This document shows positions 1 through 64,000 of a DNA stretch of 64,000 nt, piece by piece. The notes under the pieces are model-generated. The model searched no databases. It worked only from the letters and a program-made list of their open reading frames with translations, and was not told where the DNA came from. Where the stretch lies: assembly GCA_030678995.1 (NCBI GenBank), contig JAUXTQ010000011.1, positions 1 through 64,000 of the forward strand, in the 5' to 3' direction. Position 1 is the first letter of the stretch; each line of letters starts with the position of its first letter. The position numbers and the translations under genes were made by a program. This DNA comes from Caulobacter sp. Its GTDB lineage: Bacteria > Pseudomonadota > Alphaproteobacteria > Caulobacterales > Caulobacteraceae.

Positions 1-54
1 GCGGACCCTTCGGATCGGGAACCTCCCGGTCGACGCGGCCAGACCCATCGTGAG

Positions 55-74
55 CGGGGGAGCTTCCGTCCCCG
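55..74 (+). promoter_or_regulatory. possible leader hairpin of the rpsF operon
   Basis: Bases 55-60 (cggggg) can pair with 69-74 (tccccg) around a loop containing CCG, ending 33 bases before the rpsF start. Many bacteria autoregulate rpsF operons through an S6:S18-binding leader with a CCG bulge; whether this hairpin is that element is a guess from position and the CCG only. Confidence 0.22.
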
Positions 75-107
75 TTCGCGCCGCCTTCCAAACGGAAGAA
101 GGAAACC

Positions 108-521
108 ATGGCGCTTTACGAACACGTGCTCATCGCACGCCAGGACATCTCGCCCCAACAGGCTGAGCAACTCAACGAGGACATGAAGACCCTGATCGAA
201 GGTCTCGGCGGCCACTTCGCCAAGATCGAGTACTGGGGTCTGCGTAACCTCACCTACCGCATCAAGAAGAACCGCAAGGGCCACTACTCCCTGATCGCGA
301 TCGACGCTCCGGCGACGGCGGTCAAGGAAATGGAACGCCAGCTGTCGATCAACGAGGACGTGCTGCGCTACCTGACCGTCCGCGTCGAGGAACTCGACCT
401 GGAACTGTCCCCGGTTCTCGCCCGCCGCGATCGCGATCGCAGCGACCGTCCCGACCGCCCCGAGCGCGGCGACCGCCCCGACCGTGGCGATCGTCCCCGT
501 GAAGACTTCGCGCCGGCGTAA
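108..521 (+). CDS. rpsF: 30S ribosomal protein S6
   Basis: Encodes a 137-residue S6, which binds S18 on the platform of the small ribosomal subunit. Residues 1-100 match the S6 fold (start [13 protein letters not shown], with the [16 protein letters not shown] core). The last 35 residues are an Arg/Asp-rich tail with repeated DRPDR/GDRP units, an acidic-basic extension common in alphaproteobacterial S6. The ATG follows a purine-rich AGAAGGAAA ribosome site. It is first in the operon with rpsR and rplI, 14 bases before rpsR, a classic conserved order. Confidence 0.97.
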
Positions 522-535
522 GGGAGAAAAAGATC

Positions 536-823
536 ATGAGCGACACTGATATCGACTCGGGCGCTGAAGCCCCCGCCTCGGCTCCGGCCGCCGCCGGCGC
601 CCGCCGCCCGTTCTATCGCCGCCGCAAGGTTTGCCCGTTCTCGGGCGCCGGCGCGCCGAAGATCGACTACAAGGACGTCAAGCTGCTGCAGCGTTACGTC
701 TCCGAGCGGGGCAAGATCGTCCCCTCGCGCATCACCGCCGTCTCGGCCAAGAAGCAGCGTGAGCTGGCCCGCGCCATCAAGCGCGCCCGCTTCCTCGCCC
801 TGCTCCCCTACGTCGTGAAGTAA
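536..823 (+). CDS. rpsR: 30S ribosomal protein S18
   Basis: A 95-residue S18, partner of S6 on the 30S platform. The N-terminal 22 residues are Ala/Pro-rich and variable; the conserved part starts at [13 protein letters not shown] and includes [19 protein letters not shown] and the basic [18 protein letters not shown] end that contacts 16S rRNA. It lies 14 bases after rpsF and 14 before rplI, so the three genes are surely co-transcribed. Nothing is unusual. Confidence 0.97.
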
Positions 824-837
824 GGGAACCTGGACCG

Positions 838-1422
838 ATGAAAGTTATCCTGCTCGAACGCGTGGAGGGCCGCGGCGCCCTCGGCGACGTCGTCACCGTC
901 AAGGACGGCTTCGCGCGCAACTACCTCCTGCCCCGCCACAAGGCGCTGCGGGCCACGGCGGCCAACATGAAGGTCTTCGACGCCCAGCGCGCCGAGATCG
1001 AAGTGCGCAACACCAAGGCCAAGGAAGCCGCCGGTGAAGCGGGCGTCGCCCTGGACGGCACGTCCTACGTCCTGATCCGTCAGGCCGGCGAGACGGGCCA
1101 GCTGTACGGCTCGGTCTCCGGCCGCGACGTGGCCGACATGGTCAACGCCGAAGGCGGCAAGATCGACCGCGCGATGGTCGTTCTGGACAAGCCGATCAAG
1201 ACCCTGGGCGTCCACCCGGTGAAGGTGAAGCTGCACGCCGAGGTCACCATCACGGTGAACATCAACATCGCCCGCTCGGTCGATGAGGCGGAACGTCAGG
1301 CCAAGGGCGAAAACGTCATCGCCTCGCAGTACGACGAAGACGTGGCCCTGGCGGCGGAAGCCGCGGCCGACATGGTCGAGGGCGGCGCCGGCTCGCACGA
1401 AAGCTTCGGCGACGACCACTAG
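838..1422 (+). CDS. rplI: 50S ribosomal protein L9
   Basis: L9 bridges the base of the L1 stalk on the large subunit. The N-terminal 50 residues match the RNA-binding domain (MKVILLERVEGRGALGDVV, then NYLLPRHKA), followed by the long linker helix and the C-terminal domain with TLGVHPVKVKLH near residue 125. At 194 residues it is longer than the roughly 150 of enterobacterial L9; the extra is an Ala/Glu-rich C-terminal tail, usual in Caulobacterales. It ends the ribosomal operon and is followed by a strong terminator. Confidence 0.96.
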   Translation: MKVILLERVEGRGALGDVVTVKDGFARNYLLPRHKALRATAANMKVFDAQRAEIEVRNTKAKEAAGEAGVALDGTSYVLIRQAGETGQLYGSVSGRDVADMVNAEGGKIDRAMVVLDKPIKTLGVHPVKVKLHAEVTITVNINIARSVDEAERQAKGENVIASQYDEDVALAAEAAADMVEGGAGSHESFGDDH

Positions 1423-1446
1423 GCTGCCGTCAGCTGACGAAAATCA

Positions 1447-1477
1447 GGGCGGTCCGGTTCGCCGGGCCGCCCTTTTT
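1447..1477 (+). terminator. rho-independent terminator of rpsF-rpsR-rplI
   Basis: An 11-bp GC stem (1447-1457 with 1462-1472, one G-T pair) closes a TTCG tetraloop and is followed by five T. It lies 25 bases after the rplI stop. This is a textbook intrinsic terminator. Confidence 0.9.
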
Positions 1478-1602
1478 CTTGCCGTGAATGTGAAGCCGTC
1501 CCCGCGGCCCCTCCATGCGAACATACAGGGGAACTCACAGATGAATCGCGGGTGGCGCCGTTAGGCGGAAGCCGCCCGCCTCCCGGCGCGTTAACTAGTC
1601 TC

Positions 1603-4134
1603 ATGGCTCTCGTTCCCGCTCTAGATCTCCGGCCCGTGGCCGGCGACGCGCCCCTCGCCGTCGCCCCGTCCAACATCGAGGCCGAACAGGCCCTGCTGGG
1701 CGCCCTGCTGTACGACAACGCCGCCTATGAGCGGCTGAGCGACCGGCTGGCGGCCCGCCACTTCTACGAACCGTTCCACCAGCGGCTGTTCGCGGCGCTG
1801 GAGGCCCATATCCGCAAGGGCCAGCTGGCCGAGCCGATCCTGCTGGCCGACGAGTTCAAGCGCGACCCGGCGTTCGAGGAGCTGGGCGGCATCCGCTATC
1901 TGGCCGACCTCGTCGACCGCGCCCCGCCGGCGGCCAATGCCCCCGACTACGCCCGGGCGATCTACGACCTGGCCCTGCGCCGGGACCTGATCCGCATCGG
2001 CGGCGAGATCACCGTCGAGGCCCAGGCCCACGAGGCCGACGTCACCGCCCTGGACCAGATCGAGCAGGCCGAACAGAAACTCTACACCCTGGCCGAAAGC
2101 GGCACGGCTTCGACCGGCTTCGTGCCCTTCGCCGACGCCCTGACCGGGGCGGTGCAGATGGCGGCCGAGGCCTACAGCCGCGACGGGGGCCTGGCGGGCC
2201 TCTCGACCGGCCTGACCGACCTGGACAAGCAGCTGGGCGGCCTGCACCCCTCGGACCTGCTGATCCTTGCCGGCAGACCGAGCATGGGCAAAGCCCAGCC
2301 CCTTGACGCCAAGGTGCTGACGACGAGCGGTTGGACGACGATGGGCGAGCTGCGGCCAGGTGATCGCCTGGCCTCGGTCGATGGCGCGCCATCGCTCGTT
2401 TCAGGCATCTTCCCTCAGGGCGAACGCCAGCTGTTCCGGATCACCTTCTCCGATGGGCGATCGACCGAATGTTGCGCCGAGCACCTTTGGCGGGTGCACT
2501 ATCGCGACTGGGACGCACCCAGGGTCCTATCGACCGAAAAGGTCGCGAGCATGCTCCTGCGCGTTCGATACAGAGGGCGACTCTGGATCGATCCTTTCCG
2601 GGGGGACTTTGCCTCGAAGCAACCTGTGCCGCTCGACCCTTGGGTCCTCGGCGCTCTGCTCGGCGATGGAAAGCTGTCCGGTGGATCGGCGATGTTCTCC
2701 TCCGCCGATCCCGACATGCTGGAACAGCTTCAAGCCCGGCTCGGCAACGGCTTCGCGCTTCGGGCGGCTGGGGGTTATGACCACCGGATTGTGCAGTCCA
2801 CGCCCCACCACCGCGCGGGCGTACAGGGCGTTGCTCCCAACCCGCTCAAGGAAGCGCTGGTTGAACTCGAACTGTGGGGCCTGCGCAGCGAGCAGAAGTT
2901 CGTGCCGTCCGCCTACCTGCAGGCTTCACGGGAAGACCGGCTAGCCCTGTTGCGCGGGTTGATCGATACGGATGGATGGGTCGAGGCTTGGGGCAGCGTC
3001 CGATACTGCACCACGAGCCAACAGCTTGCCCGGGATGTTCAGACGCTGGTTCGATCTGTCGGCGGGGTCTGCTCTATCGCCGAAAAGCAGACTCGCTACA
3101 CCTATCTCGGCGAGAAGCGCGATGGACTGACGGCTTACGTCTGCAACATTCAGCACGACTCGCCCGAGCTGTTCGTCAGCCTTGATCGCAAGCGGGATAA
3201 GGTCGGCCAACGCCAACGAATGAAGCGATTGACCTTCTCCAGGGTGGAGCCTACGCGCGTCGCCCCGGCCCAGTGCATTGCGGTGACCCATCCAGATCGC
3301 CTCTACGTGACCGACGATTTCATCGTCACGCACAACACCGCGCTCGCTACAAACATCGCCTTCCATGTGGCGCGGAACTACGCCTGGGAGCCGCAGCCGG
3401 ACGGCTCGCGCAAGACCGTCAACGGCGGGGTGGTGGCCTTCTTCTCGCTGGAAATGAGCGCCGAGCAGCTGGCCATGCGTCTGCTGGCGGACGTGTCGGG
3501 GGTCTCCTCCGACCGCCTGCGCAAGGGCGAGATCGACGCCAGCGAGTTCGGCCGGGTCCGCGACGGGGCCATCGAGGTGCAGGAAGCGCCGCTGTTCATC
3601 GACGCCACCGGCGGCCTGTCGATCTCCAAGCTGACCGCCCGCGCCCGCCGGCTGAAGCGGCAGCACGGCCTGGACCTGATCGTGGTCGACTACCTGCAGC
3701 TGGTGACCACCGACGGCTCCAAGGGCGACAACCGGGTGCAGGAAGTCAGCGCCATCACCGGGGGCCTCAAGGCCCTGGCCAAGGATCTGGGCGTGCCGGT
3801 CGTGGCCCTGTCGCAGCTGTCGCGCCAGGTGGAGAACCGCGAGGACAAGCGGCCGCAGCTGTCCGACCTGCGGGAATCCGGCTCGATCGAGCAGGACGCC
3901 GACGTGGTCATGTTCGTCTATCGCGAGGCCTACTACCTCAGCCGCGTCGAGCCGCGCGAAGGCACGCCGGAGCACATGACCTGGCAGGAAGACCTGGAGA
4001 AGATCAACAACGTCGCCGAGGTGATCATCGGCAAGCAGCGCCACGGTCCAATCGGCTCGGTGAAGCTGCACTTCCACGGCGACACCACCAAGTTCGGCAA
4101 CCTCGCCCGCGAGGGCCGGTTCGACGTGCGGTAG
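1603..4134 (+). CDS. dnaB: replicative DNA helicase DnaB, intein-containing precursor
   Basis: Hexameric helicase that unwinds DNA at the fork. The precursor has 843 residues; removing the intein (2293-3336) leaves 495, the normal DnaB size. The N-terminal domain begins near NIEAEQALLGALL. The RecA-like ATPase domain holds Walker A GRPSMGK|T, split by the intein exactly between Lys and Thr, then FFSLEMSAEQLAMR, the Walker B stretch LDLIVVDYLQL, and SQLSRQVENREDKRPQLSDL. I chose the ATG at 1603 because the longer frame from 1552 adds 17 residues with no DnaB likeness. A 180-base gap and the terminator separate it from rplI. Confidence 0.97.
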   Translation: MALVPALDLRPVAGDAPLAVAPSNIEAEQALLGALLYDNAAYERLSDRLAARHFYEPFHQRLFAALEAHIRKGQLAEPILLADEFKRDPAFEELGGIRYLADLVDRAPPAANAPDYARAIYDLALRRDLIRIGGEITVEAQAHEADVTALDQIEQAEQKLYTLAESGTASTGFVPFADALTGAVQMAAEAYSRDGGLAGLSTGLTDLDKQLGGLHPSDLLILAGRPSMGKAQPLDAKVLTTSGWTTMGELRPGDRLASVDGAPSLVSGIFPQGERQLFRITFSDGRSTECCAEHLWRVHYRDWDAPRVLSTEKVASMLLRVRYRGRLWIDPFRGDFASKQPVPLDPWVLGALLGDGKLSGGSAMFSSADPDMLEQLQARLGNGFALRAAGGYDHRIVQSTPHHRAGVQGVAPNPLKEALVELELWGLRSEQKFVPSAYLQASREDRLALLRGLIDTDGWVEAWGSVRYCTTSQQLARDVQTLVRSVGGVCSIAEKQTRYTYLGEKRDGLTAYVCNIQHDSPELFVSLDRKRDKVGQRQRMKRLTFSRVEPTRVAPAQCIAVTHPDRLYVTDDFIVTHNTALATNIAFHVARNYAWEPQPDGSRKTVNGGVVAFFSLEMSAEQLAMRLLADVSGVSSDRLRKGEIDASEFGRVRDGAIEVQEAPLFIDATGGLSISKLTARARRLKRQHGLDLIVVDYLQLVTTDGSKGDNRVQEVSAITGGLKALAKDLGVPVVALSQLSRQVENREDKRPQLSDLRESGSIEQDADVVMFVYREAYYLSRVEPREGTPEHMTWQEDLEKINNVAEVIIGKQRHGPIGSVKLHFHGDTTKFGNLAREGRFDVR
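2293..3336 (+). mobile_element. in-frame DnaB intein, class 3 type, with LAGLIDADG homing endonuclease
   Basis: A 348-residue insertion with all splicing blocks. It starts with Ala1, not Cys/Ser. Block B reads ECCAEHLWR, giving His64 (B:10) and Trp66 (B:12). Block F has Cys328 (AQCIAV) at F:4. Block G is VTHN then extein Thr, giving Thr346 (G:5), His347, Asn348. Trp-Cys-Thr at these three positions plus a non-nucleophilic residue 1 is the known signature of class 3 inteins, which splice through the block F Cys. Both endonuclease motifs are intact: VLGALLGDG (Asp125) and RGLIDTDG (Asp227), so homing activity may be retained. Confidence 0.93.
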
Positions 4135-4144
4135 CCTACTTTCC

Positions 4145-4252
4145 CTGTCATCCCGGACGGCCGCCAGGCCGATCCGGGACCCAGATCAAATCTCGCCCGA
4201 ATCTGGGTCCCGGCTCTCCAGCCCGCATGCGGGCTTGCGGCCGGGATGACAG
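4145..4252. repeat. intergenic nested inverted repeat
   Basis: Outer arms ctgtcatcccgg (4145-4156) and ccgggatgacag (4241-4252) are perfect complements. An inner pair is 4174-4186 with 4201-4213, and gcccgcatgcgggc (4221-4234) is a small palindrome. It fills most of the dnaB-alr gap. Palindromes ending in TGTCATCCCGG are common dispersed intergenic elements in alphaproteobacteria; other copies were not seen in this window. Confidence 0.75.
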
Positions 4253-4303
4253 TATTGGGATGGTGAGCTTGACCCGGCCCCGCCGCGCCCTTAGCCGCAG
4301 CGG

Positions 4304-5344
4304 ATGACCGTCGCCCGCCTGACCATCGATCTGGACGCCCTGGCCCGCAACTACGCCACCTTGCGTGACCAAGCGGGCGTGCAGGCGGCGCCGGCGATCA
4401 AGGCGGACGGCTACGGCGTCGGTGCGTTGGAGGCGGGCCTGCGGCTCTGGCGCGAAGGCGCGCGCAGCTTTCATGTGGCCCGGCTGGCCGAGGGCGAGGC
4501 CCTGCGTGGCGTTCTGGGCGACCGTGACGCCACGATCTACGTCCTCGACGGCCCGACGCCGGGTTCGCAGGACCGCCTGCGGACCGCCCGCCTGACGCCG
4601 GTGATCAACAGCCTGGACCAGGCCAAGGCCTGGGACGGCCCCGCCGCCATCCATATCGACACCGGCATGAACCGGCTGGGATTGACGCTCGACGAGGCGG
4701 CCACTCTGACGGGCCGGCCGGACGTGGCGCTGGTGATGAGCCATCTGGCCTGCGCCGGCCAGCCGGACCATCCGATGAACGCCCTTCAGCTGGCCCGCTT
4801 CCGCGAGGCTCGGGCGCTGTTCCCGGCCGCCCCCGCCAGCCTGGCCAGCTCCGGCGGCATCTTTCTGGGTCGTGACTACGCCTTCGACCAGGTCCGCCCG
4901 GGGATCAGCCTGTTCGGCGGCGGTCCGCACGACCGTCCCGACGCCCGCATCGCCACCGTCGCGACCCTGGAGGCGGCGATCCTGCAGGTGCGGACCGTGC
5001 CGGCCGGCGAGACCATCGGCTATGGCGGCGCCTTCACCGCCGAGCGGGACCTGAGGGTCGCCATCCTGGCCGCCGGCTATGCCGACGGTGTGCCCTGGAC
5101 CTCCCATCCGAAAGGCGCGGTGTGGTTCGCCGGCGCGCGGCGGCGGATGCTGGGCCGCGTCTCGATGGACATGATCGCCGTCGACGTCACCGGCTGCGAC
5201 GAGGCGCAGCCGGGCGCAATGGTCGAGATCATCGGCCCGAACCTGCCCGTGGACGAGGCGGCGCGGGCGGCCGGCACGACCGCCTACGAGCTGCTCACCC
5301 GCCTCTCGCCCCGCGCCGAACGTCGCTACGTCGGCGCGGTTTGA
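4304..5344 (+). CDS. alr: alanine racemase
   Basis: PLP enzyme interconverting L- and D-alanine for peptidoglycan. The 346 residues show the PLP lysine Lys33 in [11 protein letters not shown] (usual form VVKANAYGHG), IDTGMNRLG, the substrate-side MSHLACA, the catalytic tyrosine in ILAAGYADG near residue 258, and [11 protein letters not shown]. The motif variants are conservative. It follows dnaB after the inverted repeat, an order also usual in Caulobacter relatives. The ATG at 4304 lacks a strong ribosome site but fits the family N-terminus. Confidence 0.92.
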
Positions 5345-5351
5345 GACAGCC

Positions 5352-5966
5352 TCACGAGTAGGCGACGGCCGCTGCGCCCACGGCGCCGATGGCGCCCATT
5401 GCGGCGATCATGGTCATGACGGTGGCGATAACCACGTAGATGACGATCATCACGACCACCACGACCAGCGTGTAGCCGATCGCCTTGTCCTCGGTCACCT
5501 TCATCAACTTGGGCAGACCGACGTAGAGCAGGTAGAGGCTGTAGAGGCCGACGATGCCCAGCATGCCGAGTCCCGGGATCAGCTGGAAGACACCCGCCAG
5601 CCAGGCCGCCGTCCCGCTGTAGGCCGCGACCTTGAAGGCCTGGACCGGATTCTTGGTCCCTCCGAAACTGGGCGCGAGGCCATCAATCACCAACGCCATC
5701 AGATAGACACCGGCGAGACCCAGCACATAGCCGACCAGGGCTCCGACCAGGGTGAACGGCGCGAAGATGAAGCCCCCGAACAACAGGGTTTTCAGGAAGG
5801 CGCAGGCCGGACCGATCGCGGCCAGGATCATGACGTAGCCGGTGTACATGCCCTTTACGGTAGCGGCCTCGCCGTCGATCTTGTCCCAGGTGGGCTTGGG
5901 CCTCAGCAGGATGTCCTGCACCCGTTGAACCAAATTCGACGTGCTACCGCCGTCAACAACGCTCAT
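5352..5966 (-). CDS. Yip1-family inner membrane protein
   Basis: A 204-residue protein with a cytosolic N-terminus (VQRVQDILLRPKPTWDKI) followed by five to six hydrophobic segments from about residue 40 to the end, rich in Gly, Ala and Val. The pattern matches the Yip1 domain family of bacterial membrane proteins, whose function is not settled. The ATG at 5966 is preceded seven bases upstream by AGGGAGGG; the frame stays open upstream but that part is not protein-like. It converges on alr, seven bases apart, and diverges from radA. Confidence 0.8.
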   Translation of the reverse strand: MSVVDGGSTSNLVQRVQDILLRPKPTWDKIDGEAATVKGMYTGYVMILAAIGPACAFLKTLLFGGFIFAPFTLVGALVGYVLGLAGVYLMALVIDGLAPSFGGTKNPVQAFKVAAYSGTAAWLAGVFQLIPGLGMLGIVGLYSLYLLYVGLPKLMKVTEDKAIGYTLVVVVVMIVIYVVIATVMTMIAAMGAIGAVGAAAVAYS

Positions 5967-6128
5967 GGCGACCCTCCCTGGATTGGCCAGAACTCCCCTG
6001 GGAGGCGAGCCTAGTCCGTTCGCGGCGATTGGCGAAACACGGTTCCGCGAACAGCCGGCGGCCGATCGCCCGCGCGGGGGCGGCCATTTACCGGTATTGT
6101 GCGCCCAATCCACGAATCAGGAGACCGC

Positions 6129-7490
6129 ATGGCTCGCGACGGCGCCGTCTATGTCTGCCAGACTTGCGGCGCGGCGCAGTCGAAGTGGGCTGGCCAGTGC
6201 CCGGCTTGCGGCGGCTGGAACAGCCTTGTCGAGGAAGTGACCGCCCGGGCGCCCGGCAGCCTGACACCGACCAAGGCGACCAAGTCTCGCGGCCTGGCTT
6301 TCGAGGGCCTGCAGAGCGAGACCCCCGCCCCGCCCCGCATCGCTACCGGCGTGGACGAATTCGACCGGGTCTGCGGCGGCGGCGTGGTGCCCGGCAGCGC
6401 CATCCTGCTGGGCGGGGACCCCGGCGTGGGCAAGTCGACCCTGCTGCTGCAGGTGGTCGCCCAGGCGGCCCTGCGTGGCGCCGCCTGCGCCTACATCTCC
6501 GGCGAGGAGGCGGTGGAACAGGTGCGCAGCCGCGCCGCCCGCATGGGCCTGGCGGCCGCCCCGGTGAAGCTGGCGGCCGAGACGGCCCTGCGCGACATCA
6601 TGGACGGGCTGAAGAAGGAACACTTCGACCTGGTGGTGATCGACTCGATACAGACCATGTGGAGCGACGCCCACGAGGCCGGCCCGGGCTCGGTGACCCA
6701 GGTGCGCAGCTGCGCCGCCGAGCTGGTCCGGCTGGCCAAGAAGCGTGGCATGGCGGTGATCCTCGTCGGCCATGTGACCAAGGACGGCCAGATCGCCGGC
6801 CCGCGCGTTGTGGAGCACATGGTCGATGCCGTGCTCAGCTTCGAGGGCGAGCGGGGCTATCCGTTCCGCATCCTGCGCGGGGCCAAGAACCGCTTCGGCC
6901 CCACCGACGAGATCGGCGTGTTCGAGATGGGCGACGCGGGCCTGAGCCAGGTGATCAACCCCTCGGCCCTGTTCCTCAACGATGGCGGAGAGCGCGCCGC
7001 CGGGGCAGCGGTGTTCGCCGGCATCGAGGGCTCGCGCCCGGTGCTGGTGGAGTTCCAGGCCCTGGTGGCCCCTTCGGCCTATGGCACGCCGCGTCGCGCG
7101 GTGGTCGGCTGGGACACGGGGCGGCTGGCCATGGTGCTGGCGGTGCTGGAGTCCCGCTGCGGCCTCGCCTTCGGTAACCGGGACGTCTACCTCAACGTGG
7201 CCGGCGGCCTGCGCATCACCGAGCCGGCGGCTGACCTGGCGGCCGCGGCGGCGCTGGCCTCCTCCGCCCTCGACGAGGCCCTGCCGCAGGACTGCGTGGT
7301 GTTCGGCGAGGTCAGCCTGTCGGGCGAGGTGCGGCCGGTCGGCCGGGCCGAGACCCGCCTCAAGGAAGCCGCGAAACTGGGGTTCAGACGGGCGCTCGCC
7401 CCGGTCGGCGCCGGCGAGAGCCTGGCCGTGACGGGGGTTTCCCGACTGGTCGACGCGGTTACACGGATTGGGGAACAGCGATGGTCGTAG
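6129..7490 (+). CDS. radA: DNA repair protein RadA/Sms
   Basis: RecA-like ATPase that helps branch migration in recombination. The 453 residues contain an N-terminal zinc finger (CQTCG and CPACG), Walker A GGDPGVGKST near residue 95, Walker B LVVIDSIQTM, the RadA-specific KNRFG motif (GAKNRFGPTDE) near residue 255, and a C-terminal Lon-like S16 domain (LNVAGGLRI to the end). I start at 6129 because the ten codons upstream precede the conserved MARDGAVYVCQ start. It may be translated with cvpA downstream. Confidence 0.95.
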   Translation: MARDGAVYVCQTCGAAQSKWAGQCPACGGWNSLVEEVTARAPGSLTPTKATKSRGLAFEGLQSETPAPPRIATGVDEFDRVCGGGVVPGSAILLGGDPGVGKSTLLLQVVAQAALRGAACAYISGEEAVEQVRSRAARMGLAAAPVKLAAETALRDIMDGLKKEHFDLVVIDSIQTMWSDAHEAGPGSVTQVRSCAAELVRLAKKRGMAVILVGHVTKDGQIAGPRVVEHMVDAVLSFEGERGYPFRILRGAKNRFGPTDEIGVFEMGDAGLSQVINPSALFLNDGGERAAGAAVFAGIEGSRPVLVEFQALVAPSAYGTPRRAVVGWDTGRLAMVLAVLESRCGLAFGNRDVYLNVAGGLRITEPAADLAAAAALASSALDEALPQDCVVFGEVSLSGEVRPVGRAETRLKEAAKLGFRRALAPVGAGESLAVTGVSRLVDAVTRIGEQRWS

Positions 7491-7510
7491 GACTGGATCG
7501 CATGGTCTCT

Positions 7511-7534
7511 CCCTTCCCCCTGGAGGGGGAAGGG
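7511..7534. repeat. perfect palindrome between radA and cvpA
   Basis: Arms cccttccccct and agggggaaggg with two central bases. The loop is too small for an ordinary terminator hairpin and no T-run follows, so it is more likely a short intergenic repeat. Confidence 0.5.
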
Positions 7535-7554
7535 CTTGTAGGTTGGACATCTCA

Positions 7555-8169
7555 ATGCTGACCCAGTTCGACTTCATCGCCGGGCCGCTGCTGCTGGTCT
7601 CGGCCCTCATCGGCTTCACCCGGGGCGCGACCAAGGAGCTCATGGCGGTCCTGGCCTTCCTGCTGGCGGCCATCCTGGCGGTCTTCTCCCTGCGGTTCAC
7701 CGCCCCGCTGGGCCGGTCCCTGATCGACCCGGACTGGGCCGGGATCGGCATCGCCCTTCTTTTCATCTTCGGCCTCGCCTATATCGCGCTGCGACTGCTG
7801 GGCGCGGGCCTGGAGCGGCGGATTCACGAGACGCAGACGATGGGCATGCTGGACCGGGCGGTTGGAACGGGCTTTGGCCTGCTTCGCGCGCTGGTGCTGC
7901 TGGGCGGGTTCAGCCTGATGTTCAACATGGCCGCGCCCCGCGACACCGCGCCGCGTTGGGTGACCGAGGCGATGCTCTATCCCCTGACCGAAGCGTCAGG
8001 CCGCATCCTCAAGGCCTTCGCGCCGAGCGGATTCGCCGTGGCCAAGACCGTGGCGCCGACGGTGGAAAAGGCGGTTCGCGCCGGCGTGGCGGCGCCGAAG
8101 CCCGCCGAAAAGGGCTATGAGGCGGACCAACGCGACGCCGTGGATGATCTGGTGGAGAAGACGCGATGA
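7555..8169 (+). CDS. cvpA: CvpA family membrane protein
   Basis: A 204-residue protein with four hydrophobic segments in the first 130 residues and a polar C-terminal tail, matching CvpA (colicin V production), an inner membrane protein of unclear role. Family marks include FDFIAGPLLLVSALIGFTRG at the start and the basic turn after the second segment. Its ATG comes after the palindrome; the longer upstream frame is not protein-like. The stop overlaps the purF start (ATGA), and cvpA-purF is a conserved pair in proteobacteria. Confidence 0.88.
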   Translation: MLTQFDFIAGPLLLVSALIGFTRGATKELMAVLAFLLAAILAVFSLRFTAPLGRSLIDPDWAGIGIALLFIFGLAYIALRLLGAGLERRIHETQTMGMLDRAVGTGFGLLRALVLLGGFSLMFNMAAPRDTAPRWVTEAMLYPLTEASGRILKAFAPSGFAVAKTVAPTVEKAVRAGVAAPKPAEKGYEADQRDAVDDLVEKTR

Positions 8170-9653
8170 CCGCGAAGCAGACCATCGACCGACAGGGTCA
8201 GCGCGATCCGGACGACGATACGCTGCGCCTCGAATGCGGGGTGTTCGGGGTGTTCGAAACCCGGGACGCCGCGGCGGTGGTGGCGCTGGGCCTGCATGCC
8301 CTGCAGCATCGCGGCCAAGAGGCCTGCGGCATCGCCGCCTTCGACGGCCAGAGCTTCACCACCGAACGACACCTGGGCCATGTGGGCGAGGCCTTCACCG
8401 GCGCCGACCTGGTCGACCGCCTGCCCGGCCAGTACGCCATCGGCCACACCCGCTACGCCACGGCCGGCGGCAGCGGCATCCGCAACGTCCAGCCGATGTT
8501 CGCCGATCTCGAGGCCGGCGGCGTGGCCCTGGCCCACAACGGCAACCTGACCAACTTCCTGACCCTGCGCGAGCAGCTGGTCTCCGACGGGGCCATCTTC
8601 CAGTCGACCTCCGACAGCGAGGTGATCCTCCACCTGATCGCCCGCTCGCGGAAGGCGCGGGTGGTCGACCGCTTCATCGACGCCATTTCCCAGATCGAGG
8701 GCGGCTACGCCCTGGTGGCCCTGACCAACAAGAAGCTGATCGGGGTGCGCGACCCGCTGGGGATCCGTCCGCTGGTGCTGGGCGACCTGGGCGGCAAGCC
8801 CGTCCTGGCGTCGGAGACCTGCGCCCTCGACATGATCGGCGCGAGCTTCGTGCGCGACATCGAGCATGGCGAGATCGTGGTCATTTCCGAGACCGGCGTG
8901 GAGAGCCTCAAGCCCTTCCAGACCGGCAAGGCCCGCCCCTGCGTGTTCGAGTACGTCTACTTCGCCCGGCCCGACAGCGTGGTCAACGGCCGCTCGGTCT
9001 ACAACGTGCGCAAGCGGATGGGCATGCGGCTGGCCGAGGAAACGCCGGCCGGCGCCGACGTGGTCGTCCCCGTGCCCGACAGCGGCGTGCCCGCGGCGCT
9101 GGGCTACGCCCAGGCCAGCGGCATCCCCTACGAGCTGGGCATCATCCGCAGCCACTTCGTCGGCCGCACCTTCATCCAGCCGACCCAGGGCGTCCGCGAG
9201 CTGGGGGTGCGCATGAAGCACAGCCCCAACCGGGCGGTGCTCGAGGGCAAACGGGTCGTGCTGATCGACGACTCCATCGTCCGCGGCACCACCAGCCGCA
9301 AGATCGTGCGCATGGTCCGCGAGGCCGGCGCGACCGAGGTTCACCTGCGCTCCGCCAGCCCGCCGATCATGTGGCCGGACTTCTACGGCATCGACATGCC
9401 GGACCGCGACAAGCTGCTGGCCGCTCGCAAGTCGCTGGCCGAGATGACCAAATTCCTCGAGGTCGACAGCCTGGGGTTCCTCTCCGTCGAGGGGCTCTAC
9501 TGGGCGCTGGAAGCCGGTCCCCGCGATCCCGCCTGCCCGCAGTTCACCGACCACTATTTCACCGGCGACTACCCGACCCGCCTGCTCGACCGCGAGATCG
9601 CCGAGGGCGGCCATGACAACGGCCGACAGCTGTCCTTCCTGGTCAGCGCGTGA
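8166..9653 (+). CDS. purF: amidophosphoribosyltransferase
   Basis: First step of purine synthesis: PRPP plus glutamine gives phosphoribosylamine. In the 495 residues, Cys24 (LECGVFGVFE) becomes the N-terminal nucleophile after removal of a 23-residue propeptide. The Ntn-glutaminase domain continues with LQHRGQEACGIA and GHTRYATAG; the phosphoribosyltransferase domain has the PRPP loop VVLIDDSIVRGTTS near residue 360. Translationally coupled to cvpA and overlapping the next gene (GTGA). Confidence 0.96.
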   Translation: MTAKQTIDRQGQRDPDDDTLRLECGVFGVFETRDAAAVVALGLHALQHRGQEACGIAAFDGQSFTTERHLGHVGEAFTGADLVDRLPGQYAIGHTRYATAGGSGIRNVQPMFADLEAGGVALAHNGNLTNFLTLREQLVSDGAIFQSTSDSEVILHLIARSRKARVVDRFIDAISQIEGGYALVALTNKKLIGVRDPLGIRPLVLGDLGGKPVLASETCALDMIGASFVRDIEHGEIVVISETGVESLKPFQTGKARPCVFEYVYFARPDSVVNGRSVYNVRKRMGMRLAEETPAGADVVVPVPDSGVPAALGYAQASGIPYELGIIRSHFVGRTFIQPTQGVRELGVRMKHSPNRAVLEGKRVVLIDDSIVRGTTSRKIVRMVREAGATEVHLRSASPPIMWPDFYGIDMPDRDKLLAARKSLAEMTKFLEVDSLGFLSVEGLYWALEAGPRDPACPQFTDHYFTGDYPTRLLDREIAEGGHDNGRQLSFLVSA

Positions 9654-10630
9654 GTCAGGCGGGCGCGGGCTGGCTGAAAGGCCTCAAGCCCGACCCCTAT
9701 GTCATCGCCCTGCTGGCCACGGTCGTGGTCGCCTCGTTCCTGCCGGTGCGCGGCGCGGCCGCCGAGGGGCTGTCGGTCGCGGCCAAGGGCGTCATTGCCC
9801 TGTTGTTCTTCCTGCACGGGGCCAAGCTGTCCCGCGAAGCCGTCTTCGCCGGCGTGACCCACTGGCGGCTGCACCTGACGGTGCTGTCGATCACCTTTGT
9901 CGCCTTTCCGCTGCTGGGTCTGGCGGCGGGGCTGCTGCCCGAGAGCCTGTTGCCGAAGTCGCTGGCGATGGGGGTGCTCTTCCTCGCCTGCCTGCCCTCG
10001 ACGGTGCAGTCGTCGATCGCCTTCACCTCGATCGCCAGGGGCAATGTCGCCGCGGCGGTCTGCAGCGCCTCGGCCTCGAACCTGCTGGGCATGGCCTTGA
10101 CCCCCCTGCTGGTCGGTCTGTTGCTGCACGCCCAGGGCGACGCGCTCAGCTTTTCGGCGGTCCAGGCCATCGCCCTGCAGCTGCTGGCCCCGTTCATCGC
10201 CGGCCAGCTGGCGCGGCGCTGGGTCGCGCCCTGGCTCGAACGGCGCAAGAGGCTGGTCGGGGTGGTCGACAGGTTCTCGATCCTGCTGATCGTCTATTCA
10301 GCCTTCAGCGGCGCCGTGGTCGCCGGGGTGTGGACGCAGGTCTCGGCCCGGGAACTGGGCGCGGTGGTCCTGCTGAGCGCGGTGCTGCTGGCGATCATGC
10401 TGGCGGGCTCGCGCCAGCTGGCCAGAACTCTCGGATTCTCGACCGAGGACGAGATCACCATCGTCTTCTGCGGATCGAAGAAGAGCCTGGTCAGCGGCGC
10501 GCCGATGGCCGCCATCCTGTTTCCGGTCGCCACCGCTGGGCTGATGATCATTCCGCTGATGGTCTTCCACCAGATGCAGATGATGGCCTGCGCCGTGATC
10601 GCCCAACGGTACGCCGCGCGCCCGGACTGA
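9650..10630 (+). CDS. bile acid:sodium symporter-like transporter (SBF_like)
   Basis: A 326-residue integral membrane protein with about ten hydrophobic segments. It resembles the SBF-like subfamily of the bile acid/arsenite symporter superfamily, with the paired motif region LFLACLPSTVQSSIAFTS near residue 110 and a C-terminal counterpart around FCGSKKSLVSGAPMA near residue 280. The substrate cannot be told. GTG start overlapping the purF stop suggests co-expression, though a link to purine synthesis is not obvious. Confidence 0.82.
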   Translation: MSQAGAGWLKGLKPDPYVIALLATVVVASFLPVRGAAAEGLSVAAKGVIALLFFLHGAKLSREAVFAGVTHWRLHLTVLSITFVAFPLLGLAAGLLPESLLPKSLAMGVLFLACLPSTVQSSIAFTSIARGNVAAAVCSASASNLLGMALTPLLVGLLLHAQGDALSFSAVQAIALQLLAPFIAGQLARRWVAPWLERRKRLVGVVDRFSILLIVYSAFSGAVVAGVWTQVSARELGAVVLLSAVLLAIMLAGSRQLARTLGFSTEDEITIVFCGSKKSLVSGAPMAAILFPVATAGLMIIPLMVFHQMQMMACAVIAQRYAARPD

Positions 10631-10642
10631 CGCCGGCGGGCC

Positions 10643-10656
10643 TTGCGCTGGATCAA
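10643..10656 (+). promoter_or_regulatory. FNR/FixK-type box upstream of the universal stress gene
   Basis: TTGCG-CTGG-ATCAA matches TTGAT-N4-ATCAA at eight of ten positions. Its centre is 71 bases before the start codon, consistent with an activator site about 41 bases before a transcript start. The same variant, read in reverse, occurs at 31760 and 61577. Confidence 0.6.
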
Positions 10657-10720
10657 CGCGCGCCTCCCCGCCTCGCCTAGGCTCGGTCCAGCCGTTGGCG
10701 CAACCTTGAGGATTTCGCAC

Positions 10721-11575
10721 ATGGACGAACGCACCGCCGTCAGGTCGCATCTGAGCCGCGTCCTGCACGCCACCGACCTGTCGCCCGAGGGCGATCTGGC
10801 CTTTGCCCATAGCCTGGCCTTGGCCGTGGCGGCGCGCGGCGAGCTGTTCATCGTCCATACCGAGCCGGATCGTCAGCGCCCGGGTCGGGAATGGGACGCC
10901 TTCCCCGGCGTACGGCCGATGCTGATCCGCTGGGGCTTGCTGCCGCAGGACGCCGAATCCGCCGCGGTGGCGAAATTGCTCGGCCTGCATGTGCGCAAGA
11001 TCGACATCCCAGACGACGACCCGTTGCACGGCATCATGGGGCTGGTCGAGCGGCACGCCTTCAACCTGGCGGTTCTGGCCAGCCACACCCGCGAGGGCGT
11101 CGCCCGCTGGTTGCACCCCTCCGTCTCGGAAGCACTGGCGCGGGAGACGGGCCTGCCGACCCTGTTCCTGCCGCACGGCGCGCGGGGCTTCATCGATCCC
11201 GCGGACGCCTCCGCCCGACTGCGGACCGTGCTGATTCCGGTCGACGACTCGCCGCCCGCCGGCCTGGCCGTGGCTCTGGCCATGGAACTTGCGGACCTGA
11301 TCGGGGCCGATGAGGCGGTGTTCCACCTGTTGCATGTCGGCGAGTCCTGGCCGGCGCCCGATATCCCCCCCGGCCGCGAGGCCCGGGTCCGGCAGATGAA
11401 GTCCAAGGGTCCGGTGGTCGAACAGATCATCGCGGCGGCGGACTCCCTGGACGCGGATCTGATCGTGATGCCGACCCGCGGCCACAACGGCGTGCTCGAC
11501 GCCCTCCGCGGCAGCACCACCGAACAGGTCCTGCGGCGCGCCGGCCGCGCCCTGCTCGCCGCGCCCCCGGGCTGA
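10721..11575 (+). CDS. universal stress protein with two UspA domains
   Basis: A 284-residue cytosolic protein with two tandem UspA folds, about residues 10-145 and 160-280. The second domain carries the nucleotide-binding pattern TRGHNGVLDALRGSTTEQVL, typical of ATP-binding UspA; the first has the degenerate SHTREGVARWL version. Such tandem proteins are common targets of FNR/ANR/FixK regulators, and a box lies just upstream. The start at 10721 follows TTGAGGA; the extra 26 codons of the longer frame overlap the box and are not protein-like. Confidence 0.9.
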   Translation: MDERTAVRSHLSRVLHATDLSPEGDLAFAHSLALAVAARGELFIVHTEPDRQRPGREWDAFPGVRPMLIRWGLLPQDAESAAVAKLLGLHVRKIDIPDDDPLHGIMGLVERHAFNLAVLASHTREGVARWLHPSVSEALARETGLPTLFLPHGARGFIDPADASARLRTVLIPVDDSPPAGLAVALAMELADLIGADEAVFHLLHVGESWPAPDIPPGREARVRQMKSKGPVVEQIIAAADSLDADLIVMPTRGHNGVLDALRGSTTEQVLRRAGRALLAAPPG

Positions 11576-11628
11576 CACCTTCCGTCGTCGAGGATGACGG
11601 GTCCGGCTCCAGCCGCTAGAAGCCGCCC

Positions 11629-12381
11629 ATGGATTCCCTTCCCCTGAAAGACCGCGTCGCCCTCGTCACCGGCGCGACCCGCGGCATCGGCTACCAGGCC
11701 GCCCTGGGCCTGGCCCGCGCCGGGGCCCACGTCATCGCCCTGGGCCGCACCCAGGGCGGGCTGGAAGCCCTCGATGACGAGATTTTCGCCGCCACCGGCC
11801 AGCACGCCACGCTCGTGCCGATCGACCTGAAGGCGCCGGAAGGCCTCGACCCGCTCGGCGCCCACATCTTCGAGCGCTGGGGCAGGCTGGACATCCTGGT
11901 CCACGCCGCCGCGGTGCTGGGGCCCATCACCCCGACCGGCCATATCCACCTGAAGACCTGGGACGAGACCATCGCGGTGAACCTGACCGCGTCCTGGCGA
12001 CTGATCCGGTCGCTGGAGCCGCTCCTGCGGGTCTCCGACGCCGGGCGGGCCATCTTCCTGACCACCGGGCGCGTCGTGCGTCCCAAGGCCTTCTGGGGGG
12101 CTTACGCGGCCACCAAGGCCGGCATGGAGGCGCTGGTGCGTTGCTGGGCCGACGAGCTGGAGACCACCAACGTCCGCGCCGTCCTGCTGGACCCCAACAC
12201 CATGCGCACCCGCATGCGCGCCGAGGCCATGCCGGGCGAGGACCCGGCGACGGTCACCGACCCGGCCGAGATCGCCCCGCTGATCGTCCAGCTGGCCCAG
12301 GCGGACCTGGGCTTGCCGCACAAGGCCGTGCTGTTCAGTGAGTGGAAGGCGGCGGGCCAGACGTTGCCGGCGAACGGCTGA
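11629..12381 (+). CDS. SDR family NAD(P)-dependent oxidoreductase
   Basis: A 250-residue classical short-chain dehydrogenase. It has the nucleotide motif TGATRGIG near residue 15, the HAAAV equivalent of NNAG, and the catalytic YAATK (Tyr-x3-Lys) near residue 156. Overall it resembles the YciK-like group, whose substrates are unknown. It stands alone, 53 bases after the universal stress gene, and converges on der across paired palindromes. Confidence 0.87.
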   Translation: MDSLPLKDRVALVTGATRGIGYQAALGLARAGAHVIALGRTQGGLEALDDEIFAATGQHATLVPIDLKAPEGLDPLGAHIFERWGRLDILVHAAAVLGPITPTGHIHLKTWDETIAVNLTASWRLIRSLEPLLRVSDAGRAIFLTTGRVVRPKAFWGAYAATKAGMEALVRCWADELETTNVRAVLLDPNTMRTRMRAEAMPGEDPATVTDPAEIAPLIVQLAQADLGLPHKAVLFSEWKAAGQTLPANG

Positions 12382-12386
12382 GCCTT

Positions 12387-12463
12387 GGGGACATGTACCG
12401 CCTTCGGTACGTGTCCCCGGCCGCTGAAAGCTGATGGGGACACGCACTGAAGTGCATGTCCCC
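12387..12463. repeat. two REP-like hairpins between convergent genes
   Basis: Hairpin 1 pairs ggggacatgtacc (12387-12399) with ggtacgtgtcccc (12406-12418); hairpin 2 pairs ggggacacgcact (12436-12448) with agtgcatgtcccc (12451-12463). Each has one mismatch, and both share GGGGACA arms. GGGGACA-type palindromes are known as dispersed REP elements linked to RAYT transposases. They may also serve as two-way terminators for the SDR gene and der, though neither has a T-run. Confidence 0.7.
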
Positions 12464-12473
12464 GGAGATTTCG

Positions 12474-14132
12474 CTACTTCTTCCCCGTCCGCGTGGTCGG
12501 GCGAGGCGGGCGCCCCTTGACCGAGCCGCCACCGCGCAGCTTCTGGATGCCCGGGCGCGAGCCCTTGGCGCCCTTGGCCTTGGTGAACTTAAGGGCCACG
12601 GCGGCGCGGGCTTTGGCGGCCTTGACCCCGGTCAGCTTGATGGCGGTCTTCTTCACCGGCTTGGGCTTTTCGACGCCCGCCTCGGCGTTGGCGGCTTCCT
12701 CGGCGCGGGCGGCCTTGGCCTCGGCGGCGAGCGCCATGGCCTTTTCCTTGCGCGCCTGGCCGCCGGCCTGGAAGGACGGGGCGCCGCCCTTGGCCTCGCC
12801 CTCGGCGTAGGGGTTCTTGTTGCTCTTCAGGGTCAGGCGGATCGGCACGCCGGGCAGGTCGAAGCTCTCGCGCATCGAATTGACCAGATAGCGGCGGTAC
12901 TGCTCGGGCATCTGGTCGGCGCGGCTGGCGAACAGCACGAACGTCGGCGGCCGGGCCTTGGTCTGGGCCATGTACTTGGGTTTGATGCGCTTGCCGCCCA
13001 CGGCGGGGGGCGGGTGGCGCTGGATGGCCATGGCCAGCCAGTCGTTGAGGTCGCGGGTCTTCACCTTGGTCGACCAGTTCTCATAGACCTTGGCCAGCGC
13101 CGGCATCAGCCGCTCGACGCCCCGGCCGGTCTCGGCGGAAAGGGCCACGACGGGGGCGCCGCGGACCTGTGGCAACATCCGCTCGGCGTGCTCCTGAAAG
13201 GCCTTCAGCCGCGCCTGGGGGTCCTCGACCAGGTCCCATTTGGCCAGCACGAAGACCAGCGCCCGACCTTCCCGCTCGACCAGGTCGGCGATCTGCAGGT
13301 CCTGGATCTCGAACGGGTGGGTGGCGTCCATGACCAGCAGCACCACCTCGGCGAAAGTGATGGCGCGGATCGAGTCGGAGGTGGACAGCTTCTCCAGCTT
13401 CTCCTGCACCCGGGCCTTGCGGCGCAGGCCGGCGGTGTCGACCAGGCGGATCTTGCGGTCTTCCCACTCCCATTCGACGGAGATGGCGTCGCGGGTGATG
13501 CCGGCCTCGGGGCCGGTCAGCATGCGGTCCTCACCGATCAGCCGGTTGACCAGGGTCGACTTGCCGGCGTTCGGGCGGCCGACGATGGCGATCAGGATCG
13601 GCTTGTCGGCGGAGTCTTCCTCCTCCTGGAAGCCGATCTCCGCGTCATAGCCGGCCAGCAGGGCGTAGAGGTCGGCCATGCCCTCGCCGTGCTCGCCGGA
13701 GATGGCCAACGGCTCGCCAAAGCCCAGCGACCAGGCCTCGGCGATGCCGGTGTCGCCAGCGCGGCCCTCGGCCTTGTTGGCCGCCAGGATCACCGGCCGC
13801 TGATAGCGCCGCAGGATGCCGGCGAAGATCTCGTCACCCGGGGTGATGCCCTCGCGGGCGTCGATCAGGAACAGCACCACGTCGGCTTCCTGGATCGCCA
13901 GCTCGGTCTGGGCGCGCATGCGCGCTTCCAGGCTGTCGTCGTCGACATCCTCGAACCCGGCGGTGTCGATCAGGATCAGGTCCAGGTCGCCCAGGCTGCC
14001 GCTGGCGAAGCGGCGGTCGCGGGTGACGCCCGGGCGGTCATCGACAATGGCGAGCTTCTTGCCCGCCAGCCGGTTGAACAGCGTGGACTTGCCGACGTTG
14101 GGCCTGCCGACGATGGCGAGTTTCAGGGGCAT
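12474..14132 (-). CDS. der: ribosome-assembly GTPase Der (EngA)
   Basis: Tandem-GTPase factor for 50S maturation. The 552 residues hold G1 motifs GRPNVGKST (residues 9-17) and GRPNAGKST (near 190), each followed by G3 DTAG and G4 motifs (NKAE, AKWD), then the C-terminal KH-like domain ending near residue 470. A roughly 75-residue Ala/Lys-rich tail follows, longer than in E. coli Der (490 residues); a basic tail is usual in Caulobacterales. Stand-alone gene upstream of the REP-like pair. Confidence 0.96.
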
Positions 14133-14202
14133 GCGGACTTCGTAAACGACGTTGACCGCGCTCCGGTCAGGAACGCGGTCACAGGATAGCAGACAGTGCG
14201 GG

Positions 14203-14241
14203 ATGGTATGGGCGCGGCCTGCGGGGCCGCGCCCATACCAT
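14203..14241 (-). terminator. strong hairpin after the bamB-like gene
   Basis: Perfect 17-bp arms 14203-14219 and 14225-14241 with a five-base loop, beginning two bases after the stop of the minus-strand gene at 14244. There is no clear T-run, so it may end transcription with Rho or protect the 3' end. Confidence 0.65.
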
Positions 14242-14243
14242 AG

Positions 14244-15611
14244 CTAGCGGATCGCCACCAGTTCGCCGTTGTCGGTGACGACATAGATCATGCCTCCGGC
14301 GACCACGGGCGAGGTCAGGACCGGCGCGCCGATCTTGATCGTCTTGAGCACGTCGCCCGTCTTCGGGTTCAGCGCGATGGCGCGGCCGTCGCTGGAGACG
14401 ACGATCAGGCGGTCGGAGGCCAGCACCGGGCCGCTGAACAGGGCGCGGTCCTTGCTCTTGGTCTTTCCGGCGTTGAGGTCCTTGATCCAGTAAACCTGAC
14501 CGCTCTCGCGGGCGACGCAGATGACCTCGCCGGCCTGGGAGATGATGTAGACCACGTCCCCGGCGGGCCAGGGGCTGTCGATCGAGGCGATGGACAGGGA
14601 CCAGCGGGCCTGGCCGGTGCGCAGGTCGGTGACGGCGAAGATCCCGCCATGGCTGGCGGCGTAGACGTCGCCCAGGTGGATCACCGGCCGGCCGGCCACG
14701 TCGCGGATTTCCGACAGGGCGCTGGTGCGACTGGCCTTGGACAGGGTGTTGTTCCACAGGTCGTTGCCGTTGGCGGCCCGGAGGGCCACAACCTCGCCCG
14801 AGGCGAAGGCGGCGACGATGGTGTCACCCGACGCCGCGGGACTCGGCGAGGACAGGATGCGGGCCGGCTCGACGAGGGCCTGATAGGTCCAGCCGGGCGC
14901 GCCGGTGGCCGTTTCGTAGGTCAGCAGTTCGTTGTCGGTGCTGACCACGAACATGCGGCCATGGCTGACGATCGGCGCGCCATGGATCGGCGAGGCCGTC
15001 TCGCGCGTCCAGCCCGCCGCGCCGGTGACGGCGTCAAGCTGGGTGACGACCCGAAAGCCGGTGGCGACATAGAGCTTGCCGTCGGCGTAGGCGACGCCGC
15101 CGCCGAAGCCGTCCTTGTCGCGGCGGGACGCGGGCCGGGTCGACTTCTTCCAGACCACGGCGCCGGTCTGGGCGTCGAGGGCGGCGACGTCGGTTTCGGC
15201 GTCCATGACATAAACGCGGCCGCCGGCGACAATCGGCGAGGTGGTGATGTGGAAGGTGCGGTTCGAGCCCTTGCCGAAGCCGCGGCGCCAGGCGATCTCG
15301 AAGGCCGGCGCGGCCTCGACGTGCTCGACATTCTGGTCGCCCAGGCCGCCCGGCTGCGGCCAGTCGGACTGCGGCAGGGCGGGCGGCAGGAAGAAGTCCT
15401 GGCCCTTCAGGGTTTCGGAAGCCTCGACCCGTTGGTCGAAGGCGATGATCGAGATGCGGCGGCCATCGCCGGCCACTTCCTGCGGCTTGTCCTTCTTGGC
15501 GAAGGGATTGAGCTTGCCCGCCGCATCGCCGACGGCGCCCACGGTGGAGCAGCCGGCAAGCGCCATCGCGCCGGCGACAAGGACGGCGACGCCGACGTTA
15601 CGGGTGATCAT
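14244..15611 (-). CDS. bamB: BamB-like PQQ-repeat lipoprotein
   Basis: A 455-residue outer-membrane assembly lipoprotein candidate. The signal peptide ends in lipobox LAGC with lipid-bearing Cys21. From about residue 85 it forms a PQQ-like beta-propeller with repeated blades (GRVYVMDAETDVAALDAQTG, GRMFVVSTDNELLTYETATG). BamB supports the BamA porin-folding machine. Its ATG overlaps the stop of the TPR gene upstream, and the TPR-bamB-der neighbourhood matches yfgM-bamB-der of E. coli, which supports the call. Confidence 0.88.
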   Translation of the reverse strand: MITRNVGVAVLVAGAMALAGCSTVGAVGDAAGKLNPFAKKDKPQEVAGDGRRISIIAFDQRVEASETLKGQDFFLPPALPQSDWPQPGGLGDQNVEHVEAAPAFEIAWRRGFGKGSNRTFHITTSPIVAGGRVYVMDAETDVAALDAQTGAVVWKKSTRPASRRDKDGFGGGVAYADGKLYVATGFRVVTQLDAVTGAAGWTRETASPIHGAPIVSHGRMFVVSTDNELLTYETATGAPGWTYQALVEPARILSSPSPAASGDTIVAAFASGEVVALRAANGNDLWNNTLSKASRTSALSEIRDVAGRPVIHLGDVYAASHGGIFAVTDLRTGQARWSLSIASIDSPWPAGDVVYIISQAGEVICVARESGQVYWIKDLNAGKTKSKDRALFSGPVLASDRLIVVSSDGRAIALNPKTGDVLKTIKIGAPVLTSPVVAGGMIYVVTDNGELVAIR

Positions 15612-16372
15612 TGCGGAGTTCCCTGTGGGGCTGGCGGTCCGCCGGGGCCGAACAGGCCCTCCGGCAGTTGCGGCGGCGGCGGGGGCAGCACGGAAGCGGC
15701 CTTCACGGCCGCCGGAATGGCGGCGGCCGAGCCGGAATCAATGAGGGTGATGGCGGCGCCGGCGCGCTGGCGCTGGCCTTCGCTGGCGCCCAGGATCTGG
15801 GACAGCACGACGAAGTCCCCACGGGCCTCCTTGACCTTGCCGGCCATCAGCTTGGCGAAGGCGAGCGCCTCGCGCGCCTGCAGCCGGTAGGGACGCTTGT
15901 CGTCCATGAGCGGGGTCAGTCTCGCCTCAAGATCCTTGTAGGGAGCCGTATCCAGAAGCGCCAAGGCGGATTTGAGGCGGGCCAGGTCGCCGAGCATGGG
16001 GTCCGGCGAGGCCTTCGCCGCCTCGTCCCACAGCTTGACCGCTTCCTCGGTCTTGCCGGCGTCCATGCGCATGCCGCCCTGCTGCATCAGGGCCAGGCCG
16101 CGGTAGCCCTTGGCCCCGGTCTTGGCGACCTCGTCGAACCGGGCGTAGGCCCCGGCCTGGTCGTTCTGCGACAGGGCCTCGAGGGCCGCCATGTAGGTTT
16201 CCGAGGCCTTGTCGGCCTGGCCGCGATTCCAGGAGGTCCAGCCCCAGTAGCCGAGGGTGACCACAAGCACCGCCGCGGCGACGCCCAGGACCCACGGCAG
16301 GGCCTTCATGGCCAGGGCGCGATACCGCTCGCCGCGGATCTGCTCCTCGACCTCTTCAAAAACATCGACCAC
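15608..16372 (-). CDS. YfgM-like TPR membrane protein
   Basis: A 254-residue protein with a short cytosolic N-terminus, one membrane segment (LPWVLGVAAAVLVVTLGYWG, about residues 25-44) and a periplasmic TPR region (YMAALEALSQNDQAGAYARF onward). This is the architecture of YfgM, an ancillary partner of SecYEG and periplasmic chaperones. The Pro/Gly-rich tail is low complexity. It starts with GTG (16372) behind GGAGC and overlaps bamB by four bases. Confidence 0.82.
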   Translation of the reverse strand: MVDVFEEVEEQIRGERYRALAMKALPWVLGVAAAVLVVTLGYWGWTSWNRGQADKASETYMAALEALSQNDQAGAYARFDEVAKTGAKGYRGLALMQQGGMRMDAGKTEEAVKLWDEAAKASPDPMLGDLARLKSALALLDTAPYKDLEARLTPLMDDKRPYRLQAREALAFAKLMAGKVKEARGDFVVLSQILGASEGQRQRAGAAITLIDSGSAAAIPAAVKAASVLPPPPPQLPEGLFGPGGPPAPQGTPQ

Positions 16373-16461
16373 GAACGGGCGCTCCGGGAAATCGGCTGAT
16401 TGAGGCTGCGGAACCTATAGGGTGAGCCGCGCCGCTGCAACGCGGCGTGACGGGGGGTCCC

Positions 16462-17289
16462 TCAGCTCTTCTTCGAGAAATAGGTCTCCGCCTCGCCGGG
16501 GAAGCGGCGGGCGCGGACATCTTCGGCGTAGGCGCCGGCCGCCCGGGCGATTTCGCCCTTCAGATCGGCGTAGCGGCGGACGAACTTGGGGGTCCAGTCG
16601 AACAGGCCCAGCATGTCATCGGTGACCAGGATCTGGCCGTCGCAGCCGGCGCTGGCGCCGATGCCGATGGTCGGCGGGGCGATGGCGGCAGTGATGTCGC
16701 GGGCCAGGGGTTCGGCGACCCCCTCAACCACCACGGCGAAGGCCCCAGCGTCGGCCGTGGCCCTTGCCTCGTCGAGGATTCGCGCCCGCTCCTCCTCGCC
16801 CCGACCCTTGGCCTTGAAGCCGCCGTCGACCAGCACCGCCTGGGGCCGCAGACCCACATGGCCCATCACCGGGATGCCGCGCTTGACCATGTAGTCGATG
16901 GTTTCCGGCACGGTCGGGCCGCTCTCGACCTTGACCGCCTGGGCCCCGGTTTCCTTCATGATCCGGGCGGCGTTGGCGTAGGCCTCCTCCTTCGAGCCCT
17001 CGTAGGAGCCGAACGGCATATCGACCACCACCATCGCCCGCCGCGACGCACGCATCACGGCCTGGCCGTGCAGGATCATCATCTCCAGCGTCACGCCGAC
17101 GGTGTTGGGCAGGCCGTGCACCACCATGCCGACGGAATCACCCACCAGCAGCAGGTCGCACGCCTCATCAAGGATGGCGGCGACCGGCGCGGTATAGGCG
17201 GTCAGGCAGACGATAGGCTCACCCCCCTTGCGGGCGGCGATGTCCGGCGCCGCCAGGCGCCGGATGGTCTCTTCACGATGGGCGGACAG
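16462..17289 (-). CDS. panB: 3-methyl-2-oxobutanoate hydroxymethyltransferase, probable CTG start
   Basis: First step of pantothenate synthesis: adds a hydroxymethyl group from methylene-tetrahydrofolate to 3-methyl-2-oxobutanoate. Conserved parts are [11 protein letters not shown], the metal-binding [19 protein letters not shown] and [15 protein letters not shown]. The first ATG/GTG/TTG in frame is GTG 17145, which would cut off 48 residues including VCLTAYTAP. The frame is open back to a TAG at 17307, and a CTG at 17289 lies five bases after a perfect AGGAGG (17300-17295), giving a family-like start [21 protein letters not shown] call 275 residues from CTG. It follows the sigma cassette by 15 bases. 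Confidence 0.9.
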
Positions 17290-17304
17290 TACGTCCTCCT
17301 GCGG

Positions 17305-17688
17305 CTACTGGAACTCTTCCACCGCCCGGGTGACGGCGAAGGCCAGCGCCATAACACCCAGAGCGGCCGCCAGCCACATCGCCTCGCCGCCGAACGGCAG
17401 GGCCGACAGGTTCTCGCCCGCCCGGACCAGGCCGGTGACACCATCGGTCAAGGCCGCCGCGTTGCGCTGGGTGGCCTTGCCGGCCTCGAACAGCAGGGGC
17501 GAACCGAGCACTTGGGTGACGCCGACCAGGCCGGCGATCAGGCCGGTCGCGCCGATGGCGACCTGCCGCAGGTTCCAGCCGCGGTCGAGCCGCAGTTCCA
17601 CCATCCGGGCGAACGCCTCGCCGTCGGCCAGGACCGGCGGCTCGTTGAACATCCGATCGAGCTTCATCTCGAAATCGAGTTCAGCCAT
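17305..17688 (-). CDS. putative anti-sigma membrane protein of ECF cassette A
   Basis: A 127-residue protein: a cytosolic N-terminus of about 45 residues (KLDRMFNEPPVLADGEAFAR), then two hydrophobic segments near 48-65 and 103-120. Its ATG overlaps the end of the sigma gene by eight bases, the usual sign of a sigma/anti-sigma pair. The N-terminus resembles that of the 99-residue protein at 18791, which sits in the same place after the second sigma gene. The anti-sigma role is inferred from position and layout only. Confidence 0.62.
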   Translation of the reverse strand: MAELDFEMKLDRMFNEPPVLADGEAFARMVELRLDRGWNLRQVAIGATGLIAGLVGVTQVLGSPLLFEAGKATQRNAAALTDGVTGLVRAGENLSALPFGGEAMWLAAALGVMALAFAVTRAVEEFQ

Positions 17689-18259
17689 GACTCTCGCTCC
17701 CCGTCGGCTCGCTGTTCGCGCCTTCAGGAGGCGCAAGTCTGAGCCGGAGCTTATCCAGACCACGTTTGACATGGGATTTGACCGTTCCCAGAGGCGCATT
17801 CAAGGCCTCGGCTGCTTCTGCGTGTGAAACGCCCGCGCCGTAGCAGAGCGAGACACACATCCGCTCGGCCGGCGAGAGCGTTTTCAGCGCCTCGTCCAGG
17901 TCGATGCGGGCGGCGGCGGAAATCTCGCCGCCATGACCTTCGTCGGCTGTCTCGGCCTCGGGATCGAAGCGCGACTCCTTGCGCCAACGGCGCACATAGA
18001 GCCTCGCGGCGATCTTGCGGACCCAGGCCGAAAAGGTCCCCTCCCCGCGGAATTCCACGATCCGCTCGAAGGCGGCGAGGAAGGCGTCCTGGGCGATGTC
18101 GTCGGCCAGCGCCGGCTCGGCCCCCATGCGCCGCAGCAGGCCCCGAACGGCCGACCCATGGCGGCGAACAAGCTCGCCAAAGGCCGGCCGGTCGCCCGCC
18201 GCCGCGAGGGCGGCGAGCTCGACATCGTGAAGACTGGCGGGTGATCTGGCCCCGGCCAT
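17681..18259 (-). CDS. ECF-family RNA polymerase sigma factor (cassette A)
   Basis: A 192-residue ECF sigma factor that would direct RNA polymerase to a dedicated promoter set. Region 2 is at residues 20-90 (DDIAQDAFLAAFERI, then FSAWVRKIAARLYVRRWR); region 4 is at 120-175 (LSPAERMCVSLCYGAGVSHAEAAE, then GTVKSHVKRGLDKLR helix-turn-helix). It lies between a DUF6249-like membrane protein and a putative anti-sigma. No conserved target promoter was recognised here. Confidence 0.9.
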   Translation of the reverse strand: MAGARSPASLHDVELAALAAAGDRPAFGELVRRHGSAVRGLLRRMGAEPALADDIAQDAFLAAFERIVEFRGEGTFSAWVRKIAARLYVRRWRKESRFDPEAETADEGHGGEISAAARIDLDEALKTLSPAERMCVSLCYGAGVSHAEAAEALNAPLGTVKSHVKRGLDKLRLRLAPPEGANSEPTGSESHG

Positions 18260-18286
18260 GGCTGTGCGCTCCCCCTCCAGACCCGA

Positions 18287-18673
18287 TCAGGCCGGCTTGG
18301 CTTTGTTCGGGTTGAAGAAGCTGAGGACGACGAAGGCCGCGCCGATGATCGTCGGGATGGCGGCGATGCCGAGCAGCGGATGGAAGGCCTCTTCGGCCTC
18401 GAAGCCGATGGCGTAGCCGAACACGCCGAAGCCGAGGCCGACGGCGATCCACAGAATGCCGGTGCGCAGGTCGCTGAGCGAGGTGGGGGCGGTCTTCACG
18501 TTCTTGGTCAGCGCGTCGATGACTTCGGGCGGCATCGGCTGGCCCTTGTCGATCGCCGTGCGCAGCGTCGACTGCAGCTCGCTGCGTTCACGGCTCTTCA
18601 GCCAGGTCGGTACGATGACGATCGCGCCGATCATGGCGAAAAAGCCCAGCGGAATGAGAACCTCGAGGTCCAT
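18287..18673 (-). CDS. DUF6249-like membrane protein (cassette A)
   Basis: A 128-residue protein with one N-terminal membrane segment (LIPLGFFAMIGAIVIVPTWL), a cytosolic stretch containing AIDKGQPMPPEVIDALTK, and two C-terminal membrane segments. This matches the DUF6249-type proteins often encoded beside ECF sigma genes; the function is unknown. The ATG at 18673 sits seven bases after AGAAGGGA. It leads cassette A, 27 bases before the sigma gene, and is homologous in layout and linker motif to the protein at 19682. Confidence 0.72.
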   Translation of the reverse strand: MDLEVLIPLGFFAMIGAIVIVPTWLKSRERSELQSTLRTAIDKGQPMPPEVIDALTKNVKTAPTSLSDLRTGILWIAVGLGFGVFGYAIGFEAEEAFHPLLGIAAIPTIIGAAFVVLSFFNPNKAKPA

Positions 18674-18790
18674 GACCAAATCCCTTCTCGATGACGGGCG
18701 AAGCGTGAATGCGTTCGCCTTGTACTCAGATAGAGGCGTGGGGACTGGCCAACGGATGCGGCCGGCGGCATGAAATCTTCGTAACGCGGA

Positions 18791-19090
18791 TCAGTCCGGA
18801 ACCCGGCCCTCGGCCAGGCCCTGGGTGACCATCACAAAGGCGGCCGTGAGGGTGAGCAGGACAGCCGCCGGCGCAAGGGTCCGGGCCAGGGGCTCGATCA
18901 CCGCGCTCAGGGCCGGGGCGACGGCCCACAGGGCGGCCGCGGCCGTCGCCGCCAGCACCGCGCTGATCCCCAGCCGCGCCGCCAGTTCGCGCCGGGCCAC
19001 CCGCCGCATCACCTGGACGGCGAACGCCGGATCCCGCTGTGGCGCCTGCCCCTCCCGCAGGAAGGCGGCCAGGCGTTGTTCGGCCGTCAT
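18791..19090 (-). CDS. small putative anti-sigma membrane protein (cassette B)
   Basis: A 99-residue protein with a 35-residue cytosolic N-terminus (LREGQAPQRDPAFAVQVMRR) and two hydrophobic segments (about 39-60 and 68-88). The start overlaps the sigma stop by four bases. Layout and N-terminal pattern match the 127-residue protein of cassette A. The role as sigma inhibitor is inferred. Confidence 0.6.
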   Translation of the reverse strand: MTAEQRLAAFLREGQAPQRDPAFAVQVMRRVARRELAARLGISAVLAATAAAALWAVAPALSAVIEPLARTLAPAAVLLTLTAAFVMVTQGLAEGRVPD

Positions 19091-19680
19091 GGCTTGTCTC
19101 CCCGAGCGCGATTTCCATCGCGCTCCGAACTCAAGAATCGAGCCTGTTTCTCCCGATCAGATTGCCTGATCGGGACAGGCTCGAGGACGCTGAGCAGTTT
19201 ATCCCGTCCCCGCGCCACATGCGACTTGATCGTGCCCAGCGGCAGACCCAGCGCGTCGGCGGCCTCGCCGTGGGTCCATCCGTCGGCGAGACACAGGGTC
19301 ACCGCGGCCCGCTGGTTCGGTGAGAGGCCCGCCATGGCGGCCTGCAGGGCCAGCCGGTCCTCTGGCCCGAGACCGCCCTCCTCCCCGTCCTGCTCCCGCG
19401 TCCAGTCATGGTCGCGGCGGGCCGAGCGGGCGGCGGAGCGGCTGTGAGTCAGGGCCTTGCGCCAGGCGATGCCATACAGCCAGGAGCGGAAGCCCTCATC
19501 CTCGCGCAGCCGGGGCAGGGTCGACCAGGCGGTCACGAAGGCCTCCTGGGCGATGTCGTCTGCGTCCGCGCCCGCCGCCCGCCGCAGGAAGCCGCGCAGG
19601 CCCTGCTGATGCCGCTCCACAAGCCGCCCGAAGGCGACCTGGGAGCCGGCCCTGGCCGCTCGCACAAGCGGCGCATCCAT
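19087..19680 (-). CDS. ECF-family RNA polymerase sigma factor (cassette B)
   Basis: A 197-residue ECF sigma factor. Region 2: DADDIAQEAFVTAWSTLPRL with FRSWLYGIAWRKAL; region 4: LSPNQRAAVTLCLADGWTHGEAA with GTIKSHVARGRDKLL. A charged 30-residue C-terminal tail is unique to this copy. It is clearly similar to the sigma factor of cassette A but diverged, so both probably act on separate signals. It follows the small membrane gene at 19682 by one base. Confidence 0.9.
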   Translation of the reverse strand: MDAPLVRAARAGSQVAFGRLVERHQQGLRGFLRRAAGADADDIAQEAFVTAWSTLPRLREDEGFRSWLYGIAWRKALTHSRSAARSARRDHDWTREQDGEEGGLGPEDRLALQAAMAGLSPNQRAAVTLCLADGWTHGEAADALGLPLGTIKSHVARGRDKLLSVLEPVPIRQSDREKQARFLSSERDGNRARGDKP

Positions 19681-19681
19681 A

Positions 19682-20104
19682 TCAGTCCTTCGGCGTCCGC
19701 ATGGTCAGGGTCGCGACCAGCGACGACAGGCACAGGGCGCCCATGACGAAGGCCACGATCAGGAAGGCCGGGCCGGCCTCCTCATACAGATTGGCATAGC
19801 TGGCGTAGGCGAAGCCCGCGCTCAGGGAGCCGAACAGCACCACCCTGGACCACCCGCCGTAGCTGCGTCGGTAGTAGCGGCGCGGCCGGCTGTCCGAATA
19901 TCCCGTCCAGGCGTCGTCCACCGGTCCGGCGTTCAGCTTGTCCATCAGGCCGGCGGGCATCTCCTTGCCGCTGGCGGCGTAGGACTTGATGATGTCCAGC
20001 GTGTCGCGGTGCTTGCGGTAGTTCAGCCAGCTGTGCCAGCCGCCGACCACGAACCAGGCCAGCGGGAACAGCAGCCACCAGTAGGAACGAAACAGGTCTT
20101 CCAT
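19682..20104 (-). CDS. DUF6249-like membrane protein (cassette B)
   Basis: A 140-residue protein with membrane segments near residues 6-22, 88-105 and 112-132, and a linker IIKSYAASGKEMPAGLMDKL that parallels the MPPEVIDAL linker of cassette A. The linker also has a Tyr/Arg-rich patch (RPRRYYRRSYGG). I choose ATG 20104 with GGAGG eight bases upstream; a TTG five codons earlier is also open. First gene of cassette B. Confidence 0.7.
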   Translation of the reverse strand: MEDLFRSYWWLLFPLAWFVVGGWHSWLNYRKHRDTLDIIKSYAASGKEMPAGLMDKLNAGPVDDAWTGYSDSRPRRYYRRSYGGWSRVVLFGSLSAGFAYASYANLYEEAGPAFLIVAFVMGALCLSSLVATLTMRTPKD

Positions 20105-20124
20105 GATCTTCGCCTCCAACCCCG

Positions 20125-20141
20125 GGCGCGATCATCGCGCC
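20125..20141. promoter_or_regulatory. short perfect palindrome upstream of cassette B
   Basis: ggcgcgat-c-atcgcgcc, 20 bases before the first gene of cassette B. Position suits an operator or early-transcript hairpin; nothing identifies a binding protein. Confidence 0.3.
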
Positions 20142-20249
20142 TTTCTGTCAGGTAGTCGCCGCCGAACCGCGTGGCGGATGCAGGTGGACGCGGATTATTT
20201 CCATGATCCGTTTCCCCGGCATTCGCCGGGATGAGCGGAGGTGGGATTT

Positions 20250-20597
20250 CTACCCGAACACCTTGGCGTAAACCTCCGGCTTGAACCCCACCGTCAGCGC
20301 GCCATCCACGTCCAGCACCGGCCGCTTGATCATCGACGGCTGGGCCAGCATCAGGGCGATGGCCTTTCGCTCGTCGAGGCCGGTCTTGTCGGCGTCCGGC
20401 AGCTTTCGGAACGTCGTGCCCGCCCGGTTCAGCAGCACCTCCCAGCCGACCTTCCGGACCCAGCCCTCCAGCGTCGCGCGGTCGATCCCCACGGCCTTGT
20501 AGTCGTGGAAGCCATAGGCGACGCCGTGACCATTCAGCCAGTCGCGGGCCTTCTTCATCGTGTCACAGGCCTTGATGCCGTGGATCGTGACGGTCAC
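20250..20597 (-). CDS. ArsC-family reductase (YffB/Spx-like)
   Basis: A 115-residue thioredoxin-fold protein. It has the single active cysteine in IKACDTMKKARDWL (Cys11) and the family block FRKLP with KRPVLDVDG, matching the YffB branch of the ArsC/Spx family, usually thought to be a glutathione-linked thiol reductase, not an arsenate reductase. GTG start overlapping the stop of the GST gene by four bases suggests shared thiol function. Confidence 0.85.
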   Translation of the reverse strand: MTVTIHGIKACDTMKKARDWLNGHGVAYGFHDYKAVGIDRATLEGWVRKVGWEVLLNRAGTTFRKLPDADKTGLDERKAIALMLAQPSMIKRPVLDVDGALTVGFKPEVYAKVFG

Positions 20598-21304
20598 GCG
20601 GAGGCGCTCCCGGGGATCAGCAGGCCACGCTGCACCGCCGGCCGGGCCAGGCCGCGCTCCAGCCAGGCCGGGACGTGCGCCAGGTCATCGAACCCGACCA
20701 GGTCCCGGGCGTCGTAGTAGCCGACAAGGTTGCGCACCATGCCGATGAGGGCGATGTCGGCGATTGTGTAGTCCTCGCCCATGATCCAGTCGCGCCCTTC
20801 CAGGCGCGTCTCCAGCACCCCCAGCAGGCGCCTGCACTCTTCGCGATAGCGTTCCAGCGGGCGCTTGTCGGCGATCTCGCGACCCGCGAATTTGTGGAAA
20901 TAGCCGAGCTGGCCGAACATCGGCCCGACGGCTCCCACCTGGAAGAATACCCACTGGATGGTCTCGTAGCGCGCCGCCGGATCGGCGGGCAGCAGCCGGC
21001 CGGTCTTCTCGGCGAGGTACAGCAGGATCGCGCCCGACTCGAACAGCCCCATGGGCTTTCCGCCCGGCCCGTCCGGATCGATGATCGCCGGGATCTTGCC
21101 GTTCGGGTTGAGCGACCGGTATGCGGGCGAACCGGTTCCCTCGGCGTCGAATTCGATCCGGTGCGCCTCGTAGGGCAACCCGGTCTCCTCAAGCATGATC
21201 GAAACCTTCACCCCGTTGGGCGTCGGCTGGGAATAGAGCTGCAGCCGGTCGGGATGCTTGGCCGGCCAGCGGGCGGCGACGGGAAAGGCGGAGAGGTCAG
21301 TCAT
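20594..21304 (-). CDS. glutathione S-transferase family protein (YghU/Ure2p-like)
   Basis: A 236-residue GST. The N-terminal thioredoxin domain has LYSQPTPNGVKVSIMLEE and the GSH-contact LFESGAILLYLAEKTG; the helical domain follows from about residue 115 with the conserved YTIADIALIGMV. The QPTPNG motif is typical of the YghU/Ure2p group that binds two glutathiones and reduces disulfides. Two-gene operon with the ArsC-like protein. Confidence 0.87.
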   Translation of the reverse strand: MTDLSAFPVAARWPAKHPDRLQLYSQPTPNGVKVSIMLEETGLPYEAHRIEFDAEGTGSPAYRSLNPNGKIPAIIDPDGPGGKPMGLFESGAILLYLAEKTGRLLPADPAARYETIQWVFFQVGAVGPMFGQLGYFHKFAGREIADKRPLERYREECRRLLGVLETRLEGRDWIMGEDYTIADIALIGMVRNLVGYYDARDLVGFDDLAHVPAWLERGLARPAVQRGLLIPGSASA

Positions 21305-21427
21305 CGGAAGCTTCCATGCGGCTGCTCCGAAGTCGCGCGTCGGAGGCTCCAGATCAAGTCCGCCCCCTTGGCAGGCCAGGCCAGGTCACCCGTTGATTGC
21401 CGACAATGGCGACCACAACCCCCACCG

Positions 21428-22792
21428 CTACCGCTTCCACGGAGCCGACCGCCGCGCCGTCAGCCGCAGGCTGAACGCTTCGTGGCTTTCCAGGCCGTCG
21501 AGGTCACCGAGGCGGCGGGCGAGGCCTTCGGCTTCGTCGGCGAGGGGCTCGGCCTCGGCGCGCGTGCGAGCGTTGGTCCACAGGATGGTGATGGCCGTCC
21601 GCAACAGGATCAACGCGGCGCGAGGGTAACGCGCGTCCAGTCGGGCGGCCCATTCGGCGAGGTCGCCCGGTTCGCCCGACACCTCGTCCCGCCGGGCCTG
21701 GATCATGGCGGCCGCCTCGGGCAGCGCGGGCCAGTCCATCAGGAAGGCCAGGCCGTCGCTGAACGGCGTGTAGCGCGCGGCGACCTCGAACGCCCGGTCC
21801 AGGGCCTCGACGTCGTCGAAGTCCGGCAGGGCCTTGAGGAAGCGCCGCAGCTGGGCCGCGGACAGGGTGCGCTCGAACGCCGCCCAGCGCTCCTCGTGGG
21901 CCGCCCGGGTCTCGCCCGACTGCTCCAGCACCTCGATCCACACCGCGTACCAGGGCTCGGCGGCAGGGTCGGGCCGGCCGTCGAGGCCGCGGGCGCGGTT
22001 GCGCGGATCGGCGGCCTGCAGGGTCGCCAGGGCTTCCTCGATCCGGCCGGCGTCCAGCAGCCGGCGGCCAACCGCCGCGGCCGTGCCCGGGTCGTGCCGC
22101 AGGGTCCCGGAGACGGTCTCGACAAAGGCGTCCACATCCCCCGCCGCGTCGGCCACGGCCCGGATGACCCGGGCCGAGGGCTTGAAGGCCGGCCGGGCGG
22201 CGATGCGGATGTTGAGTTCAGTCAGCACGGCGGCGGCGAAGGGCTTGCCGAACCCCGCCAGCGCCGGCCCAAGCCGCTCCCCGCCGGCCGAGGAGCCCTT
22301 GAACAGCATGTCCGCCACCTCGCCGGCCAGGGCGATGTCGGCAGGCGCACGAGGCGCCAGCGCGGCCATGTCCCCGGCCGCGGCGACGAACACCTGGTCG
22401 ACCTCGCCCTTGGGATCCTTGACCCGCAGCGACAGGCCGTCGGCGAGATCGAGGAAGGCCCACAGCCGGCGCATGGCGATCCCGGCGTCCAGGTCGGCCA
22501 GCTTGCCGGCGATCATCCGGCGCACGACATTCAGGTCGAGAATGAACTCCGGCCGCTTGCGCCAGGAGACCTTGGCCTTGCTGCTGGCGATCATCGCCAG
22601 CCGCTTGTCGATCTCCTCCGCCAGGGCCTCGGCCCCGAGTTCGGCGGAGAGCTCCATGCGCAGGCGGCGCTTGAGGGCCGGCTGGCTGTCGCTGAGCTCG
22701 AGCAGCAGCGCCGACAGGCGGTCGGCCCCCAACGCCTCGAGGTTGGCTGTCGTCAGCCGTTTGGCCGAGGCCGGGGGTCGCTTGGCCTTCAT
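21428..22792 (-). CDS. DUF6880 family protein
   Basis: A 454-residue soluble, Ala-rich helical protein. It matches proteins annotated DUF6880, by the N-terminal SALLLELSDSQPALKRRLRM, the KRPEFILDLNVVRRMI block and the C-terminal ALILLRTAITILWTNARTR. The family resembles helical-repeat proteins and has no known function; it sometimes accompanies SWIM-domain proteins. No membrane segment or signal peptide. Single gene. Confidence 0.68.
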   Translation of the reverse strand: MKAKRPPASAKRLTTANLEALGADRLSALLLELSDSQPALKRRLRMELSAELGAEALAEEIDKRLAMIASSKAKVSWRKRPEFILDLNVVRRMIAGKLADLDAGIAMRRLWAFLDLADGLSLRVKDPKGEVDQVFVAAAGDMAALAPRAPADIALAGEVADMLFKGSSAGGERLGPALAGFGKPFAAAVLTELNIRIAARPAFKPSARVIRAVADAAGDVDAFVETVSGTLRHDPGTAAAVGRRLLDAGRIEEALATLQAADPRNRARGLDGRPDPAAEPWYAVWIEVLEQSGETRAAHEERWAAFERTLSAAQLRRFLKALPDFDDVEALDRAFEVAARYTPFSDGLAFLMDWPALPEAAAMIQARRDEVSGEPGDLAEWAARLDARYPRAALILLRTAITILWTNARTRAEAEPLADEAEGLARRLGDLDGLESHEAFSLRLTARRSAPWKR

Positions 22793-22856
22793 GCCCGATC
22801 ACTAGCGTGAGTCGGAGGCGGCTACGGCGACGCCTGTCGAGTCCCGTGACCCGGCG

Positions 22857-23930
22857 TCAGGCTGTGGCGCCGTGATCCAGCATGTGGGTCGCCGCGCTTT
22901 CGAGCATCTGGAGGAACATCGCGTCCCCCCGATCGGTCTGGGTGACGATCATCGCGGCGAAGAAGGCGGTCAGAAACAGCAGATAGCCGCCCCGCCCGTA
23001 GTCCCGCTTCAGGTCGTCCATGCCGTAGCCGCTGACCCCGTGCTCCATCAGGGTGTCGAGGTAGAGGGCGAGCATCTCCGGTTCCGCCTGCCGCCGCACC
23101 GCCGGATCCAGCGCGCCGGCGAGGAAGTAGGCCAGGTCGGTCGCCCCGACGCCGTAGGCGAACGACTGCCAGTCGAGCACGGTGATCGGGTGGCCACCGG
23201 CGGCCGTGCCGAACATCATGTTGTCCGGCCGGAAATCGTTGTGCGTCAGGCAGCGCGGCCCGACATGCGCCTCAGCGAAGTTCGGCTGCGTCACGAGCCA
23301 GTCGCCGACGACCTGGCAATGAGGCTTCAGGCGAGCGGCATAGCGATGTTTGAACGCCTCCCACAGCCCCGCGACCGCTTCGGGCGTGGCCTGGCTCGGC
23401 GGCGCCGCCTTCGATCCTGAAACCCAGGGCAGCGCGTCCAGCCCGTCGTCGTTCCAGTGCGAGGCATGCAGCCTGGCCGCCTCGCGCACGACCAGCCGGG
23501 CCTGATCGAGGCTGACGCCCCGCAGCTGGTCCCCCTGCTCGGCGGGCGCGAGGTCCTCCATCATCAGCACGAAGTCGCTGGTCGCCTCGTCGACGTCGGT
23601 GAAGTAGCAGCGGGGCGTGTGGATCAGGGCCTTGGGCGCCAGCAGCTGGTAAAAGCGGACCTCGCGCAGGTAGTTGCCCAGGGCCACGCCGGTCTGGCGG
23701 CTCTCGGCGCCCGACGAGGGGAACTTGCCGACGATCGACGCCGGCGCGCCCTGCGGCCGGCCCTCGTACGCCAGCTTGAACCTTACGCTGTCGCCGATCT
23801 GGCCCGTGCCCACGCGCTTGGCGGTGAAGCTTTTCACCGTCGCCTCAACCCCATCCGCGGCCAGCACGGCGGTGAGCCAGGCGGCGTCGACGTCGCCGGG
23901 CGCCCGGATGTCGGGAGTCTTGGTGGTCAT
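22857..23930 (-). CDS. phosphotransferase of the APH/EcKinase superfamily
   Basis: A 357-residue kinase-fold protein. It has the catalytic Brenner motif LTHNDFRPDNMMFG near residue 230, the metal-binding VLDWQSFAYGVGATDLAYFL, and a charged N-terminal lobe. The VLDWQ...GVGATDLAY pattern fits the ecdysteroid-kinase-like/DUF1679 branch, common in alphaproteobacteria, with unknown small-molecule substrates. Single gene, diverging from the alcohol dehydrogenase. Confidence 0.82.
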   Translation of the reverse strand: MTTKTPDIRAPGDVDAAWLTAVLAADGVEATVKSFTAKRVGTGQIGDSVRFKLAYEGRPQGAPASIVGKFPSSGAESRQTGVALGNYLREVRFYQLLAPKALIHTPRCYFTDVDEATSDFVLMMEDLAPAEQGDQLRGVSLDQARLVVREAARLHASHWNDDGLDALPWVSGSKAAPPSQATPEAVAGLWEAFKHRYAARLKPHCQVVGDWLVTQPNFAEAHVGPRCLTHNDFRPDNMMFGTAAGGHPITVLDWQSFAYGVGATDLAYFLAGALDPAVRRQAEPEMLALYLDTLMEHGVSGYGMDDLKRDYGRGGYLLFLTAFFAAMIVTQTDRGDAMFLQMLESAATHMLDHGATA

Positions 23931-24111
23931 GAACGCGTCCCCGGGGCGCCCGTTCGCGCCCGCGCAACCTCATAGAGCCTTCCGTCAGGACAAGCTCAAG
24001 GCCGGTCGCGCAACTTCCTGTTGGCCGCCCTTACGGCAACGGGCGCATTGAATTGCCGGGCAACTGACGAGACAGTCGCGGGCAAGGCGACGCAGTGTGG
24101 GGAGAGACGTC

Positions 24112-25215
24112 ATGGATATCCTGGCCGCGGTCGCCACGGGCGCCGGCAAGCCGTTTGAATTGCGCACCCTGACGCTGGAGGACCCCCGCGAGGACGAGGT
24201 CCTGGTGCGCATCGTCGGGGTCGGGGTGTGCCACACGGACATCGTCTTCAAGGAGAGTCAGGCCATCCCGCCGCCCGTCGTGCTGGGCCATGAAGGCTCC
24301 GGCATCGTGGAGAAAATCGGGGCCAAGGTGACCAAGGTGGCCGTGGGCGACCGGGTCGCCCTCACCTTCCGGTCCTGCGGGCATTGTTCGCGCTGTGATC
24401 GCGGCGACGCCGCCTACTGCGAGACCATGCCGCTGCTGAACTACATCGGCATGCGACCCGATGGCTCGAAGACCCTGCATGACGGGGACCAGCCGATCGC
24501 CGGAAGTTTCTTCGGCCAGTCCTCCTTCGGCTCCCATGCCCTCACCTACGAGCGCAACCTGGTGAAGGTGCCGGACGACCTGCCGCTGGAGCTGATCGGC
24601 CCGCTGGGCTGCGGCATCCAGACCGGCGCCGGCGGGGTCATGCGGTCCCTTGCCTGTGAGGCGGGCTCGAGCCTGCTGATCACCGGCGGCGGGCCGGTGG
24701 GTCTGAGCGCCGTAATGGGTGGCAAGATCCAGGGCTGCTCGACCATCATCCTGGTGGAGCCGCATGCCGAACGCCGCGCTCTGGCCCTCGAGTTCGGCGC
24801 CACCCACGTCATCGATCCGGCCGAGGCGCCCGACCTGGTCTCCGCCGTGCGGGCGATCCTGCCCAAGGGCGTCGACTATGCCTTCGACACCACAGGGGTT
24901 CCGGCGGTGCTCGCCGCCGTGCCGGGGACCCTGGCGTCCAAGGGGGTGTTCGGCATCGTCGGCATCTCGCCACCCGGAACGCCGACCCCGGGCGACCTCA
25001 ACACCGTCATGACCTTCGGACACACCATCAAGGGCATCATCGAGGGCGACAGCGACCCGGACACCTTCTTGCCGCAGCTGATGGAGCACTGGCGCCGGGG
25101 CGAGCTGCCTTTCGACCGGATGATCCGAACCTACCCGTTCGCGCAGATCAACGAGGCGATCGCCGCCCAGCATCGCGGCGAGTGCATCAAGGTCGTGCTT
25201 TTGATGGACGGCTGA
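24112..25215 (+). CDS. zinc-dependent alcohol dehydrogenase (aryl-alcohol type)
   Basis: A 367-residue class III-like medium-chain dehydrogenase. Catalytic zinc ligands lie in GVCHTD and GHEGSG; the structural zinc site is CGHCSRCDRGDAAYC near residue 90; the Rossmann motif is ITGGGPVGLSAV near residue 190. Similarity is to the NAD-dependent aryl/benzyl alcohol dehydrogenases; the true substrate is open. ATG 24112 follows GGGGAGAG by five bases; an upstream GTG at 24097 is less likely. Confidence 0.87.
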   Translation: MDILAAVATGAGKPFELRTLTLEDPREDEVLVRIVGVGVCHTDIVFKESQAIPPPVVLGHEGSGIVEKIGAKVTKVAVGDRVALTFRSCGHCSRCDRGDAAYCETMPLLNYIGMRPDGSKTLHDGDQPIAGSFFGQSSFGSHALTYERNLVKVPDDLPLELIGPLGCGIQTGAGGVMRSLACEAGSSLLITGGGPVGLSAVMGGKIQGCSTIILVEPHAERRALALEFGATHVIDPAEAPDLVSAVRAILPKGVDYAFDTTGVPAVLAAVPGTLASKGVFGIVGISPPGTPTPGDLNTVMTFGHTIKGIIEGDSDPDTFLPQLMEHWRRGELPFDRMIRTYPFAQINEAIAAQHRGECIKVVLLMDG

Positions 25216-25285
25216 GGGCGCCGTCTGGCGTCGCCGCCGCTTCGCCGATATGGCGTAAACCGACAGAACAGAGGAACCCCAGGCC

Positions 25286-26260
25286 ATGAAGACCCTCATC
25301 ACCGAAATGTTCGGCATCGAGCACCCGATCATCCAGGGCGGCATGCACTACGTCGGCTTCGCCGAGATGGCCGCCGCCGTGTCGAACGCGGGCGGGCTGG
25401 GGATCATCACCGGCCTGACCCAGGGCACGCCGGAAAAGCTGGCTGCCGAGATCGAGCGCTGCCGGGGCATGACCGACAAGCCGTTCGGGGTGAACCTGAC
25501 CTTCCTGCCATCGGTCAACCAGCCGGACTATCCGGGCTTCGTGAAGGTGATCATCGACAGCGGCGTCAAGGCGGTCGAGACCGCCGGCAACAACCCCGCC
25601 AAGTGGCTGCCGGCCCTCAAGGAAGCCGGCATCAAGGTGATCCACAAATGCACCTCGGTGCGCCACTCGCTGAAGGCCGAGTCGATCGGCTGCGACGCGG
25701 TCAGTGTCGACGGCTTCGAATGCGGCGGGCACCCGGGCGAGGACGACGTCGGCAACTGGGTGCTGCTGCCGCGCGCGGCGGAGGAGCTGAAGATCCCCTT
25801 TGTCGCCTCGGGCGGCGTCGGCAACGGCGCCCAGCTGGTCGCCGCGCTCGCGCTAGGCGCGGAGGGCATCAACATGGGCACCCGCTTCATCGCCACCAAG
25901 GAAGCGCCGGTGCATGAGAACGTGAAACAGGCCATCGTCGCCGCTTCCGAGCTCGATACCCGCCTGGTCATGCGCCCGCTGCGTAACACCGAGCGCGTGC
26001 TGACCAACGTCGGGGTGGAGCGGCTGCTCGAGAAGGAGCGGACGCTGGGCGCCAACATCAAGTTCGAGGACATCATCGCCGAGGTCGCGGGCGTCTATCC
26101 GGCGATCATGGTCGAGGGCCGGATGGACGCCGGCGCCTGGTCCTGCGGCATGGTCGCGGGCCTGATCCACGACATCCCGACGGTGAAGGAGCTGATCGAC
26201 CGGATCATGGCCGACGCCCACGAGATCATCGGGGGCCGCCTGGCCCGCTTCAACGCCTGA
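25286..26260 (+). CDS. nitronate monooxygenase
   Basis: A 324-residue FMN TIM-barrel enzyme of the 2-nitropropane dioxygenase family that detoxifies propionate 3-nitronate. Family marks are PIIQGGMHYVG at the start, FGVNLTFLP, KCTSVRHSLKAES, the glycine loop DGFECGGHPGEDDVG containing the active-site His, and the phosphate-binding ASGGVGNG with LGAEGINMGTRF. It follows the alcohol dehydrogenase by 70 bases in the same direction. Confidence 0.9.
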   Translation: MKTLITEMFGIEHPIIQGGMHYVGFAEMAAAVSNAGGLGIITGLTQGTPEKLAAEIERCRGMTDKPFGVNLTFLPSVNQPDYPGFVKVIIDSGVKAVETAGNNPAKWLPALKEAGIKVIHKCTSVRHSLKAESIGCDAVSVDGFECGGHPGEDDVGNWVLLPRAAEELKIPFVASGGVGNGAQLVAALALGAEGINMGTRFIATKEAPVHENVKQAIVAASELDTRLVMRPLRNTERVLTNVGVERLLEKERTLGANIKFEDIIAEVAGVYPAIMVEGRMDAGAWSCGMVAGLIHDIPTVKELIDRIMADAHEIIGGRLARFNA

Positions 26261-26266
26261 CGGCAG

Positions 26267-26297
26267 GGCGGCGGCCGGCGATGGCCGGGCCGCCGCC
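26267..26297. terminator. GC hairpin between convergent genes
   Basis: ggcggcggccgg (26267-26278) pairs with the complementary stretch ending at 26297 with one bulged G. It starts six bases after the nitronate monooxygenase stop and lies 29 bases from the end of the converging gene; no T-run. Confidence 0.45.
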
Positions 26298-26326
26298 TCA
26301 ACGTCCACCCCACGGATTTCCCGGCA

Positions 26327-26938
26327 TCACGCCTTGCGAGGATCCGGCGCATCCTCATCTTCGGTCGCGGGCAGATCCAGCGCGGAGCGCAGGCGACCGG
26401 CGTCCCGACGGTAGAGCATGCCGTAGGCGGCCGGGGCCAGAAGGTCGGCGCGCGGTTCGAATCCGGCGATGCGCTTGTTGAAACTGGTCTTGCCACAGCC
26501 GGGAACGAGACAATCGCGCTTTCCCTTCGGGCATTGGCTGAATGAACAGAGCCGGCCGAGGTAGCGGTCGCTTTCGGGCTCGAACAGGAACACGTCCAGC
26601 TGGTGGTTCGCGACACTCATCCCGACGCCCGCCTCGAACGCCCGCCGCAAGGCCAGGGCGGCTGCCCGCCGCAGGTCGCCAAGGCGCCGCTGCGAGTCGA
26701 TCCACAGCGCCAGGTCGAGGTCGCCACACTCGTGCCAGATCTCGATTCCCTCGCGGCGGAAATCACTGAACCGCGGGACTTCCTTCCACAACGGTCTGGC
26801 CACCGAGCCGATCACCGCTATCGCCAGGACCTCCGGGAAGGTCATCCAGGCCTCCGCGACGATGTCGGCCGCCAACCGGAACTGCCGCTGGCGCTCCAGC
26901 TGGTAGCGGTTCTGTTCCTCGATTTCCGCGCGCCGCAT
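26327..26938 (-). CDS. nucleotidyltransferase-like protein, last gene of the SWIM operon
   Basis: A 203-residue protein. AVIGSVARPLW near residue 42, followed by CGDLDLALWID, looks like the GS...DxD active site of minimal nucleotidyltransferases. A later Cys-rich stretch (CSFSQCPKGKRDCLVPGCGK) has four cysteines that could bind zinc. I do not recognise a named family. It starts four bases after the SWIM gene stop and so belongs to the four-gene operon beginning at 30438. The nucleotidyl-transfer role is inferred from the motif. Confidence 0.6.
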   Translation of the reverse strand: MRRAEIEEQNRYQLERQRQFRLAADIVAEAWMTFPEVLAIAVIGSVARPLWKEVPRFSDFRREGIEIWHECGDLDLALWIDSQRRLGDLRRAAALALRRAFEAGVGMSVANHQLDVFLFEPESDRYLGRLCSFSQCPKGKRDCLVPGCGKTSFNKRIAGFEPRADLLAPAAYGMLYRRDAGRLRSALDLPATEDEDAPDPRKA

Positions 26939-26942
26939 GATC

Positions 26943-28625
26943 TCAAGCCAGCCGTTTCATGAAGTTGCGCTTGCGGCTGAAGCGCGCCTTCAGCGCCTCG
27001 ACATGGCTCGCCTGATCATCCGCGCTTCGCAATGTCGCCAGATGCCCCAGGAGCTTAATCGCCGCCTTGTAGGCTTGGTCGCCGCCGCCATCGACGAGCT
27101 GATCGATCCGCTCGGTGTAGACGTCTATCGCCTGGCGCGGATGTGTCGCCTCGCTCGCCCGGGCGAGATCCTCCCGTGCGGTCATGGAGGCGCCGTTCTG
27201 GCCCACCGCTAGCCAGGCCGCGTCGAAGGCGCCGTCAAGGGCCAGGATTTCCACGACCAGGTCGCCGGGATGGCGCCAGTTGATCGACTGCCCCCCGTTG
27301 ATCCACACCCGCAGCTGTTCGATCGCCCGCTCACGCGCCGTCTCCCCGGCCAGCTCGCGAAGCCGCTGGTAGAGTTCAAGGCTGGGCGCTTTCTCGAAGG
27401 CCCGCCAGAGGGCCGCTTCCGCGTCATCGACTCGCCCGGCCTTCACCAGAAGCGCCGCGGCGAAGGTGACAAGCCGCGCGTCCGGACGCGCGTCCTCGAA
27501 CACCCACAGGCCGTCCTCGGCGTAACGAAGCGCCTGCGCCTCGCGGCCTTGCGCCAGGCAGAATTCGGCCAGTTTCAGGTAGCGCCACGGCGAGGACAGA
27601 TCTTCGGCGCGCAAGGCTATGCGGGCGTCAATGTCCCCGTCGCGGTCGGCGAAGAAATCCAGGATGCCTATCAGCCGCTCATGGCCGCCATCGACCAGAT
27701 AGGTGTTCGGCGCTGCCCGCGAGCGCGGCGGCAGCTTTGCCCAAGCTTCAGCGGCCAGGCGGCGATATTCGGCGAGTCCTGGCTCGCCAAGCACCTCCCC
27801 ATACCGCCAGACAGCGCCATGAAAGGTATCGTAGTCGCCTTTCATTTCGCGGACGAACAGCTGGCGAGCCAGCCGGATCGGCTCGGGCCGCGCCGCGCCG
27901 GCCGCCGCGAGGTGGATGGCGCCGGCGCGCTCCAGGAGGCCACCGCAATAGCCATCGGAATCATCGATCGCCGGAATCGCCGCCTCGATCCGGTCAATCG
28001 CCCGCTCCGCCAGCCCAAGGGCCAGAGCGGCGTGACCGGCCGAGATCAGTTCGGTGATCCCGTCGAGGGCATCGTCAACGCCGCCGGCCCATGCCGGCGC
28101 CCGGCGGTAGTCGATGAAACCCCGTGCGCGCGTCGCGCCGTCGATGGATTTTCGCAGGCCCTCCACAAGCGACCTTGGGTCGGCGGACGCCATCGTGGCG
28201 GCCATGTCGAGCCTGCGAAACAGGGCCGCGTCCCGTGCGGCCAGATCAGTGACCATCTCCACGAGGGCCTCGAGCCCGCGCTGCATCAGGTGGTCGCGAA
28301 TGCGCGAGAGCGCGCCGACGCCCTCGGTATTTCCCTCGCCGGACACAGCGTTCGCGGCCAGCGCCGTGGCCACCATATGTTTGCAGAAGCCCCGGTCCTC
28401 GAAGGCCGGGCATGAGCATGCGCCGCCAATCGCGTCGCCAAATCCCGTGAGCTCGGTTTGATAGTCCTCCGTTCCAGCGACCTGCGCCAGAACGCGACCG
28501 GGCTCGACGGCCAGGAGTTCGACCTGGCCGTCGCGGTGATAGACTTGACCTCGCGCGAAGACCTTTTCGCCCGCGAGGGCGCGCAGGGCTTCCAGGTCAA
28601 AGCGGGTCCGGGCGGCGGCGTTCAT
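26943..28625 (-). CDS. SWIM zinc finger protein
   Basis: A 560-residue cytosolic protein. Residues 1-60 resemble the domain before SWIM fingers (ALRALAGEKVFARGQVYHRDG); the finger CSCPAFEDRGFCKH lies near residue 70 (C-x-C-x8-C-x-H), followed by a long helical, TPR-like C-terminal region. SWIM proteins bind DNA or proteins. Start at 28625 overlaps the DUF3024-like stop by four bases; the longer upstream frame only shadows that gene. Confidence 0.85.
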   Translation of the reverse strand: MNAAARTRFDLEALRALAGEKVFARGQVYHRDGQVELLAVEPGRVLAQVAGTEDYQTELTGFGDAIGGACSCPAFEDRGFCKHMVATALAANAVSGEGNTEGVGALSRIRDHLMQRGLEALVEMVTDLAARDAALFRRLDMAATMASADPRSLVEGLRKSIDGATRARGFIDYRRAPAWAGGVDDALDGITELISAGHAALALGLAERAIDRIEAAIPAIDDSDGYCGGLLERAGAIHLAAAGAARPEPIRLARQLFVREMKGDYDTFHGAVWRYGEVLGEPGLAEYRRLAAEAWAKLPPRSRAAPNTYLVDGGHERLIGILDFFADRDGDIDARIALRAEDLSSPWRYLKLAEFCLAQGREAQALRYAEDGLWVFEDARPDARLVTFAAALLVKAGRVDDAEAALWRAFEKAPSLELYQRLRELAGETARERAIEQLRVWINGGQSINWRHPGDLVVEILALDGAFDAAWLAVGQNGASMTAREDLARASEATHPRQAIDVYTERIDQLVDGGGDQAYKAAIKLLGHLATLRSADDQASHVEALKARFSRKRNFMKRLA

Positions 28626-29038
28626 AGGTGCGGTTGCAGCAGCCCGTCGGTCTCGATGAGGTGCAAGGCTTGCTCCAGCGTCACCGACGCATGCCGGGGC
28701 CACCACTGCCCGGTATGCCGGCGCCAAAGAACGTTGAACCGAGTCTCCGCCGGACAGTCTTCCAGATGGTCGAGACGGGTGAAGGGCGCATTGAATTCCT
28801 CGCCGAGGTTTTCCGGGAAGCCGGAGCGATAGCGAACGATGAAGCTGTATTTGCTCCCCCGCCACTTGCCGAGAATATCCACCGGATAGTTGAACTGCGT
28901 CGGGCGGACGTCCGGCAGGAATTTGGGCTTCAGAATCTCGGCGATGAAGCGCTCGCATGAGGCGGTGACGACGGCCAGCGAAACGGAGCGTTGGCCGTGC
29001 GTCGCAGACTCTTCCTGTCGATCCGCCTTGAAGGTCAT
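28622..29038 (-). CDS. DUF3024-like protein
   Basis: A 138-residue soluble protein. The C-terminal half (FTRLDHLEDCPAETRFNVLW, then RRHTGQWW) resembles DUF3024, small proteins of unknown function often found alone or near DNA-linked genes. Both ends overlap neighbours by four bases (peptidase upstream, SWIM protein downstream), so translation is coupled. Function unknown. Confidence 0.6.
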   Translation of the reverse strand: MTFKADRQEESATHGQRSVSLAVVTASCERFIAEILKPKFLPDVRPTQFNYPVDILGKWRGSKYSFIVRYRSGFPENLGEEFNAPFTRLDHLEDCPAETRFNVLWRRHTGQWWPRHASVTLEQALHLIETDGLLQPHL

Positions 29039-30438
29039 TTCAACGTCAGCTTCCCGTTTGAGCGTTGAAACGGCACGCCGCTGCGCTTGAGCAGCCGCTC
29101 CAGGACGGCGACAGGGTCAGACGCGCCCTGATCCAGCAATTGCTCGACATCTCGCCGGACACTCGCATCGCCCGCGAGCGCGGACAACCCGGCCAGCCAT
29201 TCTTCCCGGGTCAGGACCTCGTCGGCGCGATTGGCGTCGATGAGGGGCCTGAGGACATCGAACCAGTCTCCGCCAGTCCGTTGCTTCTGGAAGCCTTCCG
29301 CCACCATCGCGAACACGGCGCCGCACGCATAGTAGGCCCGCAGTTCGCCCCGCTCATGCGCTGTGCTCACCGGCTTATCCGCCAGCGTGACGCAGTCATC
29401 GACTTCCCTCTGCAGTTCCTGTCGCGCCTCATAGGCGGGGTCCAACGCCTGCAGCGCCCGAATGGCCATCAGATCCGCCCCGCCCTCGGTGATCCACGCG
29501 TCCCTGCGCGTTTCATAGCGAACGACCTGGCCCAGCCAGAAGTGGGCCCCTTCGTGACCGATGAACCACCTCGCCTGGTCACGGAGCTCGGGCGAAGACT
29601 CCACGACGCCGTCGCCCTCGAAGGCCATCACGATCAGTCCGTCGAGGACGCTGCCGCCCATGCTTCGCCTTCCTTTGGCAGGCCCGTTCCAGCTCACCAT
29701 GATGGTGGGTCTGTCGCGGGGGCCCGCCCCCAGACGCGCCGCGTAGTAGTCAACGACCTTCGGCGCGAAGTCGTTGATCTCGGCGCCTATCCACGCGGGT
29801 AGCCGCGGATCCATGACGGTCGCCAGGCGAGGCGTTTCGATCAGCGGGATCCCACCAAACAGCACGTAGGATGCCGCCGCGATATCGGTGGGATCCTTGC
29901 GCCGTTTCCCCCGGAAAAGGACCGGACCGGCGCGATCCCGCCAGGTCACCCGCGAGGCTTCGCCTTCGAGCCCGGAACCGCCGTCCGTCGTATTCAGGGC
30001 CGCGTCGGCCGAAGACAGGGGGAAGACGTCGAAGTGGTCCGTGAAGAGGGCGACCGATCCGTCGGTGAACACAAGGTTCGGATAGTCGGCCTCGAGGTTG
30101 TCGGCGGCCGGCCGCATCGTGACACGGACGGTTCTGGGAACCGTGCCGCCATTCACCGTGCGCAGGATGTCGATTTCACCTTGCCGTTCGAGCACGACGC
30201 CCGGCGTTTCCACCGTCCACCGGGCAAGCCGCCAGGGCTGCCGGTCGGACCGGCGAAGGGCGGACCGGCGAAAGCCCCAGACCGGCGAATCCCGATCAAA
30301 AGTGAATTCGGCGCTCCACGCTTCGCCGTCACGCGTGACGAGAACGGCCGGGCGCGCGGACTCTTCCGCGTCCGGCGCGTAGGTTGCGCAGGCAGCCAAC
30401 AAGACGGCCGCACCCGCGGCGATAGCGAGTAGACGCAT
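29035..30438 (-). CDS. lipoprotein with M1-like (gluzincin) metallopeptidase domain
   Basis: A 467-residue secreted lipoprotein: signal peptide with lipobox LAAC (Cys17). A zinc site HEGAH (HExxH) near residue 295 is followed about 20 residues later by WITEGGADLMA, whose Glu fits the third ligand of the M1/gluzincin clan. The N-terminal half is beta-rich. ATG 30438 has AGGGGGAG five bases upstream. It leads the operon with DUF3024-like, SWIM and nucleotidyltransferase-like genes; the last two are cytosolic, which makes the grouping odd. Confidence 0.75.
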   Translation of the reverse strand: MRLLAIAAGAAVLLAACATYAPDAEESARPAVLVTRDGEAWSAEFTFDRDSPVWGFRRSALRRSDRQPWRLARWTVETPGVVLERQGEIDILRTVNGGTVPRTVRVTMRPAADNLEADYPNLVFTDGSVALFTDHFDVFPLSSADAALNTTDGGSGLEGEASRVTWRDRAGPVLFRGKRRKDPTDIAAASYVLFGGIPLIETPRLATVMDPRLPAWIGAEINDFAPKVVDYYAARLGAGPRDRPTIMVSWNGPAKGRRSMGGSVLDGLIVMAFEGDGVVESSPELRDQARWFIGHEGAHFWLGQVVRYETRRDAWITEGGADLMAIRALQALDPAYEARQELQREVDDCVTLADKPVSTAHERGELRAYYACGAVFAMVAEGFQKQRTGGDWFDVLRPLIDANRADEVLTREEWLAGLSALAGDASVRRDVEQLLDQGASDPVAVLERLLKRSGVPFQRSNGKLTLK

Positions 30439-30699
30439 TGGAACTCCCCCTCGCGACATGGCTACCCCTGCCCAAAGCCACATGTCAGCTTAACCTTGAG
30501 TCACGATGCGCCGCGTATGGCCGGCGAGGCTGAATGGGTGAGGCCGTTGGGCGCCAGGAGAGGGCGTTGGCCCCTCGCCATCAACCAGACGTTCGCATCC
30601 AGCGGCGGATGTCGACGTCTGGATAGAATGTGCTCGACCCTTGCGCCTTGATCTTGCCCGGCGGCGGCGGTCGAGGAATGGCCCGTTCCGACCTGGTGG

Positions 30700-31086
30700 C
30701 TAAAGCCGATCGAGCGCCGCCCTCAGCTTCTCGCCAACAACGGCGGCCTGGGCCTTCAGAGCGGGATTATCGATGGACTGCATGGAGGCGGCGGGGTCGA
30801 TGGCGGCGACTTCCACCAGGCCATCGTCGGCTTCCTGAACGATGACATTGCAGGGCAGCATCAGACCGACCTTGTCCTCCAGCAAAAGGGCCTCATGGGC
30901 CAGGGCAGGGTTGCAGGCGCCGAGGATCAGGTAGGGGCGGAACTCGACGCCTATCTTGGTCTTGAGCGTCTGGCGGATATCGATTTCGCTGATGACGCCA
31001 AAGCCTTCGTGGGCGAGTGCGGCCTTCACCTTGACGACGGCGTCATCGAAAGGCGCGTCGAGCGTCTTCGAGAAATAGTAGCTCAT
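30700..31086 (-). CDS. DUF302 domain protein
   Basis: A 128-residue soluble protein of the DUF302 family, whose fold is known but function is not. Characteristic are SKTLDAPFDDAVVKVKAALA at the start, FGVISEIDI, and the block LGACNPALAHEALLLEDKVGLMLPCNVIV. DUF302 genes often accompany copper, sulfur or low-oxygen stress genes. It lies 34 bases after the Spy-like gene and is probably in its transcript, under the box at 31760. Confidence 0.88.
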   Translation of the reverse strand: MSYYFSKTLDAPFDDAVVKVKAALAHEGFGVISEIDIRQTLKTKIGVEFRPYLILGACNPALAHEALLLEDKVGLMLPCNVIVQEADDGLVEVAAIDPAASMQSIDNPALKAQAAVVGEKLRAALDRL

Positions 31087-31120
31087 GGCGGGTCCGATCA
31101 GCTGAGACGAGTCGGAAAAT

Positions 31121-31687
31121 CTAGTGCGCCATCCCGCTGCAAAGGCTCTTGTCGGCCATCGCCCGCTGCTCGGGGGTCAGAACGCGATAGAGGCCCGAGA
31201 CCGCCGCACGGACCTTCTGGAGCGCCTTCAGATGTTCCTTCATCATCGACTCATGATGCGCGAGGCGTTCCGGGAGCGGCTTGGACATCATCATCGCCAT
31301 CATGCCGTCGCCGCCCATCATGCCCGGCCTGTCGCCCGGCTTCATCGGCATGGGCATGGTCATGCCGGCGGGCATGGGGTGCGCATCCGTTCTCACGGTC
31401 GCCGCGAAGGCGTTCCAGGCCCTGAGTTGCCTGTCGGTGATGTTGAGCTCAGCCTTCAGACTGGACAGACGCTGGTCGGACAAGCCCATGCAGTGCATCG
31501 GCCCCATGTCCATCATCCCGCGCATGGCCATCATGCCGCCCTTTGCGGCGGGCGCAGCCGGTGCGGCGGGCGCTGCCGCCTGATCGGCAGGCGGGCCGTG
31601 ATCATGGGGCGGCGAGGGCTGTTCAGCCGCGTAGGCCGAGGTGGCCAACCCGAGGGCGGCGGCGAGCAGCAGGGGCTTGAATGGCAT
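31121..31687 (-). CDS. Spy/CpxP-like LTXXQ periplasmic protein, Met/His-rich
   Basis: A 188-residue periplasmic protein: signal peptide ending AYAA near residue 20, then a Pro/Ala linker and a Met-dense stretch (MMAMRGMMDMGPMHCMG), a second (MPMPMKPGDRPGMM), and the C-terminal LTPEQRAMADKSL motif. LTXXQ proteins of the Spy/CpxP group are periplasmic chaperones or metal sensors; the Met/His richness suggests copper or other soft-metal binding. ATG 31687 places the signal peptide at the very start; the frame is open 18 codons further. A FixK-type box lies 73 bases upstream. Confidence 0.82.
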   Translation of the reverse strand: MPFKPLLLAAALGLATSAYAAEQPSPPHDHGPPADQAAAPAAPAAPAAKGGMMAMRGMMDMGPMHCMGLSDQRLSSLKAELNITDRQLRAWNAFAATVRTDAHPMPAGMTMPMPMKPGDRPGMMGGDGMMAMMMSKPLPERLAHHESMMKEHLKALQKVRAAVSGLYRVLTPEQRAMADKSLCSGMAH

Positions 31688-31759
31688 GGACACGACGTTC
31701 GGCTTTCTGGACCAGGCTGTTCCAATCAGCGGAGTGTTCACCGACCTGCGCCTGCATCC

Positions 31760-31773
31760 TTGATCTGTCGCAA
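31760..31773 (-). promoter_or_regulatory. FNR/FixK-type box upstream of the Spy-like gene
   Basis: On the minus strand TTGCG-ACAG-ATCAA, the same half-site variant as at 10643. Centre 80 bases before the Spy-like start. Confidence 0.55.
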
Positions 31774-32608
31774 ACTCCGCTCCGGCCAGAACGTTCCGGT
31801 CTGGAGGCGGGACAGGTGGTTTCTGATCGTTTGACTGTCAGATCACCGGCCCATGAGGCGTTGCCGATGCGGGCTTTCGAGCAAACGGATCACTCGCCCG
31901 GGAGCGGAGGTTCTGAACGTCGGCGATGAGTTCAGGCGCGAACTTGACGGGACCATCCTGTTGGATAGTTTTGCGCAACCACGATCCCGCCGACGGCTGC
32001 GGGTCCGCGCCGATCTGCGCAACCACGATAGGGTCAACCTGGTCGTCAACGAAACTCCGAACCGGAGGTCGCATCCGCGCGGGCCGCCGCCCCTCATTCC
32101 CACTCGATTACTTGAATGTCCGCAACATTTTGTTTTTGCTAGCAATTTTCATGAGCATCACACTCTACACCGACCCACAAGCCGACAAAATACTGAGGTA
32201 TTGATTTAGTTGATGAATATGGCTTGTATAAAATTTGCGTGATGGCGCTATCTTTCGAGACCTATTTCGAGGGTCAAGCCTATTGAAGGCCAAATCCGGG
32301 ATCGGAGTTACTCGATAGTTCAGGACGGATATTACCGCAGAATATCCTGACGTCGCCCCTCCGCAACCTGATCAACAATTCGCCTCTCTCATCATCGTCC
32401 GCTTGGCCGGTTCCCGAAAGCGCTGAAGGCGAGGGTCGTGTGTAGTGGCGCGGCATGGCGCCGGCCTCCGTGCGACTGCCCGCACTAGCTGGGGACATTC
32501 GCGAATCGGCGCTGTGACAGCGATGCTGCCGCCTTTCAAGCGCTTTGACTTGTATCCCGAGAAGCAGGCCCTTCGCCCTGCCTACGCCCGCCGGTCCGCA
32601 GCGCTCGC
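31774..32608. other. gene-free stretch with an AT-rich patch
   Basis: About 830 bases without a convincing gene. Several short open frames exist on both strands (for example 31926-32204 plus and 31838-32074 minus), none recognisable. Bases about 32125-32260 are strikingly AT-rich for this genome, and ggatatt/aatatcc at 32327-32347 form a spaced inverted repeat. The stretch precedes the antitoxin gene and looks like degraded or foreign DNA. Confidence 0.5.
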
Positions 32609-32644
32609 TTGTAGGATGTCAGAAACAGAACTATTTTTCTGACA
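32609..32644 (+). promoter_or_regulatory. promoter and inverted-repeat operator of the AbiEi-like gene
   Basis: TTGTAG (32609-32614) and TATTTT (32632-32637) are 17 bases apart, a plausible -35/-10 pair. Overlapping them, tgtcagaaa (32617-32625) and tttctgaca (32636-32644) form a perfect 9-bp inverted repeat with a 10-base spacer, ending ten bases before the ATG. AbiEi antitoxins are known to repress their own promoters through such repeats. Confidence 0.65.
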
Positions 32645-32654
32645 CAGAAGAACC

Positions 32655-33248
32655 ATGCAAGTCCTCGCCGAACAGATCATGGAGCGCGCCAGGGCGCTCC
32701 CCGAAGGGACGCCGATCGCGGCCAAGGCGCTGTTGCACCTGGGCAGCCGCGCCGCCGTGGATCAGGCATTGTCGCGCCTTGTCCGCCGAGACAGACTCCT
32801 TCGCGCCGGACGGGGTCTCTATGTCCGTCTGGTAGAAAGCCGCTTCGGCGTACGGACCCCTGCGGTCGAAAAGGTCGTGCGGGCCGTCGGCGAGCAGCGC
32901 GGAGAGGTCGCCGCCTCCAGCGGCGCGGCGGCGGCGAACGCCCTCGGCCTGACAACCCAGACGCCCATCCGAACAGTCTATCTGACCAGCGGGCCGAACC
33001 GAACGCTCAGCCTCGGCAAGCAGACCGTCGAGTTCAGGCATGCACCCGCCTGGCAACTCTTGCTGGCCGATCGCCCGGCCGGCGAGGCCATCCGCGCCCT
33101 GGCCTGGCTGGGCCCCGAGAAGGCCGGGACGGCGCTCGCCCTCCTCAAGCGGAAGCTGGGGCCTTCGGCGTTTGGCGAACTGGTCTCGGTGGGCCCGCGC
33201 CTGCCGACCTGGCTGGCCCGCTCCGTCAGTCAGGCGGCACACGCCTGA
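32655..33248 (+). CDS. DUF6088 / AbiEi-type antitoxin, apparently orphan
   Basis: A 197-residue protein. The N-terminal winged helix (RARALPEGTPIAAKALLHLG, then SRLVRRDRLLRAGRGLYV) and the C-terminal domain (VEKVVRAVGEQRGEVAASSG, RTVYLTSGPNRTLSLGK) match DUF6088 proteins, antitoxins of type IV AbiE systems. The partner AbiEii nucleotidyltransferase normally follows directly; here only a 39-codon remnant does. Promoter and palindromic operator sit just upstream. Confidence 0.8.
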   Translation: MQVLAEQIMERARALPEGTPIAAKALLHLGSRAAVDQALSRLVRRDRLLRAGRGLYVRLVESRFGVRTPAVEKVVRAVGEQRGEVAASSGAAAANALGLTTQTPIRTVYLTSGPNRTLSLGKQTVEFRHAPAWQLLLADRPAGEAIRALAWLGPEKAGTALALLKRKLGPSAFGELVSVGPRLPTWLARSVSQAAHA

Positions 33249-33365
33249 GGCATTCTCAGGCTGTCGGACCAGGACCACTTTGCGGTCCAGGATGTGATTA
33301 GGGTGCCTGACATCGCCAACGATTTCGCGCGCCTGAGAATGGCGCTCGCCGAGCGTTTCGCCTGA
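33249..33365 (+). pseudogene. possible C-terminal remnant of an AbiEii-like toxin gene
   Basis: Directly after the antitoxin stop and in the same frame, 38 codons end in VPDIANDFARLRMALAERFA then TGA. The end resembles the C-terminal helix seen in AbiEii-type nucleotidyltransferases, but the match is short. No start codon or catalytic part is present. The following 235 bases up to hsp20 contain nothing I recognise. Confidence 0.3.
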
Positions 33366-33600
33366 CGCAGGCCCTGGCGGTCGCGGAAAAGAAGCCCAGC
33401 CTTCGATTGGCAACAGCGAGTTTCTCACCGGTCCCGGCGAGCAACCTTCCCGCCCACGGCAAACGCACGTGCGGTCATGCCGATTTGGCCGGACGTGCGA
33501 CCAACCGCGCATCTTGGTTCGGGTGGACAGCACGGACGAGAGCGAACCGCCGAGCGCCACGAAAGCCACAGCGCGCGACAGTCCGACCTCCTGGCAGAGG

Positions 33601-34071
33601 CTATTTCGCAGACTGGATTTCGATGGTCTTGGCGACGGCGGTTCCGTCCTTGGGCGCCAGAATCTTCAGCACGCCCTCGGCCATGGTCGCCTTGATCTTG
33701 TCGGCATCGACGCTGCGCGGCAGGGTGATCGAGCGCGAGAAGGCGCCGTAGCTGCGTTCGGAGAGGCGGTAGTTGTCCTCCTTGACCTCCTTCTCGGCCT
33801 TCTTTTCCCCGCTGACGGTCAGGACATCGTCGTCGATGTCGATCTTCACGTCGTCCCGGGTCATGCCCGGCAGTTCGACCGTCAGTTCGACGGCGTCGCG
33901 GCTCTCCTGAATTTCCATCCGGGGCGAGAGCTCAAGTTCCGTGAAGTCTTCCCAGCCGGCGGCGAGCTGGTCGAATAGACGGTTGAATTCACGCTGCACG
34001 GGCGCGAACGCATGGGTCGCCGAGCGTTGCAGACTGGGCAGGAACTGCTTGGAGTGCGGGTGGGCGGTCAT
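33601..34071 (-). CDS. Hsp20/alpha-crystallin small heat shock protein
   Basis: A 156-residue ATP-independent holdase. The alpha-crystallin domain spans about residues 45-145: RMEIQESRDAVELTVELPGM, DDVLTVSGEKKAEKE, YGAFSRSITLPRSVDADKI, then GVLKILAPK. An N-terminal arm with FDQLAAGWEDF precedes it; the final IEIQ resembles the I-x-I/V tail. ATG 34071 follows AAGGAG by six bases; the longer frame from 34170 crosses the FixK box and is not protein-like. Confidence 0.94.
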   Translation of the reverse strand: MTAHPHSKQFLPSLQRSATHAFAPVQREFNRLFDQLAAGWEDFTELELSPRMEIQESRDAVELTVELPGMTRDDVKIDIDDDVLTVSGEKKAEKEVKEDNYRLSERSYGAFSRSITLPRSVDADKIKATMAEGVLKILAPKDGTAVAKTIEIQSAK

Positions 34072-34134
34072 TCGGTGCTCCTTGGGCGCAGGATGATCCT
34101 GGAGGTCATTCAATCCAACGATCGCCTGGCGGCG

Positions 34135-34148
34135 TTGACGCAGGTCAA
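34135..34148 (-). promoter_or_regulatory. FNR/FixK-type box upstream of hsp20
   Basis: TTGAC-GCAG-GTCAA, a perfect palindrome at its arms; centre 70 bases before the hsp20 ATG. Confidence 0.65.
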
Positions 34149-34268
34149 GTTCAGCAATTTCGGCCGACATCTTCGAAGCGAGTCCAGTCTGGCCGCGAGC
34201 AGGGACACGGCGGCGCGGGCCTGCCGGTGGTCTGGGCCATGCGTCTCGGGCAGTTGGGCCGAACGGAC

Positions 34269-34282
34269 TTGATCAGGCTCAA
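34269..34282 (+). promoter_or_regulatory. FNR/FixK-type box in the hsp20-acsA gap
   Basis: TTGAT-CAGG-CTCAA, nine of ten positions. It is followed by TGCCGCG, as is the box at 61577, suggesting plus-strand orientation toward acsA. Its centre is 214 bases before the acsA start, farther than the other boxes; the 200 bases between show no other recognisable feature. Confidence 0.6.
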
Positions 34283-34489
34283 TGCCGCGTCGGGCGAGAA
34301 GCTCACTTTTCCAGTGGAGATTCACCGGTCCGGTACAATGAACCTGTCAGCCAATCCGAATATGGTCTCCCCAGTGATCACCCGGCTTAGGCTCCGCGCG
34401 CCGGTCGGCGTAGTCGTCCTGAAGAGCGCGGCCAGCATCGCCGGAGCGGTTCGAAACGGCGGCGGCCTCCGGAATGGGGCGGATTGAAG

Positions 34490-36247
34490 ATGCCCTGGGC
34501 CACTCTCCGCAAGACCCCGTCGGATCGGGCCAGCGCCAATCTGGGCGACTACGAGACGGCGATCGCCAGTTTTTCCTGGGACCAGGCTCGGGGCGAACTG
34601 GCCGGGTTTCCCGATGGCGGCCTCAACATCGCGCACGAGGCCCTCGACCGGCAGGTTCAGGCCGGGCGCGGCGCGCAGCTGGCCCTGCGCTGGATTGGTC
34701 GGGACGATGCAGTGCGGGACTTCACCTATGCGCAGCTGACCGCCCAGGCGAACCGCTTCGCGAACGTCTTGGGCTCGCTCGGCATCGGCAAGGGCGATCG
34801 GGTCTACGCCCTGCTGGGTCGCACGCCGGAGCTCTATGTCGCCGCGCTGGGAACGCTCAAGGCGGGGGCGGTCTTCACGCCGCTGTTCTCGGCGTTCGGG
34901 CCGGAGCCGATCCGGGCCCGGATGGAGATCGGCGAGGCGAATGTGCTGGTCACGTCACAGGCGCTGTATCACCGCAAGGTGGAGGCCTGGCGGGCCGAAT
35001 TGGGCAGTCTGAGACAGGTGCTGCTCACCGACTGCGCCGCCGAAGCGCCCGCCGGGACGATCGCCTTGGCCCCGGCCATGGCGCGGGCGGCCGAGGCGTT
35101 CGAGACCGTCCGCACCGGGCCCGAGGACATGGCGCTGCTTCACTTCACCAGCGGCACGACCGGGAAGCCGAAAGGTGCGGTTCACGTGCACGAGGCGGTG
35201 GTGGCGCACCATATCACCGGCCGCACGGCCCTCGATCTGCGGCCGGGCGACATCTACTGGTGCACGGCCGATCCGGGCTGGGTGACCGGAACGTCCTACG
35301 GCATCATCTCGCCGCTGACCAACGGCGTCACGCTGGTCGTCGACGAGGCGGAGTTCGACGCCGAGCGCTGGCGGACCATCCTGCGCGAACAGAAAGTGAC
35401 GGTCTGGTACACAGCGCCGACCGCCATCCGCATGCTGATGCGAGCCTGGGCCCAGGATCCCCGCCCGTTCGGGGTCCCGGATCTGCGATTCATGGCCAGC
35501 GTCGGCGAGCCGCTGAACCCCGAGGCCGTGGTCTGGGGCCTGCAGGCCTTCGGCCGACCTTTCCACGACAATTGGTGGCAGACCGAGACCGGCGGGATCA
35601 TGATCGCCAACTTTGCGGCGATGGACATCAAGCCTGGCTCCATGGGCCGCCCCCTGCCCGGCGTGAGCGCCGGCATCGTCGAGCGATCGCCCGAGGGCGA
35701 CATCCGCGAACTGGAGACGCCGATGGCCCTGGGCGAACTGGCGCTGCGGCCAGGCTGGCCGTCGATCATGCGGGGCTACCTCCACGAGGAGGCGCGCTTC
35801 CGCAAATGCTTCGCCGGCGGCTGGTACCTGACCGGCGACCTGGCGATGCGGGATTCCGACGGCTACTACTGGTTCGTCGGACGGGCCGACGACGTGATCA
35901 AGAGCGCCGGCCACCTGATCGGACCCTTCGAGGTCGAGAGCGTGCTGATGGAGCATCCGGCGGTCGCCGAGGCGGCGGTGATCGGCCTGCCCGACCCGGT
36001 GTCGGGCGAGGTGGTCAAGGCCTACGTGGCCCTGAAGGCGGGACTGGACGCCAGCGAGGCGCTGCGGCGCGAGCTGCTCGGACATGCCCGCAAGCGGCTG
36101 GGCGCCGCGGTCGCCCCCAAGGACGTCGCCTTCCGCCTCAACCTGCCCAAGACCCGCAGCGGCAAGATCATGCGCAGGCTGCTCAAGGCCCGCGAGCTGG
36201 GCCTGCCCGAGGGCGACCTCTCCACCTTGGAAAGCGAGGAGCGATGA
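34490..36247 (+). CDS. acsA: acetyl-CoA synthetase-like acyl-CoA ligase (AcsA type)
   Basis: A 585-residue ANL-superfamily ligase that would activate acetate or another short acid to its CoA ester. Motifs: P-loop [19 protein letters not shown] near residue 220, WWQTETGG near 365, [11 protein letters not shown] and the hinge [21 protein letters not shown] near 470, and the acetylatable lysine region [14 protein letters not shown] near 560. Similarity is to the AcsA branch. ATG 34490 lies two codons after a TTG that could also serve. The stop overlaps the next start, so it is coupled to the E1 gene. Confidence 0.88.
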
Positions 36248-38247
36248 CCGACACCGCCCTGAAGCCGCACCTCTCCCACGCCCATGTCGCCGAACAGCTC
36301 GGCCGGATGATCCGTATCCGCGCTTTCGAACAGGCCTGCGCACAGGCCTACACACAGGAGAAGATTCGCGGGTTCCTGCATCTCTATGACGGCGAGGAGG
36401 CCATCGCCGTCGGCGTCATCCCCCTGCTGGAGGCGCGCGACCGGGTCGTCGCCACCTACCGCGAGCATGGCCACGCGCTGGCCCGCGGCCTGTCGATGAA
36501 CGCGGTCATGGCCGAGATGTTCGGCAAGGCGGCCGGCTGCAGCGGCGGACGCGGCGGCTCGATGCATCTGTTCGACCGGGCGGCGAACTTCTATGGCGGC
36601 AACGCCATCGTCGGCGGCGGTCTGCCGGTCGCCGTCGGGCTCGCGCTGGCCGACCACATGCGGGGGGAGGACAACGTCACCGCCTGCTTCTTTGGCGAGG
36701 GCGCGGTCGCCGAGGGTGAGTTTCACGAGAGCCTGAACCTGGCGGCGCTGTGGGACCTGCCGGTGCTGTTCGTCTGCGAAAACAACCACTACGCCATGGG
36801 CACGGCCCTGGAGCGCTCGGAGTCGGAGACGGACATCCACGGCAAGGCCGAGGCCTACAGGATCGTGTCAGAGGCGGTGGACGGCATGGACGTGGTGGCC
36901 GTGGAGGCGGCGGCGCGTCGCGCCATCGCCGCCATCCGCGAAACCGGCAAGCCCTATTTCCTCGAGTGCCGCACCTATCGCTTCCGGGCCCACTCGATGT
37001 TCGACGCCCAGCTCTATCGCGACAAGGCCGAGGTCGAGGCCTGGAAGTCAAAGGACCCGATCACGCGGTTCCGCGACTGGGCGCTGTCGGCGAACCTGAT
37101 TCACGCTGACGACGTGGCGCGGCTCGAGGCGGAAGCGGCGGCCGAGGTGCAGGCCGCGGTCGCCTTCGCCGAGGCCGCGCCCCTTGAGCCGGTCGAGAAT
37201 CTGATGAAACACATCTGCGCGTCTGAACGGCCTCCCGCGCCCCTGCCGGTGGCGCTGACGGCGCCGGCGCAGGAGACAACTTATCGCGAGGCCGCCCGCC
37301 AGGCGATCCGCGACGCGATGCTGCGCGACGACCGCATGTTTCTGATGGGCGAGGACGTCGGGAAATACGGCGGCTGCTACGCGGTCTCCAAGGGGCTGCT
37401 GGACGAGTTCGGTCCGGACCGGATCCGCGACACGCCGCTGTCGGAAGCGGGGTTCACCGGCGCCGGCCTGGGCGCCGCCATGGCCGGGATGCGGCCCATC
37501 GTCGAGCTGATGACGGTGAACTTCAGCCTCCTGGCCCTCGACCAGATCCTCAACACCGCCGCCACCATCCGGCATATGTCCGGCAACCAGTTCGGCTGTC
37601 CGCTGGTGATCCGCATGGCGACCGGCGCGGGTCGCCAGCTCGCGGCCCAACACTCCCACAGCCTCGAGGGCTGGTACGCGCACATCCCCGGTCTGCGCAT
37701 CCTCGCGCCGGCGACGGTTGAGGACGCGCGCGGCATGCTCTGGACCGCCCTGCAGGAGCCCGATCCCGTGCTGATCTTCGAGCATGTGATGCTCTACAAT
37801 CGCACCGGGCCGCTGTCGCCCGACGCCGGGGCCGTGGACATCGACCGGGCGGCGATCCGTCGCCCGGGCAAGGATGTGAGCCTGATCACCTACGGCGGCT
37901 CCCTGTGGAAGACCCTCGAAGCCGCCGAAGCCCTGGCCGGCGAGGGGATCGACGCCGAGGTGCTGGACCTGCGAGTTCTGCGGCCGCTCGATGACGCGGC
38001 GATCCTCGCCTCGGTCCGCAAGTGTCGCCGCGCGGTGATCGTCGACGAGGGCTGGCGCTCGGGCTCGCTGGCCGCCGAGATCGGCATGCGCATCGTCGAG
38101 CAGGGGTTCTTCGACCTCGACGCGCCGCTGGCCCGGGTCTGCAGCGAGGAGGTCCCGATCCCATACGCCCGCCATCTGGAAGACGCGGCGCTGCCCCAGT
38201 CCGACCGGATCGCCGCGGTCGCCCGGTCCATGCTTGGCCGGGCCTGA
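36244..38247 (+). CDS. 2-oxoacid dehydrogenase E1, fused alpha and beta subunits
   Basis: A 667-residue thiamine-diphosphate enzyme decarboxylating a 2-oxoacid and passing the acyl group to lipoyl-E2. Residues 1-325 are the alpha part: [29 protein letters not shown] and the ThDP motif [15 protein letters not shown]...CENN, with GEG in place of the usual GDG. Residues about 340-667 are the beta part: [31 protein letters not shown], the ALDQILN region and the C-terminal transketolase domain. The substrate (pyruvate, acetoin or branched-chain oxoacid) cannot be fixed. An open frame extends upstream but only shadows acsA. Confidence 0.88.
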
Positions 38248-38249
38248 TC

Positions 38250-39449
38250 ATGGCCGAGTTCCTCATGCCCTCGCTCGGCGCCGACATGGAAGCGGGCACG
38301 CTGGTCGAATGGCTGGTCAAGCCCGGCGACGCGGTGAAGCCAGGCGACATCGTCGCCGTGGTCGAGACCCAGAAGGGCGCCATCGAGATCGAGATCTTCG
38401 AGGCCGGAACGGTGCAGCGGTTTCTGGTCGAGCCCGGCGCCACCGTGCCAGTGGGCACTCCGCTCGCCCTGATCGAGGCCGAGGGGGAGGCCGTCGCCGC
38501 AGCCCCGCCGGCGCGACCTGCTCCAGCTGGACCCGCCGGGCCCTCGCCACCCCTTCCGCCACCGCCACCGCCACCGCCGCCGCCGCCCTCGCTCGCCGCC
38601 AGCGCCCCATTGCCGACGGCCGGCCCTCTCCGCATTTCCCCGGCGGCCCGAAAGCTCGCGTCCGAGCGCGGCGTCGATCCGGCGACGGTGCGCGGAACCG
38701 GCCCGGGCGGCGCCATCCAGTTGGCGGACATCGAGGCGGCGTCCACCCCCGCGCCGCCGCCCGCGAGGCCGGAGGCGGCGTTCGATTTCAGCCAGATGCG
38801 CGCGGCGATCGCCGCCGCCATGTCCCGCGCAAAGCGCGAGATCCCTCACTATTACCTGTCCGAGACCATCGACATCGAGGCGGCGAGCAACTGGGTGACC
38901 GCAGCCAACGCCGACCGTCCGCCGGACCGGCGTCTTCTATTGGGCTGCCTCTTCGTCAAGGCGACCGCCGTGGCGGCGCGAGCCTATCCGGAGTTCAGCG
39001 GCCTGTTCGAGAACGGCGCATTCCGGGCGAGCGCCCCCGCCCACGTCGGCGTGGCGATCGCGCTTCGCGGGGGCGGCCTCGCGGCCCCGGCCATCCATGA
39101 CGCCGCCGACCTGCCGCTGGACACACTGATGGATCGGATGCGGGACCTCGTCGGGCGGGTTCGCGCCGGTCGCTTCCGCAGCTCCGAGATTGCCGATCCG
39201 ACCATCACCGTCACCAGTCTGGGCGATCGCGGCGTGGAGTCGCTGTACGGGGTGATCTACCCGCCTCAGGTCGCCATCGTGGGCTTCGGCAAGGCGGCCC
39301 TGCGCCCCTGGGTGGTGGACGGCGTCATCCGGCCGCGCCAAGTCGTCACCATCACGCTCTCCGCCGACCACCGGGTGAGCGACGGCCATCGCGGCGCGCT
39401 GTTCCTCGCGGAGATCGGGCGGCTCCTACAGCATCCGGAGGCCCTGTGA
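38250..39449 (+). CDS. 2-oxoacid dehydrogenase E2 (dihydrolipoyl acyltransferase)
   Basis: A 399-residue acyltransferase core. The lipoyl domain (residues 1-78) has its lipoyl lysine in VVETQKGAIEIE, slightly unlike the usual ETDKA. A Pro-rich linker with about a dozen consecutive prolines follows, then the E1/E3-binding domain (RISPAARKLASERGVDPATV) and the catalytic domain ending in the active site SADHRVSDGHRGALFL. The catalytic domain is compact. It begins three bases after the E1 stop. An E3-binding domain is present although no E3 gene is nearby. Confidence 0.9.
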   Translation: MAEFLMPSLGADMEAGTLVEWLVKPGDAVKPGDIVAVVETQKGAIEIEIFEAGTVQRFLVEPGATVPVGTPLALIEAEGEAVAAAPPARPAPAGPAGPSPPLPPPPPPPPPPPSLAASAPLPTAGPLRISPAARKLASERGVDPATVRGTGPGGAIQLADIEAASTPAPPPARPEAAFDFSQMRAAIAAAMSRAKREIPHYYLSETIDIEAASNWVTAANADRPPDRRLLLGCLFVKATAVAARAYPEFSGLFENGAFRASAPAHVGVAIALRGGGLAAPAIHDAADLPLDTLMDRMRDLVGRVRAGRFRSSEIADPTITVTSLGDRGVESLYGVIYPPQVAIVGFGKAALRPWVVDGVIRPRQVVTITLSADHRVSDGHRGALFLAEIGRLLQHPEAL

Positions 39450-39706
39450 GCGACACCGAAATCCTCGCCGTGATCCGCGACGAACTCGCGCGCCTGGCGC
39501 CCGAGGTCGAGTTCGACTCGCTCGACCCAGCCCTCGACCTGCGCGAGCAGGCCGACCTCGACTCGATGGACTTCCTCAACCTGGTCACGGCGCTGCACCA
39601 TCGGCTGGGAGTCGATATCCCCGACGCTGACGCCGCCAAGGTCGCCACGATAAACGGGGCGGTCGCTTATCTCACCGGAAGGCGGGGGATGACACCCCCG
39701 GCCTGA
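39446..39706 (+). CDS. acyl carrier protein
   Basis: An 86-residue ACP with the phosphopantetheine serine in DLDSMDFLNLVTAL (Ser37 region), an acidic four-helix protein that carries acyl groups as thioesters. It starts with GTG overlapping the E2 stop. An ACP closing an E1-E2 operon is uncommon: it hints that the acyl group made or activated here is loaded on a carrier, which is inference. Confidence 0.85.
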   Translation: MSDTEILAVIRDELARLAPEVEFDSLDPALDLREQADLDSMDFLNLVTALHHRLGVDIPDADAAKVATINGAVAYLTGRRGMTPPA

Positions 39707-39934
39707 GCCTCCCGCTTCACCGGTCATGTTGGCTGACTCAACCGGTCAAGCGCGCGAATTGTGAACACGATCAGTTCGCCGCAGAAGGGCGGCGAACCGA
39801 GGAAGTTCGAGGCGAGACGATGATGGGGCTGCCTGACGCGAGAGCTGTTGCACGACCCGAAGCGCTTCCTGCTGCTGAGCCGCTGAGCAGGTCGAGGATA
39901 GGGGCCGTGCTCCACCTCGTGGTCCCCTGAACTC

Positions 39935-40483
39935 TCAATACCCTCTCAGCTGGACGGCAGCCTCGGCCAGACGCCGGTAAAGCCGGCGGCGGCGCGCCAG
40001 CGGCCACCAGTCATAAAGGAATATCTGAATGGGGCGCCAGTTGGCCACCCACCCGAGGATGATCAGGCCCTCGTCGAAGAAGCGGCCGAGATAGCCGGAG
40101 CCCAAGGCGCTTCCGACCAGCCTGCCCGCCACGACACAGACGGCGAGGACGGCGAGGCCAATGAGCAGCGAAAACCGCCCGACGCGGAACAGTTCTTTCA
40201 GGTCCCAGCCGACGACCTCGGCGCGGTAGGCGAAATAGTTGCGGATCGCGTCGGCGATGTGGCGGGCGTCCTCGCGCCCGGCCTCGACCCGCGGGAGATG
40301 AATGACGATGTCGATCGGGCGCCTGCCCGGAAGCTCCCGCGCCCAACCGACCACATACTCCTCCACGCCGGCGTCGAGGTCGCGTTCGCGAAACGGCAGC
40401 GGGTCCAGGGAGTGGAAGAGCTGGCCGACCTCCTTGACCCGAAGTTCAATCGGCCGCGATGCGGGGCTCGTGTCGGAACGCAT
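39935..40483 (-). CDS. membrane protein of unknown function
   Basis: A 182-residue protein. The N-terminal 115 residues are soluble (ELRVKEVGQLFHSLDPLPFR, EEYVVGWARELPGRRPIDIV), followed by two hydrophobic segments (about residues 120-142 and 150-166) and a basic C-terminus (YDWWPLARRRRLYRRLAE). I do not recognise a named family. It lies 88 bases after the site-2 protease gene on the same strand and may share its FixK-driven transcript. ATG 40483 is chosen; the frame is open ten codons further. Confidence 0.6.
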   Translation of the reverse strand: MRSDTSPASRPIELRVKEVGQLFHSLDPLPFRERDLDAGVEEYVVGWARELPGRRPIDIVIHLPRVEAGREDARHIADAIRNYFAYRAEVVGWDLKELFRVGRFSLLIGLAVLAVCVVAGRLVGSALGSGYLGRFFDEGLIILGWVANWRPIQIFLYDWWPLARRRRLYRRLAEAAVQLRGY

Positions 40484-40571
40484 GGTCACAGCCGCCCCGT
40501 TCGCGGGCTGCATCCACGGCCGCGCGGAGGCGGACCACAGGCAGACCGGCCGCCAGCTGGTGACCCGGCCA

Positions 40572-41729
40572 TCACGGCTTGCCGATGCCGGCCCGCTGGA
40601 ACGGATCGGCCAGTTCCAGCCGTTCCAGAAGGGCGTGCAGCGTCACCACACCCACCGGCTTGCCGTGATCCAGAACCAGGAGCCGGTTGCGTTTGTCGCG
40701 CATCATGCGGTCGAGCAGCGCGTTGGCGTCCTCGTCGCGCTCGGTCGCCACCGCCTGGCCCATCGGCGCACAAATCTCCGCCAGCGTCGTCTCGCCCCAG
40801 CGCCCCTTGGGCGTTGCTAGGATATTGGCGGCCTCGACCACGCCGACGGCGGAGCCGTTGATAGTGACCGGATAGATCCCGTGCTGACCGGCATAGAGTC
40901 CACGATCGACGAAGTCATCGACCGTCATGTCGCCGGGCAGCGCCTTCAAGCCGGCTTCCATCACCTCGCTGGCCGCATACCCCTTGAGCACCCGCCGAGC
41001 CTTCGCCTCGAAGACCGACGACCTTGCCGCCATCCTCAGGAACAGGCCCATCAGCACCCACCACAGACCGCCGGCAATCGCGCCGAGCAGCGCCATCCCC
41101 AAGCCAGTCAGGATCAGCAGGACCGCGAAACCTTCTCCCAGTCGCGCTGCGATCCGTGTCGCCCGGTCGAGGTCGCCCGTTCCCATCCAGATCAGGGCTC
41201 GCAGCACGCGGCCGCCGTCCATCGGAAAGGCGGGCGCCATGTTGAACACCGCCAGGGCGAGGTTGAGAGTCGCGAGATAGCCCAGGGCGCCGACGATCTC
41301 GGCGCTCCCGCCGCGGCTGTCCAGGGCGCCGGCGGCCAGGGCAAGAAGGAGGCTCAGGACGAGGCTGAGGGCGGGACCGGCGACGGCCATCGACAATTCG
41401 GCCCGCGCCGTCTTCGGCTCCTCGCGGAGTTCGGCGGCGCCCCCAAAGAGAAAGAGCGTGATCCGATCGATCGAGAGGCCGAAGGCGTGGGCGACCAAGC
41501 TGTGGGCCAGCTCATGCAGGATGATCGAGATGGCCAGGCCCAGCACTGACAGGATCGCCATGGTCCAGTAGGAACTGGCGGGCAGACCCCGGTAGATTTC
41601 CGGAAACGACCCGGCGGCCAGCGACCAGGCGATCAGCAGGGCGATGATCAGCCAGCTCACCCGCACCCGAATCTCGATCCCGAAGAGCCGCAGCCCCCCC
41701 GCCGGGCGACTTGTCTGAACGCCGACCAT
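40572..41729 (-). CDS. site-2 protease family (M50) metalloprotease with CBS domains
   Basis: A 385-residue intramembrane protease. The zinc site HELAH is at residues 72-76 within a membrane segment; the third ligand is in [12 protein letters not shown] near residue 160. Six hydrophobic segments are followed by two CBS domains (about 245-370), which bind adenine nucleotides and may sense energy charge. This matches the M50B-CBS proteins common in stress islands. ATG 41729 has GGGAGG five bases upstream. The FixK-type box at 41783 is shared with polX on the other strand. Confidence 0.9.
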
Positions 41730-41782
41730 CGATACCTCCCAGGATGCGCGATGCATCATCTGTCATTCCGACGCCTCCAACC

Positions 41783-41796
41783 TTGATCGCGCTCAA
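41783..41796. promoter_or_regulatory. shared FNR/FixK-type box between site-2 protease and polX
   Basis: TTGAT-CGCG-CTCAA, nine of ten positions. The centre is 60 bases from the protease start and 64 from the polX start, so one site is placed to serve both directions. Confidence 0.65.
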
Positions 41797-41853
41797 GGCG
41801 CGGTCGCGGCGCGGCGGTCAGTGTCGTCTCTCCCAGAGACGAGGGTGGATCCC

Positions 41854-43575
41854 GTGACCGTCCACAATGCCGACATCGCCGCGCTCTTCTATCGAATGGC
41901 CGAACTCCTGGAGATCGAAGGCGCCAACCCGTTCCGCGTGCGGGCCTACCGCCGCGCTGCCGCGACCATGGAGGACCTGGCTAAGCCCGCCATCGACCTT
42001 CTCGCCATGGGCGCCGACCTGGCCGACTTGCCGGCCATCGGGGATGACCTCGCCGGTAAGATCAGGGAGATTTGCGATACGGGTCGGCTGAAGGCGCTGG
42101 ACGAGGTCGAGGCGCGGACCCCATCGGCATTGGCAGCGCTGGCGGCCGTGCCCGGCTTGGGCCCGAAACGCATCCGGATGCTGCACGAGCGGCTCGGCGT
42201 GTCCTCGATTCAGGACCTGGCGCGAGCGGCCTCCGAGGGGCGCGTCCGTGGGCTACCGCGGTTCGGCCCGGCGCTCGAGGCCAGGCTGCTGAAGGCCTTG
42301 CGCAAGTCGGCGGCGCCCGAAGAGCGCCGCTTCAGTATCTCCACGGCCGAGGACTTCGCCGGCCCGCTGAAGTGGTATGTGGAGGGGATTCCCGGTGTTG
42401 GCGACGTCGTCGTGGCCGGCAGCTTCCGCCGGCGCAAGGAGACGGTCGGCGACCTCGACATCCTGGCGATCAGCGCCCAAGGCCAAGCCACGACCGACCG
42501 CTTCGTGGAATACGAAGGGGTGGCGCAGGTGCTGGCCAAGGGGCCGACCCGGGCGACGGTTATCCTGAAGGACGGCCTGCAGATCGACCTGCGCGTTGTC
42601 CCGGAGGAAAGCTACGGCGCGGCGTTGATCTACCTGACCGGCTCGAAGAGCCACAACATCGCCCTGCGACGCCTGGCCCAGGAAAAAGGGCTCAAGATCA
42701 GCGAGTACGGGGTCTTCAGGGGCGACAGGCGCATCGCGGGACGCACCGAAGCCGAGGTCTACACTGCTATCGGCCTGCCCTGGACGCCTCCGGAACTGCG
42801 CGAGAACCGGGGTGAGATCGATGCGGGTTTCGCCGGCCGCCTGCCAAGACTGGTGGCGCTTTCCGACATCCGGGGCGACCTGCACGTCCATACTCGCGAC
42901 TCCGACGGCAGGAGCATGCTGGATGAGATGGTCGAGGCGGCCAGGCTCCGCGGCTATGACTATGTCGCCGTCTCGGACCATTCCCGGCACACGACGGTCG
43001 CCCATGGCCTCGACGCCAGCCGCCTATCAGCCCAGATCGACCAGATCGACCGGCTGAACGCGACCCGGCCAGGCATCCGGGTGCTGAAGTCCTGCGAGGT
43101 CGACATCCTCCCCGATGGCCGGCTCGACCTGGCCGACGCAGTCCTGTCGCGGCTCGATTTCGTCATCGGCGCCATCCATTCGAACTTCGGGTTGTCGATG
43201 GAAGCCCAGACCGATCGTCTGCTGCGGGCGATGGATAACTCCTGCTTCCATATCCTCGCCCATCCGACCGGCCGTCTGATCGGCGAACGCCCCGGCTATG
43301 CCGTCGACCTGCCGAAGGTGATGGCCGGGGCCAGGGCGCGCGGCTGCTTCCTGGAGATCAACGGCCACCCAAGCCGGCTCGACCTCGACGATGTCCACAG
43401 CCGCGCGGCCAGGGACATGGGACTGAAGTTGGCGATCGGTTCCGACGCCCATTCGTCGGCGGGCCTGGCGGCCATGCGCCACGGCGTCGATCAGGCGCGG
43501 CGAGGCTGGCTGGAGCGGGGGGACGTTCTCAACGCCCGATCCTGGCCGGACCTGAAGACGTTGCTCGCCCGCTAG
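41854..43575 (+). CDS. polX: PolX DNA polymerase with PHP nuclease domain
   Basis: A 573-residue bacterial family X polymerase, usually assigned to gap filling in base excision repair. An N-terminal helix-hairpin-helix region (IEGANPFRVRAYRRAA, PGLGPKRIRMLHERLG), the polymerase palm (VVAGSFRRRKETVGDLDILA, with DLQ-IDLR later) and a C-terminal PHP domain from residue 330 (DLHVHTRDSDG, AVSDHSRH, ILAHPTGRLIG, GSDAHS), all metal ligands visible. Start GTG 41854 follows GAGGGTGGA and gives the normal family length; an earlier GTG is at 41821. Its end overlaps the converging hibernation gene by four bases. Confidence 0.92.
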   Translation: MTVHNADIAALFYRMAELLEIEGANPFRVRAYRRAAATMEDLAKPAIDLLAMGADLADLPAIGDDLAGKIREICDTGRLKALDEVEARTPSALAALAAVPGLGPKRIRMLHERLGVSSIQDLARAASEGRVRGLPRFGPALEARLLKALRKSAAPEERRFSISTAEDFAGPLKWYVEGIPGVGDVVVAGSFRRRKETVGDLDILAISAQGQATTDRFVEYEGVAQVLAKGPTRATVILKDGLQIDLRVVPEESYGAALIYLTGSKSHNIALRRLAQEKGLKISEYGVFRGDRRIAGRTEAEVYTAIGLPWTPPELRENRGEIDAGFAGRLPRLVALSDIRGDLHVHTRDSDGRSMLDEMVEAARLRGYDYVAVSDHSRHTTVAHGLDASRLSAQIDQIDRLNATRPGIRVLKSCEVDILPDGRLDLADAVLSRLDFVIGAIHSNFGLSMEAQTDRLLRAMDNSCFHILAHPTGRLIGERPGYAVDLPKVMAGARARGCFLEINGHPSRLDLDDVHSRAARDMGLKLAIGSDAHSSAGLAAMRHGVDQARRGWLERGDVLNARSWPDLKTLLAR

Positions 43576-44150
43576 ACCGGCGAACCGTGGCGGGTCTTCC
43601 CGGCCAGATGGACGGTCGAAGCCAGGGGGCCGTTCTCGCCCTCGACCTCCGCGAAGCGGACCGGCGCGCCGGGGGCCAGGCGGCCGAAGGCCCCGTTCAC
43701 GACCGCATTGCGATGGAAATAGATTTCCCGGCCGTCGGCGCTCTCGATGAAGCCATAGCCGTCGTCGGCGAACAGCCTCGCCACGCGACCATGCGGCGGT
43801 TCCTCGTGGACCTTGACCTTGCCTTGCATCCGCCGATGGTGGTCCTGCAGCCGCCGCCTGGCCGCGTTGAAGGCGTCCCGCACCGCGACGAAGGCGTCCT
43901 CGTGAGAGTGATCGGCGGGCGGATTGCGGTCGATCATCACGTCGCCCTGGGCGGGGGTCGTGATCTGCAGCCGCACGGCGTAGAGGTCGCCGTGCCGCCT
44001 TCGCCGGTCGCGCCCGATCACCGCCACACGGCAGCTGGTGATCCGGTCGTGGAAACGCTCCAGCTTGCCGGCCTCGCGCCTGATCCGGCGCTCAAGCGCC
44101 TCACTCGGCTCAAGGCCGCCTTCGAAGGTGATTTGGAGCGGGATCGGCAT
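43572..44150 (-). CDS. ribosome hibernation factor (RaiA/HPF) fused to a cold-shock domain
   Basis: A 192-residue two-domain protein. Residues 1-105 match the RaiA/HPF fold that sits in the decoding centre of idle 30S subunits (LERRIRREAGKLERFHDRIT, DAFVAVRDAFNAARRRLQDH). Residues 122-185 are a CspA-like OB fold (HGRVARLFADDGYGFIES, then EIYFHRNAVV), with RNP-like motifs partly kept. ATG 44150 follows GGAGG. Last gene of the operon from 45368, under the box at 45458. The fusion would link ribosome storage with RNA binding. Confidence 0.85.
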   Translation of the reverse strand: MPIPLQITFEGGLEPSEALERRIRREAGKLERFHDRITSCRVAVIGRDRRRRHGDLYAVRLQITTPAQGDVMIDRNPPADHSHEDAFVAVRDAFNAARRRLQDHHRRMQGKVKVHEEPPHGRVARLFADDGYGFIESADGREIYFHRNAVVNGAFGRLAPGAPVRFAEVEGENGPLASTVHLAGKTRHGSPV

Positions 44151-44161
44151 GGGACCTCCGG

Positions 44162-44617
44162 TCACAGGATGAGTTGGCGGCCGAGGGCCGCTTCGTCCAG
44201 CCAGGCGCCCAGTTCATGATCCGGCGCCTTGGTCAGGTCCTTCCCCAGCGTGCCTGCGATGGCCGCGCGATGGCCGAGCCTCTCGCGCAGGACCCCGATC
44301 AACCGGGAGGGCGCGGCCAGGAAGACGCCTTTTCGGCCACGACTTTGAAAAAGCTCCGAGGCGCGATCCGCCACCTCGGCCATGAACGCCTCCTTGGCGG
44401 CGCGCTCATAATCCTCCCTGCCGACCGAGGAGCGGCGCGGAGACGTGCTGGAGAAGGTCCGCGCCGGCGGACTGGCGCGAAGCTCGCCGCGCAGCTGTCG
44501 CAGGCGCACGGTATGGTCGAGCGTCTCGATGGTCACGAAGTCGCCACTGTCCGGGGATTGTTCGACAAAGCGGGCGCGACCGCCGTCGGTGAGCAGGAAG
44601 AGGAGGTTGCGAGGCAT
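44162..44617 (-). CDS. host attachment family protein
   Basis: A 151-residue soluble protein matching the family named 'protein required for attachment to host cells' (PF10116): NLLFLLTDGGRARFVEQ at the start, the basic middle, EDYERAAKEAFMAEVADRA and the end KDLTKAPDHELGAWLDEA. Distant kin of the ribosome-release baeRF families; function unproven. Eleven bases before the hibernation gene, supporting a ribosome-linked role by association. Confidence 0.82.
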   Translation of the reverse strand: MPRNLLFLLTDGGRARFVEQSPDSGDFVTIETLDHTVRLRQLRGELRASPPARTFSSTSPRRSSVGREDYERAAKEAFMAEVADRASELFQSRGRKGVFLAAPSRLIGVLRERLGHRAAIAGTLGKDLTKAPDHELGAWLDEAALGRQLIL

Positions 44618-44647
44618 GGCGGCACGCCTGTCCAAGGATTGATCTCG

Positions 44648-45088
44648 TCAGGCCGCCCGGTGGTGGATCGGCCAGAGGGTGCGCAGCGCGGTCGGCAGGT
44701 GCTGGATCAGCTTGGCCACCTCGCCCGGGTCCAGCCGGGCGGCCATGACGGCGAAGACCGCCTCCGCGGCGCCGTTCGGCTCGCGCGGGAAGGACGGCGG
44801 CAGCAGGTCAGCCACGGCCTGAGCGAAGTCCTGCGGATCGCGGATGTCGGACGGGCCGTCGCCCGGCCGCCAGCCTTCGAGAAAGACGCCGCGGAGCAAC
44901 ATCGGCAGCTGCGCCGACAGACCCAGCACCGCGTGCATCGGCAGCCGGTCGCGGAGAATATGCAGGACCGCCCGCAGCGCTCCGTAAGCCTGTTGACGGC
45001 TGCAGGGCGGAAGCTTCGCCTCGACCAGCCGCAGCCATTCGTTGGTTTCCTGAACCGTGGTGTCGAAGACGGCGAGGCCGGTGCTCAT
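44648..45088 (-). CDS. DUF2267 family protein
   Basis: A 146-residue helical protein of the DUF2267 family: FDTTVQETNEWLRLVEAKLP, RQQAYGALRAVLHILRDRLP and LPMLLRGVFLEGW, with ADLLPPSFPR. Function unknown; DUF2267 genes recur in dormancy and hypoxia regulons. It follows the small gene at 45093 by four bases. Confidence 0.83.
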   Translation of the reverse strand: MSTGLAVFDTTVQETNEWLRLVEAKLPPCSRQQAYGALRAVLHILRDRLPMHAVLGLSAQLPMLLRGVFLEGWRPGDGPSDIRDPQDFAQAVADLLPPSFPREPNGAAEAVFAVMAARLDPGEVAKLIQHLPTALRTLWPIHHRAA

Positions 45089-45092
45089 GGCG

Positions 45093-45368
45093 TCACTCCA
45101 TGTCTCGCGAGCCTGCGCCGGCGCGCGCTCGCATCAGAAGGGGCCGGAAACGGGGACGGTCGCGCTCACAGGGCTGCGGCTGCATCGGCCAGATTTCCTC
45201 GAGGACGACCTCGGCTGTCTCGCCATGCCGACGCAGAGTCTCGGCGAACCCGTTGGCATGGTTGATCGCCGTCACGCGGGAGCGAAACGGGGTCATCATT
45301 CCCTGCCCCACGCGGACCGCCCAGCCATAGGGCTCCTTCACCACCCGAAAACTGATCATCTCGCCCAT
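45093..45368 (-). CDS. small DUF2188-like protein
   Basis: A 91-residue protein starting MGEMISFRVVKEPYGWAVRV. The core VGQGMMTPFRSRVTAINHAN with the following GFAETLRRHG resembles DUF2188-like small proteins, short beta-rich units of unknown role. The C-terminus is Arg-rich. First gene of the four-gene hibernation operon, 90 bases after the FixK-type box at 45458. A methionine three codons in could also be the start. Confidence 0.62.
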   Translation of the reverse strand: MGEMISFRVVKEPYGWAVRVGQGMMTPFRSRVTAINHANGFAETLRRHGETAEVVLEEIWPMQPQPCERDRPRFRPLLMRARAGAGSRDME

Positions 45369-45457
45369 GGTCGGACATCTTTCAGTTGAGCCACCCGCGA
45401 TCCGGATCGGCGAACACGGGATGCATTCAACGATGAGCCCGGCCAGGAGAGGCGACA

Positions 45458-45471
45458 TTGACCAGGATCAA
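45458..45471 (-). promoter_or_regulatory. FNR/FixK-type box before the hibernation operon
   Basis: TTGAC-CAGG-ATCAA, nine of ten positions, straddling the stop codon of the glucan synthase. Centre 96 bases before the 45368 start. Confidence 0.6.
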
Positions 45472-48400
45472 GATTGTCCGGACGCCTTCGACCGTTGAGC
45501 CGCGCCCGACGCCGGGTGGAGCGGTTCAGCCCCGAGCTGGACCGTGAGCCGGTGCGCCTGTCCGTCGTCGACCAGTTCGATCCGCGGAGGACGCCCGGCG
45601 ATGGCGCGCCCGTCAAGGTCGGCCGACTGGACGCCCCGCATCGCCCTCTCCGGATTGTCGACGACGATCTCGTAAGAGCTCGCGCCATGCCTGACGGTGG
45701 CCGTGAAGCCCGGCCAGTCGGCGGGAATGCAGGGATCGACAATCAGGAAGGCGCCCTGCCGGCGAAGACCGAGGATGCTCTCGACGCCGGCCCGCTGCAT
45801 CCAGGCGGCGGAGCCAGTGTACCAGGTCCAGCCACCGCGCCCGACATGGGCGGGGGCGGCATAGACATCGGCCGCCATTACATAGGGCTCGACCTTGTAG
45901 CGATGGACGGCGGACCGGGTGCGAGCGTGGTTGATCGGGTTGAGCAACGCGAACAGCGCTACGGCCTGATCGCCCTGTCCCAGCGCCGCGAACGCCATCA
46001 CCGACCAGGCCGCCGCATGGCTGTACTGGCCGCCGTTTTCCCGGATGCCCGGCGGGTAGGCCTTAATGTAGCCGGGGTCGAGCGGCGTCCGGTCGAAGGG
46101 CGGCGAGAATAGCAGGGCCAGTTGCTCGTCTTCCAGAATGAGGTCGCGGCCGACCGCCGCCATGGCCTGCACCGCCCGCTCCGGCGCGGCGGCGCCGGAG
46201 AGAACCGCCCAGGATTGGGCGATGGAGTCGATCCGGCATTCCTCACCGGCCGCCGAGCCGAGCGGCGCTCCGTCATCGAACCATCCCCGCCGGTACCAGT
46301 CGCCGTCCCAGGCGTTGCGTTCGAGCGACGCCTGTAGCACCGCCATATGGGCTTTCCAGGTCCGGACGCGGGCCCGGTCGCTGCGAATGTCGGCCAGGGG
46401 AACGAAGGCCGCCAGCGTGGCGTACAGCAGCCAGCCCAGCCAGATGCTCTCGCCCAGGCCTCGCTCGCCGACGCGGTTCATGCCGTCGTTCCAGTCGCCG
46501 CCGCCGAACAACGGCAGGCCGTGTCCGCCCAGTTCCAGACTGGCGTCGAGGGCGAGAGCGCAGTGTTCGTAGAGGCTGGCCTCGCCGTCGGCGGCCGGAG
46601 GCTGGAAGAAGCTCTCGGCCTCCCCCGCCTCAAGTTGCGGTCCCGCCAGAAAGGGGACGATCTCGTCCAGCACGGCCGGATCGCCCGCCGTCTCGACGTA
46701 GTGCGCGGCCGCGTAGGCGAGCCACACCCGATCGTCGGAGATACGGGTGCGGACACCCTGGCCGGAGTGCGGCAGCCACCAGTGCTGGACATCACCCTCG
46801 ACGAACTGCCGGCCGGCGGCGCGCAGCAGGTGCTCGCGGGTCAGCGAGGGCTCGATCGCCGCGAGCGCCATGGAGTCCTGGAGCTGGTCGCGGAAGCCGT
46901 AGGCGCCGCTGGCCTGGTAGAAACCCGAGCGGGCCCAGAGCCGGCAGGCCACGGTCTGGTAGAGTAGCCAGCCATTCAGCATGACATCCATGCTCCGGTC
47001 AGGTGTCTTCACCTGGATCGCGCCCAGCAGTTCATCCCAGCGCCGGCCGACGTCGGCGAGAACCGCGTCCAGGTCGGCCGTGCGGTAGCGCGTTGTCAGC
47101 GCCCGCGCCTCCGCCTCGCTGTCCGCCTCGCCCAGTAGGAAGACGATCTCGCGGCTCTCGCCGGGCGCCAGCTCGACCGCGGCCTGAAGGGCCGCGCAAG
47201 GATCGAGACCCGCGCCCACGGTGTTGGACAGAGAGGCTCCGGCGGCCAGACCCGCCGGCGAAGCGAGCCTGCCGTTTCGGCCGATGAACTCCCGACGGTC
47301 CCCCGTCCAGCTGGTCTGACGACCGGCCAGATCGGCGAAGGCGGTTGGGGACCCGAACGCGGGATTCCACGGGTTGCGGGCGAACAGGGCGTTGGTCAGG
47401 GGATCGATGCTGGTGATCGTGAGCGGCGCCGCCGCCGCGCGGGAGGGACCCAGCACCCACTCAGCATAGCCGGTGACCGACAGTCGCCGTGTGCGTGTCG
47501 AAGCGTTGCGAATCCTCAAGCGCGAGACCTTCACCGGATCGGAAACCGGGACAAACTGCGTCAGGTCGAGATCGATCTCCCGCGAACTGTGCTCGAAGCG
47601 GGAGTAGCCGCGGCCGTGCCGGGCAATGTAGGTCGCCGTTTCCTCGCGGATCGGCGAGGCGGTCGGGCTCCAGAGTTCGCCGCTGTCCTCGTCCCGAATG
47701 AAGAGCGCCTCGCCCGAGGGATCGGCCACCGGATCGTTGGACCAGGGCGTCAGTTGCCGCTCCCGGCTGTTCACCCGCCAGGTGAAGCCCGCCCCGTCGG
47801 CGGACACCTGGAACCCGAACCCAGGGTTGGCGATCACGTTGATCCACGGCGCCGGCGTGACCTGCCCCGGGGCCAGAACGGTGACGTACTCCCGTCCGTC
47901 CTCGGCGAAACCGCCCAGGCCGTTGAAGAACGCCAGGTCGGGCGGCGTCACGGACGGCGCGGGGACCCGCATGCCGGAGCGACGGACCTGCGACCGCGGC
48001 GTCCGGGACTCGATGGTCCGCCCGAGCTGTTCGGCCAGGGTCCCGGCCTGGGCCACGAGGACCACGCGCGCCACGGATGCCAGGAGGGCGCCTGTCTCGT
48101 CCGGAATCAGGTCAGCCCTGAGTACGACGGTACGACCGGCCGGGCTGTGTTCGCCCAACGGCCCCCGCGATTGCCCTGCCCTCACCAGCGACTCCAGAGC
48201 CACCTGCAGGTCCTGGACATAGGATGAGGCGCGCTCGTTCAGCAGGACCAGGTCGAAAGCAATCTGCTTGCCGCGCCAGTATTCGCCGGCCTTGATGAGC
48301 TGGCGCGCCACGCCGAGGTCGTGGCTGTCGGCGATTCGCAGGAGCACGATCGGCAGATCGCCCGAGATTCCGACCCGCCAGAGGCCGGGCTGACCGCCGG

Positions 48401-51400
48401 CCCCGTGCTCGATCACACTGGAAGACGGCCGCAGCGCGGGGTCCGCGTAGATCACATGCCCGGCCAGTCGTTGGAACAGCGCCGCCTCGCCGCGGTCGAT
48501 TCCCAAGTGGTGAAGCTGCACCAGGGCCTGGGTCCAGGCCAGGTTCGCGGCCCGCTCGAAGGCGGCCGGATCGTGATGCTTGTCGACCAGGTCAAGCAAC
48601 GCCTTGCGGGTCGGCGCCATGAGCGTCCAGAAGGAAATCCGCGCGGTCGCGCCGGGCGGAATCCGCACGCGCCGCCTCAGGACGAAGACGGGATCGAGGA
48701 CGGTTCCCGTGCTGCCGCCGAGCGGACGGCCGTCCATCACCCTGAGCGGCGCGTGGATGTCGCGCCCTCGCCCCAGGATCTGGGCGCGGTCGGTCTCGAA
48801 CTCCGGCTTCCCGACCGTTCCGCCTTCGACCACCGCCAGGTGCGCGGCCCAGGCTTCCGGCTCCGAGGGGGACCGGCGACGACGCGTGGCCAGCAGCGCG
48901 CCGAGGACCGGAAGGTGCTCGGTCTCGACGAACAGCTTGGAGAAGGCCGGATGGGCCACATCGGCGGCCTGCGGGGCAAGGACGATCTCGGCGTAGGAGG
49001 TTAACTCGATCTCCCGCACGCTCAACCCGCCGTTGGTGACGGAGACCCGCCGCACCTCTCCGTCGTCCTCGGGCGAGACGAGCACCTCCAGGACCGTGGT
49101 CAGCGCCCCGTCCCGCCGCGCGATCTCGCAGCGATCCTCCGTGAAGGTGACCTGGTAGTCGTCGGGTTCGGCGCCGGCCGGCTGGTAGCCGGCGGACCAC
49201 ACGTCGCCGCTGTGGACGTCCCTGAGGAAGACATAGGAGCCGAAGTCGTCGCGGGTCGCATCCTCGCGCCAGCGAGTCACCGCCAGATCGTGCCAGCGAC
49301 TGTAGCCGGAGCCCGACGCCGTCAACATCACGGAATAGCTGCCGTTCGTGAGCAGCTGGATCGCGGGTGTCCGGGTATGGGGATCGGACATCCGCCGGGC
49401 CCCCGGCGCGTCCACCGTCTCAAGCCGGCCCGCCGATGGTCTCCGCGCCACCCACGGCTGACTGATCACCACTTCCCTGGGCATCCGTTCCTCAAGAAGC
49501 AGCTCGGTGGCTTGCATCATCGGTTCAGCGTGGAAGCGGGCCCGCATTTCGCCATCCGACAGGGCGTTGGCGATGGCGACGATGGTCATGCCCTGATGGT
49601 GCGCCATGAATGCCCTGACGATGGCGTAGCGCCGCCCGTCCGGGACGCGCTCGGGGGTGTAGTCGAGGGCCTCGTAGAAGCCGTGGCGCCCACAGGCGCC
49701 CAGTCCCTCCAGCTGTTCGAAGTTCCGGGCCGCCGCCGGGGCGTCGACCATGGCCGCCAGCGCGGTGGCGTAGGGCGCGATGACGACGTGGTCGCTCAGC
49801 CCTCGCTTGAGGCCAAGGCTCGGCACCCCGAAGCTGAGATACTGGTAGGTGAGCTCGAGATCGCGGGCGTTATAGGCGGATTCCGACATGCCCCAGGGCA
49901 CGCGGAAGCTCGCGGCGTAGTCGATCTGGCGGCGCACGACCAGCCGGTTGGTCTGCTCCAACAGGCTGCCCGGGGGCGCCCGCATGACCAGCGAGGGCAT
50001 CAGATACTCGAACATCGAGCCGGACCAGGAGATCAGGGCCGCGCCGTGGGCGACCGGGGTCACCGTGTGACTCAGTCGGAACCAGTGGCGGGGCGGGACG
50101 TCCCCTTTGGCGATGGCCACGAAGCTGGCGAGCCGGGCCTCCGACCCGAGCAGATCGTAACAGGTCGGATCCAACTCGCCCTCGGCGGCGCGATAGCCAA
50201 TGGAGAGCAGCATCCGGTCGGGATCCAGCAGGAAGCCGAAGTCCATGTCGAGCGCCATGCGCCGCGCGGCCGCCGCGACCGCCGCCAAGCGCCCGGCAAA
50301 CTCGCCGTCGGCCTCCAGGTCCCGGCGATGGCTGGCGATCGATCGCTCGACCGCCCTCGCCCAGAACAGGAGATCCTGGCCGGCCGCCGCCCCCCTCTCG
50401 ATGGCCAGAGCCTCCGCCGCGTCCACCAGGGACTCGGCCCGGGCTGTCAGCGCCGCTGGCCGCAGGCCCGGCGCGGCGTCTGAGTCGGCGGCTTCCAGTT
50501 CGCGCTCCATCCGACTCAGCGTCTCGTCCAGCCGCCGCCAGTTGACGGTCTGGACGCCGCTGTCGCGCAGGGCGTCGGCTTCATGGCGGGCGACCTGGAG
50601 CGCGTCGGCGACGCCGCACGTGCGTCTGGCGGAACCAAGCGGCCGTCGCACCCAGTCGTCCAGGGCGTTGGCGAGCGCGAGCAGATGGCCGGCGAGGTTT
50701 CCGCTGTCGACCGAGGAGATGTATCGCGGATCGAGCGGGCGCAGGTCGCTGGTGTCGTACCAGTTGAAAAAATGCCCCCGGAAGCGGTCCATCCGCCCCA
50801 TCGTGGCTAATGTGGCCTCGATCCGCTCCGCCGCCTCGACAGCGCCGATCCAGCCAAGGTCGCGCGCCGCCGCTGCGGACAGAAGGTAGAGGCCAATGTT
50901 GGTCGGGGACGTCCTATGGGCCAGAGCCTCCGGCTCCTCCTGGAAATTGTCCGGCGGCAGCATGTTGTCCGCCGCGGTCACGAAGGTTTCGAAGAAGCGC
51001 CAGGTTCGCCGCGCGACGAGCCGTAGACGCTCAGCCTCCGCGGGGGTGGTCGCCGCCCGCCTGGCAACCGGCGGCCGGCTCGCCATGAAGGCGACCACCG
51101 GGGAGGCCATCCACAGCAGGGCGAACGGCGCCGCCAGGACCCACGAGCCCCCTGCCCCCCAACTCAAGGCCAGAGTGGCCACGCCGATTCCGACGGCCGG
51201 CGCCATGCGGCGGGCGAAACTGGGCGGATCGAAGCGCAGTCCGGCCGCCGCCTGGGCCGCCGGCACCCACTGCAGGAGCAGCCGGCGGCTGACCAGCAAT
51301 CGCCATAGCGTCCGGACGATTGCGTCGCCCATCAACCAGGTCTGGTGCGCCAGAAGCGTCGTGACGAGGGAAGCCTGCAGAAACGCCAGCCGCAGGTCGC

Positions 51401-54011
51401 CATCCAGGCTGTAGAGGCGCGCGCGCAGCGGCACGCCCGGCCGGCGGCGGGCGAAGGACGCCGCCACCGGAATGAGCGGCGGGACGATGAAGGCGCCCAG
51501 CATGAAGAGGGTCCAGACGCCAGCCGCTGGCAACGGCAACAGCCAGCCGGCCCAGAGGCTCGCGAGGCCGGTCCCCGGCGACAGGGTTCGGCGCAGGTTG
51601 TCAACCATCTTCCACCGGCCGATGGCAGGCACCCGCTGCGCCGCCGGGCCCGGGGCCAGGCCGAGGATCCACGGCAGAAGCTGCCAGTCGCCCCGCGCCC
51701 AGCGATGGTGCCGGACGGCGGACACGTCATAGCGGTCGGGGAAGTCCTCCACGACCTCGACGTCGGAGGCCAGGCCGGCGCGGGCGAAAACGCCCTCGAA
51801 GAGATCGTGGCTGAGCAGGGCCGCCTCGGGCGCGCGGTCTTTCAAGGCCGCCTCGAACGCGTCGATCTCATAGATGCCCTTGCCGGCGAAGGAGCCTTCC
51901 CCGAACAGGTCCTGATAGACGTCGGAGACCGCCGCCGCGTAGGGGTCGATACCGCCGATGTTGGAGAACACCCGCCTGAACAGCGAGCCTTCGCCGGCCG
52001 TCGGCAGGGCGGGCGTGATCCGCGGCTGCAGGATGGCATAGCCCTCCACCACGCGCCCGGCCCGCGGGTCGAAGCGAGGTCGATTGAGCGGATGGGCCAT
52101 CTTGCCGATGAGCCGCCGCACCGTGTCGCGGGGCAGCTTGGTGTCGGCGTCCAAGGTGATGACATACCGTACGCCTTGCGGCGGCGCCTGGGTCTCGATG
52201 GGCAGGAAGGTGGTGTCCTCGGCGCCTCGGAGGAGCCGGTTGAGTTCGTGCAGCTTGCCCCGCTTGCGCTCCCAACCCATCCAGCAGCGCTCGCTCTCGC
52301 TCCAGACGCGCCGTCTGTGGAACAGCAGGAAGCGATCGCCGCCGGCCGCCGCCCCGTACTTGTGGTTCAGCCGGCCGATCCCCTCCATGGCCGCCGCCAG
52401 CAGGACCTCGTCGTCCGGGCCCCGCTCGCTGGCGGCGTCAAGCCAGTCGGACAACAGCGCGAAATGGAGGTGCCCTTCCGGACTGGAGAGGTAGTGAATC
52501 TCAAGCTTCTCGATGTGCGCCTCAATGTCCGCAGGCTTGGTCAAGAGCACCGGGACCGCCACCACGGTCCGAAACTTCTGGGGGATGCCCCCCTTGAGTT
52601 CCAGGGCGGGAAGCGGGATCGCCCTGAAGCCGTCCGTGACGCCGCGGTTCACCAGAGCCACGGCAGCGTCGAGGGCTGGAACAGACCCGAGGATTCCCAG
52701 GACGGCAAGCCAGCCGGCGCCGGTCCCCAGAGACCAGAGGATCGCCAGCGGCAGCGCCAGAAGCAGGCCTGTCACCGCGAAGATCGCTCCGACATAGGCG
52801 CCGATGCCCAGGGATCGGACGAGGCGGCCGGGCCAGACCCGCAGGGGCGGCCTGAAGCCGATCGACCGCTCGAACTCCAGCCGGCCAGCCGCTATCAGAT
52901 AGTAACCCGGGTCGCAGCGCCGCCCTTCTCCGGTCAGGTCATCCACTTCGCGGACCGTCCGGACGACCCGGTGGGCGATGTCGAGCTGGCTCAGGTCGGA
53001 GCCTCGCGCCAGATCCTCGATGGCGTTGCGGTAGAGGTTGCGAGTCGGAAAATCCATGTCCGCGAAAGCGCAGCCCGCCTTCAGGACGTCGTCGACCAGA
53101 CTGACGCGCTCGACGAGCTCGGCCCAGTCGACGTCCGAGATCAGCCGCATGCTGGTGACAATGTTGCGCACGGTCGCGCTGGCGGCGACCTGCCGCTGCT
53201 GCTCGCTGCGGATGACCGCCTCGGCGGACACGCCCTGCCGCGCCAGTTCCTCGTCCAGCCAGATGAGCGCCGGCGCCATTGCCTCGTCGGCGTCGCGGAG
53301 GCGCTGGCAGGCCTGGACGACGAAGGCGTCCGGCAAGGGTCTGGTGCGATATTCGCGGAGGACGGCCGCCACGGGCTCCACGCTTCGGCCGCCGGGCCCC
53401 AGCATCCGGTCGCAGCAGCGATCGGCCTCGGTTCGTTCGGCGCGGCTGGTGACGATCCGCTCGGCGAGTCGCCTCAGATTCTCGACCAGGACAAGGCGCA
53501 CCGTGATCGCCACCGCCCACAACTCGCCGATCGTGAGGGGCTGCACCTCCTGATAGGCGCGCAGAAACCGGCAGAGCAGATCGCAGTCGAAATGGCTGTC
53601 GGTATGGGCGACGAACGCCCAGCCGATGCCGAACACCCGAGGGTAGCCCGCCAGATGCCCCGCGGCGATCTTCGGAAGCTCCCGGTAGTAGCCGGGCGGC
53701 AGATCCAGTCGGATTTCGCGGATCTGTTTTTCGATCAGGTGGAAGTTGTCGATCAGCCACTCGGCCGCTGGGGTGATGGCGCCGCCCGTATCGAGCGCGA
53801 GCACCGTATCGCGGTAGGCTTCCAGCAGCAGCGCCTCGTTGTCCCCCAACCGGCGCGTCAACGGCCGGCCGGCGCCCGTTCGGCCAGGACCGTGAGCCGC
53901 CGCGAGACTGCGGGCGTGCGCCTCAAGCCGCTCGGCGCTGAACAGTTCTTCACGGATGGGGGCGGTACTGTCCCAAGGCGTCCTGCGGTTCCTGGCCGTT
54001 CGTCGAGACAT
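45468..54011 (-). CDS. ndvB: cyclic beta-1,2-glucan synthase (NdvB/ChvB type)
   Basis: A 2847-residue inner membrane enzyme that builds and cyclises beta-1,2-glucan from UDP-glucose. Order: N-terminal GT84-associated region, membrane segments near 415-470, a glycosyltransferase part (YVITLDADTKLPRDTVRRLI near residue 640), more membrane segments (about 825-1010), glycoamylase-like and glucan-binding middle parts (EALDYTPERVPDGRRYAIVR, AFMAHHQGMT), and two GH94-like units, the last with the phosphorylase active site FGGGDWNDGM near residue 2520. The length fits the family. ATG 54011 has GGGGGA upstream. Cyclic glucans protect the periplasm under osmotic stress and in host association. Confidence 0.94.
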   Translation of the reverse strand: MSRRTARNRRTPWDSTAPIREELFSAERLEAHARSLAAAHGPGRTGAGRPLTRRLGDNEALLLEAYRDTVLALDTGGAITPAAEWLIDNFHLIEKQIREIRLDLPPGYYRELPKIAAGHLAGYPRVFGIGWAFVAHTDSHFDCDLLCRFLRAYQEVQPLTIGELWAVAITVRLVLVENLRRLAERIVTSRAERTEADRCCDRMLGPGGRSVEPVAAVLREYRTRPLPDAFVVQACQRLRDADEAMAPALIWLDEELARQGVSAEAVIRSEQQRQVAASATVRNIVTSMRLISDVDWAELVERVSLVDDVLKAGCAFADMDFPTRNLYRNAIEDLARGSDLSQLDIAHRVVRTVREVDDLTGEGRRCDPGYYLIAAGRLEFERSIGFRPPLRVWPGRLVRSLGIGAYVGAIFAVTGLLLALPLAILWSLGTGAGWLAVLGILGSVPALDAAVALVNRGVTDGFRAIPLPALELKGGIPQKFRTVVAVPVLLTKPADIEAHIEKLEIHYLSSPEGHLHFALLSDWLDAASERGPDDEVLLAAAMEGIGRLNHKYGAAAGGDRFLLFHRRRVWSESERCWMGWERKRGKLHELNRLLRGAEDTTFLPIETQAPPQGVRYVITLDADTKLPRDTVRRLIGKMAHPLNRPRFDPRAGRVVEGYAILQPRITPALPTAGEGSLFRRVFSNIGGIDPYAAAVSDVYQDLFGEGSFAGKGIYEIDAFEAALKDRAPEAALLSHDLFEGVFARAGLASDVEVVEDFPDRYDVSAVRHHRWARGDWQLLPWILGLAPGPAAQRVPAIGRWKMVDNLRRTLSPGTGLASLWAGWLLPLPAAGVWTLFMLGAFIVPPLIPVAASFARRRPGVPLRARLYSLDGDLRLAFLQASLVTTLLAHQTWLMGDAIVRTLWRLLVSRRLLLQWVPAAQAAAGLRFDPPSFARRMAPAVGIGVATLALSWGAGGSWVLAAPFALLWMASPVVAFMASRPPVARRAATTPAEAERLRLVARRTWRFFETFVTAADNMLPPDNFQEEPEALAHRTSPTNIGLYLLSAAAARDLGWIGAVEAAERIEATLATMGRMDRFRGHFFNWYDTSDLRPLDPRYISSVDSGNLAGHLLALANALDDWVRRPLGSARRTCGVADALQVARHEADALRDSGVQTVNWRRLDETLSRMERELEAADSDAAPGLRPAALTARAESLVDAAEALAIERGAAAGQDLLFWARAVERSIASHRRDLEADGEFAGRLAAVAAAARRMALDMDFGFLLDPDRMLLSIGYRAAEGELDPTCYDLLGSEARLASFVAIAKGDVPPRHWFRLSHTVTPVAHGAALISWSGSMFEYLMPSLVMRAPPGSLLEQTNRLVVRRQIDYAASFRVPWGMSESAYNARDLELTYQYLSFGVPSLGLKRGLSDHVVIAPYATALAAMVDAPAAARNFEQLEGLGACGRHGFYEALDYTPERVPDGRRYAIVRAFMAHHQGMTIVAIANALSDGEMRARFHAEPMMQATELLLEERMPREVVISQPWVARRPSAGRLETVDAPGARRMSDPHTRTPAIQLLTNGSYSVMLTASGSGYSRWHDLAVTRWREDATRDDFGSYVFLRDVHSGDVWSAGYQPAGAEPDDYQVTFTEDRCEIARRDGALTTVLEVLVSPEDDGEVRRVSVTNGGLSVREIELTSYAEIVLAPQAADVAHPAFSKLFVETEHLPVLGALLATRRRRSPSEPEAWAAHLAVVEGGTVGKPEFETDRAQILGRGRDIHAPLRVMDGRPLGGSTGTVLDPVFVLRRRVRIPPGATARISFWTLMAPTRKALLDLVDKHHDPAAFERAANLAWTQALVQLHHLGIDRGEAALFQRLAGHVIYADPALRPSSSVIEHGAGGQPGLWRVGISGDLPIVLLRIADSHDLGVARQLIKAGEYWRGKQIAFDLVLLNERASSYVQDLQVALESLVRAGQSRGPLGEHSPAGRTVVLRADLIPDETGALLASVARVVLVAQAGTLAEQLGRTIESRTPRSQVRRSGMRVPAPSVTPPDLAFFNGLGGFAEDGREYVTVLAPGQVTPAPWINVIANPGFGFQVSADGAGFTWRVNSRERQLTPWSNDPVADPSGEALFIRDEDSGELWSPTASPIREETATYIARHGRGYSRFEHSSREIDLDLTQFVPVSDPVKVSRLRIRNASTRTRRLSVTGYAEWVLGPSRAAAAPLTITSIDPLTNALFARNPWNPAFGSPTAFADLAGRQTSWTGDRREFIGRNGRLASPAGLAAGASLSNTVGAGLDPCAALQAAVELAPGESREIVFLLGEADSEAEARALTTRYRTADLDAVLADVGRRWDELLGAIQVKTPDRSMDVMLNGWLLYQTVACRLWARSGFYQASGAYGFRDQLQDSMALAAIEPSLTREHLLRAAGRQFVEGDVQHWWLPHSGQGVRTRISDDRVWLAYAAAHYVETAGDPAVLDEIVPFLAGPQLEAGEAESFFQPPAADGEASLYEHCALALDASLELGGHGLPLFGGGDWNDGMNRVGERGLGESIWLGWLLYATLAAFVPLADIRSDRARVRTWKAHMAVLQASLERNAWDGDWYRRGWFDDGAPLGSAAGEECRIDSIAQSWAVLSGAAAPERAVQAMAAVGRDLILEDEQLALLFSPPFDRTPLDPGYIKAYPPGIRENGGQYSHAAAWSVMAFAALGQGDQAVALFALLNPINHARTRSAVHRYKVEPYVMAADVYAAPAHVGRGGWTWYTGSAAWMQRAGVESILGLRRQGAFLIVDPCIPADWPGFTATVRHGASSYEIVVDNPERAMRGVQSADLDGRAIAGRPPRIELVDDGQAHRLTVQLGAEPLHPASGAAQRSKASGQS

Positions 54012-54073
54012 CCGGTGCGTCCCCCTGCTGAAGGCCAACCGGCTGCAGGAGAGGCCGCAGCGGCGGCGGCGCA

Positions 54074-54087
54074 TTGACTCTGATCAA
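54074..54087 (-). promoter_or_regulatory. FNR/FixK-type box upstream of the glucan synthase
   Basis: TTGAC-TCTG-ATCAA, nine of ten positions; centre 70 bases before the ndvB start. Confidence 0.65.
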
Positions 54088-54229
54088 CGAAAAGGGCCGC
54101 CAGGCGTTCTCAAGTCCGCCCTGGGGGCCCACTGGTCCTTGTGGGTGGCTGTCCCGACAGTGTTTGAGTGCGAAGCCCAGCTGCGCCAGGGCGGTTCAAA
54201 ATAGTCACTGACCAGTGGACCGTCGTGGC

Positions 54230-54309
54230 GCCGCCAAACTCGGCCGCCCCGGTCGGCATGGATGCGGGTCAGAGGTCTGACCTTCCGCATGCGCTTGAGT
54301 TTTCGGCGG
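54230..54309. repeat. direct repeat, left copy, beside the fdh gene
   Basis: About 80 bases, matching 57353-57435 in the same orientation. The first 30 bases differ at one base plus a 5-base gap; the rest is roughly 70% identical by eye. It includes a decayed version of the FixK-type box (TGGATGCGGGTCAG). The copy ends two bases before the fdh stop codon. Apart from this repeat and the box at 54074, the 300 bases between ndvB and fdh show nothing. Confidence 0.72.
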
Positions 54310-54311
54310 CC

Positions 54312-56990
54312 TCATTCTCCCGCGCCGTCCGTCCCGGCGCGTTCGATGCGCACGGCGGTCACCTTGTATTCCGGAGTTCCGACCAAGGCGTCTCGATGCG
54401 GGCCCGTGAGGCGGTTGAGGTGCACGGCGGGATCGTGGAAAGTCGCGAACGCCACGCCCGCAGGGATTGAGGGATCGAGCCGTGTTGGGAGGCTGGCCGA
54501 GCCGTGACGGCTCGTAACGCACGCGAGGTCGCCGTCCGTCAACGCGAGCCCTCGGCCATCGGCGGGCGAGATGTCGAGCGTATCCGTCGGGCGTAGCTGG
54601 ATGTTGGAGGTGCGCCGGCTCATGTTCCCGACATTGAACTGGTAGAGCGACCGCCCCGTCGTAAGCAGGAAGGGGTAGTCAGCATCGACGGCCTCGGGCG
54701 TCGGTGAGTAGTCGACGGCGTGAAGCGCGGCCCGCGGTCGCGAGGCGAACCTCTCGACGTGCAGGACCGCCGTCCCGGCGTCGCTTTCGTCGCGGCAGGG
54801 CCACTGCAGGCCGCCGTGCTCCAGGCGGGCGTAGCTTATCCCGGCGCCCTCCGGCCAGACGCCGCGGATCTCCTCCCAGATCTCGCCGGGCGCGGCGTAG
54901 GTGAACTGCCCGCCAAACCCCATGCGCCCAGCGAGCGCGCATATGATCTCCCAGTCCGCCCGGCAGGCGCCGGGCGGGTCGATCGCGCGCCGGACCCGCT
55001 GGATACGGCGCTCGCCGTTCATGAAAGTGCCGTCCTTCTCGAACGTGGACGCGGCGGGCAGAACGACGTCGCCGAACCGGCTTGCGGTCTCGGTCATGAA
55101 CAGGTCCTGGACGATCAGGAATTCGAGGCGGCCCAGGGCCTCCTCCACCCGCCGCTCCTGTGGAAGCGTCGCCAGGATGTCGTAGCCGATCACCCACAGG
55201 GCCTTCAGCTCGCCTGCGGCGGCCGCATCGATCATCGCCATGAGGTGGAGGCCGTGGGTCCGGGGTAACGGAGCGCCCCAGGCCTCCTCGAACAACGGTC
55301 TGCGCTGCTCAATCGGGACGGAGCCGGTCAGGATTCCGGGATCGCAGCCCATGTGGGCGGCGCCCTGGACATTGTTCTGCCCACGCAGCGGATTAATTCC
55401 AGCGCCCTCCCGGCCGAGGTTGCCGGTGAGCAGCGCGAGATTGACGAGGGCCATCACCCCTTCGCTGCCCTGGACATGCTCCGTGACGCCCAAGCCATGG
55501 GCGCAGTAGGAGGGGCCTCCCGTTGCGTACAGCCGCGCCGCCTCGCGGATTCCTTGGGCGGAAACGCCACAGATTCCGGCGGCGCGCTCGGGCGTCCATT
55601 CCCGGAGGAAGACGGACAACGATTCGAACCCGTCAACCCGGCGCCGGATGAAAGCCCAATCGACCAGGCGCTCGGCAATGACCACATGGGCCATCGCATT
55701 CAGCAAGGGTATGTCCGTTCCAGGCCGCACGGGAAGATGCAGCCGGGCGACCTGGGCCAGTTCGGTCCGGCGCGGATCGATGACGATCAGGTCCGCCCCG
55801 CCGTGTAGGACCTGCCGACGGATGCGAGCGCCCAGGACCGGGTGGCACTCCAGCGGATTGGCGCCGACCACGAGGATGGTGCGGGCCTTTTCGATATCGT
55901 CGAAGCTGTTGGTGGATGCCCCCGTTCCCAGCATCGTCTTCAACGCCTTGGCGCTCGGGGTGTGGCAGACCCGCGCGCAGCAATCGACGTTGTTCGTGCC
56001 GAGTACGATGCGCGCGAACTTCTGCGTGAGGTAGTTCTCCTCGTTGGTGGCGCGCGCCGAGCCGAGGACACCTATGGCGTCGGGGCCGAATCGGTCTCGG
56101 ATGCGGGTTAGTTCGGTGGCGCAGGTGTCGAGGGCCGCGTCCCAGGCGGCCGGCTGCCAAGCGCCTCCTCGCCTCAGCTGCGGCTGCAGCAGGCGGTCGG
56201 GAGCATGGGCGAACTCGAAGCCATAGCGGCCTTTGGCGCAGAGATGGCCTTTGCTGACGGGCGCATCGAGGACGGGCCTGGCGGCGACGAGCCGGCCCTG
56301 ATTGGTCCCCACTTCCAGCTCGCAGCCCACGCCGCAGTAGGCGCAAACCGTCCGCGTCCAGTCCTGCGGCGGCTCGGCCTGGGCATCGACAATCGCCCCC
56401 GTCGGGCAACTGTCGGCGCAAGCGCCGCAGCTCACGCAGCCGCCCTCGATCATCAGGGCGCCCTGGGCGGGGACGATCTCGACGTCGAGCCCCCGTCCGA
56501 GCGCATGCCACACGGACTGGCCCTGCAGCTCGTCGCAGATGCGAGCGCAACGCATGCATTGGATGCATTGGCTCATATCGACCCGGATCGCCGGCACGGA
56601 ATTGTCGCACCGCGCCGGGTCGGCGGGCGCGCCCGAAGGCTCCACGCCATGGTCACGCATGAGGCGGTGGAGTTCCTTGTCGGGATGCGCCGCCGCAATT
56701 TCCGGAGATATCCTCGCCGCGTACCATCGGAGCGTCGTCCGCCGGAACCGCTCGAGCGCCTTGGCGCGGGCGGTGACGACCATGCCTTCACGCACCTTGG
56801 TGGCACAGGCCGGCACGAGCCCGGGCATGCCCTTGACCTTCACCAGGCACAGCCGGCAGCTCGCCACCGGGTGCAGGCGAGGATCGTGGCAGAGGGAGGG
56901 CAAGGGGTCGCCGAGCCGCCTGGCGGCCTCCAGGATCGTCGATCCCTCGGGGGCCTCGACGCGCCGCTTGTCGATCATCAGGCTGGGCAT
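54312..56990 (-). CDS. molybdenum-dependent formate dehydrogenase, catalytic alpha subunit
   Basis: An 892-residue oxidoreductase converting formate to CO2. The N-terminus is NuoG-like: 2Fe-2S ligands (SLCHDPRLHPVASCRLC), a His-Cys cluster, and two 4Fe-4S sets (CIQCMRCARIC and CVSCGACADSCPTGA). The molybdopterin domain begins with its own 4Fe-4S motif (CAYCGVGCELE). The metal-ligand cysteine is in CCARVCHTPSAKALK, so it is a Cys, not selenocysteine, enzyme. No diaphorase subunits (fdsB/fdsG) or fdhD are adjacent, so the electron acceptor is open. ATG 56990 is used; GTG 57020 is possible. Confidence 0.9.
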   Translation of the reverse strand: MPSLMIDKRRVEAPEGSTILEAARRLGDPLPSLCHDPRLHPVASCRLCLVKVKGMPGLVPACATKVREGMVVTARAKALERFRRTTLRWYAARISPEIAAAHPDKELHRLMRDHGVEPSGAPADPARCDNSVPAIRVDMSQCIQCMRCARICDELQGQSVWHALGRGLDVEIVPAQGALMIEGGCVSCGACADSCPTGAIVDAQAEPPQDWTRTVCAYCGVGCELEVGTNQGRLVAARPVLDAPVSKGHLCAKGRYGFEFAHAPDRLLQPQLRRGGAWQPAAWDAALDTCATELTRIRDRFGPDAIGVLGSARATNEENYLTQKFARIVLGTNNVDCCARVCHTPSAKALKTMLGTGASTNSFDDIEKARTILVVGANPLECHPVLGARIRRQVLHGGADLIVIDPRRTELAQVARLHLPVRPGTDIPLLNAMAHVVIAERLVDWAFIRRRVDGFESLSVFLREWTPERAAGICGVSAQGIREAARLYATGGPSYCAHGLGVTEHVQGSEGVMALVNLALLTGNLGREGAGINPLRGQNNVQGAAHMGCDPGILTGSVPIEQRRPLFEEAWGAPLPRTHGLHLMAMIDAAAAGELKALWVIGYDILATLPQERRVEEALGRLEFLIVQDLFMTETASRFGDVVLPAASTFEKDGTFMNGERRIQRVRRAIDPPGACRADWEIICALAGRMGFGGQFTYAAPGEIWEEIRGVWPEGAGISYARLEHGGLQWPCRDESDAGTAVLHVERFASRPRAALHAVDYSPTPEAVDADYPFLLTTGRSLYQFNVGNMSRRTSNIQLRPTDTLDISPADGRGLALTDGDLACVTSRHGSASLPTRLDPSIPAGVAFATFHDPAVHLNRLTGPHRDALVGTPEYKVTAVRIERAGTDGAGE

Positions 56991-57086
56991 CGGCCGGTTC
57001 CCATCAGGCGAGACCTCCACCTGTTCATCCGCGCCGCCCGAAGTCTGCCCGCATCAGCGGAACTCAACCCTGCCTTCGACATCGGC

Positions 57087-57344
57087 CTAATCGTTCGCCG
57101 CAACGTGCCCCGTGGGCCTTAGGGATGATCGCGCGTCAAGGAAGCGGACACCACCTGCGCGACACGCGACAGGCGCTTTGAGCCTAAGCAATACCGCGAT
57201 GGTCAAATGTGTCGACCGGGGGCGATACGGCTCGGCGTCTCGCTCCTCGACCTTGGCGTCGAACTCGCGAGCCTTGAGCATGATGTGGAAGGCGGTTTCG
57301 GGCCCGAGCGTCAGTTCCGGCTGCAGATCGAGCATGTGCGGCAT
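57087..57344 (-). pseudogene. N-terminal remnant of a DUF3775 gene
   Basis: An 85-codon frame. Its first 40 residues, with ELTLGPETAFHIMLKAREFD, resemble the start of DUF3775 proteins, but from THLTIAVLLRLKAPVAC on the likeness stops, whereas the family runs to about 130 residues. It is probably truncated or frame-shifted. The FixK-type box at 57387 lies just upstream. Confidence 0.5.
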
Positions 57345-57352
57345 CCCTTGCT

Positions 57353-57435
57353 GCCGCCAAGCTCGGCCGCCCCTCCCCGGTCGGCATTGATACTGCTCAA
57401 TGTCGGGCCTGCCGCAGGCGCTCATGTTTCCGGCG
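57353..57435. repeat. direct repeat, right copy, with intact FixK-type box
   Basis: Partner of 54230-54309. It spans the promoter region of pncB. The two copies bracket fdh and the DUF3775 remnant, a unit of about 3.1 kb. Confidence 0.72.
57387..57400 (+). promoter_or_regulatory. FNR/FixK-type box upstream of pncB
   Basis: TTGAT-ACTG-CTCAA, nine of ten positions; centre 70 bases before the pncB ATG and about 50 before the DUF3775 remnant on the other strand. Confidence 0.65.
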
Positions 57436-57462
57436 ACTTGCGCAAGGGCCGGGCACTTGGAT

Positions 57463-58827
57463 ATGTCACGCGATCCGCGACCAGGCGACAGCCTGCTCCT
57501 CACCGATCTCTACCAGTTGACAATGCTTGAGGCCTATCTGGAGCACGGGCGCACCGAGACGGCGGTCTTCGAGTTCTTCATCCGCAAACTCCCCGGCCGC
57601 CGCGGCTTCCTGATGGCCGCCGGCCTGGAGCAGGCGGTGGAGTTTCTGGAAAACCTGGCCCTGTCGCCGGACGAGTTGGACTGGCTGCGGCGATCCGGCC
57701 GATTCCGCCCGGCGACCATCGACTGGCTGGCGGGGCTGCGTTTCACCGGCGACATCGATGCAATACCGGAAGGCACGGTGTTCTTCGGCGACGAGCCGAT
57801 CCTGCGGGTGACAGCCCCTCTCCCCGTCGCCCAGCTGGTCGAGAGCCGGCTGATCAACATTCTGCACTACCAGTCGCTGGTCGCCTCGAAGGCGGCGCGC
57901 ATGGTGCTGGCCGCGCCCGGGCGACGGCTGGTGGACTTCGGCTTCCGCCGGGCGCACGGGGCCGAGGCCGGGTTGATGGCCGCGCGAGCAAGCTACGTCG
58001 CCGGATTCGATGGCACGGCCACGGCCCTGGCCGGCAAACTGTGGGGCGTGCCGCTTTATGGCACCATGGCCCATTCGTTCGTGCAGTCCTTCGACGACGA
58101 GGCCGCGGCCTTCGAGGCCTTCGCGCGGGCGCGGCCGGACGGACTCACCCTGCTGATCGACACCTATGACACGGAGGACGGCGCCCGGAAGGTGACGGCA
58201 CTGGCGCCGCGGCTGAAGGCGGCCGGGATCGCCGTGGCGGGCGTGCGGCTGGACAGCGGCGATCTGGCCGCCCTCTCCCGCAGCGTACGGCGCATCCTGG
58301 ACGAGGGAGGCCTGGACGACACGACCATCTTCGCCAGCGGCGGGCTGGACGAGGACGACCTGCTCGTCCTGGTCGGCAAAGACGCGCCGATCGACGGCTT
58401 CGGCTTGGGCACCAGCCTGACCACCTCGTCGGACGTTCCCGCCCTCGACTGCGCCTACAAGCTCCAGGAGTATGCCGGACTGGCCCGCCGAAAGCTGTCC
58501 ACCGGCAAGGCGACCTGGCCCGGACGAAAGCAGGTCTGGCGTCGCTACCGCGCCGATGGCGTCATGGCCGGCGATGTCCTGTCCACCCACGACGACGCGG
58601 TACGGGGCGAGGCGCTGGTCCAGCCGGTCCTGCGCGGCGGCCGGCGGGTGGCGGTCGCACCCACTCTCTCCGAAATCCGCGAGCATGCCGCGCGCGAATT
58701 CGAGCGCCTGCCCGAGCCGCTGCGGCGCCTGCAACCCTTCGCCTACCCGGTCGAGGTCGGCGATCGACTGAAGACGCTGACCGAAGAGGTCGATCGTCGG
58801 CTCCATGTTCGGAGGGCTCCGCCATGA
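57463..58827 (+). CDS. pncB: nicotinate phosphoribosyltransferase
   Basis: A 454-residue enzyme making nicotinate mononucleotide from nicotinate and PRPP, the entry of the salvage route to NAD. Motifs: LLTDLYQLTMLEAYLEHGRT at the start, RLVDFGFRRAHGAEAGLMAA with the phosphoribosyl-acceptor site, GTMAHSFVQSFDDEAAAF, LLIDTYDTEDG, VRLDSGDLAALS and FGLGTSLTTS. First of three overlapping genes with pncA and prs. ATG 57463 gives the family start; the frame is open back to 57400. Confidence 0.93.
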   Translation: MSRDPRPGDSLLLTDLYQLTMLEAYLEHGRTETAVFEFFIRKLPGRRGFLMAAGLEQAVEFLENLALSPDELDWLRRSGRFRPATIDWLAGLRFTGDIDAIPEGTVFFGDEPILRVTAPLPVAQLVESRLINILHYQSLVASKAARMVLAAPGRRLVDFGFRRAHGAEAGLMAARASYVAGFDGTATALAGKLWGVPLYGTMAHSFVQSFDDEAAAFEAFARARPDGLTLLIDTYDTEDGARKVTALAPRLKAAGIAVAGVRLDSGDLAALSRSVRRILDEGGLDDTTIFASGGLDEDDLLVLVGKDAPIDGFGLGTSLTTSSDVPALDCAYKLQEYAGLARRKLSTGKATWPGRKQVWRRYRADGVMAGDVLSTHDDAVRGEALVQPVLRGGRRVAVAPTLSEIREHAAREFERLPEPLRRLQPFAYPVEVGDRLKTLTEEVDRRLHVRRAPP

Positions 58828-59480
58828 TTCCCCGCGCGCTCGATCGCGCCACCGACGTCCTGCTGGTGGTCGATGTGCAGAACGACTTCTGCTCCGGCGG
58901 CCGACTGGCCGTGCCGGGGGGCGAGGCAGTGGTGCGGCCGGCCGATCATCTGATGACGCGGTTCGATCATGTCGTGCTGACCCAGGACTGGCATCCGGCC
59001 GGCCATCTCTCGTTCGCCTCGGCCCATCCCGGGCGGCGGCCCTATGAAACCGTGGATCTGGACTACGGGCCGCAGATCCTGTGGCCCGACCATTGTGTCC
59101 AGGGCACGCCGGGCGCGGACTTCCACTCGGACTTGAACCTGGTCCGTGCCGAACTGGTGCTGCGCAAGGGGTTCGACCGCCGGATCGATTCCTATTCCGC
59201 CTTCTTTGAAAACGACCGGACGACAGCGACCGGCCTCGCCGGATACCTGCGGGACCGCGGCCTGCGGCGCGTGTTCCTGGCCGGGCTGGCGTTTGACTTC
59301 TGTGTGCTTTGGTCGGCCGAGGACGCCTGTCGGCAAGACTTCGCCGCGGTGGTTATCGAGGATGCTTGCCGCGCGCTGGACATTGACGGTTCGCAGGCCG
59401 AGGCGCGTCGCCGCCTGGCCGCGGCGGGAATCCCTTGCATCGCCAGTGGCGATCTCGCGGACCGGGCTGTCCGCGCATGA
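58824..59480 (+). CDS. pncA: nicotinamidase
   Basis: A 218-residue isochorismatase-fold hydrolase turning nicotinamide into nicotinate. The catalytic triad is visible: Asp in LLVVDVQNDFCSGG, Lys in LVLRKGFD, Cys in AFDFCVLWSAEDA. Zinc-binding residues lie in LTQDWHPAGHLSFAS. It overlaps pncB and prs by four bases each, so the product feeds PncB directly. Confidence 0.94.
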   Translation: MIPRALDRATDVLLVVDVQNDFCSGGRLAVPGGEAVVRPADHLMTRFDHVVLTQDWHPAGHLSFASAHPGRRPYETVDLDYGPQILWPDHCVQGTPGADFHSDLNLVRAELVLRKGFDRRIDSYSAFFENDRTTATGLAGYLRDRGLRRVFLAGLAFDFCVLWSAEDACRQDFAAVVIEDACRALDIDGSQAEARRRLAAAGIPCIASGDLADRAVRA

Positions 59481-60511
59481 CCGGGGCGCTTTCCTTCTGG
59501 TCCCCTGCGGACGGCGCCGCTCCGTTCGAACTGCCCGAGCGGGCCCGGCTCTTCGCCCTGAACGCCACCGCGGACCTGGGCGCCGCGATCGCCGGGATCC
59601 TCGGCCGCCCCCTGACCCGTCACGAGGAACGCGACTTCGAGGACGGCGAACACAAGGCGCGGTCGCTGGAGAGCGTCGGCGAGGCCGACTGCTACGTGAT
59701 CCAGAGCCTGCATGGCGGGCCGGACCAGAGCGTCAACGACAAGCTCTGCCGGCTGCTGTTCTTCATCGGCGCGCTGAAGGACGCCGGCGCGGCCCGGGTG
59801 ACGGCGGTGACGCCCTATCTCTGCTACGCGCGCAAGGACAGGCGGACCAAACCGTTCGACCCCGTCACCACCCGCTATGTGGCCGCCCTGTTCGAGGCGA
59901 TCGGCGCCGATCGCCTGGTCGCGCTGGAGGTCCACAACCCCGCCGCCTTCGAGAACGCCTTCCGGCGCCGGGCGGTGACTCTGCCGGCCGCCTCGCTGTT
60001 CGTCGATCTCGCCCTGCGCTACGCCAGCGAGCCGCTCTGCGTCCTGTCGCCCGACCCGGGTGGCGTTAAACGGGCGGAACTGTTCCGCGAGACTTTCGAG
60101 GCCAGGGTCGGGCGGCCGATCGGCAAGGCCTTCGCCGACAAACACCGCAGCGCGGGCGTCGTCACCGGCGACCTGCTGGTCGGCGATGTGGCGGGCGCGA
60201 CGGTGCTGCTCGTCGACGACCTGATCAGCACCGGCGGCACCCTGGCGCGGGCGGCGCGGGCGGCGCGGCAGGCGGGCGCCCGCCGGGTGATCGCGCTGGC
60301 GGCCCACGGGCTGTTCATGCCCGGCGCGGCCGAGGCCCTCGACGATGCGGCGATCGAACGAGTCGTCGTGACCGATGCGGTTCCGCCGTTCCGGCTGGGG
60401 CCGTCCGGGCTGGCGGGCAAGCTTGAGATCCTGCCCAGCGCGCCGCTGTTCGCGGCCGCCATTGCCCGGCTCGCCGTCGGCGCGCCGCTCACCGATCTGC
60501 TGGCCTATTGA
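59477..60511 (+). CDS. prs: ribose-phosphate pyrophosphokinase
   Basis: A 344-residue PRPP synthase. The catalytic region has ALEVHNPAAFENAF, CVLSPDPGGVKRAE and the PRPP-binding VLLVDDLISTGGTLARAA; the flexible loop is FADKHRS. It differs from housekeeping Prs (for example YARKDRRTKPFDPVTTRYVA in place of the RQDRK block) and is probably a specialised paralog. Here it would supply PRPP for PncB. Its 3' end overlaps the converging gene by 23 bases. Confidence 0.9.
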   Translation: MTGALSFWSPADGAAPFELPERARLFALNATADLGAAIAGILGRPLTRHEERDFEDGEHKARSLESVGEADCYVIQSLHGGPDQSVNDKLCRLLFFIGALKDAGAARVTAVTPYLCYARKDRRTKPFDPVTTRYVAALFEAIGADRLVALEVHNPAAFENAFRRRAVTLPAASLFVDLALRYASEPLCVLSPDPGGVKRAELFRETFEARVGRPIGKAFADKHRSAGVVTGDLLVGDVAGATVLLVDDLISTGGTLARAARAARQAGARRVIALAAHGLFMPGAAEALDDAAIERVVVTDAVPPFRLGPSGLAGKLEILPSAPLFAAAIARLAVGAPLTDLLAY

Positions 60512-61544
60512 GCAGCACGGCCAGACGGCGCGCGTCGCGGGCGGCCAGCGCCAGATAGGCCCGCGTCTGCCTGGGCCACTTCTCCGGCGTCCGGGGATTG
60601 GGCTCCAGCAGGTGGGCGATCGACAGCCGGGCCCGCAGCGTCGCGCGATAGCTTCGGTAGAACAGATAGAGCTCCGGCGGCGGTTCCTCGTGCAGGGCGG
60701 CCGTCACCCGGCGGCGCAGTCGTAACCCCGCCTCGGGCGAGCCGAGCCGTTCCGTCTCCAGGTCGAGGAAGGCCAGTTCGTCCAGGGGATCGACCGCCCG
60801 CAGGGCGGCGCTGAACTCCAGCCGGTCGATGATCTTCACCGGCGGCCCCATCCAGACATGCTCGGGCCGCAGGTCGCCGTGGGCGTCGACGATACGGCCA
60901 CGCCTGGCCCGGTCGGCCAGCAGCCGGGGGCGTTGCTCAAGAAAGCGGTGCTGGGCCGCCAGAGCGGCCCTGACCAGGCCCGGCGGGATGGCGAGACGCG
61001 GATCGAGCAGAACCCGCCGGTTCTCGACGAGCGCCGCCCTCCAACGCGAAAGATGGGCGGCCGGCGTCAGGCGGACCGGCTCGGCATGGCGATAGAAGCG
61101 GGCCAGGGTGTCGGCCAGCCTGTCCAGTTCGCCGCCGCCCAGATCGCCGGCCGCCAGCCGCGCCTCCAGCGTCCGCGACGGGTCGAGCCGCAGCATGACC
61201 ACCAGCCAGTCGACCACCTCACCGGTCCCGCCGATCTTCAGGCCATCGCCCGCCCGGGTCAGGCTGACCACGTCCCAATAGATATCGGGGGCCAGGCGCT
61301 GGTTGAGCGCGAATTCCGCCCGGCAGGCGGCCTCGCGGCGGGCCAGGGTGGAGAAGTCGAGATAGGCGAAGCGAACCGGCTTCTTCAGCTTGTAGACCGT
61401 CTCTCCGACAAAGAAGATCCACGACATATGGGTTTCGCGCCGGGTGACCGGACCGGCATGGCCGCGCCAGGCGGCGGTGTCGCTGAGGTATGCGACCTTG
61501 TCTTCGATCGACGTCTCCACGTCGCTGTCCCGTCTTGCCCGCAT
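60489..61544 (-). CDS. COG2187-type aminoglycoside phosphotransferase-like protein
   Basis: A 351-residue kinase-fold protein. It starts with IEDKVAYLSDTAAW and ETHMSWIFFVGETVYKLKKP, then DFSTLARREAACRAEFALNQ; the catalytic HGDLRPEHVWMG near residue 220 is followed by IIDRLEFSAALRAVDPLDEL. These are marks of COG2187, which is often fused to a P-loop kinase; this copy has only the phosphotransferase part. Substrate unknown. If the box at 61577 acted on it, the transcript would start almost at its ATG. Confidence 0.78.
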   Translation of the reverse strand: MRARRDSDVETSIEDKVAYLSDTAAWRGHAGPVTRRETHMSWIFFVGETVYKLKKPVRFAYLDFSTLARREAACRAEFALNQRLAPDIYWDVVSLTRAGDGLKIGGTGEVVDWLVVMLRLDPSRTLEARLAAGDLGGGELDRLADTLARFYRHAEPVRLTPAAHLSRWRAALVENRRVLLDPRLAIPPGLVRAALAAQHRFLEQRPRLLADRARRGRIVDAHGDLRPEHVWMGPPVKIIDRLEFSAALRAVDPLDELAFLDLETERLGSPEAGLRLRRRVTAALHEEPPPELYLFYRSYRATLRARLSIAHLLEPNPRTPEKWPRQTRAYLALAARDARRLAVLLNRPADR

Positions 61545-61576
61545 GACTAAATCTAACGGCCCGGTCGGCGCCTGGC

Positions 61577-61590
61577 TTGATCGAGCGCAA
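61577..61590 (+). promoter_or_regulatory. FNR/FixK-type box upstream of the two-BON gene
   Basis: TTGAT-CGAG-CGCAA, eight of ten positions, followed by TGCCGCG as at 34269; centre 62 bases before the BON gene start. Confidence 0.55.
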
Positions 61591-61645
61591 TGCCGCGCCC
61601 GTGGGATGCGGCAGTCTACCGCCGACGCGGGATGCGAGCCTGAAG

Positions 61646-62098
61646 ATGAGCGACCAAAACCTTCGAGACGCCGTCATGGCCGAAGTCCGGCGACTGGGCG
61701 GGTCGGCGTTGATATCCGCTTCGGTCCAGGACGGGGTGGTGACCCTCACCGGCGAGGTTCCGGAGCAGCGGCTGCGAACGCTGATCGAACAGGAATTGCT
61801 GCGGCTTCCAGCGGTCTGCGATGTTTACAACCAACTGCGCGTATCCGCTCCCCCCGGCGCCCTGCCCGCCCAGCTCCTGGCCCTGCTCGCCCGCGAGGGG
61901 GCTTGCGCCACCGGCATCGATATCCGGGCCGTGGGGGGCATCGTGACCCTCTCCGGCCAGGCGGAGAGCTGGTTCGACCGGGACGCCGCCGAGCGGCTGT
62001 CCTGGACGCTTCCGGGCGTCCAGGCCGTGGTCAACCGGCTGACCCTTCCGGCCGGAGCCGTGGATCCGGCGGGCGAAGACGAGGGATCGGCCGCGTAG
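61646..62098 (+). CDS. BON domain protein, two domains
   Basis: A 150-residue protein with two BON domains, about residues 8-68 (SASVQDGVVTLTGEVPEQRL) and 78-135 (IDIRAVGGIVTLSGQAESWF). BON domains bind phospholipid or other surfaces; many are periplasmic, but no signal peptide is seen here, so the protein is probably cytosolic. ATG 61646 is chosen because the longer frame starts inside the FixK-type box. Confidence 0.85.
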   Translation: MSDQNLRDAVMAEVRRLGGSALISASVQDGVVTLTGEVPEQRLRTLIEQELLRLPAVCDVYNQLRVSAPPGALPAQLLALLAREGACATGIDIRAVGGIVTLSGQAESWFDRDAAERLSWTLPGVQAVVNRLTLPAGAVDPAGEDEGSAA

Positions 62099-62243
62099 GC
62101 CGCATCGGGCGGCCGCGGCCAGGCAGCGACCAAATGCCGAACACAGGAACGCGACTCGACTCTCACAACTTGAAGGCGTTCCATTTGGCCGGCTAGGGCC
62201 GGGGGGTCCGGCTCAGCGCGCCGACCGAAGGGAGGGGCGCGTC

Positions 62244-62462
62244 ATGGACAACGATCGCTTCATTGTCGAACACAATATCAAGCAGTTCACGGCTCAGCTC
62301 GCCAGAGAGCAGGATGCCGAAAAGCGCCGGGTCCTTTCGTCGCTGATCGCCGAGCAGGAGTCCAAGCTACCCGCGGCGGGATCACGGGCCAAGGGCCCGG
62401 ATTTCCCCCCCCCCCGTTTGAGGATGGGACCGTCCGTCGCGGGCCTCGATCCAGGAGGCTGA
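62244..62462 (+). CDS. small protein of unknown function with a C10 tract
   Basis: A 72-residue protein. The first 43 residues (DNDRFIVEHNIKQFTAQLAR, then EQDAEKRRVLSSLIAEQESK) form charged helices like small proteins of alphaproteobacterial stress clusters. GGGAGGGG precedes the ATG. A run of ten C (62405-62414) interrupts the 3' part: one C fewer would end the protein right after it, one more would give a different tail. The conserved part is upstream of the run. Confidence 0.65.
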   Translation: MDNDRFIVEHNIKQFTAQLAREQDAEKRRVLSSLIAEQESKLPAAGSRAKGPDFPPPRLRMGPSVAGLDPGG

Positions 62463-62485
62463 TGACCGCGCGATCCGTCGCGATT

Positions 62486-62499
62486 TGACGCCGATCAAC
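62486..62499 (+). promoter_or_regulatory. FNR/FixK-type box upstream of the three-BON gene
   Basis: TTGAC-GCCG-ATCAA, nine of ten positions; centre 76 bases before the start at 62568. Confidence 0.65.
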
Positions 62500-62567
62500 G
62501 CAGCCTTCCGGTGATGGTGAACAGCTCCGATCAGCCGCGAAGAAACGTGGCTGATTGGAGCAGGACA

Positions 62568-63215
62568 ATGGACGACAAATCCATCAAGGGACTGGTGCTC
62601 GACGAACTGGAATGGGAACCGAGCATCGACGCCGCCGACATCGGCGTGACTGTCGAGGCCGGCATCGTGCGGCTCACCGGCCATGTCGCCAACTACGCTC
62701 AGAAGCTTGCCGCCGAAACGGCCGTGAAACGGGTCAAGGGCGTGCGGGGCTATGTCGAGGACCTGGAAATCCGCCCATTCGCGCCCTCGTTCACGGACGA
62801 GGCAATCGCCGGGCGAGTGGCCAACATGCTCGATTGGGACGTCACGGTTCCGAAGGGGTCGGTGAAGACCAAGGTCGAGAGCGGCGTCGTGACGCTCAGC
62901 GGCCAGGTCGACTGGCAGTACCAGCGGACGGCGGCCGAACAGACCGTGCGCGGCCTCAAGGGCGTGCGCGGGGTAGGCAACCAGATCCAGGTGAAGCCCC
63001 ACCTCCAGGCCGCGGACATCAAGCGCCGCATCGAGGACGCCCTGAAGCGCCAGGCCGACCTCGAGGCCGACAAGATCCGGGTAAGCGTCGATGGGGACAA
63101 GGTCCGCCTCGACGGCAAGGTGAAGGCCTGGTTCGAGCGTGACCTGGCCGAACGCGCGGCCTGGGGCGCCCCTGGCGTCCGGGCGGTCGACGACCACGTG
63201 ACCGTCGGCTTCTAG
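62568..63215 (+). CDS. BON domain protein, three domains
   Basis: A 215-residue protein with three BON domains, about residues 5-65 (GVTVEAGIVRLTGHVANYAQ), 78-140 (KVESGVVTLSGQVDWQYQR) and 150-212 (RVSVDGDKVRLDGKVKAWFE). No signal peptide. ATG 62568 has GGAG seven bases upstream. This three-BON type is common in stress regulons with Hsp20 and universal stress proteins. Confidence 0.88.
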   Translation: MDDKSIKGLVLDELEWEPSIDAADIGVTVEAGIVRLTGHVANYAQKLAAETAVKRVKGVRGYVEDLEIRPFAPSFTDEAIAGRVANMLDWDVTVPKGSVKTKVESGVVTLSGQVDWQYQRTAAEQTVRGLKGVRGVGNQIQVKPHLQAADIKRRIEDALKRQADLEADKIRVSVDGDKVRLDGKVKAWFERDLAERAAWGAPGVRAVDDHVTVGF

Positions 63216-63330
63216 CTGGTAGCTGGCGGGGCGGGCGTCGTCGCCGCACCGAGGGACGACGCCCGCTCCCGTCGCTGGCCCTGAAGTCCGTCCGGCCAGC
63301 GGCTTCGCCCGCCAGTCCAGGATAGCCGTC

Positions 63331-64000
63331 ATGCCCGGCAGCCAGACCATCACTCCTGTATTCATTCCACCGACGCTTTTGGAGGGGGACCTCCGCTCAC
63401 CCGCCCGACCCACGGGCGTGGTGATCTTCGCTCATGGCAGCGGATCCAGCCGGTTCAGCCCCCGCAACCAGCAAGTCGCCCGGGCCCTCGCCGAGGCCAG
63501 CATGGCAAGCCTTCTGCTCGACCTGCTGACCGAGGGCGAAGCGCTGCTGCGGGCCAACGTCTTCGACATCGACCTGCTCGCCTCGCGGGTGGTCAACGCG
63601 ATCGACTGGGTCCGACAGCAACCGGAACTGGCGTCCTTGCCGGTCGGCCTGTTCGGCGCCAGCACCGGCGCGGCGGCCGCTCTCAGGGCAGCTGCAGCGC
63701 GGCCGAGACTCGTCGCGGCGGTCGTCTCCCGGGGCGGGCGGCCGGACCTGGCGAACGGGGCGTTGGACCGGGTGACCGCGCCGACCCTGCTGATCGTCGG
63801 CGAACGGGACGAACCGGTGCTCACATGGAACCATCAGGCCCGGCTTCGGCTGGCGGTACCCTCGAGGCTGGAGGTCATTCCCGGCGCGACCCATCTGTTC
63901 GAGGAGCCCGGGGCGCTGGACCAGGTCATCCGGCTCGCGGTCGCCTGGTTTCGGGAATGGCTGCAGACGGAGGTCGACGCGGTCTCAACCGCCGGGCGGG
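63331..64000 (+). CDS. alpha/beta hydrolase (dienelactone hydrolase-like), partial at window end
   Basis: An open frame of 223 codons running off the window without a stop. It reads TGVVIFAHGSGSSRFSPRNQ (oxyanion-side HG), LPVGLFGASTGAAAALRAAA (nucleophile Ser in GASTG), LLIVGERDEPV (acid Asp) and IPGATHLFEEPGALD (His), a complete alpha/beta-hydrolase triad. Such genes often stand next to a phosphoribosyltransferase gene in stress clusters, but the neighbour lies outside the window. No FixK-type box was found just upstream. Confidence 0.82.
   Translation, partial: MPGSQTITPVFIPPTLLEGDLRSPARPTGVVIFAHGSGSSRFSPRNQQVARALAEASMASLLLDLLTEGEALLRANVFDIDLLASRVVNAIDWVRQQPELASLPVGLFGASTGAAAALRAAAARPRLVAAVVSRGGRPDLANGALDRVTAPTLLIVGERDEPVLTWNHQARLRLAVPSRLEVIPGATHLFEEPGALDQVIRLAVAWFREWLQTEVDAVSTAGR

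Follow-up and report, generated by a model that had tools for sequence, protein, structure and literature searches.

Background

The mycobacterial DosR regulon includes hspX, pncB2, nrdZ, ctpF, pfkB, narK2, Rv2625c (an M50-CBS protein), hrp1 and nitroreductases, while DosR itself is a response regulator of a different family from FNR, with a different box. Genomic islands integrated at guaA have a tyrosine integrase at the 3' end of that gene and an end repeat at the far border.

The lxa locus of Burkholderia is induced at low oxygen and is required for anoxic persistence, according to the available sections of PMC6127331 and PMC9104464. An Anr-like regulator is proposed in the former, which also gives lxa-DosR homology for alpha-crystallin and phosphofructokinase. 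In B. cenocepacia H111, a strain without lxa, a PolX and a CBS protein appear in the micro-oxia tables of PMC3759415, and a NAPRTase gene appears in the anoxic Tn-seq table of PMC9104464. For alphaproteobacteria, the accessible part of PMC2908626 gives Hsp20, a CBS-domain protein and a Zn alcohol dehydrogenase as predicted FixK targets, UspA as an FNR target, and OmpW as an FnrL ChIP target. The FNR/FixK consensus is presented as TTGAT-N4-ATCAA in PMC2908626 and as TTGANCNNGATCAANG in PMC4999443. The latter, in the portion available, describes four Caulobacterales genomes with FixK only and no FnrN, and near-identical boxes for both regulators.

FNR boxes in the window

The window is the whole 64,000-nucleotide stretch analysed, and belongs to contig C49 of a draft assembly (89.5% complete, 3.45% contamination); C11 is a separate 40-kb contig of the same assembly. 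Genes were taken from our own ORF calls, families from Pfam and NCBIfam matches, and distances from the box centre to the most plausible gene start. The features are presented in Table 1.

Table 1. Boxes, genes and possible attachment site of the block, in window positions.
Feature	Position	Strand	Remark
Degenerate box TTGATCTGTCGCAA	31760..31773	.	before LTXXQ gene; weak; outside inferred island
13-base word ATTCCCACTCGAT	32096..32108	.	identical to guaA 3' terminus at contig 86816; candidate left attachment site of the island
Hsp20 small heat-shock protein	33601..34071	-	Pfam PF00011; start revised
FNR box TTGACGCAGGTCAA	34135..34148	.	centre 70.5 bp before Hsp20
FNR box TTGATCAGGCTCAA	34269..34282	.	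centre 214.5 bp before acsA-like gene
acsA-like AMP-binding ligase, first of acsA-E1-E2-ACP run	34490..36247	+	family match; acsA is the product name in related loci
Pyruvate-dehydrogenase-type E1, both halves in a single ORF	36265..38247	+	family match
Dihydrolipoamide acyltransferase E2	38022..39449	+	mechanical ORF; real start probably further in
Acyl carrier protein	39446..39706	+	family match
M50 metalloprotease with CBS domain	40572..41759	-	family match
FNR box TTGATCGCGCTCAA	41783..41796	.	between divergent M50-CBS and PolX genes
PolX-type DNA polymerase with PHP domain	41821..43575	+	family match
Ribosome hibernation factor (S30AE) fused to cold-shock domain	43572..44165	-	family match
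baeRF/Host_attach family protein	44162..44635	-	family match
DUF2267 protein	44648..45088	-	family match
FNR box TTGACCAGGATCAA	45458..45471	.	heads run of small ORF, DUF2267, baeRF and HPF/CSD genes
Cyclic glucan synthase type (NdvB-like, GH94)	45468..54011	-	family match; start revised
FNR box TTGACTCTGATCAA	54074..54087	.	centre 69.5 bp before NdvB-like gene
Formate dehydrogenase alpha/NuoG-like molybdopterin oxidoreductase	54312..57020	-	54% identity to gene annotated fdhF
FNR box TTGATACTGCTCAA	57387..57400	.	centre 69.5 bp before NAPRTase gene
Nicotinate phosphoribosyltransferase (NAPRT)	57463..58827	+	family match; start revised
Isochorismatase-family hydrolase	58824..59480	+	family match
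Ribose-phosphate pyrophosphokinase-like	59435..60511	+	family match
Hypothetical protein	60489..61544	-	without Pfam or NCBIfam match; recurs in related loci
Degenerate box TTGATCGAGCGCAA	61577..61590	.	weak; 62.5 bp ahead of BON-domain protein 1
BON-domain protein 1	61646..62098	+	family match; start revised
FNR box TTGACGCCGATCAA	62485..62498	.	centre 76.5 bp ahead of BON-domain protein 2
BON-domain protein 2, three BON matches	62568..63215	+	start revised

A preliminary description of this DNA had claimed seven exact TTGA-N6-TCAA sites, rare by chance in 64 kb. All seven were found (one at 62485 rather than 62486), against a mean of 0.16 expected from dinucleotide shuffles, with at least seven in 0 of 100 shuffles, which bears out the rarity. 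With the spacer set to each of the other 19 lengths between N0 and N19, the half-sites yielded three matches in total. Assembly-wide, the pattern occurs 41 times and its reversed control four times. C49:34135-64717 (30.6 kb) holds eight of these boxes versus 0.35 expected of the 41 by a hand estimate, ten are in C11, and no exact site exists in window positions 1-34134. The genome scan proposed earlier hence finds the motif far denser in the block than across the assembly, and not equally dense in ordinary regions, the outcome that had been named as refuting the idea; boxes ahead of the target units are more numerous than chance would give. The window boxes also fit the alphaproteobacterial FNR/FixK consensus as printed in the available parts of PMC2908626 and PMC4999443. 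Consensus match, local density and recurrence elsewhere uphold the claim of an FNR/FixK-type palindrome before most transcription units of the block.

Almost all sites had been described as intergenic; by our own ORF calls, each of the seven window boxes is either intergenic or positioned at a 5' end. Across the assembly this is so for 33 of 41, the other eight being deep within ORFs. The claimed placement at 60-80 bases before gene starts is correct for most boxes, but not for those at 34269 and 45458. The latter is centred 96.5 bp from the small ORF and 376.5 bp from DUF2267, while the box at 41783 is 60.5 bp from the M50-CBS start (30.5 bp with an upstream ATG) and 31.5-64.5 bp from PolX. 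A de novo palindrome count ranks TTGA-N6 first in C11 (8 versus at most 5 in shuffles); the count was set aside because GC-rich words equal or outscore TTGA-N6 in the window.

Two TTGAT-N4-CGCAA sites had been described as well. There are in fact three, the additional one being a minus-strand site at 10643, outside the block, and one-mismatch sites number nine in 31.5-64 kb versus seven in the 1-31.5 kb flank, so that the block is not denser. Given the third match and this lack of enrichment, these sites were dropped as evidence.

A probable island at guaA

The block had been given an extent of 31.7-62.6 kb. It is instead probably part of the cargo of a larger island that adjoins guaA on the 3' side and spans 54.7 kb (C49:32096-86816), with LTXXQ and DUF302 genes to the left of 32096. 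The integrase gene (C49:84363-86522) is adjacent to the 3' end of guaA (C49:86814-88796), and a serine recombinase gene (C49:79641-81263) and RepB/ParB genes are also present. A 13-base word at the guaA end (86816) recurs unchanged at 32096, a repeat spotted by eye; of 400 random anchors, 125 have one at least as long, and only the A/T content of the word is unusual (1/400). No guaA-end repeats of 14 bases or more were found, and an ungapped search allowing mismatches did not single out the 32096 site. A tRNA as integration site was sought and none was found, the window having none. A repABC replicon was set aside, as the assembly has no RepC (PF03428) match; for this reason, and given that C49 also carries dnaB, engA, guaB and guaA, the contig is taken as chromosomal.

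At E 0.001, none of 38 other genomes of the genus (a total counted from a separate genus listing, taken as the same draw) has a match to the M50-CBS gene, and only one other of 199 family genomes has a strong one. The tetranucleotide profile of 34-64 kb correlates at 0.93 with that of the left flank.

Candidate regulator

The regulator had been said to be absent from the window, and a candidate was indeed found elsewhere: C11 encodes an FnrN-type protein with Crp/Fnr HTH and cNMP matches, whose gene adjoins nitrate-respiration genes. No Crp/Fnr gene was found on C49. The protein has cysteines C68-x2-C71-x7-C79 plus C167 and the recognition helix ETVSR, and the genome thus holds a regulator with four cluster cysteines and an E-xx-SR helix. 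Judged by its sequence, it would be a fitting regulator of the block and is predicted to carry an Fe-S cluster. The regulator alignment has eight rows, i.e., our own and seven passing a recognition-helix filter, from 30 loci tried. The four cysteines are conserved in 7/7 aligned FnrN-type sequences, our own included; the presence of E-xx-SR in 8/8 rows is by selection, since the filter chose them. An FnrN-type protein retaining the four cysteines is encoded by this genome, which appears Caulobacter-like, and by three relatives of the genus; this qualifies the FixK-only picture of the four Caulobacterales genomes in the available text of PMC4999443. In same-genus genomes G179 and G111, the FnrN gene adjoins ompW, with boxes nearby.

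C11 also encodes an FtrB-like regulator with recognition helix ENLSR and without the cysteine cluster, three boxes being located between its gene and narK. The proposed search for fnr/fixK genes was successful for FnrN, while no FixK passed the family cut-off in the assembly (89.5% complete). FNR is thus better supported than FixK here, although FixK or FixLJ may be absent from the data because the assembly is a draft. Contamination as the source of C11 was considered; by tetranucleotide composition, a weak test, no sign of it was seen (correlations with the left flank of the window, 0.94 and 0.96).

Recurrence in other genomes

A large part of the cargo is found again in Azospirillum, Cupriavidus and other Alpha- and Betaproteobacteria. 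Related loci are on records filed as plasmids, three of which are typed mobilizable or conjugative. Boxes were counted at -350 to +90 of the gene start, with other spacings as control (0-0.17 per spacing); loci L190-L192 are outside these counts, as are two rows whose projected start precedes the locus (M50-CBS of L092, Ca-ATPase of L048).

The comparison of promoters in relatives, also proposed earlier, gave a divided result. An exact box precedes acsA-like genes in 7 of 21 other loci versus 0.08 per control spacing, and is missing in 14 of 21, or 16 of 23 with the later loci L191 and L192. It is present in 3/4 DUF2267, 4/7 Usp-like and 3/5 Hsp20 loci, the Hsp20 positions being approximate because starts were projected from an over-long ORF, and Ca-ATPase counts as 1/1, given that L106 and L180 overlap. 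On the negative side, NAPRT loci yielded 0/3, and M50-CBS 3/24 (21/24 without), the latter from 2/23 scripted (L098, L048) plus G190 by hand, whose box at C6:84709 precedes the projected start by about 84 bp. In L191 and L192, no box comes within 350 bp of the acsA-like gene, and their Hsp20 and NAPRT genes also lack one. Exact boxes are wholly missing from two Azospirillum loci that share much of this cargo, and a de novo search of the Azospirillum loci made no other box stand out. The AT-richer Sulfitobacter locus presents seven boxes versus 1.5 per control spacing (18 over 12), a weaker excess.

Proposed explanation and alternatives

We consider it likely that the cargo of the guaA-end island is an lxa-like low-oxygen survival locus, FNR-boxed and under the FnrN-type protein of C11. 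The window would hold most of the cargo of a chromosomal island, probably inserted at the 3' end of guaA: a chaperone, BON envelope proteins, a ribosome hibernation factor, NAD and PRPP salvage, a second PDH-type run, formate oxidation, PolX, a membrane protease and cyclic glucan. In the absence of oxygen, the FnrN-type protein would bind the boxes, which would be near -41.5 of predicted starts, and jointly activate the units. Given the FNR box before most gene groups, a joint switch-on at oxygen loss would be possible in a cell with the sensor. We infer that the protein carries an Fe-S cluster and binds DNA, that there is a response to oxygen in which the units are activated and not repressed, that the locus serves survival, and that the island was transferred in one piece.

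It is rather unlikely that the main protein binding the boxes is a different member of the Crp/Fnr family, be it a FixK absent from the draft or the FtrB-like protein of C11, and that the block follows FixLJ, nitric oxide or something else instead of responding directly to oxygen through FnrN. The three boxes beside the FtrB-like gene, the incompleteness of the genome, and the four FixK-only Caulobacterales genomes and nearly identical FixK and FnrN boxes in the available part of PMC4999443 speak for it, yet no FixK exceeds the cut-off, the FtrB-like protein lacks the cysteine cluster, and the four-cysteine FnrN is present both here and in three same-genus relatives. A similarly low probability is assigned to an ancestral chromosomal low-oxygen region lost by relatives, with no mobile island. 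Against this stand the integrase beside guaA, the serine recombinase and RepB/ParB genes, the lack of an M50-CBS match in the 38 other genus genomes and the single strong one in the 199 family genomes, and the related loci on plasmid-filed, in three cases mobilizable or conjugative, records, although the 0.93 tetranucleotide correlation, the short guaA repeat and the lack of a tRNA in the window would suit such a region.

Chance or composition as the origin of the whole box set was rejected as exceedingly improbable, given 7 sites versus 0.16 expected, 41 versus 4 assembly-wide, and recurrence before orthologous genes. Single boxes could still be chance: the eight sites deep in ORFs are near the chance level of about nine per 3.62 Mb, a hand extrapolation from the window shuffles.

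Beyond the preferred reading of an FNR-boxed island under FnrN, we tentatively suggest, as a possibility we would not favour, a regulator-less mobile "plug-in" dormancy programme, in which islands and plasmids with FNR-boxed cargo would give owners of FNR/FixK a DosR-like survival in one step, the cargo being re-wired in some lineages such as Azospirillum. There, the new control is perhaps by an Fnr-like protein that keeps the N-terminal cysteines and has the recognition helix HVCR in place of E-xx-SR. If the proposed explanation is true, anoxic survival would be not only ancestral but also acquirable as a ready-wired island, its wiring readable from sequence. The Burkholderia lxa locus would then be tied to the FNR/FixK regulons of alphaproteobacteria and, at the level of function, to the DosR regulon of mycobacteria.

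Comparison with known systems

As in guaA-integrated islands, a tyrosine integrase gene is next to guaA on its 3' side, with a possible repeat of the guaA end at the other border; here, however, the repeat is short, the cargo appears to be low-oxygen, and the siting is proposed from integrase and repeat. The tabled alphaproteobacterial FixK/FNR regulon, as far as the available part of PMC2908626 presents it, has the same box and the same kinds of target, whereas here these are packed in a probable mobile island and one contig around the regulator. The mycobacterial DosR regulon has a similar functional set, an apparent likeness of cargo by function and not of control.

The closest known system is the lxa locus, of which the block would be a new, probably island-borne alphaproteobacterial form. 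Both have clustered Hsp20, BON, stress and metabolism genes, a comparison made at the level of gene kinds. The block has clustered Hsp20, NAPRT, PRPP synthetase, phosphoribosyltransferase, HPF or BON genes in common with Burkholderiales or Azospirillum loci, and related loci in both share much of the set, one with a "BCAM0308 family" protein, a number inside lxa. A further lxa-like trait, the presence of several genes for universal stress proteins within the locus, is not seen here: none is among the scanned island proteins, and Usp genes with boxes are on C11 and C8. The block also differs from lxa in including NdvB, formate dehydrogenase and the acsA-E1-E2-ACP run, and in being carried by an alphaproteobacterium on a probable guaA island.

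Box enrichment and placement

The preliminary description had claimed that an FNR/FixK-type palindrome marks most transcription units of a stress island. Its seven exact TTGA-N6-TCAA sites in the window are borne out: shuffles yield an expected 0.16, and 19 other half-site spacings give 3 matches, all spacings pooled. A scan of all 67 contigs of the assembly (3.62 Mb) gave 41 boxes versus 4 matches of the reversed pattern, with 8 concentrated within 34135-64717 of C49 (the contig whose bases 1-64000 form the window), 10 on the 40-kb contig C11, and 23 scattered elsewhere; 33 of the 41 are intergenic or at 5' ends according to our own ORF calls. Across twelve same-genus rows, including this genome, box to control counts range from 13:25 to 41:4, the strongest excess being that of this genome. 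Other genomes of the family sometimes show a larger excess (e.g., 74:3 in G036), so this genome does not stand alone in having a rich FNR/FixK regulon.

The claimed centring 60-80 bp before gene starts holds for most boxes of the block, and fails for those at 34269 and 45458. The proposed second site class, TTGAT-N4-CGCAA, was rejected: one of its three matches in the window lies beyond the block, and one-mismatch sites are about equally frequent in flank (7) and block (9).

Gene content and probable island borders

The stress gene set first named, NAD salvage among it, is confirmed by Pfam: the block encodes Hsp20, two BON proteins, an S30AE hibernation factor fused to a cold-shock domain, NAPRTase, an isochorismatase-like hydrolase, PRPP synthetase, PolX, an M50-CBS protease, a GH94 cyclic-glucan synthase, a formate-dehydrogenase-like oxidoreductase, DUF2267 and baeRF proteins, and, in a row, AMP-binding ligase, PDH-type E1, E2 and ACP.

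C49 carries dnaB, engA, guaB and guaA, and therefore looks chromosomal. The ends of guaA can serve as attachment sites for islands. The word ATTCCCACTCGAT is common to the guaA end and window position 32096. In a random-anchor test of this word, 125 of 400 anchors share at least 13 bases with the region; just 1 of the 400 had a longest match of 13 bases or more that held as many A/T letters. The probable island contains all eight C49 boxes, and the site at 31760 lies beyond it. Among 38 further genomes of the genus, none matches the M50-CBS protease; these members were counted from a separate listing, assumed to represent the same draw.

Coordinates of features on C49 and in other stretches
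Feature	Location	Remark
DnaB	C49:1552-4134	Replicative helicase; LAGLIDADG-like insertion, which suggests an intein
DUF6880 proteins	C49:21428-22792, 26943-28958	Left flank; uncharacterised family
Gene-poor stretch	C49:31843-33600	Lower GC, around possible left border
DUF6088/AbiEi-like protein	C49:32655-33248	Inside gene-poor stretch
Probable island	C49:32096-86816
Seven exact boxes	C49:34135-62498
acsA-like ligase, PDH-type E1, E2, dedicated ACP	C49:34490-39706	Consecutive; same in most related loci fetched
Eighth box	C49:64704	Upstream of phosphoribosyltransferase gene
Serine recombinase, RepB/ParB genes	C49:76.7-81.3 kb
Tyrosine integrase	C49:84363-86522	Abuts 3' end of guaA
FnrN-type regulator	C11:27909-28796
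Three exact boxes	C11 (L025 15404-15581)	Separate FtrB-like regulator gene from narK
Crp/Fnr protein, Azospirillum cargo locus	L182 27819-28682	C-x2-C-x7-C kept; HVCR replaces E-xx-SR

Candidate regulator

The regulator had been described as absent from the window, and domain searches of the assembly agree, with no Crp/Fnr HTH or cNMP match anywhere on C49. HTH matches exceed the cut-off on contigs C11 (two), C63 and C22, and cNMP matches on C58, C11 (two) and C63; for FixK, nothing in the assembly exceeds the family cut-off. The FnrN-type product of C11 presents C-x2-C-x7-C, a fourth cysteine, and ETVSR. These cysteines are kept in 7/7 aligned FnrN-type sequences (its own and six relatives) and missing from the FixK-like row, while E-xx-SR is present in 8/8 aligned rows, this motif having been the row-selection filter. 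The second Crp/Fnr-type protein of C11 is FtrB-like: it passes the threshold of the Caulobacter FtrB model, the chief clue that the genome is Caulobacter-like.

Further C11 genes include narK, the start of narG, nnrS, nrdJ, ric-like, moaB, ompW-like, a pfkB-type kinase, a Ca-ATPase-like pump, PEP synthase and Usp. An FnrN at 63-72% identity is encoded in three same-genus genomes, adjoining ompW in two of them and with boxes nearby in all three. The locus would be served by FnrN, encoded elsewhere than C49.

Related loci

M50-CBS yielded 8 matches among 199 family genomes at E 0.001, strong in this genome and G190 only, and 30 of 385 class genomes (this one included) have a match at 1e-30. At 1e-120, 20 of the 385, again including this genome, carry the acsA-like gene, which also occurs on plasmid records. 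Neighbourhoods were fetched for 20 of the 29 other M50-CBS class genomes plus G190, and for 17 acsA-like genes plus three further stretches; two plasmid searches (42 and 33 matching records) led to seven fetched regions. Relative G290 has Hsp20, a partial PRPP synthetase, DUF2267, acsA-E1-E2-ACP, HPF and NAPRT within 20 kb, and G288 has acsA-E1-E2-ACP, M50-CBS, Ca-ATPase and Hsp20, with boxes present. FNR boxes precede some of the acsA-E1-E2-ACP runs.

Counting exact boxes in -350..+90 of orthologues (control spacings: 0-0.17 per spacing), a box precedes acsA-like in 7/21 (7/23 once the later-fetched L191 and L192 are added), M50-CBS in 3/24 and Ca-ATPase in 1/1 (both corrected counts), DUF2267 in 3/4, Hsp20 in 3/5, Usp-like in 4/7, HPF in 1/3 and OmpW in 1/1. 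None was found in this interval for NAPRT (0/3), PRPP synthetase (0/2), the recurring hypothetical protein hyp351 (0/2), FnrL-like genes (0/3), PEP synthase (0/1) and FdhA (0/1). The A. brasilense cargo locus is without boxes possibly because its own Crp/Fnr protein, which has C-x2-C-x7-C, lacks E-xx-SR.

Boxes and control matches in related loci
Locus	Boxes	Control matches (spacings)
Cupriavidus sp. USMAHM13	5	6 (12; 0.5 per spacing)
Cupriavidus oxalaticus	4	3 (12)
Sulfitobacter sp. SK012	7	18 (12)
Azospirillum brasilense	0	3 (12)
Azospirillum oryzae	0	2 (12)
Burkholderia stagnalis (PolX adjoins NAPRT)	1	0 (12)
Burkholderia savannae conjugative plasmid	4	0 (6)

Comparison with known systems

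The box-marked stress block is real, and its low-oxygen FNR/FixK reading was largely right; we infer oxygen control and a dormancy role for it. Among the open-access papers listed by literature searches, judged mostly by title and start of abstract, none describes an lxa-like locus in Alphaproteobacteria or a link of FNR-lxa to mobile islands. Hsp20, CBS and Usp genes of Alphaproteobacteria are predicted under FixK or FNR (PMC2908626), and Usp and cold-shock genes of Dinoroseobacter are under FnrL control (PMC5398030). The Burkholderia lxa locus is a 50-gene low-oxygen cluster required for anoxic persistence, containing Usp, alpha-crystallin, BON and phosphofructokinase genes, for which an Anr-like regulator was proposed and the comparison with DosR already drawn (PMC6127331). 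The present locus is best read as lxa-like, FNR-boxed and probably low-oxygen, on a probable guaA island of a Caulobacter-like genome.
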